This document shows positions 1 to 64,000 of a stretch of 64,000 nt of DNA, in pieces (position 1 is the stretch's first letter; every line of letters begins with the position of its first letter). The stretch is from Victivallis sp. Marseille-Q1083 (GTDB lineage: Bacteria; Verrucomicrobiota; Lentisphaeria; Victivallales; Victivallaceae), in NCBI RefSeq assembly GCF_903645315.1, contig NZ_CAHJXL010000002.1, positions 637,480 through 701,479 on the forward strand. The letters run 5' to 3'. The notes beneath the pieces are model-generated. The model was given only the letters and a program-made list of their open reading frames with translations, ran no database searches and was not told the origin of the DNA. Position numbers and translations under genes: made by a program.

Positions 1-425
1 TCGGTTTGGAATGTGATGTCGAGCGCCTTTTGAAATTCTGTTACGGCGTCCGGAATGATCAGGAGATCCGAATAATGTTGTGGCTTTTCGCGATTTTGGA
101 GGTCCGGCGCCTGCCAGTAGAGCAGATTACCCTGCCGATCCAGCACCATTGTCCGGGTGGGCGTGTAGCGGAAGATCGTTCGCGCGAGATAATTCCGCCG
201 ATTCCGCATCCACAGGATAAACAGCAATACCGTCAGGAACGCGGCCAACTGGGCGCCTCCCACGCAGAAAACTTCCAGGTGATGCTCCGGCAGCGGAAAC
301 CAGTGAGGTGCAGCGTTCGGCATTGCCACCGCAACGGGGAAACCGCCGGAGAGCCACGGAAAGAAGGTGAGGATTTTATTTTGACGGAAACAACCGCCAA
401 ACAGCGGAACCCGGATAATTTGCAT
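1..425 (-). CDS. Membrane-anchored protein, possible signal transducer (3' end cut off by window)
   Basis: An open frame runs from ATG at 425 to the window edge with no stop, giving 141 residues. AAGGAAG lies 5 nt upstream of the ATG, which supports this start. The N-terminus is moderately hydrophobic, and residues about 55-73 form a clear membrane segment (AAFLTVLLFILW) followed by basic residues (MRNRRN). The cytoplasmic part begins with TRTMVLDRQGNLLYWQAPD, which resembles the opening strands of a PAS-type sensor domain. This would suit a sensor kinase or other signalling protein, but the catalytic part lies outside the window, so the function is unproven. It is divergent from the LacI-type gene at 820. 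Confidence 0.6.
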   Translation of the reverse strand, partial: MQIIRVPLFGGCFRQNKILTFFPWLSGGFPVAVAMPNAAPHWFPLPEHHLEVFCVGGAQLAAFLTVLLFILWMRNRRNYLARTIFRYTPTRTMVLDRQGNLLYWQAPDLQNREKPQHYSDLLIIPDAVTEFQKALDITFQT

Positions 426-625
426 GAAAGCTTCCTTGACTGGAGTTGATAAAAAATGAAATACGGTTCCTAGCCGGCATGGAGACAGGCCGGAAAAAGA
501 AAAGACGTGGACGGAGAATGGCTTTTGGGTGAAAAATAAGAAAAAATCAATAAAAAATGCAGGTCCCGGCAGAAAATGGCACATGTGCGGAGAGGTTGCT
601 GTCTGTGGAATTCTGTGAGCGTTAT

Positions 626-639
626 GTTGCTTACGCAAC
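626..639. promoter_or_regulatory. Inverted repeat, possible operator
   Basis: GTTGC-N4-GCAAC is an inverted repeat in the AT-rich 394-bp gap between the divergent genes at 425 and 820. A regulator gene follows, and TTGC/GCAA half-sites are common in LacI-family operators, so autoregulation is possible. The rest of the gap shows no other gene. Confidence 0.3.
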
Positions 640-819
640 GATTTCCCATAAACAGATTCCTTTTTTGTCAACAACAATCCGACCTTTTACTATAATCCTT
701 TCGCTGCTGGAATGGCAAATCGTTTGATCTTTTTTCGTTATTCCAGCCGCCTTGGGTTGATTTTGTTCAATGGACTGCTAATATAGCTCTTTATTCGTTA
801 TATAATTTCGAGGAAATTC

Positions 820-1874
820 GTGAATATCAGAGAATTTGCAGCTTTGTGCAACGTAGCGCCTTCTACGGCTTCCCGTATTTTGAGGCATCCCTTAGCAACC
901 TCTCAGGCAAGACGGGAGGTTTATGACCGGGTCCATGCCAAAGCCCGCGAGGTAGGTTTTCACGTGAACTGCCACGCCAAAGCGTTATTTTCCGCTAAAT
1001 CGAATATGATCGCCTGCGTCGCCGGCGGACAGGCTAATATGCTTTGCGGGCACATCGCCGAAGGAATTACTCCGGTGTTGGTTCGACACGGAAAGTTTTT
1101 TCCCTCTATCCCTGCGGCGGAGATTGGAAACTGGAGGCCAAAGCCTTCGAGTCGATGTTGTACAACAAGGCGGATGCGATCATTCATATTCCCGCCCCGC
1201 AATATGCCGATCCTTACAGTTATGAACATATTTTGGAGGTACTCCGGCAATATCCGAAGTTGCCGCCGATCCTTTCCGTTTACGGCGGAACGAATTATGC
1301 AGGATTCCATCAGATCCGGTTCCGGGAGTGGGAAACCGGCAGGAAAGCCGCACTGCGGCATTTGGAATGCGGATGCCGTAAGTTTGGCTTGATTACCACC
1401 CGCCCGGCCAATATCTTTGCTCTGGAATTGGCGAGGGGGTACCGGGAAACTCTGCTGGAGAACGGCATTGCCCCGCAAAATCTGGTTGAAGTGGGGCTGG
1501 GAAGCCCGATTCTGCCGGATGCCTATGCGCCTTTGCGCGATGTGGAGGGACTCTGGTGCAGTTATTATGTCATCTTCATTCTGACCAGCAAATTCCTGCT
1601 GCAGGTCTGCGATTTGAGCAGAATGCACGTCGGTACCGTTTTTTCCGATGAATCGACGCAGAGCTATCTGAATCTACTGCCCTGTACCGCGACGAGCGAT
1701 TCGCCGCGTTCGTTTTCCGGCTGGTTCGGCAGTTGTGTCGTGCATAAGTTCAATTTGCACGATCTTGGTGTCCGCGCCGCCGAAACCGCGGTCAGGTTGT
1801 CCGATGCTCCCGACACGCCGCCGGGAATCGACTATATCGATTTCAAAACTGAAACGTACCATTACGGGGATTGA
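820..1874 (+). pseudogene. LacI-family transcriptional regulator, frameshifted
   Basis: The protein begins at GTG 820 with a LacI-type helix-turn-helix (residues 2-30, IREFAALCNVAPSTASRIL) and the usual linker, then a periplasmic-binding-protein-like sugar sensor. The frame breaks in a T6 run at 1096-1101. Upstream residues VRHGKFF read in frame 1 and the continuation SLYPCGGDWKLEAKAF in frame 3, up to the stop at 1874. One extra T would restore a protein of about 350 residues, a normal LacI length. Either a real loss-of-function deletion or a homopolymer sequencing error explains it. LacI-type proteins in such genomes usually control neighbouring sugar genes, but no such gene is adjacent on this side. 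Confidence 0.75.
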
Positions 1875-2430
1875 GTGCCGCCGCAGTTCTGATTGTGATT
1901 GTCACTCGCTTCTTCCCCTGTCATTTGATCGTCAGAGTGACGGATTAAATTAGTTTTCATTATTCTGAAAAATAATAAATTCAGACTAACGCATAAAAAA
2001 AGAAACTGGAAATAATATCAAAAACTACGGAAGAAAAGTAAATTCAGGAGACAAATTATAAATTTTCGTCTTGCTTTTTCAGGATGGGGGAGTTATATTC
2101 ACGGTTCAGACAGTATTTGCTGAGGTTGGATACTGTATGTTGATTGCTTAAATTTCAAGGATGGTCTGTGAGGAATCGTTGCATATGCAGCAAGAACAAA
2201 AAAACACCGATTCCTCCCTCAGAAAAACCTCATGGCACATGTACCGAAACTTTCTCTTCTGATATTCACCCAGCCGGATGTCAGGGGATCGACCTTTCAT
2301 TTTTTTACATAAAATCCGGATATTTTCTGCCCGGAAATCTTGAACTTTTCATATTTTTCTCACTGGCGATGAAATTCCTGGTCGGATTTTCTTCGTTTTT
2401 TTATTTTTCCCGTATACATGGTAGAAATAT
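1875..2430. other. AT-rich intergenic region, no gene recognised
   Basis: About 550 bp of AT-rich sequence between the LacI-type gene and the hairpin before the TolC-like gene. Short open frames (for example 2144-2497) have no ribosome binding site or recognisable protein and are discounted. It may carry the promoter and an untranslated leader for the export operon, but no convincing -35/-10 pair was found. Confidence 0.4.
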
Positions 2431-2487
2431 AGAGAACACTTCTTCGGTCCGGCGACTTGGGCCGGTGGAGTGTTCTCTATTTTTTCT
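2431..2487 (+). terminator. Hairpin with U-tract just upstream of the TolC-like gene
   Basis: AGAGAACACT at 2431-2440 pairs perfectly with AGTGTTCTCT at 2469-2478. A nested CCGGC/GCCGG stem sits at 2449-2465. The outer stem is followed at once by ATTTTTTCT, the layout of an intrinsic terminator. It ends only about 40 nt before the ATG of the TolC-like gene and no translated gene ends just before it. It may therefore terminate or attenuate a leader transcript, not a coding unit. Confidence 0.6.
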
Positions 2488-2527
2488 CAAAATATAACAA
2501 CTTTATTTCAGTCACAAGGAGCGTAAG

Positions 2528-4129
2528 ATGAAAATTTGCAGGACGCTGGTCGGTGTGGGGGCTGCCGGGATGGTGCTTCTGGCCGGCTGCAAATCTTTCG
2601 ATGAGTATCAGGATGATCGTATCGCCTACGCGGTCAAACACTTCGAACGGGCCCAGTACAGCAACATCGATTCGGAGAAGGTGTTGACTTTGAACAAGTG
2701 CGTCGCCCTTGCGGTCCAAAATAACCTCGACCTGAAGGTGTTCGGGCTCGAAGAAAATGTGGCGAAAGAAATGCGGACCAGCGAGATGCTCGGGATGCTG
2801 CCGGAGCTCAACGTCTCCAACAACCTCACCGGCCGCACCAACACGCCGGCCTCAAGCAGCCAGCAACTGCACGGCGAAGGCTCCGGCACGTACAGTTATT
2901 CGCAGAGCCAGGCCCGCAACGTCAACTATCTCAATGTGGATCTGGCGCTCAGTGTGCTGGATTTCGGGCTGGCGTTTTTCAACACCCAGCAGGCGAATGA
3001 CCGGATGCTGCTGCGGCAGCAGATTCCCCGCCGCGCCGAACAGAATCTGGTGCTCGATACCGTGCGTGTCTATTTTCAGGTTGCCGCCGCCCAGCGGGCG
3101 ATCGACATAACCACTAGGCTGCTTGAGGATTGCAAAGATCGCTACGAACTGATCGAGCAGATGGGTGAATCGGGGCAGATCTCGCCGTTCCGCGCCTTTG
3201 ACGAGGTACGTCAATTCATCGATATGGAAAAACGGCTTACGAATTACATCCGCAGTTACGACAATTCCTGCGTCGAGCTGCGTTCGTTGCTCGGGCTCTA
3301 TCCGAACACCCGGATCAAGGTCGATGATTCAATTCTCGACCAGGTGCCGGAATTCACTTTACCGGAAATGGAATTGATGGAGCAGATCGCGCTGATGAAG
3401 CGGCCGGAGCTGTATGAAATCGACATGCAGAAGCATATCAACGTTCTTGAATGCCGCAAGACCATTGCGATGATGTTCCCGAATGTGCGGATGTTCGTGG
3501 ATTTCACCAATTCGGACAACAGTTTTCTGTATCATTCCGCCTGGTGGGAACTCGGTATCCGCGCCGCTTATAATCTGTTGAGGCTGCCGCAGCAGATTTC
3601 CCGTTACCAGGCTTACAGTGCGCAGGTCGACGCGGAAGAGGCGAGGAGCTATGCGCAGGCGATAGGAGTGATCGCGCAGGTGCGTATCGCCCACGCGGAT
3701 CTGGTTTCGGTCAAGGAGCGTTACAACATCGACGTGCGGGTCAATGCGGCCTATCGGAAGAATCTGGCGAAGGCCGAGGCCAGCGATGAAATTTCCGGCG
3801 AACTCTCGCAGTTGGAACTTGCGCACATGCGTCTGGCCACCACCGAAACCGAGATCGAAAAATATCTGTCGCTCGGCAACTATTACGTCTCTTATTTCCG
3901 GTTGTTGAATACGCTCGGAATAGAGGATCTGCATGCGGCGACGGTGGAAGGGCTGAAAAATCAGTTGGACGAAGAACGTATCCGCGCCGAAGCCGAGTTG
4001 GAAGAGGCCAGGGCGGAATATGAGTCCGAACAGGCCAATGTGGAAGCCGATTCCGAACAGGCGGAAATAACCGAAGCGGAAGAGCAGCTCGACGTTGCGG
4101 TTTCTCCTCCGACTGAGCCTGCCAGATAA
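2528..4129 (+). CDS. TolC-family outer-membrane efflux lipoprotein
   Basis: 533 residues. A lipoprotein signal peptide ends in LLAGC (Cys21). The body has the long alpha-helical hairpins of outer-membrane factors (about residues 50-470). The C-terminal 60 residues are a Glu-rich coiled coil (ELEEARAEYESEQ) with a Pro-containing end. AAGGAG lies 7 nt before the ATG. The family forms the trimeric outer-membrane/periplasmic exit duct of tripartite exporters. The gene ends 11 nt before the giant exoprotein gene and shares its strand with two HlyD-like adaptors and an M50/HlyD fusion, so it is probably the duct of that export machinery. The acidic tail is unusual for TolC proteins. Confidence 0.85.
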   Translation: MKICRTLVGVGAAGMVLLAGCKSFDEYQDDRIAYAVKHFERAQYSNIDSEKVLTLNKCVALAVQNNLDLKVFGLEENVAKEMRTSEMLGMLPELNVSNNLTGRTNTPASSSQQLHGEGSGTYSYSQSQARNVNYLNVDLALSVLDFGLAFFNTQQANDRMLLRQQIPRRAEQNLVLDTVRVYFQVAAAQRAIDITTRLLEDCKDRYELIEQMGESGQISPFRAFDEVRQFIDMEKRLTNYIRSYDNSCVELRSLLGLYPNTRIKVDDSILDQVPEFTLPEMELMEQIALMKRPELYEIDMQKHINVLECRKTIAMMFPNVRMFVDFTNSDNSFLYHSAWWELGIRAAYNLLRLPQQISRYQAYSAQVDAEEARSYAQAIGVIAQVRIAHADLVSVKERYNIDVRVNAAYRKNLAKAEASDEISGELSQLELAHMRLATTETEIEKYLSLGNYYVSYFRLLNTLGIEDLHAATVEGLKNQLDEERIRAEAELEEARAEYESEQANVEADSEQAEITEAEEQLDVAVSPPTEPAR

Positions 4130-4140
4130 CGAGGTGTTTC

Positions 4141-7100
4141 ATGAAAAGTGAATTTGATCTGTTTCGGTTGGAAGACCGGGTATTGTTCGAAGCGGCGGCG
4201 GCGGTGGAAATCGTCGAAGCGGCGGAAGCAGCGCACGACGATCCGAACGCCAATGTGAACCAGGGTGAAAAACAGGCGCAGGACGACCGGGACGCGTTGA
4301 AGAACGCGCCGCCGGAGAATCCGGCGGATCAGGCGCTTCACCATGACGCCGGCGACGCGCCGGACGATCCGGCGCACAACGCCGATGTGGATGCGCTGGT
4401 CGATAAAATCATCAACGGCGACCTGCCGGTGATCGACGATGCGGCGCTCGATCACGGCGTTGACCACGGCGTCGGCCCGGTTATCGACCATGGTGTCGGC
4501 CCGGCGCTCGACGATCTGCTGCATCCCGCCCCGGTCGATGGCGACCATCTGGTGCTGAACGACCACGGCGAATCCGTCTCGACCGGCAAGGAACTGGTGG
4601 TCATCAACTCTTCGGTCATGGACGCCGATGCGATTCTCGGCGAACTTGCGCCGAACCAGGAGGTGCTGCACCTCGATTCCGGCTCCGACGCGATGGACCA
4701 GATTCTCGACTATCTGAACTCCTCCGATACGCATTACGACGCGATTCACATCGTTTCGCACGGCAATGACGGCTACTTCGTGCTGAATGGCGAGGTGGTT
4801 GACGGCGATCACTTCGATGCCGCCGAATGGGCCGCGGTCGGCGAACACCTGACCGACCACGGCGATATTATGATTTACGGCTGCGACCTGGCGAAGAGTG
4901 ACGCCGGGCAGCACCTCGTCGACATGATCGCCGACGCCACCGGCGCGGACGTGGCGGCGAGCACCGACGCCACCGGACTGGGCGGCGACTGGGACCTCGA
5001 ATTCCATCATGGCGTGATTGAAACCGCCAGCATTAGCGTATCCGGTTACGAATACCAACTGCACAACATTCAGGTGACCAGCGGCCTGAACGACGGCGTC
5101 GGCTCCCTGCGCGACGCGATCGGTCAATCCCATTCCGGCGATGAAATCACCTTTGCCGACTCCGTTGGCAAGGTTACCCTGACTTCGGACATCTCGATCG
5201 ACAAAGACCTGACCATCAGCGGGGACCGATTGAGTTACACCGTATTGGAGGGCAACGGCACCGACGATATTTTACGGATCGACGGTTGCACCACTACGGT
5301 GACGCTGGAGAATTTGGCGTTTCACAACGGCGGCGACGGCGCGATTTGGAATAACGCAACGCTGAACATCACGCATTGCCTCTTCAGCGGCGATTCCGGC
5401 GACACCGGCGGCGCGATTCACAATCAGGTTGTGGTGAACATCAAAGATTCCGTTTTTACCGACAACTCCGCCACCTCTGGCGGCGCCATCGGCAATTCCG
5501 GAATATTGAATATCACAGGGACCACCTTCAGCGGCAATTCCGCCTCGGAATGCGGCGGCGCGATTTACAATACGGCGGGGAACAATGGCGGAACCGTCAG
5601 CAATTTCGGGACTCTCATACTGGTGAATTCCACGGTTTACGGCAACCGGGCGGAGGGTAACGGCGGCGGTATCTATTCCGGCTCCAATAGCGGAAAGGTG
5701 GCCGTGGTGAACTCCACGCTGGCGGGAAATTCGGCCCAGAAAGCGGACAGCGGAGGCGGCATCTATATGGATCCGGGTTATAATAATGCCAATCTCGAAG
5801 TGATCAACAGCATCGTCGTCGGCAATTATACCGGGGACGATCCCACCGCCGCGAACGATATCGGGGGGGAAGCCGCCAAGTTCTCCCGCTCTTTCCTCGT
5901 ATACGGCGTCATTACCATGACGTCCAGCATCTCGGACGGCGAAAGCAATATCGCGTCCGACGTCGATAAAACCTTTCATGCCAAATGGGACAAGGACAAC
6001 ACCTCCGGAAAGTGGGAGCTGGTCGACCGGAATGACGAAATGCCGATCTTCCAGGACGGAATGGTAAAAATTTATGCCGACAGCGTTGGCGCGATCGAGG
6101 GCACGCTGGTCGGCTGGAAGAAAAATTCGGGCCCGGCGGATTTCAACAAACTCTGGGAAGGCAATTTTTACTACCGCTCGAGTTGGAGCATCGACTCCGG
6201 TAGCTGGGTCTCTATGGACGGCGGCGGCAACATCGACTTCATTACGACGGTGGGAGCGGTCAATTTCGGGCTCGGCGACAACGCCGTGGCGCTGATGTTC
6301 GCTGCCGGGCAGAACGGTATCTCCCGGACTGACGTTTCCAGCTACAACATCGGCGCTTACGCCTTGCAGGCCCATAAGCCCGATATCGTGGTGAACACCA
6401 ACCTGGACTCCGCCTCCGATCATACCAATCCGTTCGACGACGTGACCACCCTGCGGGACGCGATTCAATACGCCGGGCGCGCCTCGTGGTTTGTTCTCGA
6501 TAAAGACAACCAGATAACGGAAGTGTTTATGCCGGGCAATGAGGTCAGGTTCGACAAGGCTTTCTTCACGACTGATCCAAACCACAAGAAAACCATCGTT
6601 CTGGACCGCAAAATCCAGATTCTCCGGGAAGACCACATCCGGATCGCCGGAGTGGATCAGGACGGCAACGACCTGGTCGACGCGAACGGTGAGTCGTACA
6701 TCGTCATCGACGGCGGCGGCATAAACCGGATCTTCGAGATCGGCAACGGGAACCGCGCGACGGATGTGGCCATGTACAATCTGATCCTGCAGAACGGCCA
6801 TGCCAATGGCGTCGGCATGACCAAGGGCGGAGCAGTCTTCAACTGGTTCAACAGCAAGGTGGACATCGACCGGGTAATCTCCCGGGACAACGAAGCCCAG
6901 ACTGGCGGCGCGATTTACAATGCCGGAACGCTGAGCGTTACGAATTCCATCTTCAGCGGCAATAGCGGCGACAACGGTGGCGCGATTTACAATGCCGGAA
7001 CGCTGACTGCGGAAAACATCAACTTCAATACCAACCTGGCAGCCCGTGACGGCGGCGCGATTTACAATACGTCGGCAGGTACGTTGACTATCAATAGCGC

Positions 7101-7692
7101 CACCTTTTCCAAAAACACAGTCATGGGAAGCGGCGGCGCGATTTTTAACGACGCCGGCCGGGTGACCGTGGCGAATTCGACATTTTACGATCAGAAGAGC
7201 GCCGGCGACGGCGGCGCGATTTACAACAACAAAGGCCGGCTTACGGTGGTGGGTTCCACCTTTTACCACAATACCGCCGGCATAGGCGTCCGGAGCGAAG
7301 GCGGCGCGATTTTCAGTAACGGCGCCGCCAGCAGGCTGGTGCTGGTCAATTCCATCCTCGTCGGCAACATCGCCGACGTGGCCGCCGCCAACGACCTGTC
7401 GACGCAGAATGCCGAACTCGACCTCTACTATTCCTTTTACGGGCAGCTGTCGGGAAATATCGGCAAGGGCGTCGCTTCCTGGGGGAAGATCAAAGTGAAG
7501 GATGTGTTCGGCGATTCTCCTAGTCCGGCCGAGAAAGAAATCAACGGCGTGAAGCAGATTTATTTCGAGCTGAAAGACGGGGTGGATGCCGTCACGATGG
7601 GTACGAAAGTACAGGTGGACGGCGGCGGTTTTCTGCAGTATTACTACATGGATGGCCCGTTCAAATGGGAAACCCTCGGCGCGATGCGCTGA
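4141..7692 (+). CDS. Giant secreted beta-helix exoprotein, part 1 (N-terminus and DUF4347)
   Basis: The first 1,183 residues of a giant protein that continues in two other frames to 16153. The N-terminus FRLEDRVLFEAAAA (residues 8-21) matches the LEPR-XLL-like motif seen at the start of large exported PVC proteins. An Asp/His-rich linker follows (30-145), then a DUF4347 domain (about 150-305) with HIVSHG (His207) and IYGCD (Cys248). From about 310 come right-handed beta-helix repeats of the GGAIYN.GTLTV..STFSGN type, like chlamydial polymorphic membrane proteins, and two SLRDAI/TLRDAI modules. The frame is lost at about 7681-7686 where GCGATGCGCTGACC lacks one base compared with the repeat copies; without that loss it would run straight into the next segment. 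Likely a surface adhesin or exopolymer-binding protein. Confidence 0.8.
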   Translation: MKSEFDLFRLEDRVLFEAAAAVEIVEAAEAAHDDPNANVNQGEKQAQDDRDALKNAPPENPADQALHHDAGDAPDDPAHNADVDALVDKIINGDLPVIDDAALDHGVDHGVGPVIDHGVGPALDDLLHPAPVDGDHLVLNDHGESVSTGKELVVINSSVMDADAILGELAPNQEVLHLDSGSDAMDQILDYLNSSDTHYDAIHIVSHGNDGYFVLNGEVVDGDHFDAAEWAAVGEHLTDHGDIMIYGCDLAKSDAGQHLVDMIADATGADVAASTDATGLGGDWDLEFHHGVIETASISVSGYEYQLHNIQVTSGLNDGVGSLRDAIGQSHSGDEITFADSVGKVTLTSDISIDKDLTISGDRLSYTVLEGNGTDDILRIDGCTTTVTLENLAFHNGGDGAIWNNATLNITHCLFSGDSGDTGGAIHNQVVVNIKDSVFTDNSATSGGAIGNSGILNITGTTFSGNSASECGGAIYNTAGNNGGTVSNFGTLILVNSTVYGNRAEGNGGGIYSGSNSGKVAVVNSTLAGNSAQKADSGGGIYMDPGYNNANLEVINSIVVGNYTGDDPTAANDIGGEAAKFSRSFLVYGVITMTSSISDGESNIASDVDKTFHAKWDKDNTSGKWELVDRNDEMPIFQDGMVKIYADSVGAIEGTLVGWKKNSGPADFNKLWEGNFYYRSSWSIDSGSWVSMDGGGNIDFITTVGAVNFGLGDNAVALMFAAGQNGISRTDVSSYNIGAYALQAHKPDIVVNTNLDSASDHTNPFDDVTTLRDAIQYAGRASWFVLDKDNQITEVFMPGNEVRFDKAFFTTDPNHKKTIVLDRKIQILREDHIRIAGVDQDGNDLVDANGESYIVIDGGGINRIFEIGNGNRATDVAMYNLILQNGHANGVGMTKGGAVFNWFNSKVDIDRVISRDNEAQTGGAIYNAGTLSVTNSIFSGNSGDNGGAIYNAGTLTAENINFNTNLAARDGGAIYNTSAGTLTINSATFSKNTVMGSGGAIFNDAGRVTVANSTFYDQKSAGDGGAIYNNKGRLTVVGSTFYHNTAGIGVRSEGGAIFSNGAASRLVLVNSILVGNIADVAAANDLSTQNAELDLYYSFYGQLSGNIGKGVASWGKIKVKDVFGDSPSPAEKEINGVKQIYFELKDGVDAVTMGTKVQVDGGGFLQYYYMDGPFKWETLGAMR

Positions 7693-10600
7693 CCACGGCG
7701 CAGCTCCAGCACGACCAGATCGGCAGATCGCGGCAGCTCCATGATTCGTCCGAAGAGTACAGCGTCGGCGCGATTTCCATGATCCGGGAAGACGCGTCGC
7801 TCACCGTCGATACCGTCCTGGATGTGTTGGACCCCTACGACGGCGTAATCAGCCTCCGCGAAGCGCTGGCTTATGCCGCGGCGGGAATCACGGAGACGGA
7901 CGGCACTTTCACGGTCACTTTCGCAAATTCGCTCGGTTCGAACATCGTCATCACGCTCGACCCCGCGCTCAAAGCCCTGACCGTCGATTCGGCGTTGTTT
8001 ACGAAAGATGCCCCGCTGACCATTGACGGTGAAGGGCGGGTCACCCTTGATGGCGGTCATACGGACAGTTCCGGCGGTAGCCAGCTCCTGAATATCGCCG
8101 CCGGCAATTTTGTTTTCCTCAACAATATGACCTTTCGGAACGGTTATGCCGGCGGTGACGGCGGCGCCATCACCAATACCGGGACGCTGAATATTAAAAA
8201 TGTCAACTTCAACCATAACACGGCAGTTGGCAACGGCGGCGCGATTTACAGTGAGGCGAGAAGCAGTCTGACCATAAATACCGCCACTTTCCGCGAGAAC
8301 AGTGGGGGCTCCGGCGGCGCGATTTACAATGCCGGGACGCTGACTGTGGCGAATTCGACATTTTTCGGGAATGAGGCTGTTGTCAATGGTGGGGCGATTT
8401 ACAGCGGCAATGCCTCGCTGCTGGTGGTGGGAACCACCATTTACGATAATACCGCCAACAAGGGCGGAGGGGTTTACAGCCCCGGCATCGTAATAGCGGT
8501 GAATTCCATTTTCGTCGGCAACCGCGACAGCGTTAAGGGCGATTTCTATGTGGGTCAGGCTGACCTTTACTATTCCTTTTATGGCGGGCTGTCAGGGAAA
8601 ACCGGTACGGCCACCGGTTCCCGGGGAAATATCAAAGCGTCGGATGTTTTCGGCGACTCTCCAACTCCGGCCGGGAAAGTAATCAACGGCGTAACGCAGA
8701 ACTATTTCGAGTTGAAGGATGAGGCGGTGATCGGCATGGCGGGTACGAAAGTACAGGTGGACGGCAACGGTTTTCTGCAGTATTACGACATGACGGATCC
8801 GGGCAACCGCCGGTGGTACACCATCGGCGCGGTCGCGCTGACCACGGTGCAGCTTCAGGGCGACCAGATTGGGCGGTACCGTTTGACGGCGGATTCGTTT
8901 TTCAAGTACAGCCCCGGCGCGGTCCAGCAGCAGCTGTCGCTCACCGTCACCACCGATCTGGATGTGGTGAACCCCAATGACGGCCTGATCAGCTTGCGCG
9001 AAGCGCTGGCCCATGCCGCGATGGGATTCACGGCGGCGGACGGCAGTTACACGATCACTTTCGCGGATTCGCTCGGCTCGGAGATCACCATTACGCTCGA
9101 CGGCACGCTCGGAGCATTGAGCATCGATTCGCCGCAGTTTAAGACGGCTCCCTTGACCATTGAGGGCGGCGGGCGGGTCGCTCTCGACGGTGGCGGAGCT
9201 ACCCATATTCTGGAAATCGCCGCCGACAATCGCGTTTCCCTCAACGGCATGACCTTTCAAAACGGTCGTAGCGGCGGCGATGGCGGCGCGATTTATAACG
9301 CCGGTACTCTGAGCGTGACCGGCGCCGCGTTCACCGGGAATATGGCGGACGGCGGTGGCGGCGGGGCGGTTTACAACACCGGGTCGCTGGTGATCGCGAA
9401 CGCCTCCTTTACCGGAAATTTGGCCGGCGTCGGCGGGGCGATTTACAGCAACGGGCTGCTGACGGTGGTGAATTCCACCTTTTACGGAAATGGGGCGAAC
9501 GACGACGGCGGCGCGATCTACTTCAACGGCGACACGAAGTTCGAGCTGACGGTGGCCGGTTCCACCCTGACCGGGAACATCGCTAATGGCGGCGGCGGCG
9601 GAATCTTCGTCCGGAGCGGGGCGATAACCCTGGTCAATGACATCATTGTCGACAATCTTTCCCCGGCTGACGGGAAAGATATCCATAGCAATGGCGACAT
9701 CACCGCCATCGGTTTAGTTTACGGCACCGCGGTCGGTTCCTTCGTGACCGAATGGCACTCTTATTCCAATGTTCAGGCCAGCCAGATTTTCACCACCAAA
9801 ACACCTTCGATCCGGGTGGTCGACGGGATCACCCAGAGCTATTTCGAGGTCAAGAATACGCCGGATGTCAAGGTCACCAGCGCGGGAACGAAATTGCAGG
9901 TGGACGAAAACAGCGGCAATTTGCAGTATTACGATATCGAAAATTCGAGCTGGGTGAACCTCGGCGCGGTCACGCTGACCACGGAGCTGGTGCAGCACGA
10001 CCAGATCGGCCGGGCGCGGATGATGTACGATTCCTCCTCGGAGTATGGCATCGGCGCGATCTCCATGCACCGGGAAACGCCGTCGCTCACGGTCAACACC
10101 GATCTGGACCTCGTGGACCCCTACGACGGCCGGATCAGCCTGCGCGAAGCGCTGGCCTACGCCGCGGCGGGGACCCGGGCGTTCGACGGCAGTTATACGG
10201 TTGACTTCGCGAATTTGTTCAGCGGAACCATCATTATGCTCGATCCCGCGCTCGGAGCATTGACGGTGAAAGCCGGGAGCTTTGCGGCGGATGACCCGCT
10301 GATCATCAACGGCAACGGCGAAGTCACCATCGTTGGCAGCGGGTTGACGCAGCTCTTCGTCATCGGGCGGGACAATGAGGTCCGGATGAACGTCTTTACT
10401 TTGTCGGAGGGGTTCGCCGAGGACGGCGGCGCGATCTACAACGCGGGCAGCCTGACGATGAACCGTGTGACGTTCAACTCCAATTCCGCTGATAACGGTG
10501 GCGCGATTTACAATGCCGGGACGCTGACGATCACCAATTCCACCTTCAGCAATAACGCGGCCGGCATCGCCGGCGGCGCGGTTTACAATGCCGGGACGCT

Positions 10601-13600
10601 GACGGTGGAAAACGCCGATTTCAACGCCAATACGACCCAACAGAACGGCGGGGGGATTTTCAACGCGGCGGAATGCTCGCTGACGGTAAACGGCGCCACC
10701 TTCCGACATAATATCGCTGAAAATTTCGGCGGCGCGATCTACAACGCCGGAACTCTGACGGTGGCGAATGCGACATTGTTCGAGAATTCAGCCGACCGCG
10801 ACGGAGGCGCGATTTACAATACCGGAACGTTGACCGTTGTCGGAGCGACCTTTTTCAAAAATGAGGCCGGCGGCAACGGCGGCGCAGTTTACAGCATCGG
10901 GAAGCTGCGGCTGGCGAATTCGATCCTGGCCGGCAACACCGGCGGCGAGGATTTATACGCGGACGGCGTGGCCGAAGGCTACTACTCCTTCATCGGGAGC
11001 ATGCAGGGAGCCTTCACTAGGAATGTGGCAAATCACTTCAACGTGACGCCGGAGGAAATTTTCGGCGACCGGCCGGCGGTTTCCACCACTAAAATCAACG
11101 GGGTAACGCAGAGCTATTTCGAGCTGAAAGACAGTGCGCCGGCCGTTACGGCGGGCACGAAACTGCGGGTGGTCGGCGGAAATCTACAGTATTATGACAT
11201 GACCGCGATTTACCGCTGGGCGGACATCGGCGCGGTCGCGCTGTCCACGGCTCAACTCCAGTATGATCAGATCGGTCGGGCGCGGCTGACGCGGGATTTG
11301 CTCGCGGCGTACAGCATCGGGGCGATTTCCATGCTCAAGGAAAATCCGTCGCTCATCGTCACCACCGATCAGGATGTGGTGAATCCTTACGATGACGTGA
11401 TCAGCCTGCGCGAAGCGCTGGCCTTTGCCGCGGCGGGAATCCGCGCGGCGGATCATACCTACACGATCACCTTCGCGGATTCGCTGGCGGGCAGCGCCAT
11501 TGAGATCGACGGCAAGCTCGCAAGCCTGACCGTCGCAGCGGGGGCGTTCACGATTTTGAACCCGCTGACCATCGACGGCGGGGGCAGAATCACCATTGAC
11601 GGCGGCCGATCCAGTACGCGCGTTTGCCCCCTGGAAATCGGCGCCGACAATTATGTATTCCTCAACGGCCTGATTTTTGAGGACGGGGGGAATGCGAAAG
11701 GGCTCGGCGGCGCGATTATCAACGCGGGGAATCTGACCGTGACCAACACCACGTTTACCGGGAATGGGATCAGCGGCCAACGTGGCGGTGGAGCGATTTA
11801 CAATACCGGAAATCTGGTGATCGACAATGCCGCCTTCATCGGCAATCAATCTTCCGAAGGCGGCGGTGGGGCGATTTACAACACGGGCAGCCTGGTGGTC
11901 AACAACGCAACGTTTTCCAGGAATCTGGCCGATACCAACCGTGGCAACTCCGGCGGCGGCGCTATCTGGAACAGCAATGGCCAGGTGGTGGTGGCGAACA
12001 CCACGTTTACCGGAAACCGGACCAACGGAAAGGGCGGGGCGATTTATGCTGAAAACGGCACCCTGGTCGTCCTGAACTCCACCATTACCCAGAATAACGG
12101 CAAGAAGGACGGCAGCGGGATTTACTGCGACTCCGCCGAACTGGCGATCGCCAATTCGATCATTCTCGGCAATACCGGTTCCACGAACATAAAGGTCGAC
12201 GGAAATAACGGCTTCTCCGCCGTTTATCTGGTTACCAGTGAAACTCCCCAGAAAACGCCCGATTACAGTGATCACAATTTCTTCGATTGCCAGGATGATC
12301 CGTTCACGGATGGGAATCCTCGGAAGAGGACGGTCAACGGCGTGGAGCAGCTTTATTTCGAGGTGAAAGACGTTTCGGTTGTGGAGACTACCACGGATGG
12401 TACGAAGCTGCGGTCGTACTACGGCAAGAACGGTTGCGACATCGAGTATTACAGCAAGGATTCGAGTAACTGGCAGACCTTGATCAACTATTTGAAGTCG
12501 GTGCCGACTGATGAACAGTTCTCGTATGACCAGATCGGCCGGGACCGCCTGATGTATGACCGGAGTCAGACCTACAGCATCGGGGCCGTCAACATGCTCC
12601 GGGAACAGCCGTCGCTCACCGTCACCACCGACCTGGATTTGGTGGATCCCTGCGACGGCCGGATCAGCCTCCGCGAGGCCGCGCTTTATTACGCGCACTC
12701 CGGCGACACCGTCACCTTCGCCGGCAAAATCGCCGCCGTTCTGGATCATGATCTCGAGCTCAAGTTCGATCTGAACCTCAATTTCGGCGATACCGGAGCC
12801 TCGGTCTCCAGCGGTAGGGACGGGATTGCCCTGAAATCCGAATTCGCGCTTATCGTGCAGGGAGCCGCCGCGTTTAACCATCTCCTTTTGAGCGGCAAAG
12901 GCGACCTCTCCTTCACCGGTTCTACCGACGGTTCGGCAACGGTCGATCGGACCGGCGGCGGCGTGATCTACAGTTCTGCGGATTCGCAGGTCGTCTATGG
13001 CGGAACGTATTTCGATTTGTTGCTCACCGGCACTGGCGCCGATGGCGCCGAGGTGAAAGAGTTCGGCGGCGATATCGCGGTTGCGAACAGTTTTGACGCA
13101 AGCGGGACGGCCAACGGCCAATACCTGCAAATCAACGGCAACCATTACCAATTGACGCTCCCGAAAATCGGAATCGTGATCCGCTACACCGATATTCACG
13201 ACCTGACGGCGGCGGAAAGCCTGGTGCTCGACGACACCAATACCATTGCCGGAACAACGAATATCGCGGTTTATCTGAACACGCTTTTCGACTCCGGGAA
13301 GAGTATAACCTACGGCCAGACGCTGAGCGATGCCGGTTCCTTTCAGCTTTCCGCTTATGCGCGCGGTATTTTACTTGGCGGCGACTGGAGTTTCCTCAAT
13401 GGGACTACTCGGCCGCAGGTGAAGGATTCCGATGTGACCTCTTATGAAATCATATTGGGAGGATACTACTCGAAAGCGACTTTGACGATCACGCCGAAGC
13501 AGATCACGGTCAGCGGCATCGCGGCCGACAATCGCGTCTACGACGGCACCACCGATGCGACGCTCGATTACACCAACGCGGTGCTGACCGGCAAGCTGGC

Positions 13601-15236
13601 CGGCGATACCCTGAGCGTCAGCACAACCGGCACTTTCGCCGATAAGAATGTTGGAGTTAATAAGGTTGTTACCTTAGGTACGCTCACCCTTGGCGGCACT
13701 GATGCCAGGAACTATGTGCTCGCCGGCGCTGGCCAGCAGACCACGACGATCGCGACGATTACGGCGCGTGCAATTACGGTCAGCGGCATCGCGGCAGACG
13801 ACCGTACTTACGACGGCACCACCGCCGCCACACTCGATTACACCAACGCGGTGCTGACCGGTAAGCTGGCCGGCGATACCCTGAGCGCCAGCACGACCGG
13901 CATTTTCGCCGATAAGAATGTTGGGGTCGACAAGGTAGTCACCTTAGGTACGCTCACTCTGAATGGCACCGATGCCAGGAACTACGTTCTCGCCGGCACT
14001 GGTCAGCAGACCACGACGACCGCGACGATTACGGCGCGTGCGATTACGGTCAGCGGCATCGCAGCAGACGACCGCGTCTACGACGGAACCACCGCTGCCA
14101 CACTCGACTACACGAATGCGATGCTGACCGGCAAAGTCGCCGGCGATACCCTGAGCGTCAGCACCACCGGCACTTTCGCCGACAAAAACGTTGGAGCCGA
14201 CAAGGTTGTCACGTTGGGCACTCTCACTCTGAATGGCACCGATGCCAGGAACTATGTGCTGGCCGGCGCTGGCCAACAGACGACGACAACCGCGACGATT
14301 ACGGCGCGTGCAATTACGGTCAGCGGCATCGCGGCCGACGACCGCGTCTACGACGGCACCACTGATGCGACGCTCGATTACACCAATGCGGTGCTGACCG
14401 GCAAAGTTGCCGGCGATACCCTGAGCGTCAGCACCACCGGTAGTTTCGCCGATAAGAATGTTGGAGTCGACAAGGTAGTCACGCTGGGCACGCTCACCCT
14501 TAGCGGCACCGATGCCAATAACTACGTGTTTGCCGGTACCGGTCAACAGACCACGACGACCGCAACAATCACAGCGTGTGCGATTACGGTCAGCGGCATC
14601 GCGGCAGACGACCGCGTCTACGACGGCACCACCGCCGCAACACTCGATTACACCAACGCGATGTTGTCCGGCAAGTTGGCCGGCGATACCTTGAGCGTCA
14701 GCACAACCGGCACTTTCGCCGATAAGAATGTTGGGGTCGACAAGGTTGTCACGTTGGGCACTCTCACTCTGAATGGCACCGATGCCAGGAACTACGTTCT
14801 CGCCGTCACCGGTCAGCAGACCACGACCACCGCAACGATTACGGCGCGTGCGATTACGGTCAGCGGCATCGCGGCAGACGACCGCGTCTACGATGGCACG
14901 ACCGCCGCGACGCTCGATTACACCAATGCGGTGTTGGCCGGTAAGGTCATCGGCGATACCCTGAGCGTCAGCGCCACCGGCGTTTTCGCCGATAAAAACG
15001 CCGGAGTTGGAAAAACCGTCAATTTAGGTGCTTTGACCCTTAGCGGCGCCGACGTGGGCAACTACATTCTTGCCGGTACCGGTCAGCAGACCTCAACGAC
15101 CGCAACGATCACGCCGCGGGACATTACGGTGACGGCGGATGAGCAAAAAAAAATTGGGGGAACCGCCGATCCGGAATTGACTTACCAGCTCACCGAAGGC
15201 AGTCTGGTCGATGGCGACGGTTTTCCGGCGAACTGA
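7665..15236 (+). CDS. Giant secreted beta-helix exoprotein, part 2 (SLREA modules and YDG repeats)
   Basis: Second frame of the giant gene; coding really continues from about 7683, so the apparent internal ATG at 7665 is not a true start. Five modules of about 380-420 residues each open with a CSLREA-like sequence (for example DGLISLREALAHAA), run through GGAI beta-helix repeats, and close with a DQIGRxR...YSIGAI linker resembling the choice-of-anchor Q ending. They are followed at residues about 1950-2490 of this frame by six YDG (haemagglutinin-type) repeats of 90 residues, and then the start of an MBG domain. The frame ends at 15236 because one base is missing near the T4 run at 15221-15224; the next frame completes the MBG domain. 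Confidence 0.78.
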   Translation: MGNPRRDALTTAQLQHDQIGRSRQLHDSSEEYSVGAISMIREDASLTVDTVLDVLDPYDGVISLREALAYAAAGITETDGTFTVTFANSLGSNIVITLDPALKALTVDSALFTKDAPLTIDGEGRVTLDGGHTDSSGGSQLLNIAAGNFVFLNNMTFRNGYAGGDGGAITNTGTLNIKNVNFNHNTAVGNGGAIYSEARSSLTINTATFRENSGGSGGAIYNAGTLTVANSTFFGNEAVVNGGAIYSGNASLLVVGTTIYDNTANKGGGVYSPGIVIAVNSIFVGNRDSVKGDFYVGQADLYYSFYGGLSGKTGTATGSRGNIKASDVFGDSPTPAGKVINGVTQNYFELKDEAVIGMAGTKVQVDGNGFLQYYDMTDPGNRRWYTIGAVALTTVQLQGDQIGRYRLTADSFFKYSPGAVQQQLSLTVTTDLDVVNPNDGLISLREALAHAAMGFTAADGSYTITFADSLGSEITITLDGTLGALSIDSPQFKTAPLTIEGGGRVALDGGGATHILEIAADNRVSLNGMTFQNGRSGGDGGAIYNAGTLSVTGAAFTGNMADGGGGGAVYNTGSLVIANASFTGNLAGVGGAIYSNGLLTVVNSTFYGNGANDDGGAIYFNGDTKFELTVAGSTLTGNIANGGGGGIFVRSGAITLVNDIIVDNLSPADGKDIHSNGDITAIGLVYGTAVGSFVTEWHSYSNVQASQIFTTKTPSIRVVDGITQSYFEVKNTPDVKVTSAGTKLQVDENSGNLQYYDIENSSWVNLGAVTLTTELVQHDQIGRARMMYDSSSEYGIGAISMHRETPSLTVNTDLDLVDPYDGRISLREALAYAAAGTRAFDGSYTVDFANLFSGTIIMLDPALGALTVKAGSFAADDPLIINGNGEVTIVGSGLTQLFVIGRDNEVRMNVFTLSEGFAEDGGAIYNAGSLTMNRVTFNSNSADNGGAIYNAGTLTITNSTFSNNAAGIAGGAVYNAGTLTVENADFNANTTQQNGGGIFNAAECSLTVNGATFRHNIAENFGGAIYNAGTLTVANATLFENSADRDGGAIYNTGTLTVVGATFFKNEAGGNGGAVYSIGKLRLANSILAGNTGGEDLYADGVAEGYYSFIGSMQGAFTRNVANHFNVTPEEIFGDRPAVSTTKINGVTQSYFELKDSAPAVTAGTKLRVVGGNLQYYDMTAIYRWADIGAVALSTAQLQYDQIGRARLTRDLLAAYSIGAISMLKENPSLIVTTDQDVVNPYDDVISLREALAFAAAGIRAADHTYTITFADSLAGSAIEIDGKLASLTVAAGAFTILNPLTIDGGGRITIDGGRSSTRVCPLEIGADNYVFLNGLIFEDGGNAKGLGGAIINAGNLTVTNTTFTGNGISGQRGGGAIYNTGNLVIDNAAFIGNQSSEGGGGAIYNTGSLVVNNATFSRNLADTNRGNSGGGAIWNSNGQVVVANTTFTGNRTNGKGGAIYAENGTLVVLNSTITQNNGKKDGSGIYCDSAELAIANSIILGNTGSTNIKVDGNNGFSAVYLVTSETPQKTPDYSDHNFFDCQDDPFTDGNPRKRTVNGVEQLYFEVKDVSVVETTTDGTKLRSYYGKNGCDIEYYSKDSSNWQTLINYLKSVPTDEQFSYDQIGRDRLMYDRSQTYSIGAVNMLREQPSLTVTTDLDLVDPCDGRISLREAALYYAHSGDTVTFAGKIAAVLDHDLELKFDLNLNFGDTGASVSSGRDGIALKSEFALIVQGAAAFNHLLLSGKGDLSFTGSTDGSATVDRTGGGVIYSSADSQVVYGGTYFDLLLTGTGADGAEVKEFGGDIAVANSFDASGTANGQYLQINGNHYQLTLPKIGIVIRYTDIHDLTAAESLVLDDTNTIAGTTNIAVYLNTLFDSGKSITYGQTLSDAGSFQLSAYARGILLGGDWSFLNGTTRPQVKDSDVTSYEIILGGYYSKATLTITPKQITVSGIAADNRVYDGTTDATLDYTNAVLTGKLAGDTLSVSTTGTFADKNVGVNKVVTLGTLTLGGTDARNYVLAGAGQQTTTIATITARAITVSGIAADDRTYDGTTAATLDYTNAVLTGKLAGDTLSASTTGIFADKNVGVDKVVTLGTLTLNGTDARNYVLAGTGQQTTTTATITARAITVSGIAADDRVYDGTTAATLDYTNAMLTGKVAGDTLSVSTTGTFADKNVGADKVVTLGTLTLNGTDARNYVLAGAGQQTTTTATITARAITVSGIAADDRVYDGTTDATLDYTNAVLTGKVAGDTLSVSTTGSFADKNVGVDKVVTLGTLTLSGTDANNYVFAGTGQQTTTTATITACAITVSGIAADDRVYDGTTAATLDYTNAMLSGKLAGDTLSVSTTGTFADKNVGVDKVVTLGTLTLNGTDARNYVLAVTGQQTTTTATITARAITVSGIAADDRVYDGTTAATLDYTNAVLAGKVIGDTLSVSATGVFADKNAGVGKTVNLGALTLSGADVGNYILAGTGQQTSTTATITPRDITVTADEQKKIGGTADPELTYQLTEGSLVDGDGFPAN
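7797..12690 (+). repeat. Five SLREA plus GGAI beta-helix modules
   Basis: Module starts (SLTV or SLIV followed by SLREA about 25 residues later) lie near 7797, 8937, 10082, 11348 and 12610, at spacings of about 1.14-1.27 kb. Each of the first four carries a run of GGAIYN-type coils, then an NGVTQSYFELKD and LQYYDM stretch, then DQIGR. The fifth is degenerate and leads into the YDG region. The modules look like internal duplications of one exon-sized unit. Confidence 0.7.
13503..15122 (+). repeat. Six tandem 270-bp YDG-domain repeats
   Basis: Units start at 13503, 13773, 14043, 14313, 14583 and 14853. Each encodes 90 residues beginning ITVSGIAADDRVYDGTT and ending TTTATITARA. Units 1-5 are nearly identical; unit 6 has diverged (ADVGNYILAG). 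YDG repeats form Ig-like stalks in large haemagglutinin-type adhesins. The near-identity at DNA level suggests recent expansion or gene conversion, and the copy number may vary between strains. Confidence 0.85.
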
Positions 15237-16153
15237 CGCGCGACGCCGGTGAAAAGGCCGGCGATTACGCGATCCGGCAGGGAACGCTGACGGCCGGCGG
15301 CAACTACAACTTAACCTATGTTGGGGCCAACCTGACCATTGTGGCGAAGCCGGTTTTTGACTCGGGTATCTATTCTTCCGGGTTGAATCCGAATTTTGCC
15401 TCCGCGCTGATCACCGACAGCGTCCGGGCGGAGCTGAAGAACTTGCTGACCTCGTTCGCGGGCGACAATTTCAAGCTGCTGGGAATCAACAGCCTCCCCG
15501 CCGCGCTTTCATTTTACGATTACTTGAGTGATATCGGTGACGGCATCGAATGGAACAACATTAATTTTACCGATTTTGCCCACGATGCGACGATCCAGCG
15601 GCTCTTTGGACAGGTGACGGACTACCTCGGGCTGGATCGCAATCAAGCGACTTGGTCACCGAGGCTGATCTACGCGTTGAATCATTTGAAAGCGGACGTT
15701 GAAGACCTGCTGGGAATCAACAGCTCTGCGGAATTGTACGAGAACGGCAATATTTCCTACGGGCCGGACTATTCGTTCAGAAGCCCGGTGGTCCATACGA
15801 TGGGCTTCGGGACCTTCATCGGTGTGAGAAACTTCAGTCCTTACCGCACTCCTATCGATGATGTTCCGGGAATTGCAAACTCGGATACTCTGCTTCCGAA
15901 CATGGCGCTGAACGGTGCGTCCGGACCGGCGGAAGATGTGATCAGCATCCCGGGCGCAGAGAACACCGGCTTCCGGTATCTCGCGCCGGAGATGCCGCCG
16001 ATCAAGCCGGGGCGGAACGCCCAGTTAGCGGATGCGGAGCTTCAAAAACTGTTACGTGATTTCGGTCCGGTTCGTGGCGATGCGCTGTTGGAAAAGAGCC
16101 GCGCCTTCAAGAGCGAATTTGAACTCCTGTTGGACGAGCTGGTGACCGCATGA
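15227..16153 (+). CDS. Giant secreted exoprotein, part 3 (end of MBG domain and C-terminus)
   Basis: Third frame of the giant gene. Reading starts after the second frameshift with GELTRDAGEKAGDYAIRQG and GNYNLTYVGANLTIV, which is the second half of an MBG domain. A non-repetitive C-terminal region of about 270 residues follows (starting KPVFDSGIYSSGL and ending ELLLDELVTA). An isolated GTG at 15341 could be called as a start but lies inside the MBG sequence. The C-terminal region resembles no family I recognise. It may act as a cell-surface anchor or as the export signal read by the adaptors encoded next. The stop TGA overlaps the next ATG (ATGA). Confidence 0.7.
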   Translation, partial: GELTRDAGEKAGDYAIRQGTLTAGGNYNLTYVGANLTIVAKPVFDSGIYSSGLNPNFASALITDSVRAELKNLLTSFAGDNFKLLGINSLPAALSFYDYLSDIGDGIEWNNINFTDFAHDATIQRLFGQVTDYLGLDRNQATWSPRLIYALNHLKADVEDLLGINSSAELYENGNISYGPDYSFRSPVVHTMGFGTFIGVRNFSPYRTPIDDVPGIANSDTLLPNMALNGASGPAEDVISIPGAENTGFRYLAPEMPPIKPGRNAQLADAELQKLLRDFGPVRGDALLEKSRAFKSEFELLLDELVTA

Positions 16154-16866
16154 AGAAACTCGGCGTTATAGGCGGATTGTTCGCTGTGCTGTTGCTCGGA
16201 GCAGCAGAGCATCCGGTGGTGAAAGCGGTGCTGTTCCCGTTCCGCGAGGCGGTGATCGCCGCGCGGGTCGATTCGGCGTTGGAGCCGTACCGGTTCAAGC
16301 TCGGCGAACCGTTCAAGGCGGGCGACACGCTGGTGACGCTCGACACTTCACGATATGCGATCGAGGAAAAACGAGCGCATGATCAGTTCGATTTCGCCAA
16401 AGCGAACTACGAGGACAAGAAACTGCTGCGGGCGAAAAACTTCACCAGCGATTTCGAACTGAAAAAGTCCGAGTACGATTTTCGTCAGGCGGAGAACGCG
16501 CTCGCCGATGCGCAGTTGAACGTTTCGTTTTGCACGGTAAAAGCGCCGTTTGCCGGCAAAATCGTCGAGTTTCTGACCCGCGAATACGAGACCATCCGCC
16601 CGGGGCAGCCGCTGTTCCGGATCATCGACGACAACCAGTTGCTGGCGGTGATGAATGTGCCGATGGACGACAAGGCGCTCTGTACGGTCGGGAATTCCGT
16701 CACCATCGCCATAACAGGGGAAAACCTGACCGCGTCCGGACGGATTTATGAGGTAACGCCGCAGGCTGATCATCGCACCGGGACGGTGCGCATCCGGGTG
16801 TTGATCGACAATGCCGCCGGTCAGTTCAAGGCCGGCATGACCGGAGAGTTGATTTATGGCCAATGA
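16150..16866 (+). CDS. HlyD-family periplasmic adaptor (membrane-fusion protein)
   Basis: 238 residues, shorter than typical RND or ABC adaptors (350-450). It has an N-terminal hydrophobic segment (residues 3-18), a split biotinyl-lipoyl domain (KLGEPFKAGDTLVTLD and CTVKAPFAGKIVEF) around a short coiled-coil hairpin (about 75-125), then beta-barrel and membrane-proximal parts (GQFKAGMTGELIYG). The family bridges inner membrane and TolC in tripartite exporters. Its ATG overlaps the stop of the giant exoprotein, and its own stop is overlapped by 11 nt by the next gene, so the genes are probably translationally coupled. Confidence 0.8.
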   Translation: MKKLGVIGGLFAVLLLGAAEHPVVKAVLFPFREAVIAARVDSALEPYRFKLGEPFKAGDTLVTLDTSRYAIEEKRAHDQFDFAKANYEDKKLLRAKNFTSDFELKKSEYDFRQAENALADAQLNVSFCTVKAPFAGKIVEFLTREYETIRPGQPLFRIIDDNQLLAVMNVPMDDKALCTVGNSVTIAITGENLTASGRIYEVTPQADHRTGTVRIRVLIDNAAGQFKAGMTGELIYGQ

Positions 16867-18196
16867 GGAGTTTGCCGCCCGGCTGAAGGCCTTCGCGTTG
16901 ATGCTGAAATATGGTCATGACCTGTTCGGCGCGAAAAATTTCAGCGACGCGGCGGCGATGGCGGTCAGCAACAGCCGTTCGCTGTTGAATTTTCGTACCG
17001 CGACACTGCTGGAACTCTCCGGCGGTAAATCGCGGGTGATCGCGCAGTACGGCCAAGTGGAAGTCAATCCGCACTCCCGGCTGGCGGTTTTGCAGAACAA
17101 ATTGGCGGAAACGTTGAAATTCGGGAACGAACCGCTGACCGTGAGCAGGGATAACGGCCTTTCCACTGAGCTGGCCGAACATGACGCGGTTTATTTATGC
17201 CTCAAACTAACGCCGCCGCCGAATGCGGCCGAAATTGATTTCGTTTTCATCTGGCTGCTGGAATATGAAAAAGAGGTTCCGGGTTTTGCCGCTAACACGG
17301 CGAAATTGCTGGGCAGCTCCATTTCCGAGGCGCTCTACTATCAGCGCCTTTGCAAAAGCCGTCTGACCGGGGTGAGACGGCAGGTAAAAAAACGATGGAT
17401 GTGGGCGGCGGCGCTGATGATTCTCGCCGGGGCGATGTTCATCCGGGTGCCGGAAAACGCCACCGCGGAATTTACGCTGAAAGCGCCGGAAATCACCAGC
17501 TCTTATGCCTGGTTCGACGGCCCGATCGCCAGATGCCTGGTTCAGGACGGCGATACGGTGACCAAAGGCGAGCTCATCGCCGAATACGACACCGCGCAGT
17601 TGAGCTACCGCCTCTCCAGCGCCCGCAGCGCGCTGCGGGAGATCGAAACTGAGCTTGCCCTGGAACAGCAGAACGCGTTTACCGATCAGGACCGCCTCGG
17701 CAAAGTAAAGCTCCTCGAGGCCCGGCGCGACACGGTGAAAGTATCGGTTGAAGAGGCCGAATGGTATCTGGAGCATTCGCAACTTCCGGCGCCGGCGGAC
17801 GGTATTCTGGCTTTGACCGACGGGCGTGCCGAATTGCTGGCCGGCAAAGCGGTCCGTACCGGCGACAAGCTCTTTGAGGTATTCGGTGGCTCCGGCATGG
17901 TTGCCGAGATTCCGGTCAACGAACGCGACGCCTCGATTTTGCGCCGGCAATTTGACGCGACTTTGTTTTTACATACGGCACCTGAGACGGCGATTCCGGT
18001 GGAAATTCTGGAGGTTTCGCACTATCCGGAGCTGACCGAACAGAAGACCTACTGCTATCGGGTCCGGGCGAAACTGCCGGACGGCCTGACCGGCCTGCGC
18101 TATGGTATGCGCGGCATCGCCAAGCTCTCCGGCGGCAAGGTTTCGCTCGGTTACCGGTTGTTCAAGAGTGTCGTTCTTTACTTCCGGGGATTGTGA
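16856..18196 (+). CDS. GAF-like / transmembrane / HlyD-type adaptor fusion
   Basis: 446 residues. Residues 1-165 are soluble and resemble a GAF-type sensor fold (helix, then LLNFRTATLLELSGGKSRVI and FVFIWLLEY). A single membrane helix follows at about 180-197 (WMWAAALMILAGAMFI), then an HlyD-like periplasmic part with lipoyl halves (VQDGDTVTKGELIAEYDT; LPAPADGILAL) around a coiled coil (about 245-305) and a beta-barrel. It would place a ligand- or signal-sensing domain in the cytoplasm and an adaptor in the periplasm. It overlaps the previous gene and ends 1 nt before the next ATG, so it is a firm member of the operon. The GAF assignment is from pattern only. Confidence 0.7.
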   Translation: MANEEFAARLKAFALMLKYGHDLFGAKNFSDAAAMAVSNSRSLLNFRTATLLELSGGKSRVIAQYGQVEVNPHSRLAVLQNKLAETLKFGNEPLTVSRDNGLSTELAEHDAVYLCLKLTPPPNAAEIDFVFIWLLEYEKEVPGFAANTAKLLGSSISEALYYQRLCKSRLTGVRRQVKKRWMWAAALMILAGAMFIRVPENATAEFTLKAPEITSSYAWFDGPIARCLVQDGDTVTKGELIAEYDTAQLSYRLSSARSALREIETELALEQQNAFTDQDRLGKVKLLEARRDTVKVSVEEAEWYLEHSQLPAPADGILALTDGRAELLAGKAVRTGDKLFEVFGGSGMVAEIPVNERDASILRRQFDATLFLHTAPETAIPVEILEVSHYPELTEQKTYCYRVRAKLPDGLTGLRYGMRGIAKLSGGKVSLGYRLFKSVVLYFRGL

Positions 18197-18197
18197 C

Positions 18198-20270
18198 ATG
18201 GCCGCAACCGAACCCGAACTGCTGACCGGTATTTTGCGGACGGACGTCGAGGTGATCCGCGGCGACCCTCCACTGCTTTTCGACCGCCAGGCGGACACTT
18301 ATTACAAGATCTCTCCCACGCTGCTCGATGTTCTGGCTTTCCTGAACGAATCGGAGCCGGTTTCGGTGTTTCTGGAAAAACTCAACCGCAACGGCATTCC
18401 GGTAACGCGGGAAGAGCTGATGCGGCTGCTGGCTTTTCTGCAGCAGAACAATCTGTTGGCTCCGGAATACGGACACATCGGCGTCAAACGCGAAAGACAG
18501 GCAGAAATGCGGGAAAAAACGGCGTTTCTGCGCTTCTCCGCCGCATATCTCTTTTTCAAATTCCCGCCTTGGCGGCCGGAACGGTTCTTTGACAAAATCA
18601 GCCCGTATGTCAGTTGGCTCGCTTCCCGGCCGGTCATCCTGCTGCTGCTGGTTCCCGCGCTGCTCGGCTATCTGCTGCTGATTCGTGATTTCGGCGCGGT
18701 ACGGGCCACCTTTTTAGATTCGCTCTCGTGGGCCGGGTTGGCCAAATATTTTGTCGCGATTCTGTTCCTGAAATTCATCCATGAGGCGGCGCATTCGCTG
18801 GCCGCGATCCACTTTCACTGCCGGGTGCGCGGCATCGGGCTTGGCTTCATGGTCTTTTATCCGCGGCTCTACACCGATACTACCGACAGTTGGCGGCTGC
18901 CGCGCCGGCAGCGGCTGCTGATCGATTCGGCGGGCATCATCATCGAGCTGCTGCTCGGCGGTTGTGCGGCGCTGCTCTGGACCTACCTGCCACCCGGCGC
19001 GTGGAAGTCGACGATGTTCTACGTTTTCGCCGTGAGTTTGATCTCGACGCTGTTCGTCAACGGCAACCCCTGCATTCGTTACGACGGCTATTATATCCTC
19101 TGCGACCTGGTCAACATTGAAAATCTGATGACCCGGTCGGGTGAATATGTCAAACAGTTCTGGCGCTGGTATTTTCTGCGCCTGGGCTCCAAGCCCGACC
19201 ACCCGCGCGGTGCATTTCTGCTTTGTTTCGGCGTCTGTTCGTTCATCTACCGCATTTTTCTTTATACCTCGATCATTCTGGTGATCTATCACAAATTCGT
19301 CAAGGCGGTGGCCATCGTAATGATGATTCTTGAACTGTACAGCATTCTGATCTATCCGTGCTGGCGGGAGATTCAGACGGTGAGGGCGCTGTCAAAACGC
19401 TCAGCCAACCGGGCGCGCCGATTTCTCGGCGGCGGGCTGCTGGTGGTTCTGGCGGCGATCCTGTTTTTGCCGCTGTCGTGGAACATCACCTTGCCGGGAG
19501 AGACCGTTCCGGCGGAACGGCTGCTGGTAACGGTGCCGGAGGGTGGCTATCTGACTGGCGATCTGCCGCGCCGAGCGCGTCCGGTACGTGAGGAAGAGAT
19601 GCTGTTCCGGCTCGAATCGCCGCAGTTGGACAGCGCAATCCGACGCCTGGTCGGAACCTTAAAATACGATGAAACGCTCTATGCGCTTCAGCAGCTCGAT
19701 GAGAATAAGTTTTCCGAAAGCCGGGTGACGGCCGAAAAGATCGCTTCCGATCGTCTGAGTCTGGCCGAATTGCTCCGGCGCCGACACAGCCTAACCGCCC
19801 GCGCCGGCACGGCCGGTATCTTCGTGTCGGAATTACCGGATTTGTCGGCCGGAGCGTTTCTGGCGAAGGGCAGGAAAATCGGTGAAATCGTTTCGCAGGA
19901 GCCGTTGCTTTACGTCTACGCCCAAGACCGGGATCTCGGCAAATTGAAAGTCGGAGACGTCGCTGTCGTGACGTTCCGGGATACCCTGGCCTCCTGGCCA
20001 GCGGAAGTCACGGCAGTTGATCAGATATCGACCCGGTTGGAAAATTCGCCGCTGCTTCAGCATTTCGGCGGCCCCATTCCGGTCTATTTTGAAGCGGAAA
20101 AAAGCAATTCGTATACGTCGGTACTCGCCTTGTACCGCGTGACGCTGCGATTTACCGGCCAACCGGATATCGACTGCGGCCGGGTGGCGACTGTCAAGAT
20201 TTCACATCGGGAACGACTATGGAGCCGTCTGAAGCAAACTGCACTTTCGATTGTTCATCGGGAGTTTTGA
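18198..20270 (+). CDS. PqqD-like / M50 metalloprotease / HlyD fusion membrane protein
   Basis: 690 residues from ATG 18198, 1 nt after the previous stop; an in-frame ATG at 18102 lies inside the previous gene and is rejected. Residues 15-90 resemble a PqqD winged-helix peptide-recognition domain (YYKISPTLLDVLAFLNE). A polytopic membrane part of the site-2-protease type carries HEAAH (195-199) and NPCIRYDG (290-297), the HExxH and NPxxxxDG zinc motifs of M50. Several helices follow to about 430, then a short HlyD-like periplasmic part (about 460-690). Proteins of this make-up occur beside HlyD adaptors in exporters lacking an obvious ATPase. It may recognise, cleave or conduct the exoprotein at the inner membrane. 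That role is inferred. Confidence 0.75.
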   Translation: MAATEPELLTGILRTDVEVIRGDPPLLFDRQADTYYKISPTLLDVLAFLNESEPVSVFLEKLNRNGIPVTREELMRLLAFLQQNNLLAPEYGHIGVKRERQAEMREKTAFLRFSAAYLFFKFPPWRPERFFDKISPYVSWLASRPVILLLLVPALLGYLLLIRDFGAVRATFLDSLSWAGLAKYFVAILFLKFIHEAAHSLAAIHFHCRVRGIGLGFMVFYPRLYTDTTDSWRLPRRQRLLIDSAGIIIELLLGGCAALLWTYLPPGAWKSTMFYVFAVSLISTLFVNGNPCIRYDGYYILCDLVNIENLMTRSGEYVKQFWRWYFLRLGSKPDHPRGAFLLCFGVCSFIYRIFLYTSIILVIYHKFVKAVAIVMMILELYSILIYPCWREIQTVRALSKRSANRARRFLGGGLLVVLAAILFLPLSWNITLPGETVPAERLLVTVPEGGYLTGDLPRRARPVREEEMLFRLESPQLDSAIRRLVGTLKYDETLYALQQLDENKFSESRVTAEKIASDRLSLAELLRRRHSLTARAGTAGIFVSELPDLSAGAFLAKGRKIGEIVSQEPLLYVYAQDRDLGKLKVGDVAVVTFRDTLASWPAEVTAVDQISTRLENSPLLQHFGGPIPVYFEAEKSNSYTSVLALYRVTLRFTGQPDIDCGRVATVKISHRERLWSRLKQTALSIVHREF

Positions 20271-20302
20271 AGCGGAGCGACGGATGAATTTTCTTCCGCT
20301 TC
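20269..20302 (+). terminator. Hairpin at the end of the export operon
   Basis: GAAGCGGA pairs with TCCGCTTC across an 18-nt loop, starting in the stop codon of the M50 fusion gene. There is no strong U-tract after it, so termination would be weak or rho-assisted. Confidence 0.35.
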
Positions 20303-20339
20303 ATTAGGGTTTCTGAAGGCCAATAGTCACCTCAGCTTC

Positions 20340-20964
20340 CGGCAGACCTTCGATTGAAAACTTCTCCGAATTTGACCGGCTGCGAGGCTTCCAGCAGAAA
20401 TTCCTGCCGCCATCCATGACCGGCGGTCAGAGTATCATCGGCAGCGGTTTTACCGTAATCAACAGCACCAAGTTGCCGCGCAAAGTGATCGTTTTGGGCC
20501 CGGCCGGAGCGTTGCTCTGAATGAACAGCGCCTTGGCGAACGGCCCGGCAATTGATTTCGGCACGATTGATGCGGCCAGTTTCGCGGATTCTCCCTGCTG
20601 CAACTCCGTGGCGACGGCTATGTAATGCGTTATTCGGCCGAAGACGGCCAGGTGATATCCCTGACAACACGCCGTTCGGCCGGACGAGATCAAGCCGGAC
20701 TCGCCGAGCGTCGGCCTGGAAATTATTTACGACGAACCCGGTAACATCAGGCAGGTGTGGAGCAGCGCCGAAGGACTGGCCGACGTCGTCGTCACCGACC
20801 CCGGCAACAGCTACGAGATCCGCATCTATCCGCCGGCCAACGCCGGAACCAAGACCAACGGCGCTTATGTGCCGACCGGCGATCCGCATACCGTCTGGAA
20901 GATTGAGAACCCGAATCCCAGCCAGGCCACCCAGGTCCAAGTCTCCAAGCCGGTAGTTCATTGA
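20340..20964 (+). pseudogene. Decayed RHS/YD-type protein fragment
   Basis: Broken plus-strand reading frames carry pieces typical of the region before the YD repeats in PVC RHS-like proteins: GYVMRYSAEDGQVISLTT, then VGLEIIYDEPGNIRQVWS, then YEIRIYPPANAGTKTNGAY and VWKIENPNPSQATQVQVSK before a stop at 20964. Stops and at least two frame changes separate the pieces (for example a TGA at 20518-20520). No full gene is left and IS5 follows 80 bp later. RHS proteins are large secreted, often toxin-bearing polypeptides; this remnant is non-functional. Confidence 0.5.
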
Positions 20965-21046
20965 GGGGGGGAACCTTTACCGCCGGAACCGGAACCGCAG
21001 TCAAAATGACAATGACTTACGGCACCACCGCATCAATGGAAATTTA

Positions 21047-21881
21047 GGTTGTGTCGTCAATAGATGTGTGCTATATTATGCAAACGTCAAACTATAGGTG
21101 ATGAAAAATGGCGAATGCATACGAACGGCACGACATATCGGATGAGTCTTGGGCAAAAATAGAGTTGTCGTTACCGGGGCGCAAGGGAACCTGGGGAGGC
21201 AATGCGCGAGACAATCGGCAATTTGTGAATGCGGTATTTTGGATATTGCGAACGGGCGCCCCTTGGCGTGATTTGCCGTCGAGCTACGGAGATTGGAAGA
21301 ATACTCATAAGCGTTTTTGCCGTTGGCGCGACAAAGGGGTCTGGGAACGTCTGCTGGAACAGCTGATTGACAATCCTGAATTTGAACTGCTGATGATTGA
21401 CGCAAGTCATGTAAAAGTTCATCCACATAGAAGCGGCGCTCGCGGCGGCAATCAGGACATGGGCAAGACAAAAGGGGGCTCAACACCAAGATACATCTGG
21501 CCGTGGATGCGCATGGTATGCCGGTCAGAATCCTTATTACAAAAGGTACCGCAGCGGATTGTGGGCAGGCTGAAAAATTGATTGATGGAATTGAAGCTGG
21601 AGCTCTTTTGGCGGACCGCGGATACGATTCCGACGCGATAGTTGAGAAAGCGGAAAAGTCCGGAATGAAAGCGGTCATTCCGCCAAGAAAAAACCGCAAG
21701 GTTCAGCGTGAATACGATAAGGAACTGTATAAGTTGCGCCACTGGGGCGAAAACGCATTTCTGGTGCTGAAACGGTGGCGCGGAATTGCGACGCGATATG
21801 CCAAAAACACGGCATCGTTTCTGGCCGCAGTTCAAATCAGGTGCATTGCTGCTTTGATATGAAACTATTGGCGACACTGTC
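21047..21881 (+). mobile_element. IS5-family insertion sequence (IS427-like)
   Basis: About 835 bp. Imperfect inverted ends TGTCGTCAATAG (21052-21063) and, in complement, TGTCGCCAATAG (21865-21876) flank a two-frame transposase. Exact tips and target duplication are uncertain (TTA/TA-like flanks). The insertion lies between the RHS remnant and the 3' end of the lamin-tail gene array. Confidence 0.7.
21108..21862 (+). CDS. IS5-family transposase in two overlapping frames
   Basis: The first frame (21108-21581) carries the N-terminal domain (ISDESWAKIELSLPGRKG) and the first catalytic Asp (LLMIDASHVKVH). The second frame (to 21862) carries LLADRGYDSD and the Glu region RHWGENAFLVLKRWRG. The switch is at AAAAGGGGGC (21470-21479), where a -1 shift reads GGLNTKIHLAVDAHG. 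IS427-group elements often make transposase by frameshifting, so the element may be active; a lost G is the alternative. Confidence 0.75.
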
Positions 21882-22036
21882 TAGCTATTATTTACTGACA
21901 TCACGAATGTACAAATCAAATACCTCCGACCACTTGCCGACTTCGTCCCCGCTCTCCGTACGAATCCGCCAATAATAATCACCGGGAGATAATTCCAAGC
22001 GAAACTGACGTTCCTGTCCTCGATATTCGTGTAATA

Positions 22037-23148
22037 TTGTACCGGCAACTAACTAACTTGCATATAAAACAGTCTTGGAATGGAATAATTTCTTGATTCG
22101 TTCCGGTTGTTCAGCTATCATTTCCATATGTTGCTTGGCATGTTCGGTTATTTTTCCTTTGGCGCGTCCCAAGGGCTTGTTGTTCAGATTTGATTTCAAG
22201 TCGCGGTTGAGATATTCATCCGGGTTCAGGTCGGGACTGTAGCTCGGCAAGAAAAATAACTTGATGAAAGCCGCGTTTTCCTGCAGAAAGCCAGTCAACG
22301 TTTTGCTGTGGTGAACCCGCAGGTTATCCAGAATCAAATACACTTTCCGCTCATTTTGACGAATCAGACGTTCCATGAATTGGATCAGGAGTTGAGCCGT
22401 CATCGTTTCGCTGTAAAACATGAAATGAGTTTTCCCCTGGTTGGTAATCGCGCTGATCATATTAACTTTTTCGCGTACCGGATTGACTGCTTGCACCGGA
22501 GTGTTGCCTTTCGGCGCATAACTGCGGCCCTTGGCCTCGTCATTGCGAATTCCTGTTTCATCCCCCCAAAAGATATCCGCGTCTTCTGATTTTGCCAGCT
22601 TTTTGATTCGGGGATACTCCTCAATCAGCCATTTTTGAACGTGCGCCTCATTGCGCTGATAAGCTTTCTTAACTGGTTTTTGCGGCGTAAATCCCCAGCG
22701 TTTCAAGTACTCCCCCATGGTTCGGACTGGTATTTCGATTCCAAACGAAATCTTGATGTGCAACCGTACCGCCTGACGAGTCCAGAGCGCAAATGGCAAT
22801 TTTAACTGATCCGGACAATGGTCGACCAAATCTTTCCGTATCTTACTCTCTTCATGCGGAAGCAGACGGCGTCCAAAGCCGACTGGACGACCGCATTTCT
22901 TTACTTTCAAAGCAGACAAGCCGCTTTTTTTCCACTTGCTTATCCACTTGCCCACCGTGTTGCGGTGCGCTCCGACGATTTTTCCGATTTCTGTACAATT
23001 ATTACATTTGCCGCTTTGATACAATCTCACGGCCTGCTTGCGCCGCTCTTCAAGAGCGACCTTATCGAGTTTTCGGGCATCTTGAGTTTCCATGATGATA
23101 ATATACACCATCAAGCAAATATTGCACGTATGTTAATTGCCGAATCTA
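22037..23148 (-). mobile_element. IS630-family element, copy 1
   Basis: 1,112 bp bounded by TA at 22035-22036 and 23149-23150. The imperfect inverted tips share CGGCAA-TAAC and TGCA blocks (TTGTACCGGCAACTAAC at one end, TAGATTCGGCAATTAAC at the other, read inward). It interrupts array gene 1. TA duplication is the rule for IS630/Tc1 elements. Confidence 0.92.
22053..23111 (-). CDS. IS630-family transposase (copy 1)
   Basis: 352 residues. An N-terminal helix-turn-helix (TEIGKIVGAHRNTVGKWI, about residues 40-60) and a second wHTH (RRLLPHEESKIRKDLV) are followed by the DDE domain: FWGDETG, LILDNLRVHHS and SPDLNPDEYLN supply D, D and E. Intact. The start is ambiguous (ATG at 23111 or 23093, neither with a good ribosome site). 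It differs from the other copies at Lys/Arg in DQL(K/R)LP and Thr/Pro in GN(T/P)PVQ; this copy has Lys and Thr. Confidence 0.9.
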   Translation of the reverse strand: MVYIIIMETQDARKLDKVALEERRKQAVRLYQSGKCNNCTEIGKIVGAHRNTVGKWISKWKKSGLSALKVKKCGRPVGFGRRLLPHEESKIRKDLVDHCPDQLKLPFALWTRQAVRLHIKISFGIEIPVRTMGEYLKRWGFTPQKPVKKAYQRNEAHVQKWLIEEYPRIKKLAKSEDADIFWGDETGIRNDEAKGRSYAPKGNTPVQAVNPVREKVNMISAITNQGKTHFMFYSETMTAQLLIQFMERLIRQNERKVYLILDNLRVHHSKTLTGFLQENAAFIKLFFLPSYSPDLNPDEYLNRDLKSNLNNKPLGRAKGKITEHAKQHMEMIAEQPERIKKLFHSKTVLYAS

Positions 23149-23540
23149 TAACTCATGAAAATCCGCACTAGAAGAAATTTGAACATAGTAATTGCCATCT
23201 TCTGTTATATGACCATCCCAGTTGAACAAGGCAAAAAATTTGCTCTCTTTTTGCCAATTCAAAAAAATTCGAACTTCCTTCATTAACTCCCGTAACCGCG
23301 GAACAACCAATGGATTCTCCCGCCCCAATGAAGTTTCCTCCGGCAGATAGACAAACCAAGATAAAAGCGGCTGGGAAAGTGAACGAAAATCATGATCATA
23401 CTTCAATTTTCGATTTAGAATAATACCAATACTTCTACCGGGTACATTTCCATCAGAAAATATTGTTTGAACTAAATGTTTCTGACGAAGAAAATTCTGT
23501 TTTGCCTCTTTCAGCTTATTGCTTGCAACAGCTTCTCTTA

Positions 23541-24652
23541 TTGTACCGGCAACTAACTAACTTGCATATAAAACAGTCTTGGAATGGAATAATTTCTTGA
23601 TTCGTTCCGGTTGTTCAGCTATCATTTCCATATGTTGCTTGGCATGTTCGGTTATTTTTCCTTTGGCGCGTCCCAAGGGCTTGTTGTTCAGATTTGATTT
23701 CAAGTCGCGGTTGAGATATTCATCCGGGTTCAGGTCGGGACTGTAGCTCGGCAAGAAAAATAACTTGATGAAAGCCGCGTTTTCCTGCAGAAAGCCAGTC
23801 AACGTTTTGCTGTGGTGAACCCGCAGGTTATCCAGAATCAAATACACTTTCCGCTCATTTTGACGAATCAGACGTTCCATGAATTGGATCAGGAGTTGAG
23901 CCGTCATCGTTTCGCTGTAAAACATGAAATGAGTTTTCCCCTGGTTGGTAATCGCGCTGATCATATTAACTTTTTCGCGTACCGGATTGACTGCTTGCAC
24001 CGGGGGGTTGCCTTTCGGCGCATAACTGCGGCCCTTAGCCTCGTCATTGCGAATTCCTGTTTCATCCCCCCAAAAGATATCCGCATCTTCTGATTTTGCC
24101 AGCTTTTTGATTCGGGGATACTCCTCAATCAGCCATTTTTGAACGTGCGCCTCATTGCGCTGATAAGCTTTCTTAACTGGTTTTTGCGGCGTAAATCCCC
24201 AGCGTTTCAAGTACTCCCCCATGGTTCGGACTGGTATTTCGATTCCAAACGAAATCTTGATGTGCAACCGTACCGCCTGACGAGTCCAGAGCGCAAATGG
24301 CAATTTTAACTGATCCGGACAATGGTCGACCAAATCTTTCCGTATCTTACTCTCTTCATGCGGAAGCAGACGGCGTCCAAAGCCGACTGGACGACCGCAT
24401 TTCTTTACTTTCAAAGCAGACAAGCCGCTTTTTTTCCACTTGCTTATCCACTTGCCCACCGTGTTGCGGTGCGCTCCGACGATTTTTCCGATTTCTGTAC
24501 AATTATTACATTTGCCGCTTTGATACAATCTCACGGCCTGCTTGCGCCGCTCTTCAAGAGCGACCTTATCGAGTTTTCGGGCATCTTGAGTTTCCATGAT
24601 GATAATATACACCATCAAGCAAATATTGCACGTATGTTAATTGCCGAATCTA
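23541..24652 (-). mobile_element. IS630-family element, copy 2
   Basis: 1,112 bp between TA dinucleotides at 23539-23540 and 24653-24654, in the same orientation as copy 1 and only 390 bp away. It is the second insertion in array gene 1. Confidence 0.92.
23557..24615 (-). CDS. IS630-family transposase (copy 2)
   Basis: Intact 352-residue transposase, nearly identical to copy 1, with the same DDE residues. It carries Lys in DQLKLP and Pro in GNPPVQ. Confidence 0.9.
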   Translation of the reverse strand: MVYIIIMETQDARKLDKVALEERRKQAVRLYQSGKCNNCTEIGKIVGAHRNTVGKWISKWKKSGLSALKVKKCGRPVGFGRRLLPHEESKIRKDLVDHCPDQLKLPFALWTRQAVRLHIKISFGIEIPVRTMGEYLKRWGFTPQKPVKKAYQRNEAHVQKWLIEEYPRIKKLAKSEDADIFWGDETGIRNDEAKGRSYAPKGNPPVQAVNPVREKVNMISAITNQGKTHFMFYSETMTAQLLIQFMERLIRQNERKVYLILDNLRVHHSKTLTGFLQENAAFIKLFFLPSYSPDLNPDEYLNRDLKSNLNNKPLGRAKGKITEHAKQHMEMIAEQPERIKKLFHSKTVLYAS

Positions 24653-25493
24653 TATCATTACATCATCTTCGAATATTCCATTCTCCAAAGCCTGATGTTT
24701 GCTTACTGAAATAACTTTATCCATTAAATATGCACGATGCCCCCACTGAATATAATCTTCCAGATATTCACCCATACGGTCCCGACTGGAATACAACGCA
24801 CATTCTTCCAGACAGTCATCTTGAAATGCTTCCGCAGCCCAGGGGGCGTCACACACCAGAACCTTACCTGTACTTTCCGGAGACAAAATATTTTGTTCGA
24901 GCTCTCCAAATACAACGACAGCTGTTTCTCCCGGCAACAATACGGTTTCCGGAGGAAATTCGTAACAATGCTCCTCACTATCCCACAACGTCCAGCCGCT
25001 GATATCGACCTCACTTTTGGCGGTATTCTGCAGCTCAACCATCATCGGACCGGCATCGAGAGTCGGCTTCAACGTAATCTCACTCAAACGCACACCTTCT
25101 CCCAATAAACAGCATGCGCAACAAAGGACAGTCAACAATCCAATCGTTATCTTCATTTTTCCACCTCATAGCCCATATAATCAGGATGATCCGTCAAATA
25201 TACGGAAGTATTCCAGTAATCAGCTTTCGACCACTCGCTTACGCCGGACGCATTTTCATATCGCACCCGCCAGTAGAAGCAAACCGGAGCAGTTTTAAAA
25301 ATATATTCGGGAATATTAACTTTTTCCTCTTTCATTATTTTTTTAAATAATGGATCCTCTGCCACTTGTAAACGGAAGAAACCATCATCTTTCAATTTAA
25401 ATGCACCATATTTCCACCTCAGAAGAATCGTAATTCTCACATGATCTAATTCTGATGGTGAAACTAAAACACTTTGTCCTTTAAAAGAATTAA

Positions 25494-27074
25494 CCTGAAT
25501 ATTGCGTAAATTTTCAAAAACAAAGAGGCAGATTCTCGACTAACGTATTATATTGTAATATCTTACATCACAATATAACGCCGAGGTCTGCCAATGACAA
25601 AATGTAATGTTTCGATTCCGGTCTTTCAAGGTCCGAAAAGCAGAAAAATTGAATTCAATTTCGCCGGTGGAGATATCAGCAGTGACGGCGGGTTGCTTTT
25701 TGTGAAAGAATTCGACCGCAAACTCGGTTTGACCCGGCGCGCCGGTAACCTGCTGGATTCTTTTGATCTTCGACAGCCCGGAAAAGTTGAGCATTCCTAT
25801 CTGAGCATGCTTCGTCAACGAGTTTTTGGTTTGGTTGCCGGCCATGAAGATCTCAATGACCATCATGAATTGCGAACTGATCCGCTGATTCAAACTGTTG
25901 TCGGTCGTGATCGTCAACTCGCCACTCCAAGCACTTTATGTCGATTCGAAAATGGAATCGATCGTCGTGCTTGCGTAGATTTGAGCCGATTGTTTGTCGA
26001 ATTCTTTATCGAAAGTTTTTCCACGCCGCCTCGAGAATTGATTCTTGATTTCGATGCTACCGATGACCTCACTTACGGGATGCAGGAAAATCGCTTTTTT
26101 CATGGCTATTATGACCACTATTGCTTTTTGCCGTTGTATGTTTTCTGCGGGGATCAATTGCTTGTGGCTTATTTGCGTCCATCAAAAATTGATGCGGCCA
26201 AGCATGCTTGGGCGATTCTCTCGCTACTGGTAAAGCGCTTTCGGCAGAAATGGCCGAAGGTTAAGATTATTTTCCGGGGAGACAGTGGCTTTTGTCGGCA
26301 GAAAATGCTGAACTGGTGTGATAAAAATGAGGTCAAATATATTGTCGGATTGGCGAAAAATCCACGTTTGCTGGAATTATCAAAAGATCTTCAAGTGAAA
26401 GCGGAAGCACTTTACAACGAAACACATGAAAAAGCAAAACTGTTTACTCAGTTCGAATATGCGGCAGGAACTTGGAAATACCCGCGCCGGGTGATTGCCA
26501 AAGCGGAATTCAACTCCCCCGGACCGAATAATCGTTTTATCGTCACCAATCTTGATGATGATGGACAATATCTTTATGAAAAAGTCTATTGCGCCCGAGG
26601 TGAGATGGAAAACAGGATCAAGGAACAGCAGCTGGATCTTTTCGCTGATCGGACGAGCTGCCATGACTTTGCGGCAAATCAATTCCGGCTTCTGCTTTCA
26701 AGTTTGGCTTATATTCTCATGGAACGGTTTCGGGCATTGTTGTTGACAGGAACTCAATTTGCCGAGGCTACCTGCGGCAGCATTCGCTTATACCTGGTGA
26801 AAATCGGTGCCATTATTCGGCGGAATACCAGAAAAATTTATGTTGCTCTTTCAAGTGCTTGTCCAAATCAGGAACTCCTCCGCTTGATCGCTGCGAAAAT
26901 CATCGCTTGGGAATAAAACCTTGGAGAGCTGTCCCCGGCTCGCCGAACAACAACGGGGGAAAGGGGGAATATGCTCAATTTGCAAAAAAACGACAATATC
27001 CGACTCTGAAAATAAAAACTTCCGAATCTTCTGAACATTTCTCGACGATTCGAAAGTTTCATGCAACATTCAGG
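25494..27074 (+). mobile_element. IS1380-family element, copy A (complete)
   Basis: 1,581 bp with inverted tips CCTGAATATTGCGTAAA and, in complement, CCTGAATGTTGCATGAAA. It is flanked by direct TTAA repeats at 25490-25493 and 27075-27078. Confidence 0.93.
25594..26916 (+). CDS. IS1380-family transposase (copy A)
   Basis: 440 residues, the normal family length and intact. It has the N-terminal GGDISSDGGLLFVKEFDRK signature, then LILDFDATDD, IIFRGDSGFCR and the KEQQLDLFADRTS region holding the DDE acids. The element's right end encodes a short trailing ORF (to 27122) that is not a gene. Confidence 0.92.
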   Translation: MTKCNVSIPVFQGPKSRKIEFNFAGGDISSDGGLLFVKEFDRKLGLTRRAGNLLDSFDLRQPGKVEHSYLSMLRQRVFGLVAGHEDLNDHHELRTDPLIQTVVGRDRQLATPSTLCRFENGIDRRACVDLSRLFVEFFIESFSTPPRELILDFDATDDLTYGMQENRFFHGYYDHYCFLPLYVFCGDQLLVAYLRPSKIDAAKHAWAILSLLVKRFRQKWPKVKIIFRGDSGFCRQKMLNWCDKNEVKYIVGLAKNPRLLELSKDLQVKAEALYNETHEKAKLFTQFEYAAGTWKYPRRVIAKAEFNSPGPNNRFIVTNLDDDGQYLYEKVYCARGEMENRIKEQQLDLFADRTSCHDFAANQFRLLLSSLAYILMERFRALLLTGTQFAEATCGSIRLYLVKIGAIIRRNTRKIYVALSSACPNQELLRLIAAKIIAWE

Positions 27075-27774
27075 TTAACAGATAGAGGACGGGGAATTGG
27101 ATTAGTCTCCCCGATACTCTGATCTTCTTCCGAAGTCATATACCAATTTGAATATTCCCCAGTTTTCCGGTTACGATAACGCGCCAGATTACCGCCGACA
27201 AAGTATCCATGAAAGAGCATATTGAAACAATAAGGCTCTGGGGTATCGCTATTTTTGGCAATCCAACAGACCTGATCGATCAACTCCCCCGGCTGCCGGT
27301 CGGTACTCGAAGGCGAATATAACCGACAACTTTGTTCCGTCCAATTTCGAAACGCCTTCTCATAACCGTCCTGGGTACAATAAAGCCACAAGACCGTATC
27401 ATTACCTTTCTCTTCTTCCGGAAAGCCGAAAACCACTACTGCCAGCCCGTTCCCGGTTATCACCGACGATGCCGGAAATTCGTAGGTGAAGTCGTTTTGA
27501 TCTACCAGAAGGTAACCGGCCAGATCAACAGGGGCGGAAGAAGTATTTTCCAATTCAATTATCACCGGACGTTCTCCTCGCGGAAAGAAGACAACTTCGC
27601 TCAGATGAATATCACCCGCTGAGGCATAAAAAATCGTCGGCAACCAAATAGCGGTCAGCAATTTTACGAAGAACGGCTGTCTTATTATCATATTTCTCCC
27701 TTTCCCGGCATGATCTGCCGCCCGGGAATTCCCCGAACGGCTAAGACAATGAATTATCGATTGTTTTTTATATA

Positions 27775-28506
27775 TTATATTTCACAGAAGTCTGGTTTTT
27801 TAGTATTTGAAAGGCTGAAAATTATTCCGGGACGGCTTTTTAAAGGAACAGGCAGATTGACCCTGAAGAGTTGCGGATCGCTCCAGCGGCCTTCTCGGCC
27901 GGGTGAAATTTCACGCACCCGGTAATAGTATTTCCCATTCGGCACCTCGGGATACCAAAGCCTCTTTTGAGTAATTTTTTCTGCCTCCCAAGCAGAAAAA
28001 TCCCGAGCTTTACTGAGCTGATATTGAAATTCGCCGGCCGGCTTCAATAAACCAAAGACAAGGATAGAGACTCGCCAGGCGCCTGCAGATTCGTCAAACT
28101 GACGCAGAACAATCAGATTCTTATTCAGAGTCCGTTTGCGCCCTTTCTGATAAATGCGATGTCCCCACTGGACATAAGCCTCCAATGTTGCCGACGAACG
28201 CCCGGCGGCGGAATACAGGGCGCACTCCTCCAGAAAACGATCGGACAGCATCCCGGACGGCAACTCCAGGGGCAGCACTTCGCCGCCCGCCAGCATAACC
28301 CCGTCCGGAATGACCAGGGAGTGACCGCGGCCATCCCAAAGACTCCAGCCGGAAAGAGCCTGCTCCGTTTGGCCGAGGTTCTGAAATTCTACTTTTGCGG
28401 TTTCTCCTTTGACAAACGGAGCGATCGACAGTTCTCTGAAACGGATTTCCGCAGCAGGCAACCAGCAAACGGCAAACATCAATAAAATACCATAAGTCCA
28501 CTTCAT
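27775..28506 (-). CDS. Lamin-tail/FN3-like secreted protein (array gene 3)
   Basis: 243 residues from ATG 28506, with AAAGAG a few bases upstream. Signal peptide (MKWTYGILLMFAVCWLPAA), lamin-tail-like sandwich (about 20-90, VEFQNLGQTEQALSGWSLWD), the array signature EECALYSAAGR...YVQWGHRIYQKGR, then an FN3-like end (YYYRVREISPGREGRWSD). Compared with gene 5 (298 residues) it lacks about 60 residues after LNKNL, including the WF...ETSLG motif, so an internal in-frame deletion is likely. It starts 4 nt after the stop of gene 4. Function unknown; probably secreted. Confidence 0.65.
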   Translation of the reverse strand: MKWTYGILLMFAVCWLPAAEIRFRELSIAPFVKGETAKVEFQNLGQTEQALSGWSLWDGRGHSLVIPDGVMLAGGEVLPLELPSGMLSDRFLEECALYSAAGRSSATLEAYVQWGHRIYQKGRKRTLNKNLIVLRQFDESAGAWRVSILVFGLLKPAGEFQYQLSKARDFSAWEAEKITQKRLWYPEVPNGKYYYRVREISPGREGRWSDPQLFRVNLPVPLKSRPGIIFSLSNTKKPDFCEI

Positions 28507-28536
28507 GACTTCACTCTTTCTTTGATAAGTCTTCTA

Positions 28537-29749
28537 CTGTCCAGTCAAATTTGAAAAGATAAAATTATGTGTTATCTTAATCTCCAATGGATTTAACAAT
28601 GGAGGTTGGATATGGCAGATGCAAAATATCGGTTTTGTTTAACGAACGATGAAAAGCAGGAACTGAATCAGATGGTGTCGAGCGGAAAGCGCAATGCCCG
28701 GCAGGTATTGGATGCCTTGATATTGCTGAATTGTGATGAATCCGAGGGCAAGAAACAATCCGATGAAATTGTCGGAGGTTTCTTGAAGGTCGGTAAATTG
28801 CGTGTTCATCGAGTTCGTAAGCGTTTCTTTGAAAACGGAATGGGAGGAGTGTTCAATCTGCCGCATGGCGGAGGACGTACCAAGCATACAGACGGTGATT
28901 TTGAAGCACATTTGATAGCCTTGAGTTGCGGAGAACCGCCAGCGGGACACTCGCAGTGGAGCTTGCGCTTGCTTGCTGATAAAATGGTGGAGCTGGAATA
29001 TGTTGAATCTGTATCGCATGAAACAGTGCGGCAGGTTCTTAAAAAAACGAACTCAAGCCTTGGCAAAAAGAGCAATGGGTAATTCCGCCGCAGAAAAATG
29101 CGGCATTTGTTGCAGATATGGAACGAGTGCTTGATATTTACAAGCGGCCTTATGACGAAAAATTCCCAGTCGTTTGTTATGATGAGATGCCTCGCCAGTT
29201 GCTTGAGGAAGTGCGAGAAATACAGCCTATGCGTCCAGGGCAGTCTAAACGAGTGGACTATGAGTATCGCCGCATGGGAACATGTAATGTCTTGTTGGCA
29301 AGCGAACCGTTGCGCGGGTGGAGAATGGCAGATGTGACACAGACAAAAACAGCAAAGGATTGGGCGATATTTACTGAGAAAATAGCTTTGGCCTATCCGA
29401 ATGCAGAGAAGATTATTTTAATTGAAGATAACCTCAACACACATAAACCGGCATCATGGTACGAAACGTTTCCACCAGAAAAAGCCAAGGCTTTAATGGA
29501 TAAATTCGAGCTTGTTTACACGCCAAAACATGGTTCGTGGCTCAATATGGCGGAAATTGAACTCAATGTAGTATCGGCACAATGTCTGAAAAAGAGAATC
29601 GCCTCCATAGAAGAAATGAGAAGCATGGTGAATACATGGGAGAAAGAGCGAAACCAGAAAACAAAAACCATCAATTGGCAGTTTTCAACAACGGATGCAC
29701 GAGTAAAGTTGCATCGACTATATCCATCTTTTCAAATTTGACTGGACAC
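28537..29749 (+). mobile_element. IS630-family element, second type (b)
   Basis: 1,213 bp flanked by TA at 28535-28536 and 29750-29751. The inverted ends match over 22 bp or more (TGTCCAGTCAAATTTGAA at the left, its complement at the right). It inserted near the 3' end of array gene 4. It is unrelated in sequence to the other IS630 copies here. Confidence 0.9.
28612..29741 (+). CDS. IS630-family transposase, type b, in two frames
   Basis: Start ATG 28612, 6 nt after GGAGG. The first frame to 29082 holds the HTH region (RQVLDALILLNCDES; KVGKLRVHRVRKRF). The second frame, to 29741, holds the DDE acids (VVCYDEMP, ILIEDNLNTHKP, NMAEIEL). The change occurs at an A7 run (29041-29047), where a -1 shift gives LKKNELKPWQKEQW. 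Slippery A-runs are a known way for IS630 elements to make full transposase, so this is probably programmed and not damage. Confidence 0.8.
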
Positions 29750-29776
29750 TACTTCATAATCAACATAATATACTAA

Positions 29777-31357
29777 CCTGAATGTTGCATGAAACTTTCG
29801 AATCGTCGAGAAATGTTCAGAAGATTCGGAAGTTTTTATTTTCAGAGTCGGATATTGTCGTTTTTTTGCAAATTGAGCATATTCCCCCTTTCCCCCGTTG
29901 TTGTTCGGCGAGCCGGGGACAGCTCTCCAAGGTTTTATTCCCAAGCGATGATTTTCGCAGCGATCAAGCGGAGGAGTTCCTGATTTGGACAAGCACTTGA
30001 AAGAGCAACATAAATTTTTCTGGTATTCCGCCGAATAATGGCACCGATTTTCACCAGGTATAAGCGAATGCTGCCGCAGGTAGCCTCGGCAAATTGAGTT
30101 CCTGTCAACAACAATGCCCGAAACCGTTCCATGAGAATATAAGCCAAACTTGAAAGCAGAAGCCGGAATTGATTTGCCGCAAAGTCATGGCAGCTCGTCC
30201 GATCAGCGAAAAGATCCAGCTGCTGTTCCTTGATCCTGTTTTCCATCTCACCTCGGGCGCAATAGACTTTTTCATAAAGATATTGTCCATCATCATCAAG
30301 ATTGGTGACGATAAAACGATTATTCGGTCCGGGGGAGTTGAATTCCGCTTTGGCAATCACCCGGCGCGGGTATTTCCAAGTTCCTGCCGCATATTCGAAC
30401 TGAGTAAACAGTTTTGCTTTTTCATGTGTTTCGTTGTAAAGTGCTTCCGCTTTCACTTGAAGATCTTTTGATAATTCCAGCAAACGTGGATTTTTCGCCA
30501 ATCCGACAATATATTTGACCTCATTTTTATCACACCAGTTCAGCATTTTCTGCCGGCAAAAGCCACTGTCTCCCCGGAAAATAATCTTAACCTTCGGCCA
30601 TTTCTGCCGAAAGCGCTTTACCAGTAGCGAGAGAATCGCCCAAGCATGCTTGGCCGCATCAATTTTTGATGGACGCAAATAAGCCACAAGCAATTGATCC
30701 CCGCAGAAAACATACAACGGCAAAAAGCAATAGTGGTCATAATAGCCATGAAAAAAGCGATTTTCCTGCATCCCGTAAGTGAGGTCATCGGTAGCATCGA
30801 AATCAAGAATCAATTCTCGAGGCGGCGTGGAGAAACTTTCGATAAAGAATTCGACAAACAATCGGCTCAAATCTACGCAAGCACGACGATCGATTCCATT
30901 TTCGAATCGACATAAAGTGCTTGGAGTGGCGAGTTGACGATCACGACCGGCAACAGTTTGAATCAGCGGATCAGTTCGCAATTCATGATGGTCATTGAGA
31001 TCTTCATGGCCGGCAACCAAACCAAAAACTCGTTGACGAAGCATGCTCAGATAGGAATGTTCAACTTTTCCGGGCTGTCGAATATCAAAAGAATCCAGCA
31101 GTTTACCGGCGCGCCGGGTCAAACCGAGTTTGCGGTCGAATTCTTTCACGAAAAGCAACCCGCCGTCACTGCTGATATCTCCACCGGCGAAATTGAATTC
31201 AATTTTTCTGCTTTTCGGACCTTGAAAGAACGGAATCGAAACGTTACATTTTGTCATTGGCAGACCTCGGCGTTATATTGTCACGTAAAATATTACAATA
31301 TAATATATTAGTCGAGAATCTGCCTCTTTGTTTTTGAAAATTTACGCAATATTCAGG
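29777..31357 (-). mobile_element. IS1380-family element, copy B (complete)
   Basis: 1,581 bp, inverted relative to copy A, flanked by direct CTAA at 29773-29776 and 31358-31361. It interrupts array gene 4. Confidence 0.93.
29935..31257 (-). CDS. IS1380-family transposase (copy B)
   Basis: Intact 440 residues, almost identical to copy A (for example SIPFFQG in place of SIPVFQG, and AGKLLDSFDI in place of AGNLLDSFDL). All catalytic-region motifs are present. Confidence 0.92.
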   Translation of the reverse strand: MTKCNVSIPFFQGPKSRKIEFNFAGGDISSDGGLLFVKEFDRKLGLTRRAGKLLDSFDIRQPGKVEHSYLSMLRQRVFGLVAGHEDLNDHHELRTDPLIQTVAGRDRQLATPSTLCRFENGIDRRACVDLSRLFVEFFIESFSTPPRELILDFDATDDLTYGMQENRFFHGYYDHYCFLPLYVFCGDQLLVAYLRPSKIDAAKHAWAILSLLVKRFRQKWPKVKIIFRGDSGFCRQKMLNWCDKNEVKYIVGLAKNPRLLELSKDLQVKAEALYNETHEKAKLFTQFEYAAGTWKYPRRVIAKAEFNSPGPNNRFIVTNLDDDGQYLYEKVYCARGEMENRIKEQQLDLFADRTSCHDFAANQFRLLLSSLAYILMERFRALLLTGTQFAEATCGSIRLYLVKIGAIIRRNTRKIYVALSSACPNQELLRLIAAKIIAWE

Positions 31358-32223
31358 CTAAAGCAGAAGATTGATTTTGTACTGCCCATTTCCCCACTTG
31401 CGTTCCATGCTCCCAGCGTACCCGGACATAGAAAAAACCATTCCCAACTTCCACACTCCCTTGAGGCTCCTCAGTCACACATTTGGCCGGCTATCGTCTG
31501 GAACTTCAGATCCTGACTGACCTGTAGACGGTAACAACCATCTTGCCCCAGCCATCCCGTCCAACGAAAACTCAAACGATAACGTTCTTTGCGGATTTCT
31601 TCTTCATCACTTGTTTGATACTGACCATTCCCCATACCTCTTAAAAGACTCGGAGTCGGCCGTGGACATTTCCCCATTGCAGAAAATCAATCAGTGAATC
31701 AGGCATCTTAGCTGTCGAACGAAACAACGCACACTCTTCCCAACCACACTTCTGCAGAAAGTCATCCCGCCACGGTTCAGTGCAGAAAAGCCAAATGGCT
31801 TCCTCATTCATTGGGAAATCGACTTCTTCCGACTCCCCCATCACCACCACGACGAGGCCGCCGGGCGAAACTTTCGTCTCATCCGGAAAGGTATAAGTCA
31901 AACCCTCTGAATCGGTCAGACAATAGCCGCCGATATTCAATTCTACTGGCGCACAATTTTCCAGTTCCACCATGATCGGCTGATCCTGAGAATATTGATT
32001 ACAATTCAACTCACTCAATTGCAGATCCGGAATCTCAACATGCCTTCCAAACACCCAACCGCAAAAAAAAAATAGAATTAACAAACAATAGTTATGTTTC
32101 TTCATTTGTTTCTCATTTCCTATCGCTCAGCCTTTTTCGCCCAATATTCAAAAGACACATTAAAATTTCATGAGCTATCCGCGACGGCACCATACCCGAA
32201 GACCATAAACTTATTGTTGCATA

Positions 32224-33120
32224 TTAATCAACCGTTCCGCTTTTTGCAAGTGTATTTACAAAAAAACCTTTGGTGTCAGTCCAGGCGCCTTCCTTATCCG
32301 AAGAAATCTTTCGAACGCGTAAATAGTATTTCCCATCGACTAAATTTAATTGCCAGCCATGTTGGTCCGAACGGATTTCTTTAATTAGATCAGAAAATTC
32401 TTCATTTCTGCTAATTTGGATATGATATATTCCTTGCGTATTCAAAAGACCATACACCTTAATCAGCACTTCAGGAACTCCAGAAGCTCCATTATAGTAA
32501 CAGCTTACTTCCAATTGCGGAAGCGGCAAGTCATTTTTTCGCCCCAAACTGGTTTCATCGGGCTGGCAAAGAAACCATTGGTTAAAATCTTCCACAACTA
32601 TATCACCAGCCGTTACACGGTCTCGATTGCCATCCCATAAAACTTCAATACTTCGTCCCTTCTTTTCCTCATAGGTAAAAACTGTAAATACCAACAATCG
32701 TTCCTGCCAGATTCCTTTGTCCACAGCTAACTTTTTATTCAGACTCTGCTGCCGGCCCTTTTGATAAATACGATGACCCCATTGTACATAATCTTCCAAC
32801 GTTGTCAAGGAGCGCTCCGTACCTGAATACAACGCACATTCCGCCAAAAGGCGATCCGATAACGCTCCAACCGGCATTTCAAAAGCCAATACTTCTCCGC
32901 TTTCCAATACGATTCCGTCTGGAATCGTTAAATAATGTCCTTCACCATCCCAGATACTCCAGCCGGAAAGGTCCTGTGCTGTTTCTCCAATATTCTGTAA
33001 CTCAACTTCAGCCGTCTCCCCTTCGGCGAAGGGACCTATGGTAATTTCACTGAAACGAACGTCTGCGCCATTCAGCCAATAAGTAACAAATATCAAGAAA
33101 ATATTATAAAGACATTTCAT
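32224..33120 (-). CDS. Lamin-tail/FN3-like secreted protein (array gene 5)
   Basis: 298 residues from ATG 33120, only 4 nt after the stop of gene 6; a longer frame upstream lies inside gene 6 and is rejected. Signal peptide (MKCLYNIFLIFVTYWLNGA), lamin-tail-like domain (about 20-95, VELQNIGETAQDLSGWSIWD), signature AECALYSGTER...YVQWGHRIYQKGR, a middle region ending WFLCQPDETSLGRKN, then an FN3-like domain (about 215-290; YHIQISRNEEFSDLI, YYLRVRKISSDKEGAWTD). It appears intact and is the best reference for this family type. Secreted or periplasmic location is likely; ligand unknown. Confidence 0.75.
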   Translation of the reverse strand: MKCLYNIFLIFVTYWLNGADVRFSEITIGPFAEGETAEVELQNIGETAQDLSGWSIWDGEGHYLTIPDGIVLESGEVLAFEMPVGALSDRLLAECALYSGTERSLTTLEDYVQWGHRIYQKGRQQSLNKKLAVDKGIWQERLLVFTVFTYEEKKGRSIEVLWDGNRDRVTAGDIVVEDFNQWFLCQPDETSLGRKNDLPLPQLEVSCYYNGASGVPEVLIKVYGLLNTQGIYHIQISRNEEFSDLIKEIRSDQHGWQLNLVDGKYYLRVRKISSDKEGAWTDTKGFFVNTLAKSGTVD

Positions 33121-33124
33121 AATT

Positions 33125-34138
33125 TCATTCTTTCTCCGATAAATCTTCCACAAAACGACTGGAATAATATCCCAATACCATATATTCGTGCTCAACAGCC
33201 CATTTGCCAATTTGTTCACCGTTTTCCCAGCGCACCCTGGCATAGAAAATACCATTCCCGACTTCCACTTCACAATGAGGCTCTTTTACCACAGTTTCAG
33301 CCTCTATCATCTGGAATTTAGGGTCCTGACTGATTTGCAAACGATACTGACCGTTTTTTCCCAACCACCCACGCCAACAATAACTCAAACGATAGCGTTC
33401 CCGTTCAATCTCATCTTCCCTCGCCGTTTGATACTGCCCCCCGACACCGCTCAATAAAACTGGAGTCGGCCAGGAATTTTTAACTCCCAAACTGCAATCT
33501 TCCGGAGACAAACCAAACCACCTTGCGTAATTTCCTTCAAACTCTTCCCCGGGTAAGGTTGCCAAGGTATCTTCGTATGAAATCCCTTGATCACCATCCA
33601 AAATGCAAAATGTACATAAAAAATATCCATCATGATGTGCATCTTTCCATGCTTTTGCCGCAGCAGAAATTGTCACAGGTGCAAATAAGCGATGTCCCCA
33701 TTGAACAAAATCAACTAAATCTGCGGCAGTTTTTGTTGTGGAACGATAAAGGGCACATTCTTCCCAACCACGATTTTTTAAGAAATTTCCCCGCCACGGC
33801 TCATCACAGAAAAGCCAAACAGCATTCTCATTCATTGGACAATCGACATCATCCGGATCACCCATCACCACCACTATGATGCCATCGGCCGAAACTTTAG
33901 TCTGCTCCGGAAAGGTATAAGTCAAGCCTCGGGAATCGACTAGGCAGTAGCCGCTGATATCCAACGCGCCGGACGCACAATTTTCCAACTCAATCATTAC
34001 CACATCGTCCGAATTTTCCCGATGGCATCTCAATTCACTCAACTGAAGATCCCCGTTCGCTATGACTTTTAAAGAAAAAAACATAAAGGAAACAACTATA
34101 ATAATATAAAACCTACTCCAAAAATCACGTTGCATCAT
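33125..34138 (-). CDS. Lamin-tail/FN3-like secreted protein (array gene 6)
   Basis: 337 residues from ATG 34138 (ATG 34135 is equally possible) next to AAGGAAGG; a longer frame runs back into an IS1380 remnant and is rejected. Signal anchor (FYIIIVVSFMFFSLKVIA), lamin-tail-like sandwich (about 32-110, MIELENCASGALDISGYCLV), WLFCDEPWRG, signature EECALY...FVQWGHRLF, WFGLSPEDCSLGVKN, then an FN3-like domain (YRLQISQDPKFQMI; FYARVRWENGEQIGKWAVE) and the tail VEDLSEKE. It is intact, but an IS1380 end lies 40 bp upstream and has probably replaced its native promoter. Confidence 0.75.
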   Translation of the reverse strand: MMQRDFWSRFYIIIVVSFMFFSLKVIANGDLQLSELRCHRENSDDVVMIELENCASGALDISGYCLVDSRGLTYTFPEQTKVSADGIIVVVMGDPDDVDCPMNENAVWLFCDEPWRGNFLKNRGWEECALYRSTTKTAADLVDFVQWGHRLFAPVTISAAAKAWKDAHHDGYFLCTFCILDGDQGISYEDTLATLPGEEFEGNYARWFGLSPEDCSLGVKNSWPTPVLLSGVGGQYQTAREDEIERERYRLSYCWRGWLGKNGQYRLQISQDPKFQMIEAETVVKEPHCEVEVGNGIFYARVRWENGEQIGKWAVEHEYMVLGYYSSRFVEDLSEKE

Positions 34139-34177
34139 ACCTTCCTTTGATAGAAAATAATCTTTATTCGAAATTAG

Positions 34178-34704
34178 CCTGAATATTGCATAAATTATTC
34201 CAGAACAAAGAAGCAGAATATCAATTAATATATTATATTTCAATAACTTAAATTACATTATAACGTTAAGGTTTGCCTGTAACAAAATGTAGTGTTCCAA
34301 GTTGTAACTTTCAAGGACCGCAAAGCAGAAAAGTAGAATTCAATTTCGATGGCGATCCGCTTTTTATAAAAGAATTTGATCGCAAGCTCGGTTTGACCCG
34401 TCACGCCGGTAAATTGTTGAATTCTTTTGATGTTCGACAATCCGGAAAAGTCAAGTACTGTTTTAACATGTTGCGTCAAAGAGTGTTTGCGCTGGTTGCG
34501 GGCAATGAAGATCTCAATGACCATCATGAATTACGAAGCGATCCGTTGATTCAGACCGTTGTCGGTCGTGACCGGTTACTCGCCACCCCGTGCACTTTGT
34601 GTCGATTCGAAAACGGAATGGAACGTCAGGCCTGCATCGAATTGAGCCGGTTATTTGTCGAATTCTTCCTTGAGAGCTTTCTTGTGCCGCCTCGTGACAG
34701 GAAG
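34178..34704 (+). mobile_element. Diverged IS1380 remnant (copy C, 5' third)
   Basis: Begins CCTGAATATTGCATAAA after TTAG (34174-34177). It carries the first third of a transposase (34273-34716 open frame; FDRKLGLTRHAGKLLNSFDV), more diverged than the other copies and lacking part of the GGDISSDGG region. It is cut off after VPPRD, and 50 bp of unrecognised sequence separate it from the IS4 element. Confidence 0.8.
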
Positions 34705-34754
34705 ATAAGCCTTTAAAAAAGTGAAACGATGTTTGTGAATCGTACCTCGTCACC

Positions 34755-36123
34755 CACACCTGTCCTAACAATTTTCAAAATGGCGTAATTTTCTGATTAC
34801 GCCCCCTCATTTTCATCTATTTCACACCAATTCTCAAAAGTAGCCCCCCTTTGTTGTAAATCTGCTGTCCTAAAAAGCGAACTCTGGTTGAAATGATTCC
34901 GGCTCCGGTGGTTTGGTAAATGGTTGATCCAGCCATTGGCGCAAGTCGCGGTAAACAAATAGATTCCATTTCAGGAAAGTGACCAGGGTTGAAAAATGCC
35001 ATTGCGCTTTCGACAAAAACTTCAGGTACTTGGTCAGCAAAATAGCGATAAGCGCTGTCCAAACTTGAATCCGAACCGCATTTTCGCTGGTGCCGATAAA
35101 CGTTTTGATCTTGAAGTTCTGCTTGAGCATCTTGAAAAAGCTTTCGATTTGCCAGCGAGCCTTATAGATGTCGCCGATCGTTTGTGCGTCCAGCTCAAAA
35201 TTGTTGGTTAGCAAGGTCAATGTCCGATGGTTTTCCACATCGCAGACGACCACTTTGCGGAGACGTTCCGGATATTTGTCTTGCGAACCACGCAGAAAAA
35301 TGACTTCATCGCTCAAAACGGTTCCGGGATATTGCTTGACATCGTATTCCGGGATGTCGTAGGTCGTATTGGTCTTGAGGCGCGTGACAAAATCCACACC
35401 GGAGAGATTCCATTTATACAGCATGGAAAAATCAACGTATCCGCGATCACAAACCACCATGCTGTCACGCGGGAGTTCCATTCGTCTGGCGCTGTTTACC
35501 TCATGAACATCTCCATTGGTGAAATCAACGAACACGGGAAGATGACCATCGTGATCCAACAGCATATTGAGCTTGATTGCCCCTTTGGTTTGCCGATAGG
35601 TTGCCCATGGAAAAACTTTAACGCAAAGCTCAATCAGCGTTGCGTCGAGACTGTAAAGTTTCTTGGGAAACGAAAACTCATGCCGTGGCGCAATTGCATG
35701 GCAGTGTCCCAGAAGCATATGGAAAATATCGCCGAACATTTTCGGAGAGCGATGGGCATTGGCGTACGACAAGTTGGATTTGGTTGGAGCGGATTCCACT
35801 CCAAGATGATTCAATTTGCCTCCACAGGTTTTCAAACCTCCGCAAATCTCTCGCAGACTATTGGCCTGCGCCAACTGGCAGAAGATCATCGACACAAAAT
35901 GTGCCCAACTGTCAAAGGACTGTTTTCGCTTGTCTCCATTGTGTTTCATGACTATTTCTTCAAATTCTCGCTTCGGTATCAAATCCAACACTTGACGAAA
36001 AAGACTGACTGATGTATTCTTCATTACGGAGCCTCCTTGTGGTTTAGGCAACCGTAATATACTATTACGGACAAGTTGGCTCCACTTTTTTCACCCTTTC
36101 AAAAGTTTGTTAGGACAGGCGTG
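34755..36123 (-). mobile_element. IS4-family element, copy 1
   Basis: About 1,369 bp with ends CACACCTGTCCTAACAA and, in complement, CACGCCTGTCCTAACAAAC. The comparison with copy 2 at 63030 sets the left tip. No target duplication is visible, so one flank has probably been deleted. It removed the start of the prepilin-like gene at 36124. Confidence 0.85.
34870..36024 (-). CDS. IS4-family transposase (copy 1)
   Basis: 384 residues from ATG 36024, 8 nt after AAGGAGG. An N-terminal DUF4372-like region (FRQVLDLIPKREFEEIV) is followed by a DDE_Tnp_1 domain with YSLDATLIELC, MVVCDRGYVDF and the YKARWQIESFFKMLKQN (YREK-like) motif. Intact. Confidence 0.9.
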   Translation of the reverse strand: MKNTSVSLFRQVLDLIPKREFEEIVMKHNGDKRKQSFDSWAHFVSMIFCQLAQANSLREICGGLKTCGGKLNHLGVESAPTKSNLSYANAHRSPKMFGDIFHMLLGHCHAIAPRHEFSFPKKLYSLDATLIELCVKVFPWATYRQTKGAIKLNMLLDHDGHLPVFVDFTNGDVHEVNSARRMELPRDSMVVCDRGYVDFSMLYKWNLSGVDFVTRLKTNTTYDIPEYDVKQYPGTVLSDEVIFLRGSQDKYPERLRKVVVCDVENHRTLTLLTNNFELDAQTIGDIYKARWQIESFFKMLKQNFKIKTFIGTSENAVRIQVWTALIAILLTKYLKFLSKAQWHFSTLVTFLKWNLFVYRDLRQWLDQPFTKPPEPESFQPEFAF

Positions 36124-36796
36124 CTTTATGCTGTTGAATTTCTGGTCGGCACGATCGCGGGCGACGTCGGCAGAGATGGCAAAGAGAATAATGTGCATCA
36201 ATAATTTGAAACAGCTTGGCCTGGCGTTGGCCATGTATGCAGAGGATTATGACGGTTATTTGGTACCGGGTGCCGATGCCGATGAAACTCAGTTGTGGTG
36301 CGGCCGCCGGGAGAACGATGCTTTTCAATTGCAGGGCGGGCTCACCGAATACTTCGGGGGAAACGAAATCCCGGATTGCCGGCTGGCCGATTTTGTGAAT
36401 GAAAACAATAATATCCACAATGGCGGTTATGGCTACAATGCCCGGTACCTCGGCACTTCGGACGATTCCGTGGAGCCGCCGGAGCCGGTGAAAATGTCCC
36501 GGGTGTCCCGGCCGGAGGCGACGGCGGCTTTCGCCGACGCGGCCGGTCTTGCCGCGTCGGGCGTCTTGATGCCGAGTTGGAAAATCAGCGGTCCGCAGGC
36601 TCCGGACGGATCGCCGGACATCCATTTCCGGCACCAGCGAAGGGCGAGTGTCGGCTGGGTGGATGGCCATGTCTTGTTGGAGAGACTCAAGTTCGCCAAG
36701 CCGCACCATGCCGGTTTTACCGCGTTGCAGTGCCGGGAGGAGTATCAGCTCGGCTGGTGGGGCGACGATACTGATGATTTATTCGATTTGGATTGA
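36124..36796 (+). pseudogene. Prepilin-like (DUF1559-type) protein, N-terminus lost to IS4
   Basis: The open frame starts inside the IS4 end (36107). The native part begins near residue 10 with FWSARSRATSAEMAKRIMC and INNLKQLGLALAMYAEDYDG, which matches the region just after the N-terminal methylation helix of these proteins. The helix itself (FTLIELLVV...) is absent. The C-terminus keeps GWVDGHVLLERL, like the FVDGH motif of the family. Without the helix it cannot be processed or inserted by the type II/IV pilin machinery, so it is counted as broken. It converges on the GH3 gene with a shared hairpin between them. Confidence 0.7.
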
Positions 36797-36820
36797 CTTT
36801 CCCCGGCCGGGAAAGTCAAT
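36792..36820. terminator. Bidirectional hairpin between prepilin remnant and GH3 gene
   Basis: A perfect 12-bp stem, ATTGACTTTCCC paired with GGGAAAGTCAAT, and a 5-nt CGGCC loop. It overlaps the prepilin stop codon and sits 27 nt beyond the GH3 stop, so it can serve both convergent genes. It lacks a long U-tract. Confidence 0.6.
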
Positions 36821-36846
36821 CCGTTGGTCCGGGCCGGCAAGCCTTT

Positions 36847-39147
36847 TCATTCCAGAACTTTGAAGGGCAGCCGGTGCTGGATGTCCGCCGCGGACTTGCC
36901 GACTCTTAATTCGAATTCGCCGGGTTCCACCACCCGGTTGCCGGCGTCGTCGACGATCGAACAACTGCTTACCGCAATCGGAATGGTGACCTGCCGGCTT
37001 TCTCCGGCCGGAACGGCGACGCGGGCGAAGCCCTTCAACTCCTGTTCCGCCCAGGTGGTGCCGGTAACCAGATCGCTGACATAGGCTTGTATGACTTCCA
37101 CGCCGTCCGATTTGCCGGTGTTGCGCACGGTGACTGTCAGTTGAATTGTATCGTCGTGCCAGTAACTGTCGCGGTCCAGGCTGGCCTGGCCGTATTCGAT
37201 CGGACTGTAGGAGAGGCCTTCGCCGAAGACATAGCGGGGGCCGTCCGTCAGGTCGGCGTAATGGCCGTGGCTGCCGCGCACCTGCTGGTACCAGACCGGC
37301 AGTTGGCCGGGATGGCGCGGCACCGAGATGGTCAACCGGCCGGAGGGATTGAGTTTGCCGAACAGCGCTTCGGCCAACGCCCGGCCGCCGAGCATGCCGG
37401 GGGAAAACTGCTGGAATACGCCGGAGGCCCGCGCCAGCACCTCTTCGGGCAGCAGCAGCGGCTTGCTGCTCATGACATCGACGATGAACGGCTTGCCGCT
37501 GTCCAGCACCGCTTGCAGCAGCTCCGGCTGGGACCCCATCGGTTCCAGCGTCGCCGTGCTGTGCCATTCGCCCCAGTAGTCGGGGGAATCGCCGATGACG
37601 ACCACCACCAGATCCGCCGCAGCCATCGCCGTTTTGGCCTGGTCCAGTGCGGCGGCGGCCTGGGCTTCCAGTTCCTTGTGCCGCCGTTCCGCTTCCGCCG
37701 GCGTCGACGATTCCGGTGCTTTCAGGCTGAACAGTGCGCCGGGGGCGTGAAGAATCCGGCCGTTGAACTGTTGCGGCAAGGCATCCTTGACCGTGACGAA
37801 ACAGCGGCGCGGATGGAAGCCGTTCGGCGTTTCTCCCGACCAGTCGCCGCTCAGGGCCAGCGGACTGTCCGCCGCCGGACCGACCAGTGCGATCGTTTTG
37901 ACGGCTTCCGGCTGCAAGGGCAGCAGGCCGTCATTTTTCAGCAGGACCAGCGCTTCGCGGGCGGTATCCAGGGCCAGGTCCCGATGGGCGGCGCAGCCGA
38001 TCGTTTCCTGCGCCGCGGCCAGGTCCGGCCGGCGGGGATTTTCAAACAATCCAAGCTCGAATTTGAGCTTCAGAACCCGCCGCGCCGCTTCGTCGACATC
38101 CGCTTCCGCCAGGCGCCCGGACCGGACGGCCTCCAGGCAGCTCTGATAAAATTCCGGCGTTGCCATGCTCATGTCGTTGCCGGCGGCGATAGTGATGGCG
38201 GCGGCATCGGTCAGATTGTCGCAGATCCGCTGCAGTGAAATCAGGGTGCCGACGTTGTTCCAATCGGTGACGACGACGCCGGGAAATTGCCAATCGCCTT
38301 TGAGCACCTCGCGCAGTAGCCGGCGGTTGGCGGTCATCGGTACGCCGTCGATCGCCTGATAGGCAGTCATGAAGGTTGCCGCTCCGGCTTTGGCCGCCGC
38401 TTCGAAGGGCGGCAGAAAATAGGATTGCAGTTTCCGGTAGGACAAATCCGCTTCGGCGGCGTCGCGGCCGCCCTGGGTTTCGCCGTAACCGACGTAATGC
38501 TTGGCGCAGGCGATCACTTTGGCCGGGTCGTCCAGCCGTTCCCCCTGCAGCCCTTCGATCATCGCGGTGCCGAGAACGCTGAGCAGGTAGGGGTCCTCGC
38601 CGAACGTTTCACCCAGCCGTCCCCAGCGCGGGTCGCGGCCGAGACAGAAGACCGGCGCAAACGTCCAGACCACGCCAGTGTGGCACATCTCCGCCGCGGT
38701 GACTTCGCCCATCTCTTTGGCCCGCTGCGGGTTCCAACTGCAGGACAGCGCCAGCTGGGAGGGAAAGATGGTGGCGCCCGGCCAGAAGGAATAGCCGTGT
38801 ACCGAATCGATTGCCAGCAGTACCGGAATGCCGAGCCGGGTTCGGTCCGCTTCCCGGATGGTTCGGTCCGCCTCTTCGCCTTTGATGTTCAGGAAGGTGC
38901 CGACGTGCATATCGCGAATCGCCTCCTCCATGCAGTCGATGCCGTTGAGCATCATCAACTGACCGACTTTTTCTTCCAGCGTCATCCGGGCCAGCAGATC
39001 GTCGACCCGTTCGTCAACCGGCCGGCCGGCGTCCCGGTACGGCAATTGGCCGGCCGGTTCGGCGCCGGCGGCGGGCGGGAGGCAACAGAAGCCCAGCAGC
39101 AAACCGCCGAACACCGGCAGCTGCCGCCATTGTTTCCAATTTTTCAT
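36847..39147 (-). CDS. Secreted GH3 beta-glucosidase/xylosidase
   Basis: 766 residues from ATG 39147 with AGGA upstream; an upstream in-frame TTG is rejected. Signal peptide (about 1-28, FGGLLLGFCCLPPAAGA). The GH3 N-terminal barrel carries RDPRWGRLGETFGEDP, KHYVGYG and the nucleophile motif VVVTDWNNVG (Asp295). The alpha/beta sandwich has WGEWHSTATLEPMG, and an FN3-like C-terminal domain follows (TVTVRNTGKSDG...VQAYV type). It hydrolyses terminal beta-linked sugars from oligosaccharides in the periplasm or outside. It lies downstream of the prepilin-like gene at 39246, on the same strand and 98 bp away, and may share the promoter at 40098. Confidence 0.92.
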   Translation of the reverse strand: MKNWKQWRQLPVFGGLLLGFCCLPPAAGAEPAGQLPYRDAGRPVDERVDDLLARMTLEEKVGQLMMLNGIDCMEEAIRDMHVGTFLNIKGEEADRTIREADRTRLGIPVLLAIDSVHGYSFWPGATIFPSQLALSCSWNPQRAKEMGEVTAAEMCHTGVVWTFAPVFCLGRDPRWGRLGETFGEDPYLLSVLGTAMIEGLQGERLDDPAKVIACAKHYVGYGETQGGRDAAEADLSYRKLQSYFLPPFEAAAKAGAATFMTAYQAIDGVPMTANRRLLREVLKGDWQFPGVVVTDWNNVGTLISLQRICDNLTDAAAITIAAGNDMSMATPEFYQSCLEAVRSGRLAEADVDEAARRVLKLKFELGLFENPRRPDLAAAQETIGCAAHRDLALDTAREALVLLKNDGLLPLQPEAVKTIALVGPAADSPLALSGDWSGETPNGFHPRRCFVTVKDALPQQFNGRILHAPGALFSLKAPESSTPAEAERRHKELEAQAAAALDQAKTAMAAADLVVVVIGDSPDYWGEWHSTATLEPMGSQPELLQAVLDSGKPFIVDVMSSKPLLLPEEVLARASGVFQQFSPGMLGGRALAEALFGKLNPSGRLTISVPRHPGQLPVWYQQVRGSHGHYADLTDGPRYVFGEGLSYSPIEYGQASLDRDSYWHDDTIQLTVTVRNTGKSDGVEVIQAYVSDLVTGTTWAEQELKGFARVAVPAGESRQVTIPIAVSSCSIVDDAGNRVVEPGEFELRVGKSAADIQHRLPFKVLE

Positions 39148-39245
39148 CGTGAAATTATCCTGAATTTTCAATATTTGAAGTAGCTTCCCGCCATATTTCG
39201 CGGCGGGAAGCGCGGCGGCGGATCATTTGCCGGATGGCCCGCCGT

Positions 39246-39977
39246 TTATTCCGCCCAGTCGTAGACGGTCAACGCGCCGTCGGCGCCGAAGCAGAACGGC
39301 ATCCAGTAACGGTACTGGATCGCCGCCACAGTGCCCGGCAGCGATTCGGCATGGGTGTCGAACATCAGTACATTGGTACGGCTGCCGTGCCGCATGTGCA
39401 GCGGCCAGTACCAGCCGTGGCGCAGGCCCGGTTCGACTCCGGCGTCGCAGTGGACCAGATTGCCGTCGCCGCCGTATTTGTTGGATTCGTCGGCGTCGCC
39501 TTCATTGGAAATTGAGTCGCCGACGAAAATCAGCCGGGAATTGCGGCCGAAAGAGTCGAATTCGGACGCTTTGCGCTGCCGGTAGTCGTTCCAGCCCCAC
39601 TCTTCCGCCCGCGGCTGAATGCCGAAACTGGAGGCATTGACGCCGTAATCGGTTTTCAAATTATAGGCGACATCGTCGTAATTCCTGGCCGTCGACCGGC
39701 CGGTGGGGCAGAGGAAACTCTGCCAGGTGCAGTAACCGGCTTCCATGAATGCGCGGGAATAGGGAACCCAGCCGCTCATGTAGGTGGACGGCACCCAGTC
39801 GCCGAAATCGGACATATACAACGTCGATGCGATGCCCAGTTGTTTCAGGTTGCTGATACATTTGATCGACTGCGCCTGGGCTTTGGCTTTGCCGAGTGCC
39901 GGCAGCAGCATGCTGGCTAGAATGGCTATGATAGCGATCACTACCAGCAATTCAATTAGTGTAAAATTCTTTCTCAT
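39246..39977 (-). CDS. Prepilin-type N-terminal cleavage/methylation protein (DUF1559-like)
   Basis: 243 residues. [20 protein letters not shown] is the class III prepilin leader and helix, with Glu at mature position 5, followed by [20 protein letters not shown] and SNLKQLG. The C-terminal domain ends with [12 protein letters not shown], the family's FxDGH-like motif. Such proteins are abundant in Lentisphaerota and Planctomycetota and are often found beside sugar-degradation genes, but their role is unknown. A strong promoter lies 120 bp upstream. Confidence 0.88.
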
Positions 39978-40097
39978 GACAATTTCCCTTTCCGTTGTTC
40001 AATGGTATTGTTATGGTTTGTTTCCGGGTTGCGACCTCTCCGCCTGACGGTATCAACATCTCTTATGATATGTTTAAACTTTGTTATCATTATAGGA

Positions 40098-40126
40098 ATA
40101 ATATCAAAAAATCTTTGAAAAGTCAA
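40098..40126 (-). promoter_or_regulatory. Sigma-70 promoter with embedded inverted repeat
   Basis: On the minus strand TTGACT (40126-40121) is 17 nt from TATTAT (40103-40098). The spacer contains TCAAA-N5-TTTGA, the same arrangement as in the GntR gene's own promoter, and suggests an operator. It drives the prepilin-like gene and perhaps the GH3 gene. Confidence 0.7.
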
Positions 40127-40203
40127 TCCCCGGCGGTTTTTTTTCAGAAAAATATTGTTTGGCCGGTCGGCCGGGGACTACGCCCGGATCCTCCGCGGCC
40201 GGT

Positions 40204-41367
40204 TCAACTGTCGTTGGCGATCTTCTGAAACTGTTGCGGTTCCGCCAGCAGTTTCACGCTGTCGCGCCGCAGAATCCGGCCGCGGCCGGAAACCATCTCG
40301 CCGCTGCTGCCGGGATTGGCGATGGCCTTCAGCATCAGCTCCAGCGCCAGTTCTCCGGCGTACGCGCCGGAAAATTCAAAGGTGGTCAAGGGCACCGGCG
40401 CCGTTTCGGCTTCGGCGATATTGTCGCAGCCCATCAAATTGACGTCGCCGGGGATATTCACGCCATTTTCCAGCAGGAACTGCATGACGCCGAGAGCCTG
40501 GAGGTCGGTGGAGCAGAAGATGGTGTCGAATGCTTCGAGTTTCCCGACATCGCCGGCGCAGTAATCGGCGATCGCCCGGCAGGCGCGCGGTTTGTCCGGA
40601 TTTTCGACCCCCAGCAGGGCATATTGGTAACCGAACAATCGGGCGCCGCGCTTCAGGGCCGAAAGCCGCGGATTTTGTTCCCATTCCAGCGGACCGACAT
40701 AGAGCAGCCGTCTGGCGCCGTTTTCGGCCAGGAACTGAAAGGCCCGGAAAAATTCCAGCTCCACGTTGTCCGCCAGCCACCATCTGGCACTGAATTCGAA
40801 GTAGTAATCGGAGATGACGACAAAGGGAATCCGCCGGGCGTTCAATTGCCGGGCAATCGTATTGAACGGTTCCGGATTGTACAGGTCCCCCCAGCGGATG
40901 ATGATCAGGCCGTCGTAGTCGTCCCAGCGGCAGTGTTCGCCGAGATCGTGCAGCAATACGGTGACATTGTGCGCCGCCGCCGCTGCGAAAATGCCTTTCA
41001 GCCGCCGCAGATACAGTTGCCAGTGCTGGTGGTCGCCTTCCGGCAGCATCGCCCGGATGTCCGGGACGACGACGGCGATCCGGCAGCTCCGTTCCGGCGG
41101 CGTGCCGGGGAAGGCGCGGGGCTGGGAATCGCGCACGCAGCCGATGACGAAAGTGCCGAGCGGCCGGCGTTTGCACAGCAACCCTTCGTCGCAGAGCAGT
41201 TGGACGGCCCGGCGGACCGTTGAAGTGGAAGCCTTGTAATGACGGGTCAATTCATTTTCCGGCGGAATCCGGCTGCCGATCGGCAGTTCGCCGCTGCGGA
41301 TCCGCTGGCGCAAATCGTCATAGACGACTTTGTACAACATGGTTTGGGATTTGACCATCAACATCAT
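40204..41367 (-). CDS. GntR-type regulator with LacI-like sugar-sensing domain
   Basis: 387 residues. An N-terminal GntR winged helix-turn-helix (about 11-75; LYKVVYDDLRQRIRSGELP, ASTSTVRRAVQLLCDEGLL) is fused to a periplasmic-binding-protein-type domain (about 90-370; IAVVVPDI, DGLIIIRWG, CSTDLQALGVMQFLLENG, VNLMGCDN), the AraR-like architecture. It probably senses a sugar and controls the neighbouring prepilin/GH3 genes and itself through TCAAA-N5-TTTGA sites lying between -35 and -10. The effector is unknown. Confidence 0.88.
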   Translation of the reverse strand: MMLMVKSQTMLYKVVYDDLRQRIRSGELPIGSRIPPENELTRHYKASTSTVRRAVQLLCDEGLLCKRRPLGTFVIGCVRDSQPRAFPGTPPERSCRIAVVVPDIRAMLPEGDHQHWQLYLRRLKGIFAAAAAHNVTVLLHDLGEHCRWDDYDGLIIIRWGDLYNPEPFNTIARQLNARRIPFVVISDYYFEFSARWWLADNVELEFFRAFQFLAENGARRLLYVGPLEWEQNPRLSALKRGARLFGYQYALLGVENPDKPRACRAIADYCAGDVGKLEAFDTIFCSTDLQALGVMQFLLENGVNIPGDVNLMGCDNIAEAETAPVPLTTFEFSGAYAGELALELMLKAIANPGSSGEMVSGRGRILRRDSVKLLAEPQQFQKIANDS

Positions 41368-41401
41368 GATTCTTTCATTATTTGATTATCATTACATTAT
41401 T

Positions 41402-41430
41402 ATTATATCAAAAATTTTTTGAAAAGTCAA
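41402..41430 (-). promoter_or_regulatory. Promoter of the GntR-type regulator with embedded inverted repeat
   Basis: TTGACT (41430-41425), 17-nt spacer, TATAAT (41407-41402), about 35 bp upstream of the ATG. The spacer holds TCAAA-N5-TTTGA, as in the promoter at 40098-40126. Confidence 0.75.
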
Positions 41431-41740
41431 TCCCCCGACGGATAAATTTCCGTTTTTTTGTCAGGAATCGTTGCGGCGAAGCAGGATAACGAAGGTCCAT
41501 ACGGGATCGGAGGCCGGCAAGGCTCCGGTCAATTCGGGCGGGAAATGATTGGCGACAGCATAACGAAGTATGACCGGTCGGACGCGGGAAGGGGCCGGCG
41601 GCGGGATTGCGGCTTATCCAGCTTTTTTCGAAGACGGCTTGAAGGCGGTCCGGTGTATCCATTGCGCTGGGCGGGATGGAAAAGCCGGCCGGCGCTGGAA
41701 GGGCGAGGATGCCGGAAAGACCGGCGCTTGAGAAAAATGA
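41431..41740. other. GC-rich intergenic stretch, no gene recognised
   Basis: About 300 bp between the GntR promoter and the terminator of the glycosidase-like gene. Open frames on both strands have arginine/glycine-rich, non-conserved translations typical of GC-rich shadow frames. It may be decayed sequence. Confidence 0.4.
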
Positions 41741-41762
41741 ACTCCGCACCGCGGTGCGGAGT
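41741..41762 (-). terminator. Palindromic terminator of the glycosidase-like gene
   Basis: ACTCCGCACCG followed by CGGTGCGGAGT is a perfect 11-bp inverted repeat. On the minus strand it is followed by TTCATTTTTCTC, a U-rich tail, and lies 53 nt after the stop at 41816. Confidence 0.65.
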
Positions 41763-41815
41763 CTGCGATCCGGCGGTTGAAGAATACCGCCGGGCCGTCT
41801 CCGGTGACGGTCGGT

Positions 41816-43843
41816 CTAGTTTTCGTCCGCCCAGAGCAGCATCAGGCTGCCGTAGGGCGGCAGTTTCACTGTCAGCTTGCCCTGTTCGTCGGTCTGAAAC
41901 GAATTTTCTTCGCCCGGCAGCGTCAGGGGTGCTTGCAGCCGTCCGGAGCGCGGCAGCGGTATGGTTGCTTCGGCCGGATGCCGGCGGTCGCTGTTGAGGA
42001 TGACCGCGCCGTTGTCGAACAGCCGGTAATTGACGGCGCCGGCCACCCGGCGGTCGCCCAGCGGCTTGAGGAATTCGATGCCGTAAAATTTCTTCGACCA
42101 CGGGTAGAGGTCTTCGCGTGCGAGAAGGGTTCCGCCGTCCGACCACAGCAGGTCGAACAACCGGCAATAGGCGTAGGCGAAACGGGCCGTCCTGACCACC
42201 TGTTCCGGCGTGCCGTCGCCGCCGACGTATTCGCGGGCCGCCGGATCGTAGAAATAATTCAGATAACTCAATGTCACCGGCACCTTGCCGCGCCGGGCCG
42301 CTTCAGCCGCCCAGACGCCTTTGTATTCCAGCGTATCCCAGTCGACGTATTCGACCGTTTCCTCGGCCATGCCGGAATCGGTGAAACTCCACTGGGCGGG
42401 CGAATTGCCGTTGTTCTGCATGACCAGGTAGTCGTCGCCGTAGCTTTTGACGGTGTTGTACACCGCCTGCAGCAGTTCCATGTACAGTTCGTTGTCGTTC
42501 TTGCCGGGCACATGCCGGTGGCCGAACTTATCGCCCTGGCAGAAGGTCAGGTTGAAGGCGTTGTCGATAAAGACGCCGTCGGCCTGTTTTTGCTCGATCA
42601 GCTCCCGCATCTGGCGGACGGCGGTGTGCAGCAGGGAACGCTGGTGCACGCAGGTGGCGAACAGATTCGACAGGTTGTTGCTGACGCCCCAGCCGGAGAT
42701 GACCGGCCGGCCTTCCTGGTCCAGCGCCTTCCACTCCGGATGGTGATCCATGCCGTAATAGCGGTGAATATTGTCGGGGGTGGTGTCGTAAATTTCCATC
42801 CAGTTGTAATAGATGATGCCGCGCAGCCCGCCGGCCCGCAGCCGGCTGCGCTGATCGAGGTCTTCGGGAACATGCGAAAGCAGCCGGTTGGTACCCCAGA
42901 CGTCCCGGACCTCCGGCGGGGTGATTTGCGTCAGGTTCGGCAGCCAGGGGTGCTGGGCCGGCAGAAACGAGTATTTGTCGCTCTGCCGCAGCCATTCCGG
43001 CGCCGGAACGCCGTATTCGATGCCGTCGAACGACAACGGCGGCGCGGTTTTGGTTACGGCCGGACTGCCCTGGGCGGCCGCCGCGGCATACCAGTCCGCC
43101 GCCGTCCCGGCGTCAGCCGGCGAGGAGAGCGCGAAGTTGACCCGGACGGCTTCCCCCGGCAAAAGCACCTGTTCCCGGGGAGAGGCGGTCAGCATGGCGT
43201 TGTGGGGCAGGTAGGAAGCCGGTTTTTCGGCCAGCGCCACATTGTCGGTCGCCAGCAGCCCGAAACCGGCGGCATCCGGCGTCTGCGGATTCTGAAACAG
43301 CACCCAGCCGTCCACGTCGAAGTCGCCGACGACCGCCGGCAGATAGAGGTCCGCCTTGGCGGCGGTCCCGCTCCAGATGCCCGTCTGCGCATCCCGGGTC
43401 TGATAGTTCCGGTTCGGCTCCGTCCAGTCCCAGAAGAGCAGGTCACGCCTCGGATGGCGGCCGCGGTTGTACAACGCGCTGTCGATTTCGATGCCGTTCA
43501 CTCCCCGGCGGGCGCGCGCCGTGAGGACGAATTCCCGGTCGAATTCCACATCGTAACGGACGGTGATTGTGTTTTCCGTTTCGGTAGCGGTTAATTCCGG
43601 TTCGCCGATCATCGGGCCCGGTTGCGGCCAGTGATAGCCCCAGTCCAGGAAGTTGGAGGCGTGGGCCTGCAATATTCTGGTGCCGCTTTCGCCCTGGTAG
43701 GTGATTTCCGCCTTGTCCAGGTTCAGTTTCACCCGGTCCGGGCCGTGCACCAATTCGACCGACTTGGTCGTCGTTTCTTCGGCGCCCAGATTGCATAACA
43801 GCAGTCCGGACAATACTGTCGCCATCATCCCATGTTTCCGCAT
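41816..43843 (-). CDS. Secreted TIM-barrel glycoside-hydrolase-like protein
   Basis: 675 residues from ATG 43843; an in-frame ATG at 43921 has no support and would precede the signal peptide (MATVLSGLLLCNLGAEE). The N-terminal half is a beta-sandwich; the C-terminal half is a barrel with ADGVFIDNAF, whose Asp is placed like the nucleophile of clan-H-type glycosidases, and GDKFGHRH. The block GDKFG.H.H...ELL...VKSYGDD is shared with the two proteins at 47457 and 49636, so all three are distant paralogues. The substrate is unknown and no CAZy family can be named from sequence alone. Divergent from the LacI-type gene at 44248. Confidence 0.7.
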   Translation of the reverse strand: MRKHGMMATVLSGLLLCNLGAEETTTKSVELVHGPDRVKLNLDKAEITYQGESGTRILQAHASNFLDWGYHWPQPGPMIGEPELTATETENTITVRYDVEFDREFVLTARARRGVNGIEIDSALYNRGRHPRRDLLFWDWTEPNRNYQTRDAQTGIWSGTAAKADLYLPAVVGDFDVDGWVLFQNPQTPDAAGFGLLATDNVALAEKPASYLPHNAMLTASPREQVLLPGEAVRVNFALSSPADAGTAADWYAAAAAQGSPAVTKTAPPLSFDGIEYGVPAPEWLRQSDKYSFLPAQHPWLPNLTQITPPEVRDVWGTNRLLSHVPEDLDQRSRLRAGGLRGIIYYNWMEIYDTTPDNIHRYYGMDHHPEWKALDQEGRPVISGWGVSNNLSNLFATCVHQRSLLHTAVRQMRELIEQKQADGVFIDNAFNLTFCQGDKFGHRHVPGKNDNELYMELLQAVYNTVKSYGDDYLVMQNNGNSPAQWSFTDSGMAEETVEYVDWDTLEYKGVWAAEAARRGKVPVTLSYLNYFYDPAAREYVGGDGTPEQVVRTARFAYAYCRLFDLLWSDGGTLLAREDLYPWSKKFYGIEFLKPLGDRRVAGAVNYRLFDNGAVILNSDRRHPAEATIPLPRSGRLQAPLTLPGEENSFQTDEQGKLTVKLPPYGSLMLLWADEN

Positions 43844-44090
43844 ACGATCATTCCCGAGGTTGTTTGTTTTTGTACTGGCAACGCCGCCGGTGTCTTGAAA
43901 AAGACAACTCCGTGAATTCAAGGTAGCATCGCTTGTTGAAAATGCAAATTCGAATTAGCAGGCTGTCCCGATCTCGTTCCGCCGCCGGCCGGCCGATTGA
44001 AAAATGGATGTCCGGCGTGGAGCAGGTTTCCTTGATTCCGGGAGGATTAGGAAGGGGAAAATGGTGAAAAAAAGATCGGAATTGCGATTT

Positions 44091-44130
44091 TTGCGCAACA
44101 AGTTCCACAAATTAAAATTTATAACTTGTT
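44091..44130. promoter_or_regulatory. Candidate LacI-type operators between divergent genes
   Basis: TTGCGCAA (44091-44098) is a perfect palindrome with the central CG step favoured by LacI/GalR proteins. Overlapping it, AACAAGTT (44097-44104) pairs with AACTTGTT (44123-44130). Both lie between the glycosidase-like gene and the promoter of the LacI-type regulator. Confidence 0.45.
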
Positions 44131-44178
44131 TGTTTTCAATATAATTTTAAAAATATTAAAAATAAATTCGATTACCTA

Positions 44179-44207
44179 TTGACTTTTGTTGCTCTTTTTG
44201 CTATACT
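44179..44207 (+). promoter_or_regulatory. Promoter of the LacI-type regulator
   Basis: TTGACT (44179-44184), a 17-nt spacer and TATACT (44202-44207), 40 bp before the ATG at 44248. Unlike the two GntR-region promoters, the spacer has no TCAAA/TTTGA repeat. Confidence 0.7.
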
Positions 44208-44247
44208 TATTAACGGAATTAAAATTTACGGAGACAGCAAGCGGATT

Positions 44248-45267
44248 ATGGATATTCGGGAATTTGCCAGAGAGATCGGGATTTCTTATTCGACGGTATC
44301 GCGGGCGTTCAGCGGCCGCGGCCGGGTCAAAGAGGAAACCCGGCAGCGGATCTTCAACCGCGCCGCCGAGCTGGGTTATCGCCCCAACGGCCGTTTGGCG
44401 GAGAACAACATCCCGTTTGTCGGGGATCTGATTGCGGTGGTTTATACCTTGCCGGTCAATGAATTGTACAGCGATTACCTGTTTTCCGAAGTGTTCCGCG
44501 GCATTCAGGACGTGTTGACGCCGCTGGGAATCAACGCTTCGCCGCACATCATCTTTGAGTCGGTACCGCTGCTGGACAGTTTTTATTTCGACGTGTTCAA
44601 GGCGGCCAATGTCAAAGGGGTCATCTGGTTCACCGGAACCAAATTCTATCCGCAGCTCAAGGAGAAGATTGATTATTGGGGCAAGCCGAATCTGGCGATT
44701 GGCAACCTTGACCGGCATGACGGCAGCAACATCGGTTTTGATGTCTATGCCGGAGCTAAACAGGTGGGCGAATATTTCCGGCGGACCGGTCGTGTCCGCC
44801 CGGCCATCGTGCTCGGCGAATACAATTCGCAATATATGGAAAAGTGGCGGGACGCTTTCATCACCTCCAAGGAGCAGGGATTTCTCGACGGTATGCAGTG
44901 TAGTGTCGAGGAGGTGGAATGGGTTGTCGGCGGCTATCAGTTTTCCGACGGATACAATGCTTTCCGTAAATTACGCAATACCGGCAAACCGATCGACTGT
45001 GTTTTTTGTGAAAACGATACCCTCGGCGCCGGTTTTCTTTGTGCCGCCGGTGAGGCCGGGATCAACATTCCCGATGAGTTGGCGGTTTTCGGTTTCGATA
45101 ATGTCGCTTTCAGTCAGTTCACCAATCCGCCGTTGAGCACCGTCGATTTCACGAAATTCGAAATCGGCCGGGCTGCCGCTTCCGGATTGCTTGATCTGAT
45201 CAACGGCAAAGAGAAAAAAATCAATTTGATGTTTAAAAGTAATCTGGTTTTAAGACGTTCCAGTTAA
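44248..45267 (+). CDS. LacI-family transcriptional regulator
   Basis: 339 residues from ATG 44248; an in-frame start at 44179 overlaps the promoter and is rejected. [24 protein letters not shown] with the hinge helix region ([15 protein letters not shown]), then a type-1 periplasmic-binding sensor ([39 protein letters not shown]). It probably responds to a sugar released by the nearby hydrolases and controls the divergent glycosidase-like gene and/or the downstream prepilin, URO-D and glycosidase genes. Confidence 0.9.
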
Positions 45268-45296
45268 TCAACAACCCAAGTCAAGGAGATAAGAAA

Positions 45297-46013
45297 ATGA
45301 AAAAAAGTTTTACATTGATTGAATTGCTGGTCGTGATTGCGATTATTGCAATTTTAGCCAGCATGCTGCTGCCGGCGCTCGCCAAAGCCAAGGCGAAGGC
45401 CCAGGCGATCAGTTGCGTCAACAATCTCAAGCAGATGGGAACCGGCCTGGTGATGTATGCCAATGACAATAACGATTACCTGCTCGGCCTGGATACCGAG
45501 AAGCCCTATGGGTTCAGTGGTTACGGCCGGCTGGCCTGGACGATGGAACTGATGCCGTACATCGGCGGCAGTTCGGATTCGCCGACGACCGACGATTGCT
45601 GGAATTTCTGGTTTAACAACAAAACGATCAAATGTCCGGGCGACAGCGGCAGCAATGCGGCGCTGGATTCGTTGAAAGGGGTGTCTTACGCCTGGAACAT
45701 CGAACTGGGCGGCTGGCGGAGCGGCACCAATCCGCCGGAAGGCTTCGACAAGCCGCGCCGCAAGACCACCGAAGTGGAACAGCCGACCAACACCGTTGCG
45801 ATCGGCGACTGCTCGGACAGCGTCGCCGGCGAATGGGACCGCCTGTGGCTGGCGTTGCCGACCTGGGGCGTGGCGGACGGCGAATCGCGCCGGCACAACA
45901 GCGGCGCCAATTTCGTTTTCGTCGACGGTCATGCCGGCTGGATGCATATCAATGAATATTACCAGACCTATTCGCATGATTGTTACGATTACTATTACAA
46001 AGCCAAGAAGTAA
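45297..46013 (+). CDS. Prepilin-type N-terminal cleavage/methylation protein (DUF1559-like)
   Basis: 238 residues, with AAGGAG upstream of the [23 protein letters not shown] leader and helix, then [20 protein letters not shown] and, near the C-terminus, [13 protein letters not shown]. It starts 29 nt after the LacI-type gene and may be co-transcribed. Paralogue of the gene at 39246, again next to a sugar regulator. Confidence 0.9.
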
Positions 46014-46046
46014 TACGATTTCGCCCGCCGGTACCCCACCGGCGCC

Positions 46047-46269
46047 CCGCCGTCGTCGAGGTCTTGCGCCGGGCGGAAGCGCAACTGCCGGACGGCGACG
46101 CGGGGTTGCGGGAACGCATCCGTATTTTGAAGGATGACGCCGAATATCTCCGGTTGATCTTCCATTTTGCGACGCGTTGTCCCATGCGCTGCTCATCGTC
46201 GATTGGGACCGGCACGGCTATGCGGCCGCCGGCGATACCTTCAGGCGGATTCGGGAGGGGGTGCAATAA
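46047..46269 (+). pseudogene. Remnant of a DUF4838-like protein C-terminal region
   Basis: An open stretch VVEVLRRAEAQLPDGDAGLR and RIRILKDDAEYLRLIFHFAT is followed, after a one-base frame change near 46170, by DALSHALLIVDWDRHGYAAA up to a stop at 46267-46269. The helical pattern resembles the LLDEA...RVR helix pair of the DUF4838 protein at 51753 (FDEAAAALADRPAEQREVL). There is no start codon or N-terminal part, so it is a leftover of a lost gene. The call rests on pattern only. Confidence 0.35.
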
Positions 46270-46377
46270 TTGTTTCTATTTCCATTCGACGGCCTTGAAA
46301 TGAGTTGAATTTGTTATTTATTAGTTAGGTGCCGGAAATCTCCGGAGAAAATGATCAATTGCAGGGAATGAACCGGA

Positions 46378-47403
46378 ATGAACAAACGTGAAGTCGTAAC
46401 CTTGGCCATGCGCCACCGGCCTGTGCCGTATGTGCCGTGGCAGATCAATTTGACGCTGGAAGCGCAGCGGCTGCTGGCCGGACATTTCCGGACCGATGAC
46501 GTCGACCGGGCGCTGGACAACCATCTGCTGCAACTGGGCGGATTTGACGATTATTTCCGGCCGGTCGGCGGCGATTGCGTCGAAGATTATTTCGGGGTGG
46601 TCTGGGACCGGAGCCAGGACAGGGATATCGGCATTGTCAGAAATCAGTTGCTGCCGGAGCCGACGCTGCGCGGCTATGAATTTCCCGATCCGCTGGACGG
46701 GCGTTTCTTCGCCGGTCTGGAAAGCCGGATTGCGGCGGACGGAGACCGCTTCCGGGGATTCAATTTGGGATTTTCACTGGTCGAACGGGCCTGGACGCTG
46801 CGGGGCGGCATGGAAGATCTGCTGATGGATCTTTATCTGCACCCGGAGTTCGTCAGGGATTTGCTGCGGGCGGTGGCCGACTACAACATCGCCCACATGC
46901 GTCAGGCGGTGAAATACGACATCGACTGCATTCATTTCGGTGACGATTGGGGACAGCAGCACGGGTTGATTATGGGATATCCCTTGTGGAAGGAGTTCTT
47001 CTATCCCGAGCTGAAGCGGATGTACGCGGTCGGCGTGGAGGCGGGCAAATTCGTCAGCATCCACTCCTGCGGCGATGTCGATGAACTTTTCGACGATCTG
47101 CTGGAAATCGGTCTGAACTCTTTCAATCCGTTCCAGCCGGAAGTGATGGAAGTGCACGGTTTATTGCAGCGCTACCACGGCCGGCTCTGCTTTTACGGCG
47201 GGGTTTCCACCCAGCGAACTTTACCGTATGGCAAAAAGGCGGATGTGGCGGCGGAAGTCGAGGCGCTGCTGCAGGCCGGCGCCGACGGCGGGCTGATCGT
47301 TTCACCCGCCCATGCGGTGGAAAGCGACGTACCGCTGGCGAATTTGTTGACGCTGATCGAGGTGCTGCAGGCGCAGCCGGGGTACGGCGGCGGGACGAAG
47401 TAG
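46378..47403 (+). CDS. Uroporphyrinogen decarboxylase (URO-D) family protein
   Basis: 341 residues. It has the URO-D barrel pattern: early MRHRPVPYVPWQ, central HFGDDWGQQHGLIMGYPLWK, then VSIHSCGDVDELFDDLLEIG and FYGGVSTQRTLPYG. The His/Cys pair in HSCGD is the zinc-site type of corrinoid/cobalamin methyltransferases (MtaA/CmuA-like), not of haem-pathway HemE. In gut and aquatic PVC bacteria such genes often sit in sugar clusters, perhaps acting on methylated substrates or demethylation products; the reaction is not known here. It is 53 nt upstream of the glycosidase-like gene and likely co-transcribed with it. Confidence 0.85.
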   Translation: MNKREVVTLAMRHRPVPYVPWQINLTLEAQRLLAGHFRTDDVDRALDNHLLQLGGFDDYFRPVGGDCVEDYFGVVWDRSQDRDIGIVRNQLLPEPTLRGYEFPDPLDGRFFAGLESRIAADGDRFRGFNLGFSLVERAWTLRGGMEDLLMDLYLHPEFVRDLLRAVADYNIAHMRQAVKYDIDCIHFGDDWGQQHGLIMGYPLWKEFFYPELKRMYAVGVEAGKFVSIHSCGDVDELFDDLLEIGLNSFNPFQPEVMEVHGLLQRYHGRLCFYGGVSTQRTLPYGKKADVAAEVEALLQAGADGGLIVSPAHAVESDVPLANLLTLIEVLQAQPGYGGGTK

Positions 47404-47456
47404 CGTTTCAGACTCATTAAAAATATACAGCTAACCAAGCAAGGAACAATCGGGTT

Positions 47457-49499
47457 ATGAAGTTGAGCAGGTTTTTGATGGCCGGACTGGTGGTGGTTTG
47501 CAGTTGGACGGCCCGGGCGGCGGAAGCGGTGTTGGAATTGAACCGCAACACCAAGGTGCATTGTGCCGACGGCGTCGTCGAATTGACGCGGAACCGGCAG
47601 AGCATCAAGTTTCAACCCAACATCAAGCATAACAACGAATGGGTGCCGCTCGGCATGCCGCGCAGCGAGCCGCAATTCCAGAATCCCGGCAGCTACAACG
47701 AGTTGATCCTCGAATACGATGTGCCGGCCAACCGGACTTTCCGGCTCAGCGTGAAGACCTTTCCGAATTTCAGCGGCGCGCTGATCGATGGCCGGTTGGT
47801 CAACGACAGCGAATCGAATGTTGTCGAATATTATTTCTGGAGCTGGCACCTGGATACCACCAGCTATGTGGTGCCGGAAGGGGATTTGCTGCGGCGTCAA
47901 CAGTTCGACCAGACGAAGGACAGCACGCTCGATCACGCGCCGTTCGTCTACCTGCCGTTCGACCGTTCGATCGGCGGCCTGGCGATGGTGCCGAACGGCG
48001 TCATCGGCTATCAGTACGAACCCGGCGGTAACAGTTTCCTCTACGAACGGGCGATTGAACACGACCAGGAACTGCCGCCCGGCGGTTACTATCAGAACGC
48101 TTTCGGCGCCGCTCTGGTCGCCGACACCGAAGAGGCGGCGGCTTTTTACCGGCAGGTTTCGCCCTATGCGTCGTTCGGAGCCGCCTCGTCGTCGGTGGCC
48201 GACTACGGTAAGCCGGCGCCGGAATGGCTGGCCGATTGCCGGACCTTGGCCGGTTACTACCGGCCGTGGAGCGTCGAGGACGGCAAATTCTGGAGCGATG
48301 AGGTATTGGATACCCGGCTGAAGGATTTTTCGGTGATCATCGGTTCCCAGCCGAATGCGGAGATTCTGGAGCGGGTCCACCAGCGCGGCAAGAAACTGCT
48401 GTTCTACGTCATCTACACCTGTTTCCTGGACACGAAGGAACAGGTGGCCACCGGCGGGCGGGTTTACGAAGAGTGGACCGAATCGTATCTCAACGAGGAA
48501 CGCGACCTGGCCGATCATCCGGACTGGGTGTGTATCGATGAAAAAGGCGAACGTTTCCATGACCTGTGGGGAACGATGCACAACCATATGGGGTTGTTCT
48601 ACACCTGTCTGCACCAGGACGGCGTGCAGGAGGCCGCTTTGCGCCAGGTGGCCAAACTGATGGAACTGGGGTATGACGGCATTTTCATCGATCTGGCCGG
48701 CCCGACCGTCGAGTGCTACGGCGACAAATTCGGCATCCATAAGCACGCCGAGCCGCAGAAAACCAATACCGACAAATATTACGAATTGCTGGATAAAATT
48801 TACGCGCTGGTGAAATCCTATGGCGATGATCGGGCGGTCATCCTCAACGGACCGATCGCCTCGAACTGGCCGCGCGGCGATGCGCTGATGTGGGAAGCGG
48901 CGGTGTTTGCCGGCGGCGACGGCAAGTTGAACCAGACGCCGTCGGAGCTGGTGTTGCTTGGCAAGCGTTATTCGGAAGCGCGCAAACACGGCAAAATGTT
49001 GCTGCCGCTGGTCAGTCTGCCGGAGAAAAACGTGCTTGACAATGCGATGTTCTCCTATGCGTATGCGATGGTTTTCGATTTGTGCTGGACCGATTATACC
49101 GCGCTGTGGGATCTGGACCGGGAAGGGGCGGAAGTGCTGTATGCGTTGCAGGCCGGTGAACCGGAGGGTGACGGCAGCGAAGTGCATCCCGGCGTCTGGC
49201 GGCGCGATTTCAGCAACGGCACGTTCTTCTGGAGCGTGGCGCGCCAGCCGGTGACGCTGGAACTGCCGGTGCAGGAATTGACGCCGGAAGTGGTCGGCAA
49301 CGGTCATCTGGCGTCGATGGCGGACGGTGGTTTGAAGATCACCATCCCGGCGATGAGCGGTTGTTTCGTTCAGAAGAAAACGCTGGAAAGCGTGCCGGAA
49401 CCGGCGGGCGAAGCGGGGGGGCCGCCCGCCGGCCTGCCGCCGCCCGCTGCCGCGCCGGTGGCGGAGGATGCGGCGGCAGAGGTTATCATGATCGACTGA
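47457..49499 (+). CDS. Secreted TIM-barrel glycoside-hydrolase-like protein
   Basis: 680 residues. Signal peptide MKLSRFLMAGLVVVCSWTARA; N-terminal beta-sandwich (about 22-260); barrel with LMELGYDGIFIDLAGPTVE (Asp412 in FID) and YGDKFGIHKH; C-terminal small beta domain; then a Pro/Ala-rich tail (PAGLPPPAAAPVAEDAAAE) absent from its paralogue. About 70% identical by eye to the protein at 49636 over its length. It is probably a polysaccharide-degrading enzyme of an uncharacterised family. It is followed by a strong hairpin terminator. Confidence 0.75.
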   Translation: MKLSRFLMAGLVVVCSWTARAAEAVLELNRNTKVHCADGVVELTRNRQSIKFQPNIKHNNEWVPLGMPRSEPQFQNPGSYNELILEYDVPANRTFRLSVKTFPNFSGALIDGRLVNDSESNVVEYYFWSWHLDTTSYVVPEGDLLRRQQFDQTKDSTLDHAPFVYLPFDRSIGGLAMVPNGVIGYQYEPGGNSFLYERAIEHDQELPPGGYYQNAFGAALVADTEEAAAFYRQVSPYASFGAASSSVADYGKPAPEWLADCRTLAGYYRPWSVEDGKFWSDEVLDTRLKDFSVIIGSQPNAEILERVHQRGKKLLFYVIYTCFLDTKEQVATGGRVYEEWTESYLNEERDLADHPDWVCIDEKGERFHDLWGTMHNHMGLFYTCLHQDGVQEAALRQVAKLMELGYDGIFIDLAGPTVECYGDKFGIHKHAEPQKTNTDKYYELLDKIYALVKSYGDDRAVILNGPIASNWPRGDALMWEAAVFAGGDGKLNQTPSELVLLGKRYSEARKHGKMLLPLVSLPEKNVLDNAMFSYAYAMVFDLCWTDYTALWDLDREGAEVLYALQAGEPEGDGSEVHPGVWRRDFSNGTFFWSVARQPVTLELPVQELTPEVVGNGHLASMADGGLKITIPAMSGCFVQKKTLESVPEPAGEAGGPPAGLPPPAAAPVAEDAAAEVIMID

Positions 49500-49502
49500 C
49501 GC

Positions 49503-49557
49503 CTTGCCGGCGGACTGATTCGGGTCCGTCGGCAAGTGCTGATTTCCCATTTTTTTT
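49503..49557 (+). terminator. Intrinsic terminator after the glycosidase-like gene
   Basis: CTTGCCGGCGGAC pairs with GTCCGTCGGCAAG (one G-T pair), loop of 8 nt, then a T8 run at 49550-49557. Confidence 0.75.
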
Positions 49558-49635
49558 ACTTCCCAAGGCTGTCTTTTGACCGCCTTCCTGTCGTTTGCTT
49601 TCTTTGGACGGATAAAACAATATGGATGCATACAA

Positions 49636-51570
49636 ATGAGATGGTGTCAAACGATTTTACTGTTGATTGCCGCCTTGTACGGCAGCTCCGCCGCGGCTGC
49701 GGACGGTGAATTTCTGCAATTGAATGCCCGGGCGCGGATTCATTGTAACGGGGCCGGGGTTGCGCTGACGAACGGCGCCCGGACGATCGAATTCCAACCG
49801 AATATCGGCTATAACAACAATTGGATTTCCCTCGGTTCGCCGCGCCGGGAACCGCAGTTCCACAATCCCGGCAATTATAATGAATGGGTGTTGGAATACG
49901 ACGTGCCGGGCGGCCGTATTTTCCGGTTGGCGGTGAAGACTTTTCAGGAGCTGGACGGCATCGTCGTCGACGGCCGGCTGATCAACGGCAATGAATCGAA
50001 TATCGTCGAGTATTTCTTCTGGAGCTGGCATATGGACGCTACCGACTATGTGGTTCCGGATGGCGAGGCGATGCGCCGCCAGCCGTTCGACCGCACTGTT
50101 GACAACAAGCTGGACCATGTGCCGTTCGTTTTTCTGCCGTTCGATCGGTCCGCCGGCGGTTTGGCGGTCGCCGCCAACGGCATTGTCGGCTATCAGTATG
50201 AACCGGACGGCGACAGTTTTCTCTATGAACGGGCGATTGAGCACGACCAGGAACTGCCGCCGGGCGGCTGTTATCACAATGCCTTCGGCGCCGGTTTGGT
50301 CGCCGATGCCGGAGAGGCGGCGGCATTTTATCGGCAGGGGTCTTCCTATGTGTCGTTCGGAGTCGCCTCGTCGTCAGTGGTTGACTACGGCAGGCCGGGA
50401 CCGGAGTGGCTGACCGGCTGCCGGTCGCTGGCCGGTTATTACCGGCCGTGGAGCGTCGAAGATGGCAAATTCTGGAACGATGAGGTGCTGGATACCCGGC
50501 TGAAGGATTTTTCGGTGATCATCGGTTCGCAGCCGAATCCCGACATTCTGGCGCGGGTCCACCGGCGCGGCAAAAAATTGCTGTATTACGTCGGCAACAC
50601 CTGTTATCTGGACGCCGAAGCGCAGTTGGCCGGCGGCCGGGAGGTGTTCGACGAATGGCGGGAGTCGGTGCTCAGTGACGAGCGGCTGCTCGACAATCAT
50701 CCCGATTGGGTCTGCATCGACGAAAACGGTGAGCGGTTCCACGATTTGTGGGGGACGATGCACGGTCATATGGGGTTGTTTTACAACTGTCTGCACCAGG
50801 ATGGTGTGCAGGAGGCCGCGTTGCGCCAGGTGGCCGGATTGATGGAGCTGGGCTATGACGGTATTTTTGTCGACCTGGCCGGTCCGACCGTCGAGTGTTA
50901 CGGCGACAAATTCGGCATCCACAGTCACGCCGAACCGGAGAAGAGCAATACCGACAAATATTTCGAACTGCTGGATAAAATGTATGCGCTGGTGAAATCT
51001 TACGGCGACGACCGGGCGGTGATCCTCAATGGGCCGATCGCTTCGCATTGGCCGCGGGCGGATGCGCTGATGTGGGAATCGGCGGTCTGGGTGGGGGGCA
51101 CCAGCCGGGAGTTGAATCAGACGCCGGCTGAACTGGTATTGCTGGGAAAACGTTATGCGGAAGCGCGCAAACACGGCAAGCTGCTGCTGCCGCTGGTCTA
51201 TCTGCCTGAAAATGATCCGGACGTCTTCAATAAAGCGATGTTTTCCTACGCCTATGCGATGATATTCGATTTGTGCTGGACCGACTATACCGCGCTGTGG
51301 GACCGCGATGCCGCGAAAGCGGCCGGGCTTTACGGCCTGCAGCTTGGCGAACCGGAGAATGACGGCGCGGAAGCGCAGCCCGGCGTCTGGCGGCGCGATT
51401 TCAGCCGCGGGACGATTTTCTGGAATGTTTCGCGCCGGCCGGCTGAATTCAGTTGGCCGGCGGCGGAACGTAAACCGGACGTGATTGGAGCGGGCACGAT
51501 TGCCCCGGCGGGGGAGGGCGGTTGGCGGCTGATCGTTCCGTCGCTCGGCGGCTGCTTCCTGAAAAAGTGA
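49636..51570 (+). CDS. Secreted TIM-barrel glycoside-hydrolase-like protein (paralogue)
   Basis: 644 residues from ATG 49636; an in-frame upstream ATG at 49576 overlaps the terminator region and is rejected. Signal peptide MRWCQTILLLIAALYGSSAAAA. Same architecture as the protein at 47457, with ELGYDGIFVDLAGPTVE (Asp413), YGDKFGIHSH and a GVWRRDFSRGTIFWNVSRRP region; it ends without the Pro/Ala tail. The pair arose by tandem duplication. Because a terminator separates them, this gene probably has its own promoter. Confidence 0.75.
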   Translation: MRWCQTILLLIAALYGSSAAAADGEFLQLNARARIHCNGAGVALTNGARTIEFQPNIGYNNNWISLGSPRREPQFHNPGNYNEWVLEYDVPGGRIFRLAVKTFQELDGIVVDGRLINGNESNIVEYFFWSWHMDATDYVVPDGEAMRRQPFDRTVDNKLDHVPFVFLPFDRSAGGLAVAANGIVGYQYEPDGDSFLYERAIEHDQELPPGGCYHNAFGAGLVADAGEAAAFYRQGSSYVSFGVASSSVVDYGRPGPEWLTGCRSLAGYYRPWSVEDGKFWNDEVLDTRLKDFSVIIGSQPNPDILARVHRRGKKLLYYVGNTCYLDAEAQLAGGREVFDEWRESVLSDERLLDNHPDWVCIDENGERFHDLWGTMHGHMGLFYNCLHQDGVQEAALRQVAGLMELGYDGIFVDLAGPTVECYGDKFGIHSHAEPEKSNTDKYFELLDKMYALVKSYGDDRAVILNGPIASHWPRADALMWESAVWVGGTSRELNQTPAELVLLGKRYAEARKHGKLLLPLVYLPENDPDVFNKAMFSYAYAMIFDLCWTDYTALWDRDAAKAAGLYGLQLGEPENDGAEAQPGVWRRDFSRGTIFWNVSRRPAEFSWPAAERKPDVIGAGTIAPAGEGGWRLIVPSLGGCFLKK

Positions 51571-51752
51571 GTGCGGCCGCCGGAATGGAGCAATGCTCTT
51601 CGGACGGCGGACCGGCGTTGCCCGGTTATTTTTCGACATTCCATTGATTGGTCCGGTTGCCTTCCGGTATTTTTTCGTTATATTTCAACAAATGGGCCGG
51701 AAACGGCGAAAATTTTCCGACGACTTGAAGCAATGCAAGGGAGCACGGGGTT

Positions 51753-54074
51753 ATGAGGTACGGTTTTTCTCTGCGGCGGTTGGCGGCGGCGGGCGGAATA
51801 TTTTGGAGTGGAGGTCTGTCGGCTCTGGAGATTGCCGATCGCGGCCGCAGCGATTATGCGATCGTCGTCGCCGCCGATGCGATTCCGGCGGAAAAGACGG
51901 CGGCGGCCGAGTTGCAGCGTTATGTCAAAGCGTTGTCCGGCGTGGAGTTGCCGATCGTCGGCGAACCGCGGCAGGACGGCAAACATATTTTAATCGGCCG
52001 CTCGCCGGCCGCGCTGGAATTGCTCGGGGATACGCCGGAAACGGCCGCCTGGTTGAAAAGAGATGATGCGATCATCATCGAAACGGTGGACGGTAACCTG
52101 ATTTTGAGCGGCGCCCGGCCGCGCGGCACTTTGTATGCGGTTTATACGCTGCTGGAACGGTTCTGGCAGGTGCGTTTCTGGACTTCGACCGAAGAGTCGG
52201 TTCCGGCGGTGGAGCAACTCGGCCTGCCGGACCGGCTTTCAGTGCGTTATGCGCCGCAATTCCTCGGTCGGGAGGTGCATTACTGGGAACCGAACCATGC
52301 GCCGCAGTTCGCGGTGAAGCTGAAGAGTAACGGTCATTTTCAGGAAATTCCGGTGGAGTGGGGCGGTCATTTGACGCTGCTCGGGTTCGTTCATACGATG
52401 GGGAACCTGCTGCCGGCTTCGCAATATTTCGAGGATCATCCCGACTGGTATGCGCTCGACGAATCCGGCGCCCGCAATGGCGAACAGCCCTGCTGGAGCA
52501 ATCCGGCCATGCTGGACGCGTTGAAAACGGCGGTGCTGAAAGAGCTGCGCGAACATCCCGATACGAAGATCATCTCGGTCAGTCAGAACGACGGCTGGTT
52601 GCGCTGCCATTGCGACGCCTGCGCGCAGATCGAAGCGGAAGAAGGTTCGCCGGCCGGTCCGATCATCCGGGCGGTCAATGCGGTTGCTGCCGCCATTGAG
52701 CCGGAATTTCCGGAGGTGCTGGTCGAAACGCTGGCTTACGTTTACTCCCAGACGCCGCCGGCCAAAGTCAAGCCGCGCCGGAACGTGCTGATCCGTCTCT
52801 GCTGCTATCAGAATGATTTTTGCCGGCCTTACGATTCGGCCGCCAACGAGACGTTCCGGCAGGATTTCCTGAAGTGGAAGGCGATTTCATCGCAGTTGGC
52901 GATCTGGAACTACGTGACCAACTTTTCCAACTATCTGATTCCGCACCCGAACACGCGTCATCTGGGCGACGATTTGCGCTTTTTCGCCGACAACAAGGTG
53001 GCGACTGTTTTCGAACAGGGCGATATCGGCTCGGGAATTTGCGGTGACTTCGTGCAGATGCGGGCCTGGGTGGTCGCCCAACTGCTGTGGGACCCGTACC
53101 AGGACCAGCGGCAGTTGATGCAAGAGTTTCTGAACGGTTACTATTCGCCGGCCGCCGGCGAAAAATTGCTCGCGGTCATCGACTTGATGACGGAAGAGTT
53201 CGCCGGGCGGAACAAGCCGCTCGGCTGCTATCGCGGCGATGTCAACGACTGGCTGTCGTTTGAGACGCTGCAGACGGCGTTGCGGCTGTTCGACGAGGCG
53301 GCCGCGGCCTTGGCCGACCGGCCGGCGGAGCAGCGGGAGGTGCTGGCGAAACGGCTGCGCCGGGCCCGGCTGCCGTATGACCTGGCGCTGGTCTGCCACC
53401 CGTTGTCGTCGGCCTGGAACGGCAGCTTGAGCGAAACGGAGTACGCCGCGCGCCTGGCGCTCTGGGAGGATATCAAAGCGACCTACCAGGCTTACCAGGT
53501 GACCAATCTCGGTGAGATTCCCCGGATCGACGAATTGTACCGGCAGGTGCCGGCGCTGTTGGCCGGGCCGAAACGGTTGAAGCGTTCCGGCGAGGTGCCG
53601 GAGTTTTGTAAAGGTTTGCCGGAGCGGGAATGGTTTGAATTTTCCGCCGACAATTTCGCGCTGGCGAAAGAGGGACTCTGGACTTTTCCGGCCGCGGATG
53701 AACGTTCGCCGTACGGCAAGACGGTCCGGATGCCGAACAACCATATCCAGTGGGCGGTCAACCTGCCGCTGCCGGAGTTGCTGGCCGCCGGCCTGACGGC
53801 GGCGGAAAATCGTTGGCGGGTCTGGATCAGCGTGCGGGCCGAGGGGAGCAACCCGGAAGGAGTGGCGATTCTGGCCGGCGTTTACGATGCCGCCAACCGT
53901 AAGGATCAGCCGCAGACGCGCAAGCTGGGCGAATTGGACGGTTATCACTGGATCGATCTTGGCGAAATCAGCCTTGGTCCGAGCATGTCGGTCTATGCGG
54001 CTCCGGTCATCAGTGAAGGTGTCGACAATATCTACATCGACCGGATCATTCTGGCGCGTCAGCCGAAGCAATAG
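51753..54074 (+). CDS. DUF4838 protein with GH67/GH20-type N-terminal domain
   Basis: 773 residues, AAGGGAG about 9 nt before the ATG. Signal-like N-terminus (SLRRLAAAGGIFWSGGLSA). An alpha-glucuronidase/hexosaminidase N-domain-like fold (about 30-150; AEKTAAAELQRYVKALSG, GTLYAVYTLLERF) precedes the DUF4838 barrel (about 170-480), which has VSQNDGWLRCHCDACAQI, LIRLCCYQNDFCRPY and IWNYVTNFSNYLIPHPN. Helices and a C-terminal beta-sandwich (about 620-770) follow. DUF4838 proteins are found in polysaccharide-degradation loci; activity is unassigned. Last gene of the GC-rich glycosidase region. Confidence 0.85.
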   Translation: MRYGFSLRRLAAAGGIFWSGGLSALEIADRGRSDYAIVVAADAIPAEKTAAAELQRYVKALSGVELPIVGEPRQDGKHILIGRSPAALELLGDTPETAAWLKRDDAIIIETVDGNLILSGARPRGTLYAVYTLLERFWQVRFWTSTEESVPAVEQLGLPDRLSVRYAPQFLGREVHYWEPNHAPQFAVKLKSNGHFQEIPVEWGGHLTLLGFVHTMGNLLPASQYFEDHPDWYALDESGARNGEQPCWSNPAMLDALKTAVLKELREHPDTKIISVSQNDGWLRCHCDACAQIEAEEGSPAGPIIRAVNAVAAAIEPEFPEVLVETLAYVYSQTPPAKVKPRRNVLIRLCCYQNDFCRPYDSAANETFRQDFLKWKAISSQLAIWNYVTNFSNYLIPHPNTRHLGDDLRFFADNKVATVFEQGDIGSGICGDFVQMRAWVVAQLLWDPYQDQRQLMQEFLNGYYSPAAGEKLLAVIDLMTEEFAGRNKPLGCYRGDVNDWLSFETLQTALRLFDEAAAALADRPAEQREVLAKRLRRARLPYDLALVCHPLSSAWNGSLSETEYAARLALWEDIKATYQAYQVTNLGEIPRIDELYRQVPALLAGPKRLKRSGEVPEFCKGLPEREWFEFSADNFALAKEGLWTFPAADERSPYGKTVRMPNNHIQWAVNLPLPELLAAGLTAAENRWRVWISVRAEGSNPEGVAILAGVYDAANRKDQPQTRKLGELDGYHWIDLGEISLGPSMSVYAAPVISEGVDNIYIDRIILARQPKQ

Positions 54075-54811
54075 TAAGTCTTTCCCGAAATCGGTGAAGG
54101 GTTAGATTCTGCAAATGGAGGGCTTTTCGCAGGATTCATTTTGTTTGCAATGGCAATTGATTTAATAGAGAGAACAAAATCTAGGTACTTCAATTTTCAG
54201 AGATTCCCAGTTTGCCGTAGAAAAGAGGTTCATTTGAGAACAGGGAATGCCAATGATCTCAAAATTAACGGTGAATCGCTTTGTCTTTGTCCAAGTCAAC
54301 TGACTCGCCGACGATTTCCACGATTACTTCCACATTCGATAATTTCGGCTGTGGACCACGGCTTCTCAAGTTTTTTTTCGATCTTTTTCAACATGTCCGT
54401 CTTCCAAATATACTTCGGTGATACACTCTTTAGTGAGTATGTTTGGAATTCTTTTAAATTTGTTTGTAGTTAACCAAATTTAAATCAAAACACGCTCTCG
54501 CTCAATTGTCATTCAAAAAAACTTATACGCGGCGTTATTTTTATGAGAAAATGTGTATTTTTTTTTAGTGATTTGTTTTACTTCTGATTTGACTAAAAAT
54601 AATTACGTGCTCTATTTTAGTAAATAAAATAAATTGTTTTATTTTTTTTTACTGTATTTATATATTTTGCTTTATTATATAAGTGAAAATATTATTAGTT
54701 TTTTTCTTAAAAAATAGCAGAAAAAATCTTGAACAAGGTAGCCCTTTATTGTGTTAAGGTCTTGAAGGAATAGGATTTGTAGAGTATATTCTCTCATGGG
54801 AAGGATATAGA
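54075..54811. other. AT-rich intergenic region at the island boundary
   Basis: GC content falls sharply from about 54,130 onward. An open frame at 54141-54473 has no ribosome site and no recognisable protein and is discounted. No repeats or RNA genes were recognised. The boundary may mark a foreign island. Confidence 0.4.
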
Positions 54812-54964
54812 GTGAATAAGGTTATTTTAAAGCTGATATTAGCGAAAAGTAAAGGAAAAAAAGATTCAAAGATTATATTCATCGTAGATACTCATTATTT
54901 TCTTGTTCCTATATATGTAGCAAGTGTATTGGCATACGAGTTCACGTCTATGAAAAAACGTTAG
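54812..54964 (+). CDS. Small ORF, 50 residues, in the AT-rich island
   Basis: Starts at GTG 54812 with GGGAAGG 7 nt upstream. A basic N-terminus (VNKVILKLILAKSKGKK) is followed by one hydrophobic segment (FLVPIYVASVLAYEF) and ends SMKKR. It could encode a small membrane peptide or be chance; no family is recognised. Confidence 0.25.
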   Translation: MNKVILKLILAKSKGKKDSKIIFIVDTHYFLVPIYVASVLAYEFTSMKKR

Positions 54965-54991
54965 GAAGGAAAATTTTGAAATACTTGGCTG

Positions 54992-55150
54992 ATGGCAAGG
55001 TTTATGCACCAAAATAAGGTTAGAGTAAAAAACTTACAGAAAAGAACAGGATCGTTGGATTTTGTACAGCTAAAAAGAAGGAGGAAAGTAAAACGGATTA
55101 ATATGCGTGACCCCAGAATTTTAGAAAATCGCGATCCATTGGGAATATAA
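54992..55150 (+). CDS. Small basic ORF upstream of the radical SAM gene, candidate peptide precursor
   Basis: 52 residues from ATG 54992 with a strongly basic middle (LKRRRKVKR) and the C-terminus MRDPRILENRDPLGI, where RDP.-L occurs twice. It ends 91 nt before the radical SAM gene, the usual place for the substrate of a peptide-modifying radical SAM enzyme. AAGGAGG inside the ORF (about 55076-55083) lies 18 nt before an internal ATG (MRDPRIL...), too far for a normal start. The assignment is speculative: there is no Cys/Gly pattern of known precursor families and no homologue to compare. Confidence 0.3.
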   Translation: MARFMHQNKVRVKNLQKRTGSLDFVQLKRRRKVKRINMRDPRILENRDPLGI

Positions 55151-55241
55151 GCAAAGCTGGTAATTATTTAGGGTTTGTATTACTGGCATGTTTGATTATT
55201 ATTTTGAGGCCAGTTCTAAAAATGATAATATCGGAGGGGAT

Positions 55242-56158
55242 ATGACTAAAAAAACTGTAAAAAAACAAAATGCTCATGAAGAAATAAGTAATATTCCAAT
55301 TCGTAAAAATGGAGCACCTCCTCCCTATCATGTATTTGAAGTATTTAATGATTTTTTTTGTTTTGATACTTCAACTAAAGCTCTTTACAAAATCGATGAA
55401 GTGAGTTATATACTTCTTGCCAAGTGTCTTGAAGGTGTTTCTATTCAGAAAGCGAGCACGTGGGTACTTACAGAGGGACGTTTTGATGCTACTGACGTGG
55501 ATAGTGCTGCTCGTGAAATAATGCTTCTTGCACATAATGGATTATTTGATGTGCCGAATTATAAGTTTACTGACGAGGAACTTGAAATTTCATTTGCAAA
55601 ATATTATGAGAACTTTTCTATTTCAAGTATAATCCTTGCAATGTCTGAGTCATGTAATCTTGCTTGTAGATATTGCTATTGTGGGGATCGATTGCATACC
55701 AGAAATATATCGCGCGCAAACATTAGGGAGTCAATTCACTGGATGTTGGAAAATTCGGGAGATAATCAGGAATTAGAGCTGGTATTTTTTGGGGGAGAAC
55801 CATTGATGAACAGATCTGGCATTGAATATGCTATAGACTATAGTACTGAAATAGGCAAATGTTATAGTAAGAGTTTTAAATACCGAATGACATCAAACGT
55901 TACTTTGATTGACGACAAAATTGCTGATTTTCTCGTAAAAAATAAAGTACAAGTTTTAGTGAGTCTTGATGGCCCGCAAGAAATTCATGATATGCAATGT
56001 CCGACAGTTGCTGGAGGTGGATCTTTTGAAATGGCTTCTGCTGGAGCAAAAAGGTTATTGCAACGTCAAAAAAATGTTGCAGTGCGGAGTACTGTAACTT
56101 CTCCTGTAACTAATATTGAAATGTTACTTAAATTTTATGAAGAGTTTGGTTTTTCTAG
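55242..56158 (+). pseudogene. Radical SAM peptide maturase, 3' end removed by IS1380
   Basis: The start ATG 55242 follows GGAGG; an in-frame ATG at 55188 adds 18 residues without a ribosome site. Residues 24-105 resemble the PqqD-like recognition domain of SCIFF-type maturases (YHVFEVFNDFFCFDTSTKAL, YKIDEVSYILLA). The radical SAM cluster motif is CNLACRYC (Cys138, 142, 145), followed by LVFFGGEPLMNR and VLVSLDGPQEIHD. The native frame stops at about residue 305, where IS1380 begins after CTAG. The C-terminal SPASM-type domain with further Cys clusters is missing and not found elsewhere in the window. Low GC content unlike the flanks suggests transfer. Confidence 0.8.
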
Positions 56159-56258
56159 CCTGAATATTGCGTAAATTTTCAAAAACAAAGAGGCAGATTC
56201 TCGACTAATGTATTATATTGTAATATTTTACGTGACAATATAACGCCGAGGTCTGCCA

Positions 56259-56724
56259 ATGACAAAATGTAATGTTTCGATTCCGGTCTTTCAAGGTCCG
56301 AAAAGCAGAAAAATTGAATTCAATTTCGCCGGTGGAGATATCAGCAGTGACGGCGGGTTGCTTTTTGTGAAAGAATTCGACCGCAAACCCGGTTTGACCC
56401 GGCGCGCCGGTAACCTGCTGGATTCTTTTGATATTCGACAGCCCGGAAAAGTTGAACATTCCTATCTGAGCATGCTTCGTCAACGAGTTTTTGGTTTGGT
56501 TGCCGGCCATGAAGATCTCAATGACCATCATGAATTGCGAACTGATCCGCTGATTCAAACTGTTGTCGGTCGTGATCGTCAACTCGCCACTCCAAGCACT
56601 TTATGTCGATTCGAAAATGGAATCGATCGTCGTGCTTGCGTAGATTTGAGCCGATTGTTTGTCGAATTCTTTATCGAAAGTTTCTCCACGCCGCCTCGAG
56701 AATTGATTCTTGATTTCGATGCTA
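56259..56724 (+). pseudogene. IS1380 transposase, N-terminal part (copy D)
   Basis: The first 155 residues of the transposase, up to ILDFDA, where IS630 copy 3 is inserted. Nearly identical to copy A, with KPGLTRR in place of KLGLTRR. Confidence 0.85.
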
Positions 56725-57836
56725 TTGTACCGGCAACTAACTAACTTGCATATAAAACAGTCTTGGAATGGAATAATTTCTTGATTCGTTCCGGTTGTTC
56801 AGCTATCATTTCCATATGTTGCTTGGCATGTTCGGTTATTTTTCCTTTGGCGCGTCCCAAGGGCTTGTTGTTCAGATTTGATTTCAAGTCGCGGTTGAGA
56901 TATTCATCCGGGTTCAGGTCGGGACTGTAGCTCGGCAAGAAAAATAACTTGATGAAAGCCGCGTTTTCCTGCAGAAAGCCAGTCAACGTTTTGCTGTGGT
57001 GAACCCGCAGGTTATCCAGAATCAAATACACTTTCCGCTCATTTTGACGAATCAGACGTTCCATGAATTGGATCAGGAGTTGAGCCGTCATCGTTTCGCT
57101 GTAAAACATGAAATGAGTTTTCCCCTGGTTGGTAATCGCGCTGATCATATTAACTTTTTCGCGTACCGGATTGACTGCTTGCACCGGAGTGTTGCCTTTC
57201 GGCGCATAACTGCGGCCCTTGGCCTCGTCATTGCGAATTCCTGTTTCATCCCCCCAAAAGATATCCGCGTCTTCTGATTTTGCCAGCTTTTTGATTCGGG
57301 GATACTCCTCAATCAGCCATTTTTGAACGTGCGCCTCATTGCGCTGATAAGCTTTCTTAACTGGTTTTTGCGGCGTAAATCCCCAGCGTTTCAAGTACTC
57401 CCCCATGGTTCGGACTGGTATTTCGATTCCAAACGAAATCTTGATGTGCAACCGTACCGCCTGACGAGTCCAGAGCGCAAATGGCAATCTTAACTGATCC
57501 GGACAATGATCGACCAAATCTTTCCGTATCTTACTCTCTTCATGCGGAAGCAGACGGCGTCCAAAGCCGACTGGACGACCGCATTTCTTTACTTTCAAAG
57601 CAGACAAGCCGCTTTTTTTCCACTTGCTTATCCACTTGCCCACCGTGTTGCGGTGCGCTCCGACGATTTTTCCGATTTCTGTACAATTATTACATTTGCC
57701 GCTTTGATACAATCTCACGGCCTGCTTGCGCCGCTCTTCAAGAGCGACCTTATCGAGTTTTCGGGCATCTTGAGTTTCCATGATGATAATATACACCATC
57801 AAGCAAATATTGCACGTATGTTAATTGCCGAATCTA
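56725..57836 (-). mobile_element. IS630-family element, copy 3
   Basis: 1,112 bp between TA at 56723-56724 and 57837-57838. It interrupts IS1380 copy D. Confidence 0.92.
56741..57799 (-). CDS. IS630-family transposase (copy 3)
   Basis: Intact 352 residues with the DDE motifs of copy 1. It carries Arg in DQLRLP and Thr in GNTPVQ. Confidence 0.9.
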   Translation of the reverse strand: MVYIIIMETQDARKLDKVALEERRKQAVRLYQSGKCNNCTEIGKIVGAHRNTVGKWISKWKKSGLSALKVKKCGRPVGFGRRLLPHEESKIRKDLVDHCPDQLRLPFALWTRQAVRLHIKISFGIEIPVRTMGEYLKRWGFTPQKPVKKAYQRNEAHVQKWLIEEYPRIKKLAKSEDADIFWGDETGIRNDEAKGRSYAPKGNTPVQAVNPVREKVNMISAITNQGKTHFMFYSETMTAQLLIQFMERLIRQNERKVYLILDNLRVHHSKTLTGFLQENAAFIKLFFLPSYSPDLNPDEYLNRDLKSNLNNKPLGRAKGKITEHAKQHMEMIAEQPERIKKLFHSKTVLYAS

Positions 57837-57838
57837 TA

Positions 57839-58001
57839 ACACCCATAATATAATTTCTGAACCATTTTTTATTCCTTCGTGGATTCAATACCCCCTTGCT
57901 CTGCATCGGGGATAGTTTGACCTGAAGCAAAAATTTTATTATCTCCGGTAATACATATTTGATATAGTTATATGGATATTCATCGCGATTAGCCTGAATA
58001 T
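57839..58001. other. Short segment trapped between two IS630 copies
   Basis: About 163 bp of AT-rich sequence. On the minus strand one frame is open throughout (about 50 codons, including DEYPYNYIKYVLPEIIKFLL), so it may be a fragment of an unknown gene. Its last bases, AGCCTGAATATT, match an IS1380 tip, so IS630 copy 4 landed in or beside another IS1380 end. Confidence 0.5.
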
Positions 58002-58003
58002 TA

Positions 58004-59115
58004 TTGTGCCGGCAACTAACTAACTTGCATATAAAACAGTCTTGGAATGGAATAATTTCTTGATTCGTTCCGGTTGTTCAGCTATCATTTCCATATGTTG
58101 CTTGGCATGTTCGGTTATTTTGCCTTTGGCGCACCCCAAGGGCTTGTTGCTCAGATTTGATTTCAAGTCACGGTTGAGATATTCATCCGGGTTCAGGTCG
58201 GGACTGTAGCTCGGCAAGAAAAATAACTTGATGAAAGCTGCGTTTTCCTGCAGAAAACCAGTCAACGTTTTGCTGTGGTGAACCCGCAGGTTATCCAGAA
58301 TCAAATACACTTTCCGTTCATTTTGACGAATCAGACGTTCCATGAATTGAATCAGGAGTTGAGCCGTCATCGTTTCGCTGTAAAACATGAAATGAGTTTT
58401 CCCCTGGTTGGTAATCGCGCTGATCATATTAACTTTTTCGCGTACCGGATTGACTGCTTGCACCGGGGGGTTGCCTTTCGGCGCATAACTGCGGCCCTTG
58501 GCCTCGTCATTGCGAATTCCTGTTTCATCCCCCCAAAAGATATCCGCATCTTCTGATTTTGCCAGCTTTTTGATTCGGGGATACTCCTCAATCAGCCATT
58601 TTTGAACGTGCGCCTCATTGCGCTGATAAGCTTTCTTAACTGGTTTTTGCGGCGTAAATCCCCAGCGTTTCAAGTACTCCCCCATGGTTCGGACTGGTAT
58701 TTCGATTCCAAAGGAAATTTTGATGTGCAACCGTACCGCCTGACGAGTCCAGAGCGCAAATGGCAATCTTAACTGATCCGGACAATGATCAACCAAATCT
58801 TTCCGTATCTTACTCTCTTCATGCGGAAGCAGACGGCGTCCAAAGCCGACTGGACGACCACATTTCTTTACTTTCAAAGCACGCAAGCCGCTTTTTTTCC
58901 ACCTGCTTATCCACTTGCCCACCGTGTTGCGGTGCGCTCCAACGATTTTTCCGATTTCTGTACAATTATTACATTTGCCGCTTTGATACAATCTCACGGC
59001 CTGCTTGCGCCGCTCTTCAAGAGCGACCTTATCGAGTTTTCGTGCATCTTGAGTTTCCATGATGATAATATACACCATCAAGCAAATATTGCACGTATGT
59101 TAATTGCCGAATCTA
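58004..59115 (-). mobile_element. IS630-family element, copy 4
   Basis: 1,112 bp between TA at 58002-58003 and 59116-59117. The tip reads TTGTGCCGG in place of TTGTACCGG; this is the most diverged of the four copies. Confidence 0.92.
58020..59078 (-). CDS. IS630-family transposase (copy 4)
   Basis: Intact 352 residues. Differences from copy 1 include ISRWKKSGLRAL, LSNKPLGCAKG, Arg in DQLRLP and Pro in GNPPVQ. Catalytic motifs are unchanged. Confidence 0.9.
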   Translation of the reverse strand: MVYIIIMETQDARKLDKVALEERRKQAVRLYQSGKCNNCTEIGKIVGAHRNTVGKWISRWKKSGLRALKVKKCGRPVGFGRRLLPHEESKIRKDLVDHCPDQLRLPFALWTRQAVRLHIKISFGIEIPVRTMGEYLKRWGFTPQKPVKKAYQRNEAHVQKWLIEEYPRIKKLAKSEDADIFWGDETGIRNDEAKGRSYAPKGNPPVQAVNPVREKVNMISAITNQGKTHFMFYSETMTAQLLIQFMERLIRQNERKVYLILDNLRVHHSKTLTGFLQENAAFIKLFFLPSYSPDLNPDEYLNRDLKSNLSNKPLGCAKGKITEHAKQHMEMIAEQPERIKKLFHSKTVLYAS

Positions 59116-59117
59116 TA

Positions 59118-59974
59118 CCGATGACCTCACTTACGGGATGCAGGAAAATCGCTTTTTTCATGGCTATTATGACCACTATTGCTTTTTGCCGTTGTATGTT
59201 TTCTGCGGGGATCAATTACTTGTGGCTTATTTGCGTCCATCAAAAATTGATGCGGCCAAGCATGCCTGGGCGATTCTCTCGCTACTGGTAAAGCGCTTTC
59301 GGCAGAAATGGCCGAAGGTTAAGATTATTTTCCGGGGAGACAGTGGCTTTTGCCGGCAGAAAATGCTGAACTGGTGTGATAAAAATGAGGTCAAATATAT
59401 TGTCGGATTGGCGAAAAATCCACGTTTGCTGGAATTATCAAAAGATCTTCAAGTGAAAGCGGAAGCACTTTACAACGAAACACATGAAAAAGCAAAACTG
59501 TTTACTCAGTTCGAATATGCGGCAGGAACTTGGAAATATCCGCGCCGGGTGATTGCCAAAGCGGAATTCAACTCCCCCGGACCGAATAATCGTTTTATCG
59601 TCACCAATCTTGATGATGATGGACAATATCTTTATGAAAAAGTTTATTGCGCCCGAGGTGAGATGGAAAACAGGATCAAGGAACAGCAGCTGGATCTTTT
59701 CGCTGATCGGACAAGCTGCCATGACTTTGCGGCAAATCAATTCCGGCTTCTGCTTTCAAGTTTGGCTTATATTCTCATGGAACGGTTTCGGGCATTGTTG
59801 TTGACAGGAACTCAATTTGCCGAGGCTACCTGCGGCAGCATTCGCTTATACCTGGTGAAAATCGGTGCCATTATTCGGCGGAATACCAGAAAAATTTATG
59901 TTGCTCTTTCAAGTGCTTGTCCAAATCAGGAACTCCTCCGCTTGATCGCTGCGAAAATCATCGCTTGGGAATAA
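59118..59974 (+). pseudogene. IS1380 transposase, C-terminal part (copy D)
   Basis: Continues from DDLTYGMQENRFFHG through IIFRGDSGFCR to the normal end LIAAKIIAWE. An internal ATG at 59138 could give a 278-residue fragment without the first catalytic Asp. Confidence 0.85.
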
Positions 59975-60136
59975 AACCTTGGAGAGCTGTCCCCGGCTCG
60001 CCGAACAACAACGGGGGAAAGGGGGAATATGCTCAATTTGCAAAAAAACGACAATATCCGACTCTGAAAATAAAAACTTCCGAATCTTCTGAACATTTCT
60101 CGACGATTCGAAAGTTTCATGCAACATTCAGGTTAA

Positions 60137-60381
60137 AGCTGCTGCGGCAGGAGATTACCGCCATCGAGGCAAACAAAATAGACCAAAACTGCATCGAGTG
60201 GCATTGCCGTGACTTCGGCAAACTGTGGGAAAAAATCCCAAGAGTTGAGCAAGTAAAAGTGATTGACCTGATGATAGAAAGTTTGATATTCGATGCCGCC
60301 AAAGGGACAATCAAAATCAACTACCGCGACCACGGCATCAACGCCGTCTACGATTATGTAACCTACAAAATGGAGCGATAA
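60137..60381 (+). pseudogene. Serine-recombinase C-terminal fragment
   Basis: The frame enters directly from the IS1380 end (TTAA flank) and runs to a stop at 60381, giving about 80 residues: LLRQEITAIEANKIDQN, FGKLWEKIPRVEQVKVIDLM, then IKINYRDHGINAVYDYV. This matches the C-terminal end of large serine recombinases, after the zinc-ribbon and coiled coil, where ...LWE.L...E...I...LIE...V typically precedes ...I.I.YR..GI. The catalytic domain is missing, so the protein is inactive. The companion HTH gene follows at once. Confidence 0.65.
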
Positions 60382-60390
60382 AAATGGCTT

Positions 60391-60783
60391 ATGAAGTGGA
60401 AAAAAGAGTTCATACTGGGCAATGGCAAACCATTCCGGCGGCATACGCCACAGTTGCAGGGACAGGGCAAAGTACCGCATATCAGCAAACTGCTGGCGCT
60501 GGCTCTGCGTTACGACCGGCTGTTGCGTGAGCGGCAGATTCCGAATGTGTCAACCTTGCATCATATCGCCGGGGTAACCAAGCCCCGGATGACCCAAATC
60601 ATGAACTTGGTGAACCTCGCCCCGGACATTCAAGCGGAGGTGCTGACCTTGCCGAACATCTGCCAAAGCCGCGGCTTCTTCACCGAGCGCAAACTCCGTC
60701 CCATCGCCCGCGAACCCGACTGGTCAAAGCAACGGATGATGTGGATGATTTTGAGCAAACCTACCGCATCGGCGTGTAATTGA
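60391..60783 (+). CDS. Recombinase-associated HTH protein
   Basis: 130 residues. The region KVPHISKLLALALRYDRLLRE, then LHHIAGVTKPRMTQIMNLVN and LAPDIQAEVLTLP, is the conserved helix-turn-helix block of small proteins found directly downstream of large serine recombinases in many PVC and proteobacterial genomes. It starts 9 nt after the recombinase stop, with GGAG 14 nt upstream. Probably DNA-binding; its role in recombination is not established. The 3' end overlaps the convergent gene at 60761 by 23 bp. Confidence 0.75.
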   Translation: MKWKKEFILGNGKPFRRHTPQLQGQGKVPHISKLLALALRYDRLLRERQIPNVSTLHHIAGVTKPRMTQIMNLVNLAPDIQAEVLTLPNICQSRGFFTERKLRPIAREPDWSKQRMMWMILSKPTASACN

Positions 60784-61111
60784 CAGCGGCATCCTCGTTG
60801 GTGGCTTCGAGCTTGAAGATCACCGGGCGCAAGCCGTCATTGCAACTGCAAATCGCCACACCGGGTTTTAGAATCCAGTCGCCATGATAGAATAACTCAT
60901 TGCCGCCGCCGTGCGCCAGGGCGAAAACATACTGGTAAATCGCTTTCCACGCCTCGTCGCAGAAACCTTCCGGCTTGGCGTAGTCGGCGTAAAAGATCAT
61001 TCCAACTTTCAACATCGGGCACGGCCCCAGGTTTTCCGACCCGTATTCCGCGGCAAGCTCTTGATCCAACGTGGTTTTCAAAACGGTGATTTTGACTTTC
61101 TTCATGATCAT
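60761..61111 (-). CDS. TIGR04076 family protein
   Basis: 116 residues (or 114 from the internal ATG at 61105). It matches the family pattern KVKITVLKTT at the start, GPCPMLKVGMIFYADY, KPEGFCDEAWKAIYQYVFAL with GGG following, and CSCNDGLRPVIFKLEA. The Cys residues (GPC, GFC, CSC) are typical and may bind metal; no biochemical function is known. The ATG overlaps the stop of the GNAT gene, so the two form a coupled pair. Confidence 0.85.
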   Translation of the reverse strand: MIMKKVKITVLKTTLDQELAAEYGSENLGPCPMLKVGMIFYADYAKPEGFCDEAWKAIYQYVFALAHGGGNELFYHGDWILKPGVAICSCNDGLRPVIFKLEATNEDAAVNYTPMR

Positions 61112-61554
61112 ACCTCTTTGATTTTTAGGTGCAAAATCGGAAATGGATTGCCTTGTCCGTCAAGTTCGGAGCGGCCGATCACCTCAAAGCCGCAGTGCTC
61201 GTAGAAGCCTCTGGCCTGCAGATTTTGCTCGTTGACATCAATGTATTGAAGATGATGTTGGGTCAATCCATGCTGAAGCATCTTGCGCCCGAGGCCGCAC
61301 CCGAAACTCGCCGGAGCGAGAAACAACATTTCAAGTTTGTCGCCGTCAATGCCCATGAATCCGGCGATTTTCTCTCCGTCAAAGGCTAGATAAAGGTGCG
61401 GGATTCCCTGCAATCCCATCGTCACCAAAGGGCGCAATCCAACGATTTGCTCTTCCGTTAAAAAGTAGTGCGTCGCCCGCACCGAGGCTTCCCAAACTTG
61501 CAACAGCGCGTCTAAATACAGATCGCGCGGCTGATTTATTGCAATAATATTCAT
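61108..61554 (-). CDS. GNAT-family N-acetyltransferase
   Basis: 148 residues with the GNAT fold: beta strands PHLYLAFDGEKIAGFMGID and KLEMLFLAP, the acetyl-CoA loop ASFGCGLGRKMLQHG (Q/RxxGxG/A-like), YIDVNEQNLQARGFYEHCGF and FEVIGRSELDGQGNPFP. It most resembles YjaB-type acetyltransferases; the acceptor is unknown. IS1380 copy E lies 12 bp upstream of its ATG and may have displaced the promoter. Confidence 0.88.
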   Translation of the reverse strand: MNIIAINQPRDLYLDALLQVWEASVRATHYFLTEEQIVGLRPLVTMGLQGIPHLYLAFDGEKIAGFMGIDGDKLEMLFLAPASFGCGLGRKMLQHGLTQHHLQYIDVNEQNLQARGFYEHCGFEVIGRSELDGQGNPFPILHLKIKEV

Positions 61555-61565
61555 AATGTTCCTAA

Positions 61566-61957
61566 CCTGAATATTGCGTAAATTTTCAAAAACAAAGAGG
61601 CAGATTATCGACTAACGTATTATATTGTAATATCTTACATCACAATATAATGCCGAGGTCTGCCAATGACAAAATGTAATGTTTCGATTCCGTTCTTTCA
61701 AGGTCCGAAAAGCAGAAAAATTGAATTCAATTTCGCCGGTGGAGATATCAGCAGTGACGGCGGGTTGCTTTTCGTGAAAGAATTCGACCGCAAACTCGGT
61801 TTGACCCGGCGCGCCGGTAAACTGCTGGATTCTTTTGATATTCGACAGCCCGGAAAAGTTGAACATTCCTATCTGAGCATGCTTCGTCAACGAGTTTTTG
61901 GTTTGGTTGCCGGCCATGAAGATCTCAATGACCATCATGAATTGCGAAATGATCCGT
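61566..61957 (+). mobile_element. IS1380 remnant (copy E, 5' end)
   Basis: Begins CCTGAATATTGCGTAAA after CTAA (61562-61565) and includes the first 97 codons of transposase (from 61666, SIPFFQG type as in copy B). It ends abruptly at GATCCG, followed by TTAACCTCAATACTG, which itself looks like a diverged IS1380 tip. Confidence 0.85.
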
Positions 61958-61971
61958 TAACCTCAATACTG

Positions 61972-62263
61972 CTTACTTTAATCAATAAAGCATTCATGCG
62001 GAGCCGTCTTGGATGAAAAATCCTGCTTGATGTTCCATCCTTTGATTTTGCGTTTTACTGCCCGTTCTCGTGTAATCCCGCGAGAAGAACAGGCAGTTGT
62101 TGCCGCAATTTCCTGAATGATTGCTTCGCGAATATACTCAATTTCCTGTGGTTTGAGGGGGAAAATGAGCAGCAGTGATTTTTCTGCACAGAATTCGTAC
62201 CGCATTGATAAAGGAAAGCCGGTCTGGATCGACCTTATTTTTCCGTGCGGCTTGATGTATTAA
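61972..62263 (-). pseudogene. C-terminal remnant of a different IS4-type transposase
   Basis: The minus-strand reading KVDPDRLSFINAV (62138-62263 frame) matches the DPDRLSFTRALR motif near the C-terminus of a large IS4 subgroup. After a frame change come LKPQEIEYIREAIIQEI and GITRERAVKRKIKGW, matching its P.RVVKRK...W ending. It is truncated at its 5' side by IS1380 copy F and unrelated to the IS4 copies at 34755 and 63030. Confidence 0.55.
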
Positions 62264-63029
62264 CCTGAATATTGCATGAAACTTTCGAATCGTCGAGAAA
62301 TGTTCAGAAGATTCGGAAGTTTTTATTTTCAGAGTCGGATATTGTCGTTTTTTTGCAAATTGAGCATATTCCCCCTTTCCCCCGTTGTTGTTCGGCGAGC
62401 CGGGGACAGCTCTCCAAGGTTTTATTCCCAAGCGATGATTTTCGCAGCGATCAAGCGGAGGAGTTCCTGATTTGGACAAGCACTTGAAAGAGCAACATAA
62501 ATTTTTCTGGTATTCCGCCGAATAATGGCACCGATTTTCACCAGGTATAAGCGAATGCTGCCGCAGGTAGCCTCGGCAAATTGAGTTCCTGTCAACAACA
62601 ATGCCCGAAACCGTTCCATGAGAATATAAGCCAAACTTGAAAGCAGAAGCCGGAATTGATTTGCCGCAAAGTCATGGCAGCTTGTCCGATCAGCGAAAAG
62701 ATCCAGCTGCTGTTCCTTGATCCTGTTTTCCATCTCACCTCGGGCGCAATAAACTTTTTCATAAAGATATTGTCCATCATCATCAAGATTGGTGACGATA
62801 AAACGATTATTCGGTCCGGGGGAGTTGAATTCCGCTTTGGCAATCACCCGGCGCGGATATTTCCAAGTTCCTGCCGCATATTCGAACTGAGTAAACAGTT
62901 TTGCTTTTTCATGTGTTTCGTTGTAAAGTGCTTCCGCTTTCACTTGAAGATCTTTTGATAATTCCAGCAAACGTGGATTTTTCGCCAATCCGACAATATA
63001 TTTGACCTCATTTTTATCACACCAGTTCA
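62264..63029 (-). mobile_element. IS1380 remnant (copy F, 3' half)
   Basis: Starts CCTGAATATTGCATGAAA after TTAA (62260-62263) and carries the last 202 codons of transposase (63030-62422, starting NWCDKNEVKYIVG). It is cut by IS4 copy 2 after CCAGTT. The catalytic first half is absent here. Confidence 0.88.
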
Positions 63030-64000
63030 CACGCCTGTCCTAACAAACTTTTGAAAGGGTGAAAAAAGTGGAGCCAACTTGTCCGTAATAGTATATTACG
63101 GTTGCCTAAACCACAAGGAGGCTCCGTAATGAAGAATACATCAGTCAGTCTTTTTCGTCAAGTGTTGGATTTGATACCGAAGCGAGAATTTGAAGAAATA
63201 GTCATGAAACACAATGGAGACAAGCGAAAACAGTCCTTTGACAGTTGGGCACATTTTGTGTCGATGATCTTCTGCCAGTTGGCGCAGGCCAATAGTCTGC
63301 GAGAGATTTGCGGAGGTTTGAAAACCTGTGGAGGCAAATTGAATCATCTTGGAGTGGAATCCGCTCCAACCAAATCCAACTTGTCGTACGCCAATGCCCA
63401 TCGCTCTCCGAAAATGTTCGGCGATATTTTCCATATGCTTCTGGGACACTGCCATGCAATTGCGCCACGGCATGAGTTTTCGTTTCCCAAGAAACTTTAC
63501 AGTCTCGACGCAACGCTGATTGAGCTTTGCGTTAAAGTTTTTCCATGGGCAACCTATCGGCAAACCAAAGGGGCAATCAAGCTCAATATGCTGTTGGATC
63601 ACGATGGTCATCTTCCCGTGTTCGTTGATTTCACCAATGGAGATGTTCATGAGGTAAACAGCGCCAGACGAATGGAACTCCCGCGTGACAGCATGGTGGT
63701 TTGTGATCGCGGATACGTTGATTTTTCCATGCTGTATAAATGGAATCTCTCCGGTGTGGATTTTGTCACGCGCCTCAAGACCAATACGACCTACGACATC
63801 CCGGAATACGATGTCAAGCAATATCCCGGAACCGTTTTGAGCGATGAAGTCATTTTTCTGCGTGGTTCGCAAGACAAATATCCGGAACGTCTCCGCAAAG
63901 TGGTCGTCTGCGATGTGGAAAACCATCGGACATTGACCTTGCTAACCAACAATTTTGAGCTGGACGCACAAACGATCGGCGACATCTATAAGGCTCGCTG
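63030..64000 (+). mobile_element. IS4-family element, copy 2 (right end outside window)
   Basis: Begins CACGCCTGTCCTAACAAAC and is identical, as far as read, to copy 1 in the opposite orientation. It truncates IS1380 copy F. Confidence 0.88.
63129..64000 (+). CDS. IS4-family transposase (copy 2, partial at window end)
   Basis: Starts at ATG 63129, 8 nt after AAGGAGG. The first 290 residues match copy 1 and include YSLDATLIELC and MVVCDRGYVDF; the YREK-like Glu region lies beyond the window. Confidence 0.9.
   Translation, partial: MKNTSVSLFRQVLDLIPKREFEEIVMKHNGDKRKQSFDSWAHFVSMIFCQLAQANSLREICGGLKTCGGKLNHLGVESAPTKSNLSYANAHRSPKMFGDIFHMLLGHCHAIAPRHEFSFPKKLYSLDATLIELCVKVFPWATYRQTKGAIKLNMLLDHDGHLPVFVDFTNGDVHEVNSARRMELPRDSMVVCDRGYVDFSMLYKWNLSGVDFVTRLKTNTTYDIPEYDVKQYPGTVLSDEVIFLRGSQDKYPERLRKVVVCDVENHRTLTLLTNNFELDAQTIGDIYKAR

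Follow-up and report, generated by a model that had tools for sequence, protein, structure and literature searches.

Type I secretion systems such as HlyB-HlyD-TolC and LapBCE combine an adaptor with a TolC-type pore and export giant, repeat-rich cargo proteins that lack an evident Sec signal. A module of SecA_DEAD, Peptidase_M50, GAF and HlyD proteins, in which the SecA is a secondary one, was described by Kamneva, Poudel and Ward (2015; PMC4452313). In the passages of that article devoted to the module it contains an M50 protein with an HlyD domain, a GAF/HlyD protein and a further HlyD protein, sometimes accompanied by an OEP protein and without an ABC transporter, and for this SecA-linked version the authors suggested that M50 acts as pore and stands in for the ABC transporter. 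No cargo is named in these passages, and neither DUF4347 nor Victivallis turned up when the text of the article was searched. Methylobacterium extorquens AM1 is named there as a carrier of the SecA-linked version. Apart from this study, apparently no work describes the system among the titles and abstract openings searched, a scope that leaves preprints and most subscription journals outside, and a search on LEPR-XLL and DUF4347 found no work on how such proteins exit the cell.

Here, we describe a five-gene kit of a gut bacterium that seems to serve the export of one giant surface protein and that has no pump gene adjoining it. It lies in a 64-kb window, i.e., the whole stretch of DNA analyzed. 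The locus shares with the 2015 module the M50 protein with HlyD domain, the GAF/HlyD protein, the further HlyD protein and the absence of an ABC transporter. It differs from the published passages in that no SecA paralogue was found in the locus or the genome, in the linked cargo with its conserved tag and in the predicted RRE and MacA folds. While the SecA-linked version and the idea of M50 as a pore are thus already known from that article, it is new that the M50 fusion of the window falls in a branch for which no linked SecA was found, that this fusion is predicted to consist of RRE, S2P and MacA-like parts, that the cargo carries a tag and that LEPR-XLL giants go along with the SecA-linked version. 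We read the locus as an export apparatus dedicated to one giant protein, within a two-branched family of which this branch has no motor gene of its own found, and assign this reading a probability of roughly 0.45.

Composition of the cassette and its giant cargo

The genes are encoded on the forward strand in the order TolC-type lipoprotein, DUF4347 giant, small HlyD adaptor, GAF/TM/HlyD protein and M50/HlyD fusion. They are joined by an 11-nt gap, a 4-nt overlap, an 11-nt overlap and a 1-nt gap, the latter with the ATG at 18198 as start of the M50 gene. Open reading frames, Pfam matches and these junctions of at most 11 nt bear out the five genes, strand, order and tight spacing given in a preliminary description made from the sequence. 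The TolC-type outer-membrane lipoprotein (2528..4129, 533 aa; Pfam OEP, 1.1e-19) has its lipobox cysteine, as read in the translation, at 2588-2590 and is 45-47% identical to its paralogues in the two other cassettes of the genome. The small HlyD/MFP adaptor (16150..16866, forward strand, 238 aa; TIGR01730, 2.5e-35) has an N-terminal hydrophobic segment according to hydropathy and carries the hairpin tip L-x6-S, whose residues L93 and S100 are present in 87% and 69%, respectively, of the aligned family. The next protein (16856..18196, forward strand, 446 aa) is composed of a GAF domain, one TM helix and a MacA-like adaptor, with the GAF and MacA-like parts assigned by predicted fold. Pfam calls neither GAF nor PqqD in the window proteins; the labels 'GAF-like' and 'PqqD-like' given earlier nevertheless proved right by predicted fold. 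With scores of 17.1, 13.8 and 14.6 bits, all three adaptors of the cassette stay below the cut-off of the type_I_hlyD model (TIGR01843), which is 208.65 bits.

The giant cargo is read in three frames on the forward strand with two breaks, near 7690 and near 15235. The first piece (4141..7692, 1183 aa) contains the tag LEDRVLF, a DUF4347 domain (4594..5031) with an HIVSHG...YGC pair and Chlam_PMP repeats. The second piece (7665..15236, where 7665 is the mechanical start of the open reading frame and the actual frame break lies near 7690) contains PMP-type repeats, six YDG repeats and the start of an MBG domain. The third piece (15237..16153) contains the C-terminal tail ...AFKSEFELLLDELVTA; its listed open reading frame begins at 15341, which does not imply a start codon of its own. 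As the repeat and domain likeness continues through both breaks, the three pieces were taken as one gene, which would be either broken or misread in the assembly. Of the giant exoprotein proposed earlier, the assignment to DUF4347 was confirmed (PF14252, 133.1 bits at a cut-off of 24.6 bits, E 1e-38), while the single open frame was not. Within residues 1-200 there is no 19-residue TM-like segment and the best 12-residue mean hydropathy is 1.99. In the proteobacterial cargo of loci L068, L069 and L071 a basic and hydrophobic stretch precedes the tag and, together with the hydropathy peak of 1.99, this makes an unusual Sec signal on the cargo possible.

The locus resembles type I secretion in its adaptor, TolC-type pore, giant repeat-rich cargo and lack of an evident Sec signal. 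In contrast to type I secretion, no HlyB-type ABC exporter was found in the 64-kb window, the conserved tag is N-terminal and there are three adaptors, two of which are fused to GAF or to RRE-S2P.

Recurrence of the cassette and the N-terminal tag of its cargo

Besides the cassette of the window, its genome contains two more that are made up of the same five parts, and their M50 proteins are 33% identical to that of the window. Other bacteria likewise have kits that closely resemble it and whose cargo is similarly tagged. With profiles whose retraining included many of the loci counted, 56 of the 66 relatives with at least 4 kb of upstream sequence were found to have HlyD and GAF genes no more than 3 kb from the M50 gene; in L068 and L069 the same five parts are present, with the giant and TolC genes in swapped order. 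L068 belongs to Magnetospirillum aberrantis SpK and represents the SecA-less version, and in Victivallis vadensis DSM 14823 the M50 fusions are located on three contigs (L012, L019, L040). In favor of an ordinary efflux operon that adjoins an exoprotein gene by chance are the wide use of adaptors and OEP proteins in efflux, the score of the small adaptor, which passes the cut-off of the RND_mfp model, and one RND gene that precedes the L005 cassette by about 14 kb. Given that no pump gene was found at the locus and that the five parts are present three times here and recur, together with the same type of cargo, in other phyla, we regard such a coincidence as hardly credible.

The linkage to the cargo was analyzed in 194 genomes, including 40 hand-picked M50 genomes with a match above 200 bits (five candidates scored per genome; G037 with 113.7 bits, G038 with 107.4 bits and the adaptor-only matches were excluded). 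DUF4347 scores over the cut-off in 25 of the 194 genomes, 20 of them among the 40 M50-positive ones (Fisher 5e-12); G018 and G070, both under the cut-off, were excluded. LEPR-XLL (E<1e-3, which leaves out three genomes matched in short frames at E of 1e-3 to 1e-2) is present in 14 genomes, of which 13 belong to the 15 genomes with a short SecA (Fisher 2e-17); at E<0.01 there are 17 genomes, again 13 in the short-SecA set (Fisher 4e-15). LEPR-XLL giants thus track the SecA-linked version. Of the 37 genomes with a DUF4347 or LEPR-XLL mark, 31 are M50-positive. In the same set, the M50 fusion is missing from 5 of the 25 genomes with DUF4347, and 9 of the 40 M50 genomes carry neither cargo mark. 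These data support the five genes and their cargo as a recurrent unit.

The N-terminal tag LEDRVLF of the window giant (4168..4188, forward strand) was identified by motif search. An LExRxLF-type tag is present in 24 of 25 DUF4347 giants with intact N-terminus, at a mean shuffled frequency of 0.001; the pattern was broadened once L056 was missed (23/25 with the first, narrower pattern), only this DUF4347-picked set tests the tag and several rows come from one genome. The designation as LEPR-XLL-like holds for the tag, but not for the LEPR-XLL model NF012209 (cut-off 17 bits), which leaves the cargo of the window, up to E 10, and of L004 unmatched and gives 13.3 bits, under the cut-off, for the cargo of L005. 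LEPR-XLL proteins include very long bacterial frames of up to 20,466 aa, and the observed co-occurrence offers a concrete and testable answer to how such giants exit the cell, comprising tag, reader, cutter and conduit.

The M50 fusion as putative tag reader and cutter

The fusion (18198..20270, forward strand, 690 aa; model pLDDT 89.7) is predicted to comprise a PqqD-like, leader-binding RRE domain (18219..18464), an S2P (M50) membrane protease domain (18579..19121; HExxH at 18780-18794, NPxxRYDG with its Asp at 19083-19085; Pfam Peptidase_M50, 4.1e-7) and a MacA-like periplasmic adaptor domain (19407..20267). In the predicted structure the N-terminal domain adopts the winged-helix RRE fold and matches leader-bound TbiB1 and TfuB1, a match taken from the Foldseek VIA-align list, as the plain Foldseek list is full of adaptors and does not display the RRE. 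The Pfam PqqD model hits only 2 of 59 family members, weakly (best E 0.0048), and leaves the window protein unmatched. The protease domain shows the folds of SpoIVFB and MjS2P, and its active site residues H196, E197, H200, N289 and D297 are invariant (63 of 63).

The nearest named sequence relatives are proteases of RiPP leaders, the daptide intramembrane protease (daptide_HExxH, NF041824; 3.7e-44), matching residues 23-386 and thus most of RRE and protease, and the epipeptide protease LiaK/YydH (NF058609; 5.1e-8). Both share the M50 core with the fusion. However, the fusion stays below both cut-offs, has a MacA-like adaptor attached and is encoded beside a giant protein instead of a small peptide. 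In contrast to TbiB1 and TfuB1, its RRE is joined to a membrane protease. In their C-terminal parts, both the M50 and the GAF protein are predicted to have the fold of the adaptors MacA, AcrA and MexA, but no MacB- or RND-type partner was found at the locus. Judging from the predicted RRE and S2P folds, the fusion seems more likely to read and cut a tag than to act as a motor.

From the computed parts, predicted folds, linkage, cargo tag, conserved protease site and the lack of a linked motor in the searches made, we infer the following route. On the cytoplasmic side, the giant, lacking an evident Sec signal, would present its LExRxLF tag to the RRE domain of the M50 fusion. The chain would enter the membrane at this fusion, where the S2P site would cut the tag region. 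The M50-linked, GAF-linked and free MacA/HlyD-like adaptors might form one mixed ring leading to the TolC-type lipoprotein, and the cytoplasmic GAF domain might sense a ligand and gate this ring. The drive at the inner membrane would be supplied by a machine encoded elsewhere. That the cassette exports the linked giant is very probable; that the RRE reads the tag is what we lean toward, and for cleavage of the cargo by the S2P site we see even chances. Such a route would link two fields that seldom meet, the leader-peptide recognition of small peptides and the export of giant adhesins. The cassette could also control adhesin retention and release in analogy to LapD/LapG, with GAF as the ligand sensor and S2P proteolysis as the step that frees or anchors the giant, while export proceeds separately. 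The GAF fold tied via a TM helix to an adaptor, the invariant protease site and the repeat-rich cargo would fit this control function, which we nevertheless consider quite improbable, as three adaptors and a TolC-type protein resemble a conduit set rather than one for retention.

Candidate motors

The absence of an ATPase or RND subunit from the locus, stated in the preliminary description, agrees with searches of the whole window: BLAST with examples from the own genome revealed no RND-like or ABC-exporter-like open reading frame above 50 bits, and neither the short-SecA profile nor an ABC motif scan, which recovered 7 of 8 ABC exporters of the own genome as control, gave a match. The other M50 branch encodes a SecA paralogue beside the M50/GAF/HlyD trio. 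A short SecA (defined by E<1e-99) is found in 15 of the 194 genomes, all M50-positive, and directly adjoins the M50 gene in 14 of them, G083 having it on another contig; it is absent from 25 of the 40 M50 genomes. In the branch of the window a linked SecA was found in 0 of 46 rows of a quickly searched, midpoint-rooted M50 tree (rows below 620 aa and 22 loci, mostly intended near-duplicates, excluded), a count that refers to the fetched flanks, as some of the loci have short flanks. The own genome has a single SecA_DEAD match, in a 1008-aa frame, and no secondary SecA was found. Candidates for the motor are the housekeeping SecA, a type I ABC exporter in trans, or none, and the SecA-less branch makes this question directly testable. 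We consider the housekeeping SecA the likeliest of these, because the trio of the other branch comes with a SecA paralogue and a type I pump was unfound in much of the family, although as an assignment it is tentative.

Alternatively, the M50 fusion could itself be an ATPase-free inner-membrane channel, with folding outside or the proton gradient pulling the chain. In line with this, no motor was found at the locus and, in the searches made, 11 of the 40 M50 genomes showed none apart from the housekeeping SecA, as they have no short SecA, no ABC (1e-110, searched with that of the own genome) and no TIGR01843 match over the cut-off among the best 4-8 candidates per genome. To our knowledge, the known S2P proteases are not channels. 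Furthermore, the SecA ATPase kept by the other branch suggests an ATP drive, and with a SecA match in 194 of 194 genomes a motor is always possible. We regard such a channel as improbable.

A stronger, though still rather unlikely, alternative is that the giant is a type I substrate of linked or distant ABC/HlyD pumps, that the cassette provides outer-membrane pore and cargo and that the role of the M50, GAF and HlyD proteins is limited to maturing or anchoring this cargo. In 4 of 80 relatives (L018, L027, L028, L030) an ABC exporter and an HlyD-type adaptor are encoded directly upstream of TolC, at about 35-63 nt (Pfam scan of the pair for L027 and L028), and type I pairs are linked in genomes G055, G094 and G150, the latter being the genome of L028. 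The own genome encodes two such pairs elsewhere, without an OEP match nearby. The type I adaptor is present in 14 of 25 SecA-less M50 genomes and in 36 of 169 others (Fisher 5e-4), and tails resembling the C-terminus of the window giant are conserved in other Lentisphaeria cargo. However, the 11 genomes named above lack the pump among the candidates scored, and on this ground a type I ABC in trans was rejected as general motor; it survives for single lineages. In the family of the window the adaptor occurs in 32 of 34 genomes regardless of the cassette, and the two that lack the adaptor, G144 and G147, both possess the M50 fusion. With all candidates scored, no TIGR01843 match at 1e-25 was obtained for strain zth2 (G204), Waddliaceae G206, Burkholderiaceae G207 and Sutterella G214, and seven loci of M50-negative genomes, two of them short, have the ABC/adaptor pair without the cassette.

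The dedicated export apparatus proposed here may be part of a separate secretion pathway in several phyla, in which an RRE reads an N-terminal LEPR-XLL-type tag of giant proteins and an S2P fused to a tripartite adaptor cuts it, replacing the pump. The motor would be exchangeable: one branch would use a dedicated SecA and one genus a type I ABC pair, while the branch of the window would do without a dedicated motor. We offer this wider view as a possibility. Both the SecA paralogue of the other branch and the type I pairs upstream in 4 of 80 relatives lend no support to the earlier notion of a 'self-contained' route in which M50 replaces the motor.

A constant position beside an ABC or RND pump, named earlier as evidence against a route of this kind, was not observed: above 100 bits, RND matches were found in 0 and ABC matches in 6 of the 80 loci of relatives. 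The latter count includes matches in L042, 3.3 kb downstream, and in L072, 354 nt away on the other strand. ABC matches of about 950 aa adjoining the L035 and L046 cassettes were set aside, being read as UvrA from their sequence, and so was the match of L034, which represents an ABC-2-type pair of the opposite strand. With the cut relaxed to E 1e-4, ABC labels, in part UvrA-like, are seen in 13 of the 80 loci, and one frame, in L027, is weakly labeled as RND. In L022 and L023 an adaptor-sized frame lies upstream of TolC and the flank ends before any ABC could appear.

The cassette and its relatives

Within the window (G000:C2:637480-701479; the genome comprises 4.82 Mb in five contigs and is 99.7% complete), the forward strand encodes a TolC-type lipoprotein (2528-4129), a giant cargo protein (4141-16153), an HlyD adaptor (16150-16866), a GAF/TM/HlyD protein (16856-18196) and an M50/HlyD fusion (18198-20270). 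The cargo gene is interrupted near 7690 and again near 15235, its pieces lying in three reading frames; the counterpart is a single open frame in two relatives, L010 with 2090 aa and L012 with 2499 aa, as well as in the two paralogous cassettes of the same genome, L004 (3102 aa) and L005 (1836 aa). Pfam places DUF4347 in the first cargo piece (1e-38); PMP-type repeats and six YDG repeats follow in the second.

This cassette system is real, recurrent and little studied. All three M50 fusions of the genome are accompanied by TolC, a DUF4347 giant, HlyD and GAF/HlyD, with the five genes in line in L005 and the TolC and giant genes divergent from the other three in L004. Among named genomes, the closest relatives of the window M50 protein are found in Lentisphaeria, including Victivallis vadensis. 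A scan of species genomes found 115 relatives, of which 80 were kept; HlyD is present in 67, GAF in 70, TolC in 31 and cargo marks in 24. The last two counts are limited by the length of the flanks, which is 10 kb at most, and by profiles derived mostly from Lentisphaeria. In 56 of the 66 loci having at least 4 kb upstream, both HlyD and GAF are encoded no more than 3 kb from the M50 gene. All five parts were also found at L068 (Magnetospirillum aberrantis) and L069 (a Magnetococcales MAG), in both cases with the giant ahead of TolC. Sutterella wadsworthensis (L073) shows the order TolC-HlyD-GAF-M50, preceded by an incomplete frame of 1844 aa; DUF4347 and the N-terminal LExRxLF tag of the cargo were not seen in this frame.

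Further arrangements were observed. In strain zth2 (L055, 7438-12070) TolC, a tagged 277-aa DUF4347 protein and the M50 fusion are consecutive, and HlyD and GAF genes were not found within the 22 kb retrieved. In a Waddliaceae genome (L065, 3752-5329) a UCH-domain (deubiquitinase-like) protein adjoins the GAF/HlyD gene. A Planctomycetota MAG (L013, 9884-16408) encodes an M50 fusion 61% identical to that of the window and, after it, a DUF4347 giant bearing the tag; HlyD and GAF were not found at this locus. Either transfer or misbinning may account for this occurrence.

Two M50 branches and the SecA-linked module

A SecA paralogue of 615-726 aa (short SecA) lies beside M50 in Verrucomicrobiota genomes and Acinetobacter bouvetii, more weakly in Rubrivivax, and near M50 in a Pirellulaceae MAG. 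It occurs in 15 of the 194 genomes of the window's phylum, all M50-positive, directly adjoining M50 in 14. The class of module is therefore not new, and the present system is a variant of it: in 2015 Kamneva, Poudel and Ward (PMC4452313) already reported such a SecA-linked module and suggested SecA as ATPase and M50 as possible pore. The present analysis adds to the published module a SecA-less branch, cargo that carries a tag and the predicted reader-cutter-adaptor fold.

The SecA paralogue goes with much of one M50 branch. In a tree of 65 M50 rows, a 19-row side contains all 11 SecA-linked rows, its other eight showing no linked SecA in the retrieved flanks, and the 46-row side contains none; the latter includes the window, most proteobacterial rows, the Desulfobacterota rows and two Chlamydiota rows. 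SecA_DEAD matches were counted in 33 genomes. The six with 19-row-side loci (G220-G225) have 2-6 matches each. The other 27 comprise 19 with a single match, the window's genome among these, four adding only sub-cut-off matches (G207, G209, G216, G218), one adding a partial match (G194), G210 and G219 (Magnetococcales and Magnetaquicoccus) with two further above-cut-off matches, and G211 with no match.

Candidate motors

No match was obtained in the 64 kb of the window, nor in the retrieved flanks of the window and both paralogous cassettes, by BLAST with the RND and ABC exporters of the same genome, by a profile of short SecA or by scanning for ABC motifs. The RND genes (10 Pfam matches), the ABC exporters (8 matches) and two type I pairs of ABC exporter and HlyD-type adaptor (TIGR01843) of this genome all map outside these 64 kb; the L005 cassette has one RND gene (C1:3533759-3536812) some 14 kb upstream, past the stretch searched there. 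At one type I locus of this genome (L111, 7599-13408), a single adaptor gene and ABC genes for 581 and 872 aa are consecutive, and no match to the TolC-type OEP family was found nearby. Among the 80 relatives, short SecA was found in three, ABC above 100 bits in six and RND above 100 bits in none; at a looser cut, 13 loci received an ABC label and one locus an RND label.

The observations on the motor point in different directions. Besides the SecA paralogue of the one branch, a type I pair is placed directly upstream of TolC in L018, L027, L028 and L030, perhaps also in L022 and L023. Such a pair does not seem to be required, since by the searches made 11 of the 40 M50-positive genomes of the phylum show neither it nor short SecA, and since in the window's family the adaptor is found with and without the cassette: the type I adaptor occurs in 32 of 34 genomes and the cassette in 11, and both genomes without the adaptor encode an M50 fusion. 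The 11 genomes showing neither motor candidate include the single-contig genomes G042, G072, G099, G147 and G152, of which G042, G072 and G099 have an M50 of the 19-row-side type. Housekeeping SecA is favoured as motor with low confidence, because a SecA match was found in all 194 genomes.

Cargo tag and proposed mechanism

Cargo proteins near cassettes start with an N-terminal LExRxLF or LEPR-XLL motif. Among frames chosen by DUF4347 alone, the tag lies within the first 100 residues in 24 of 25 with intact N-terminus (shuffles 0.1%); the single untagged frame (L125) is sited away from its genome's cassette. At E<1e-3 the NCBI LEPR-XLL model matches frames of up to 20,466 aa in 14 of the 194 genomes, and 13 of these genomes belong to the 15 with short SecA. 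The 25 M50 genomes that lack short SecA give no match; their mark is DUF4347 (16/25) with a variant tag, and the window tag scores below this model. These cargo associations span related genomes, so that Fisher values overstate independence.

Beyond the parts, their folds and their linkage, we infer that the RRE domain of the M50 fusion would read the cargo tag and its S2P domain would cut it at the membrane, while the three adaptors may assemble as one ring with TolC as the putative exit. An L-x6-S hairpin tip is expected of a TolC-contacting adaptor, and in the family alignment the small adaptor keeps it (L93 87%, S100 69%). DUF4347 contains a HIxSHG...YGC pair (window 4594-5031; the strict pattern matches 9 of 28 frames), which resembles the dyad of clan CD cysteine proteases, and self-cleavage of the cargo is possible.

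The window further contains IS-type transposases at 22056-36051 and 56741-59081 (one DDE_3, two DDE_Tnp_1_4, one DDE_Tnp_1), together with three more frames of matching size (353 aa); the G+C of these stretches is below that of the cassette. Polysaccharide-type genes at 36850-54071 encode GH3, GHL15 (two copies, plus one weak match), DUF4838 and a protein of the URO-D family.
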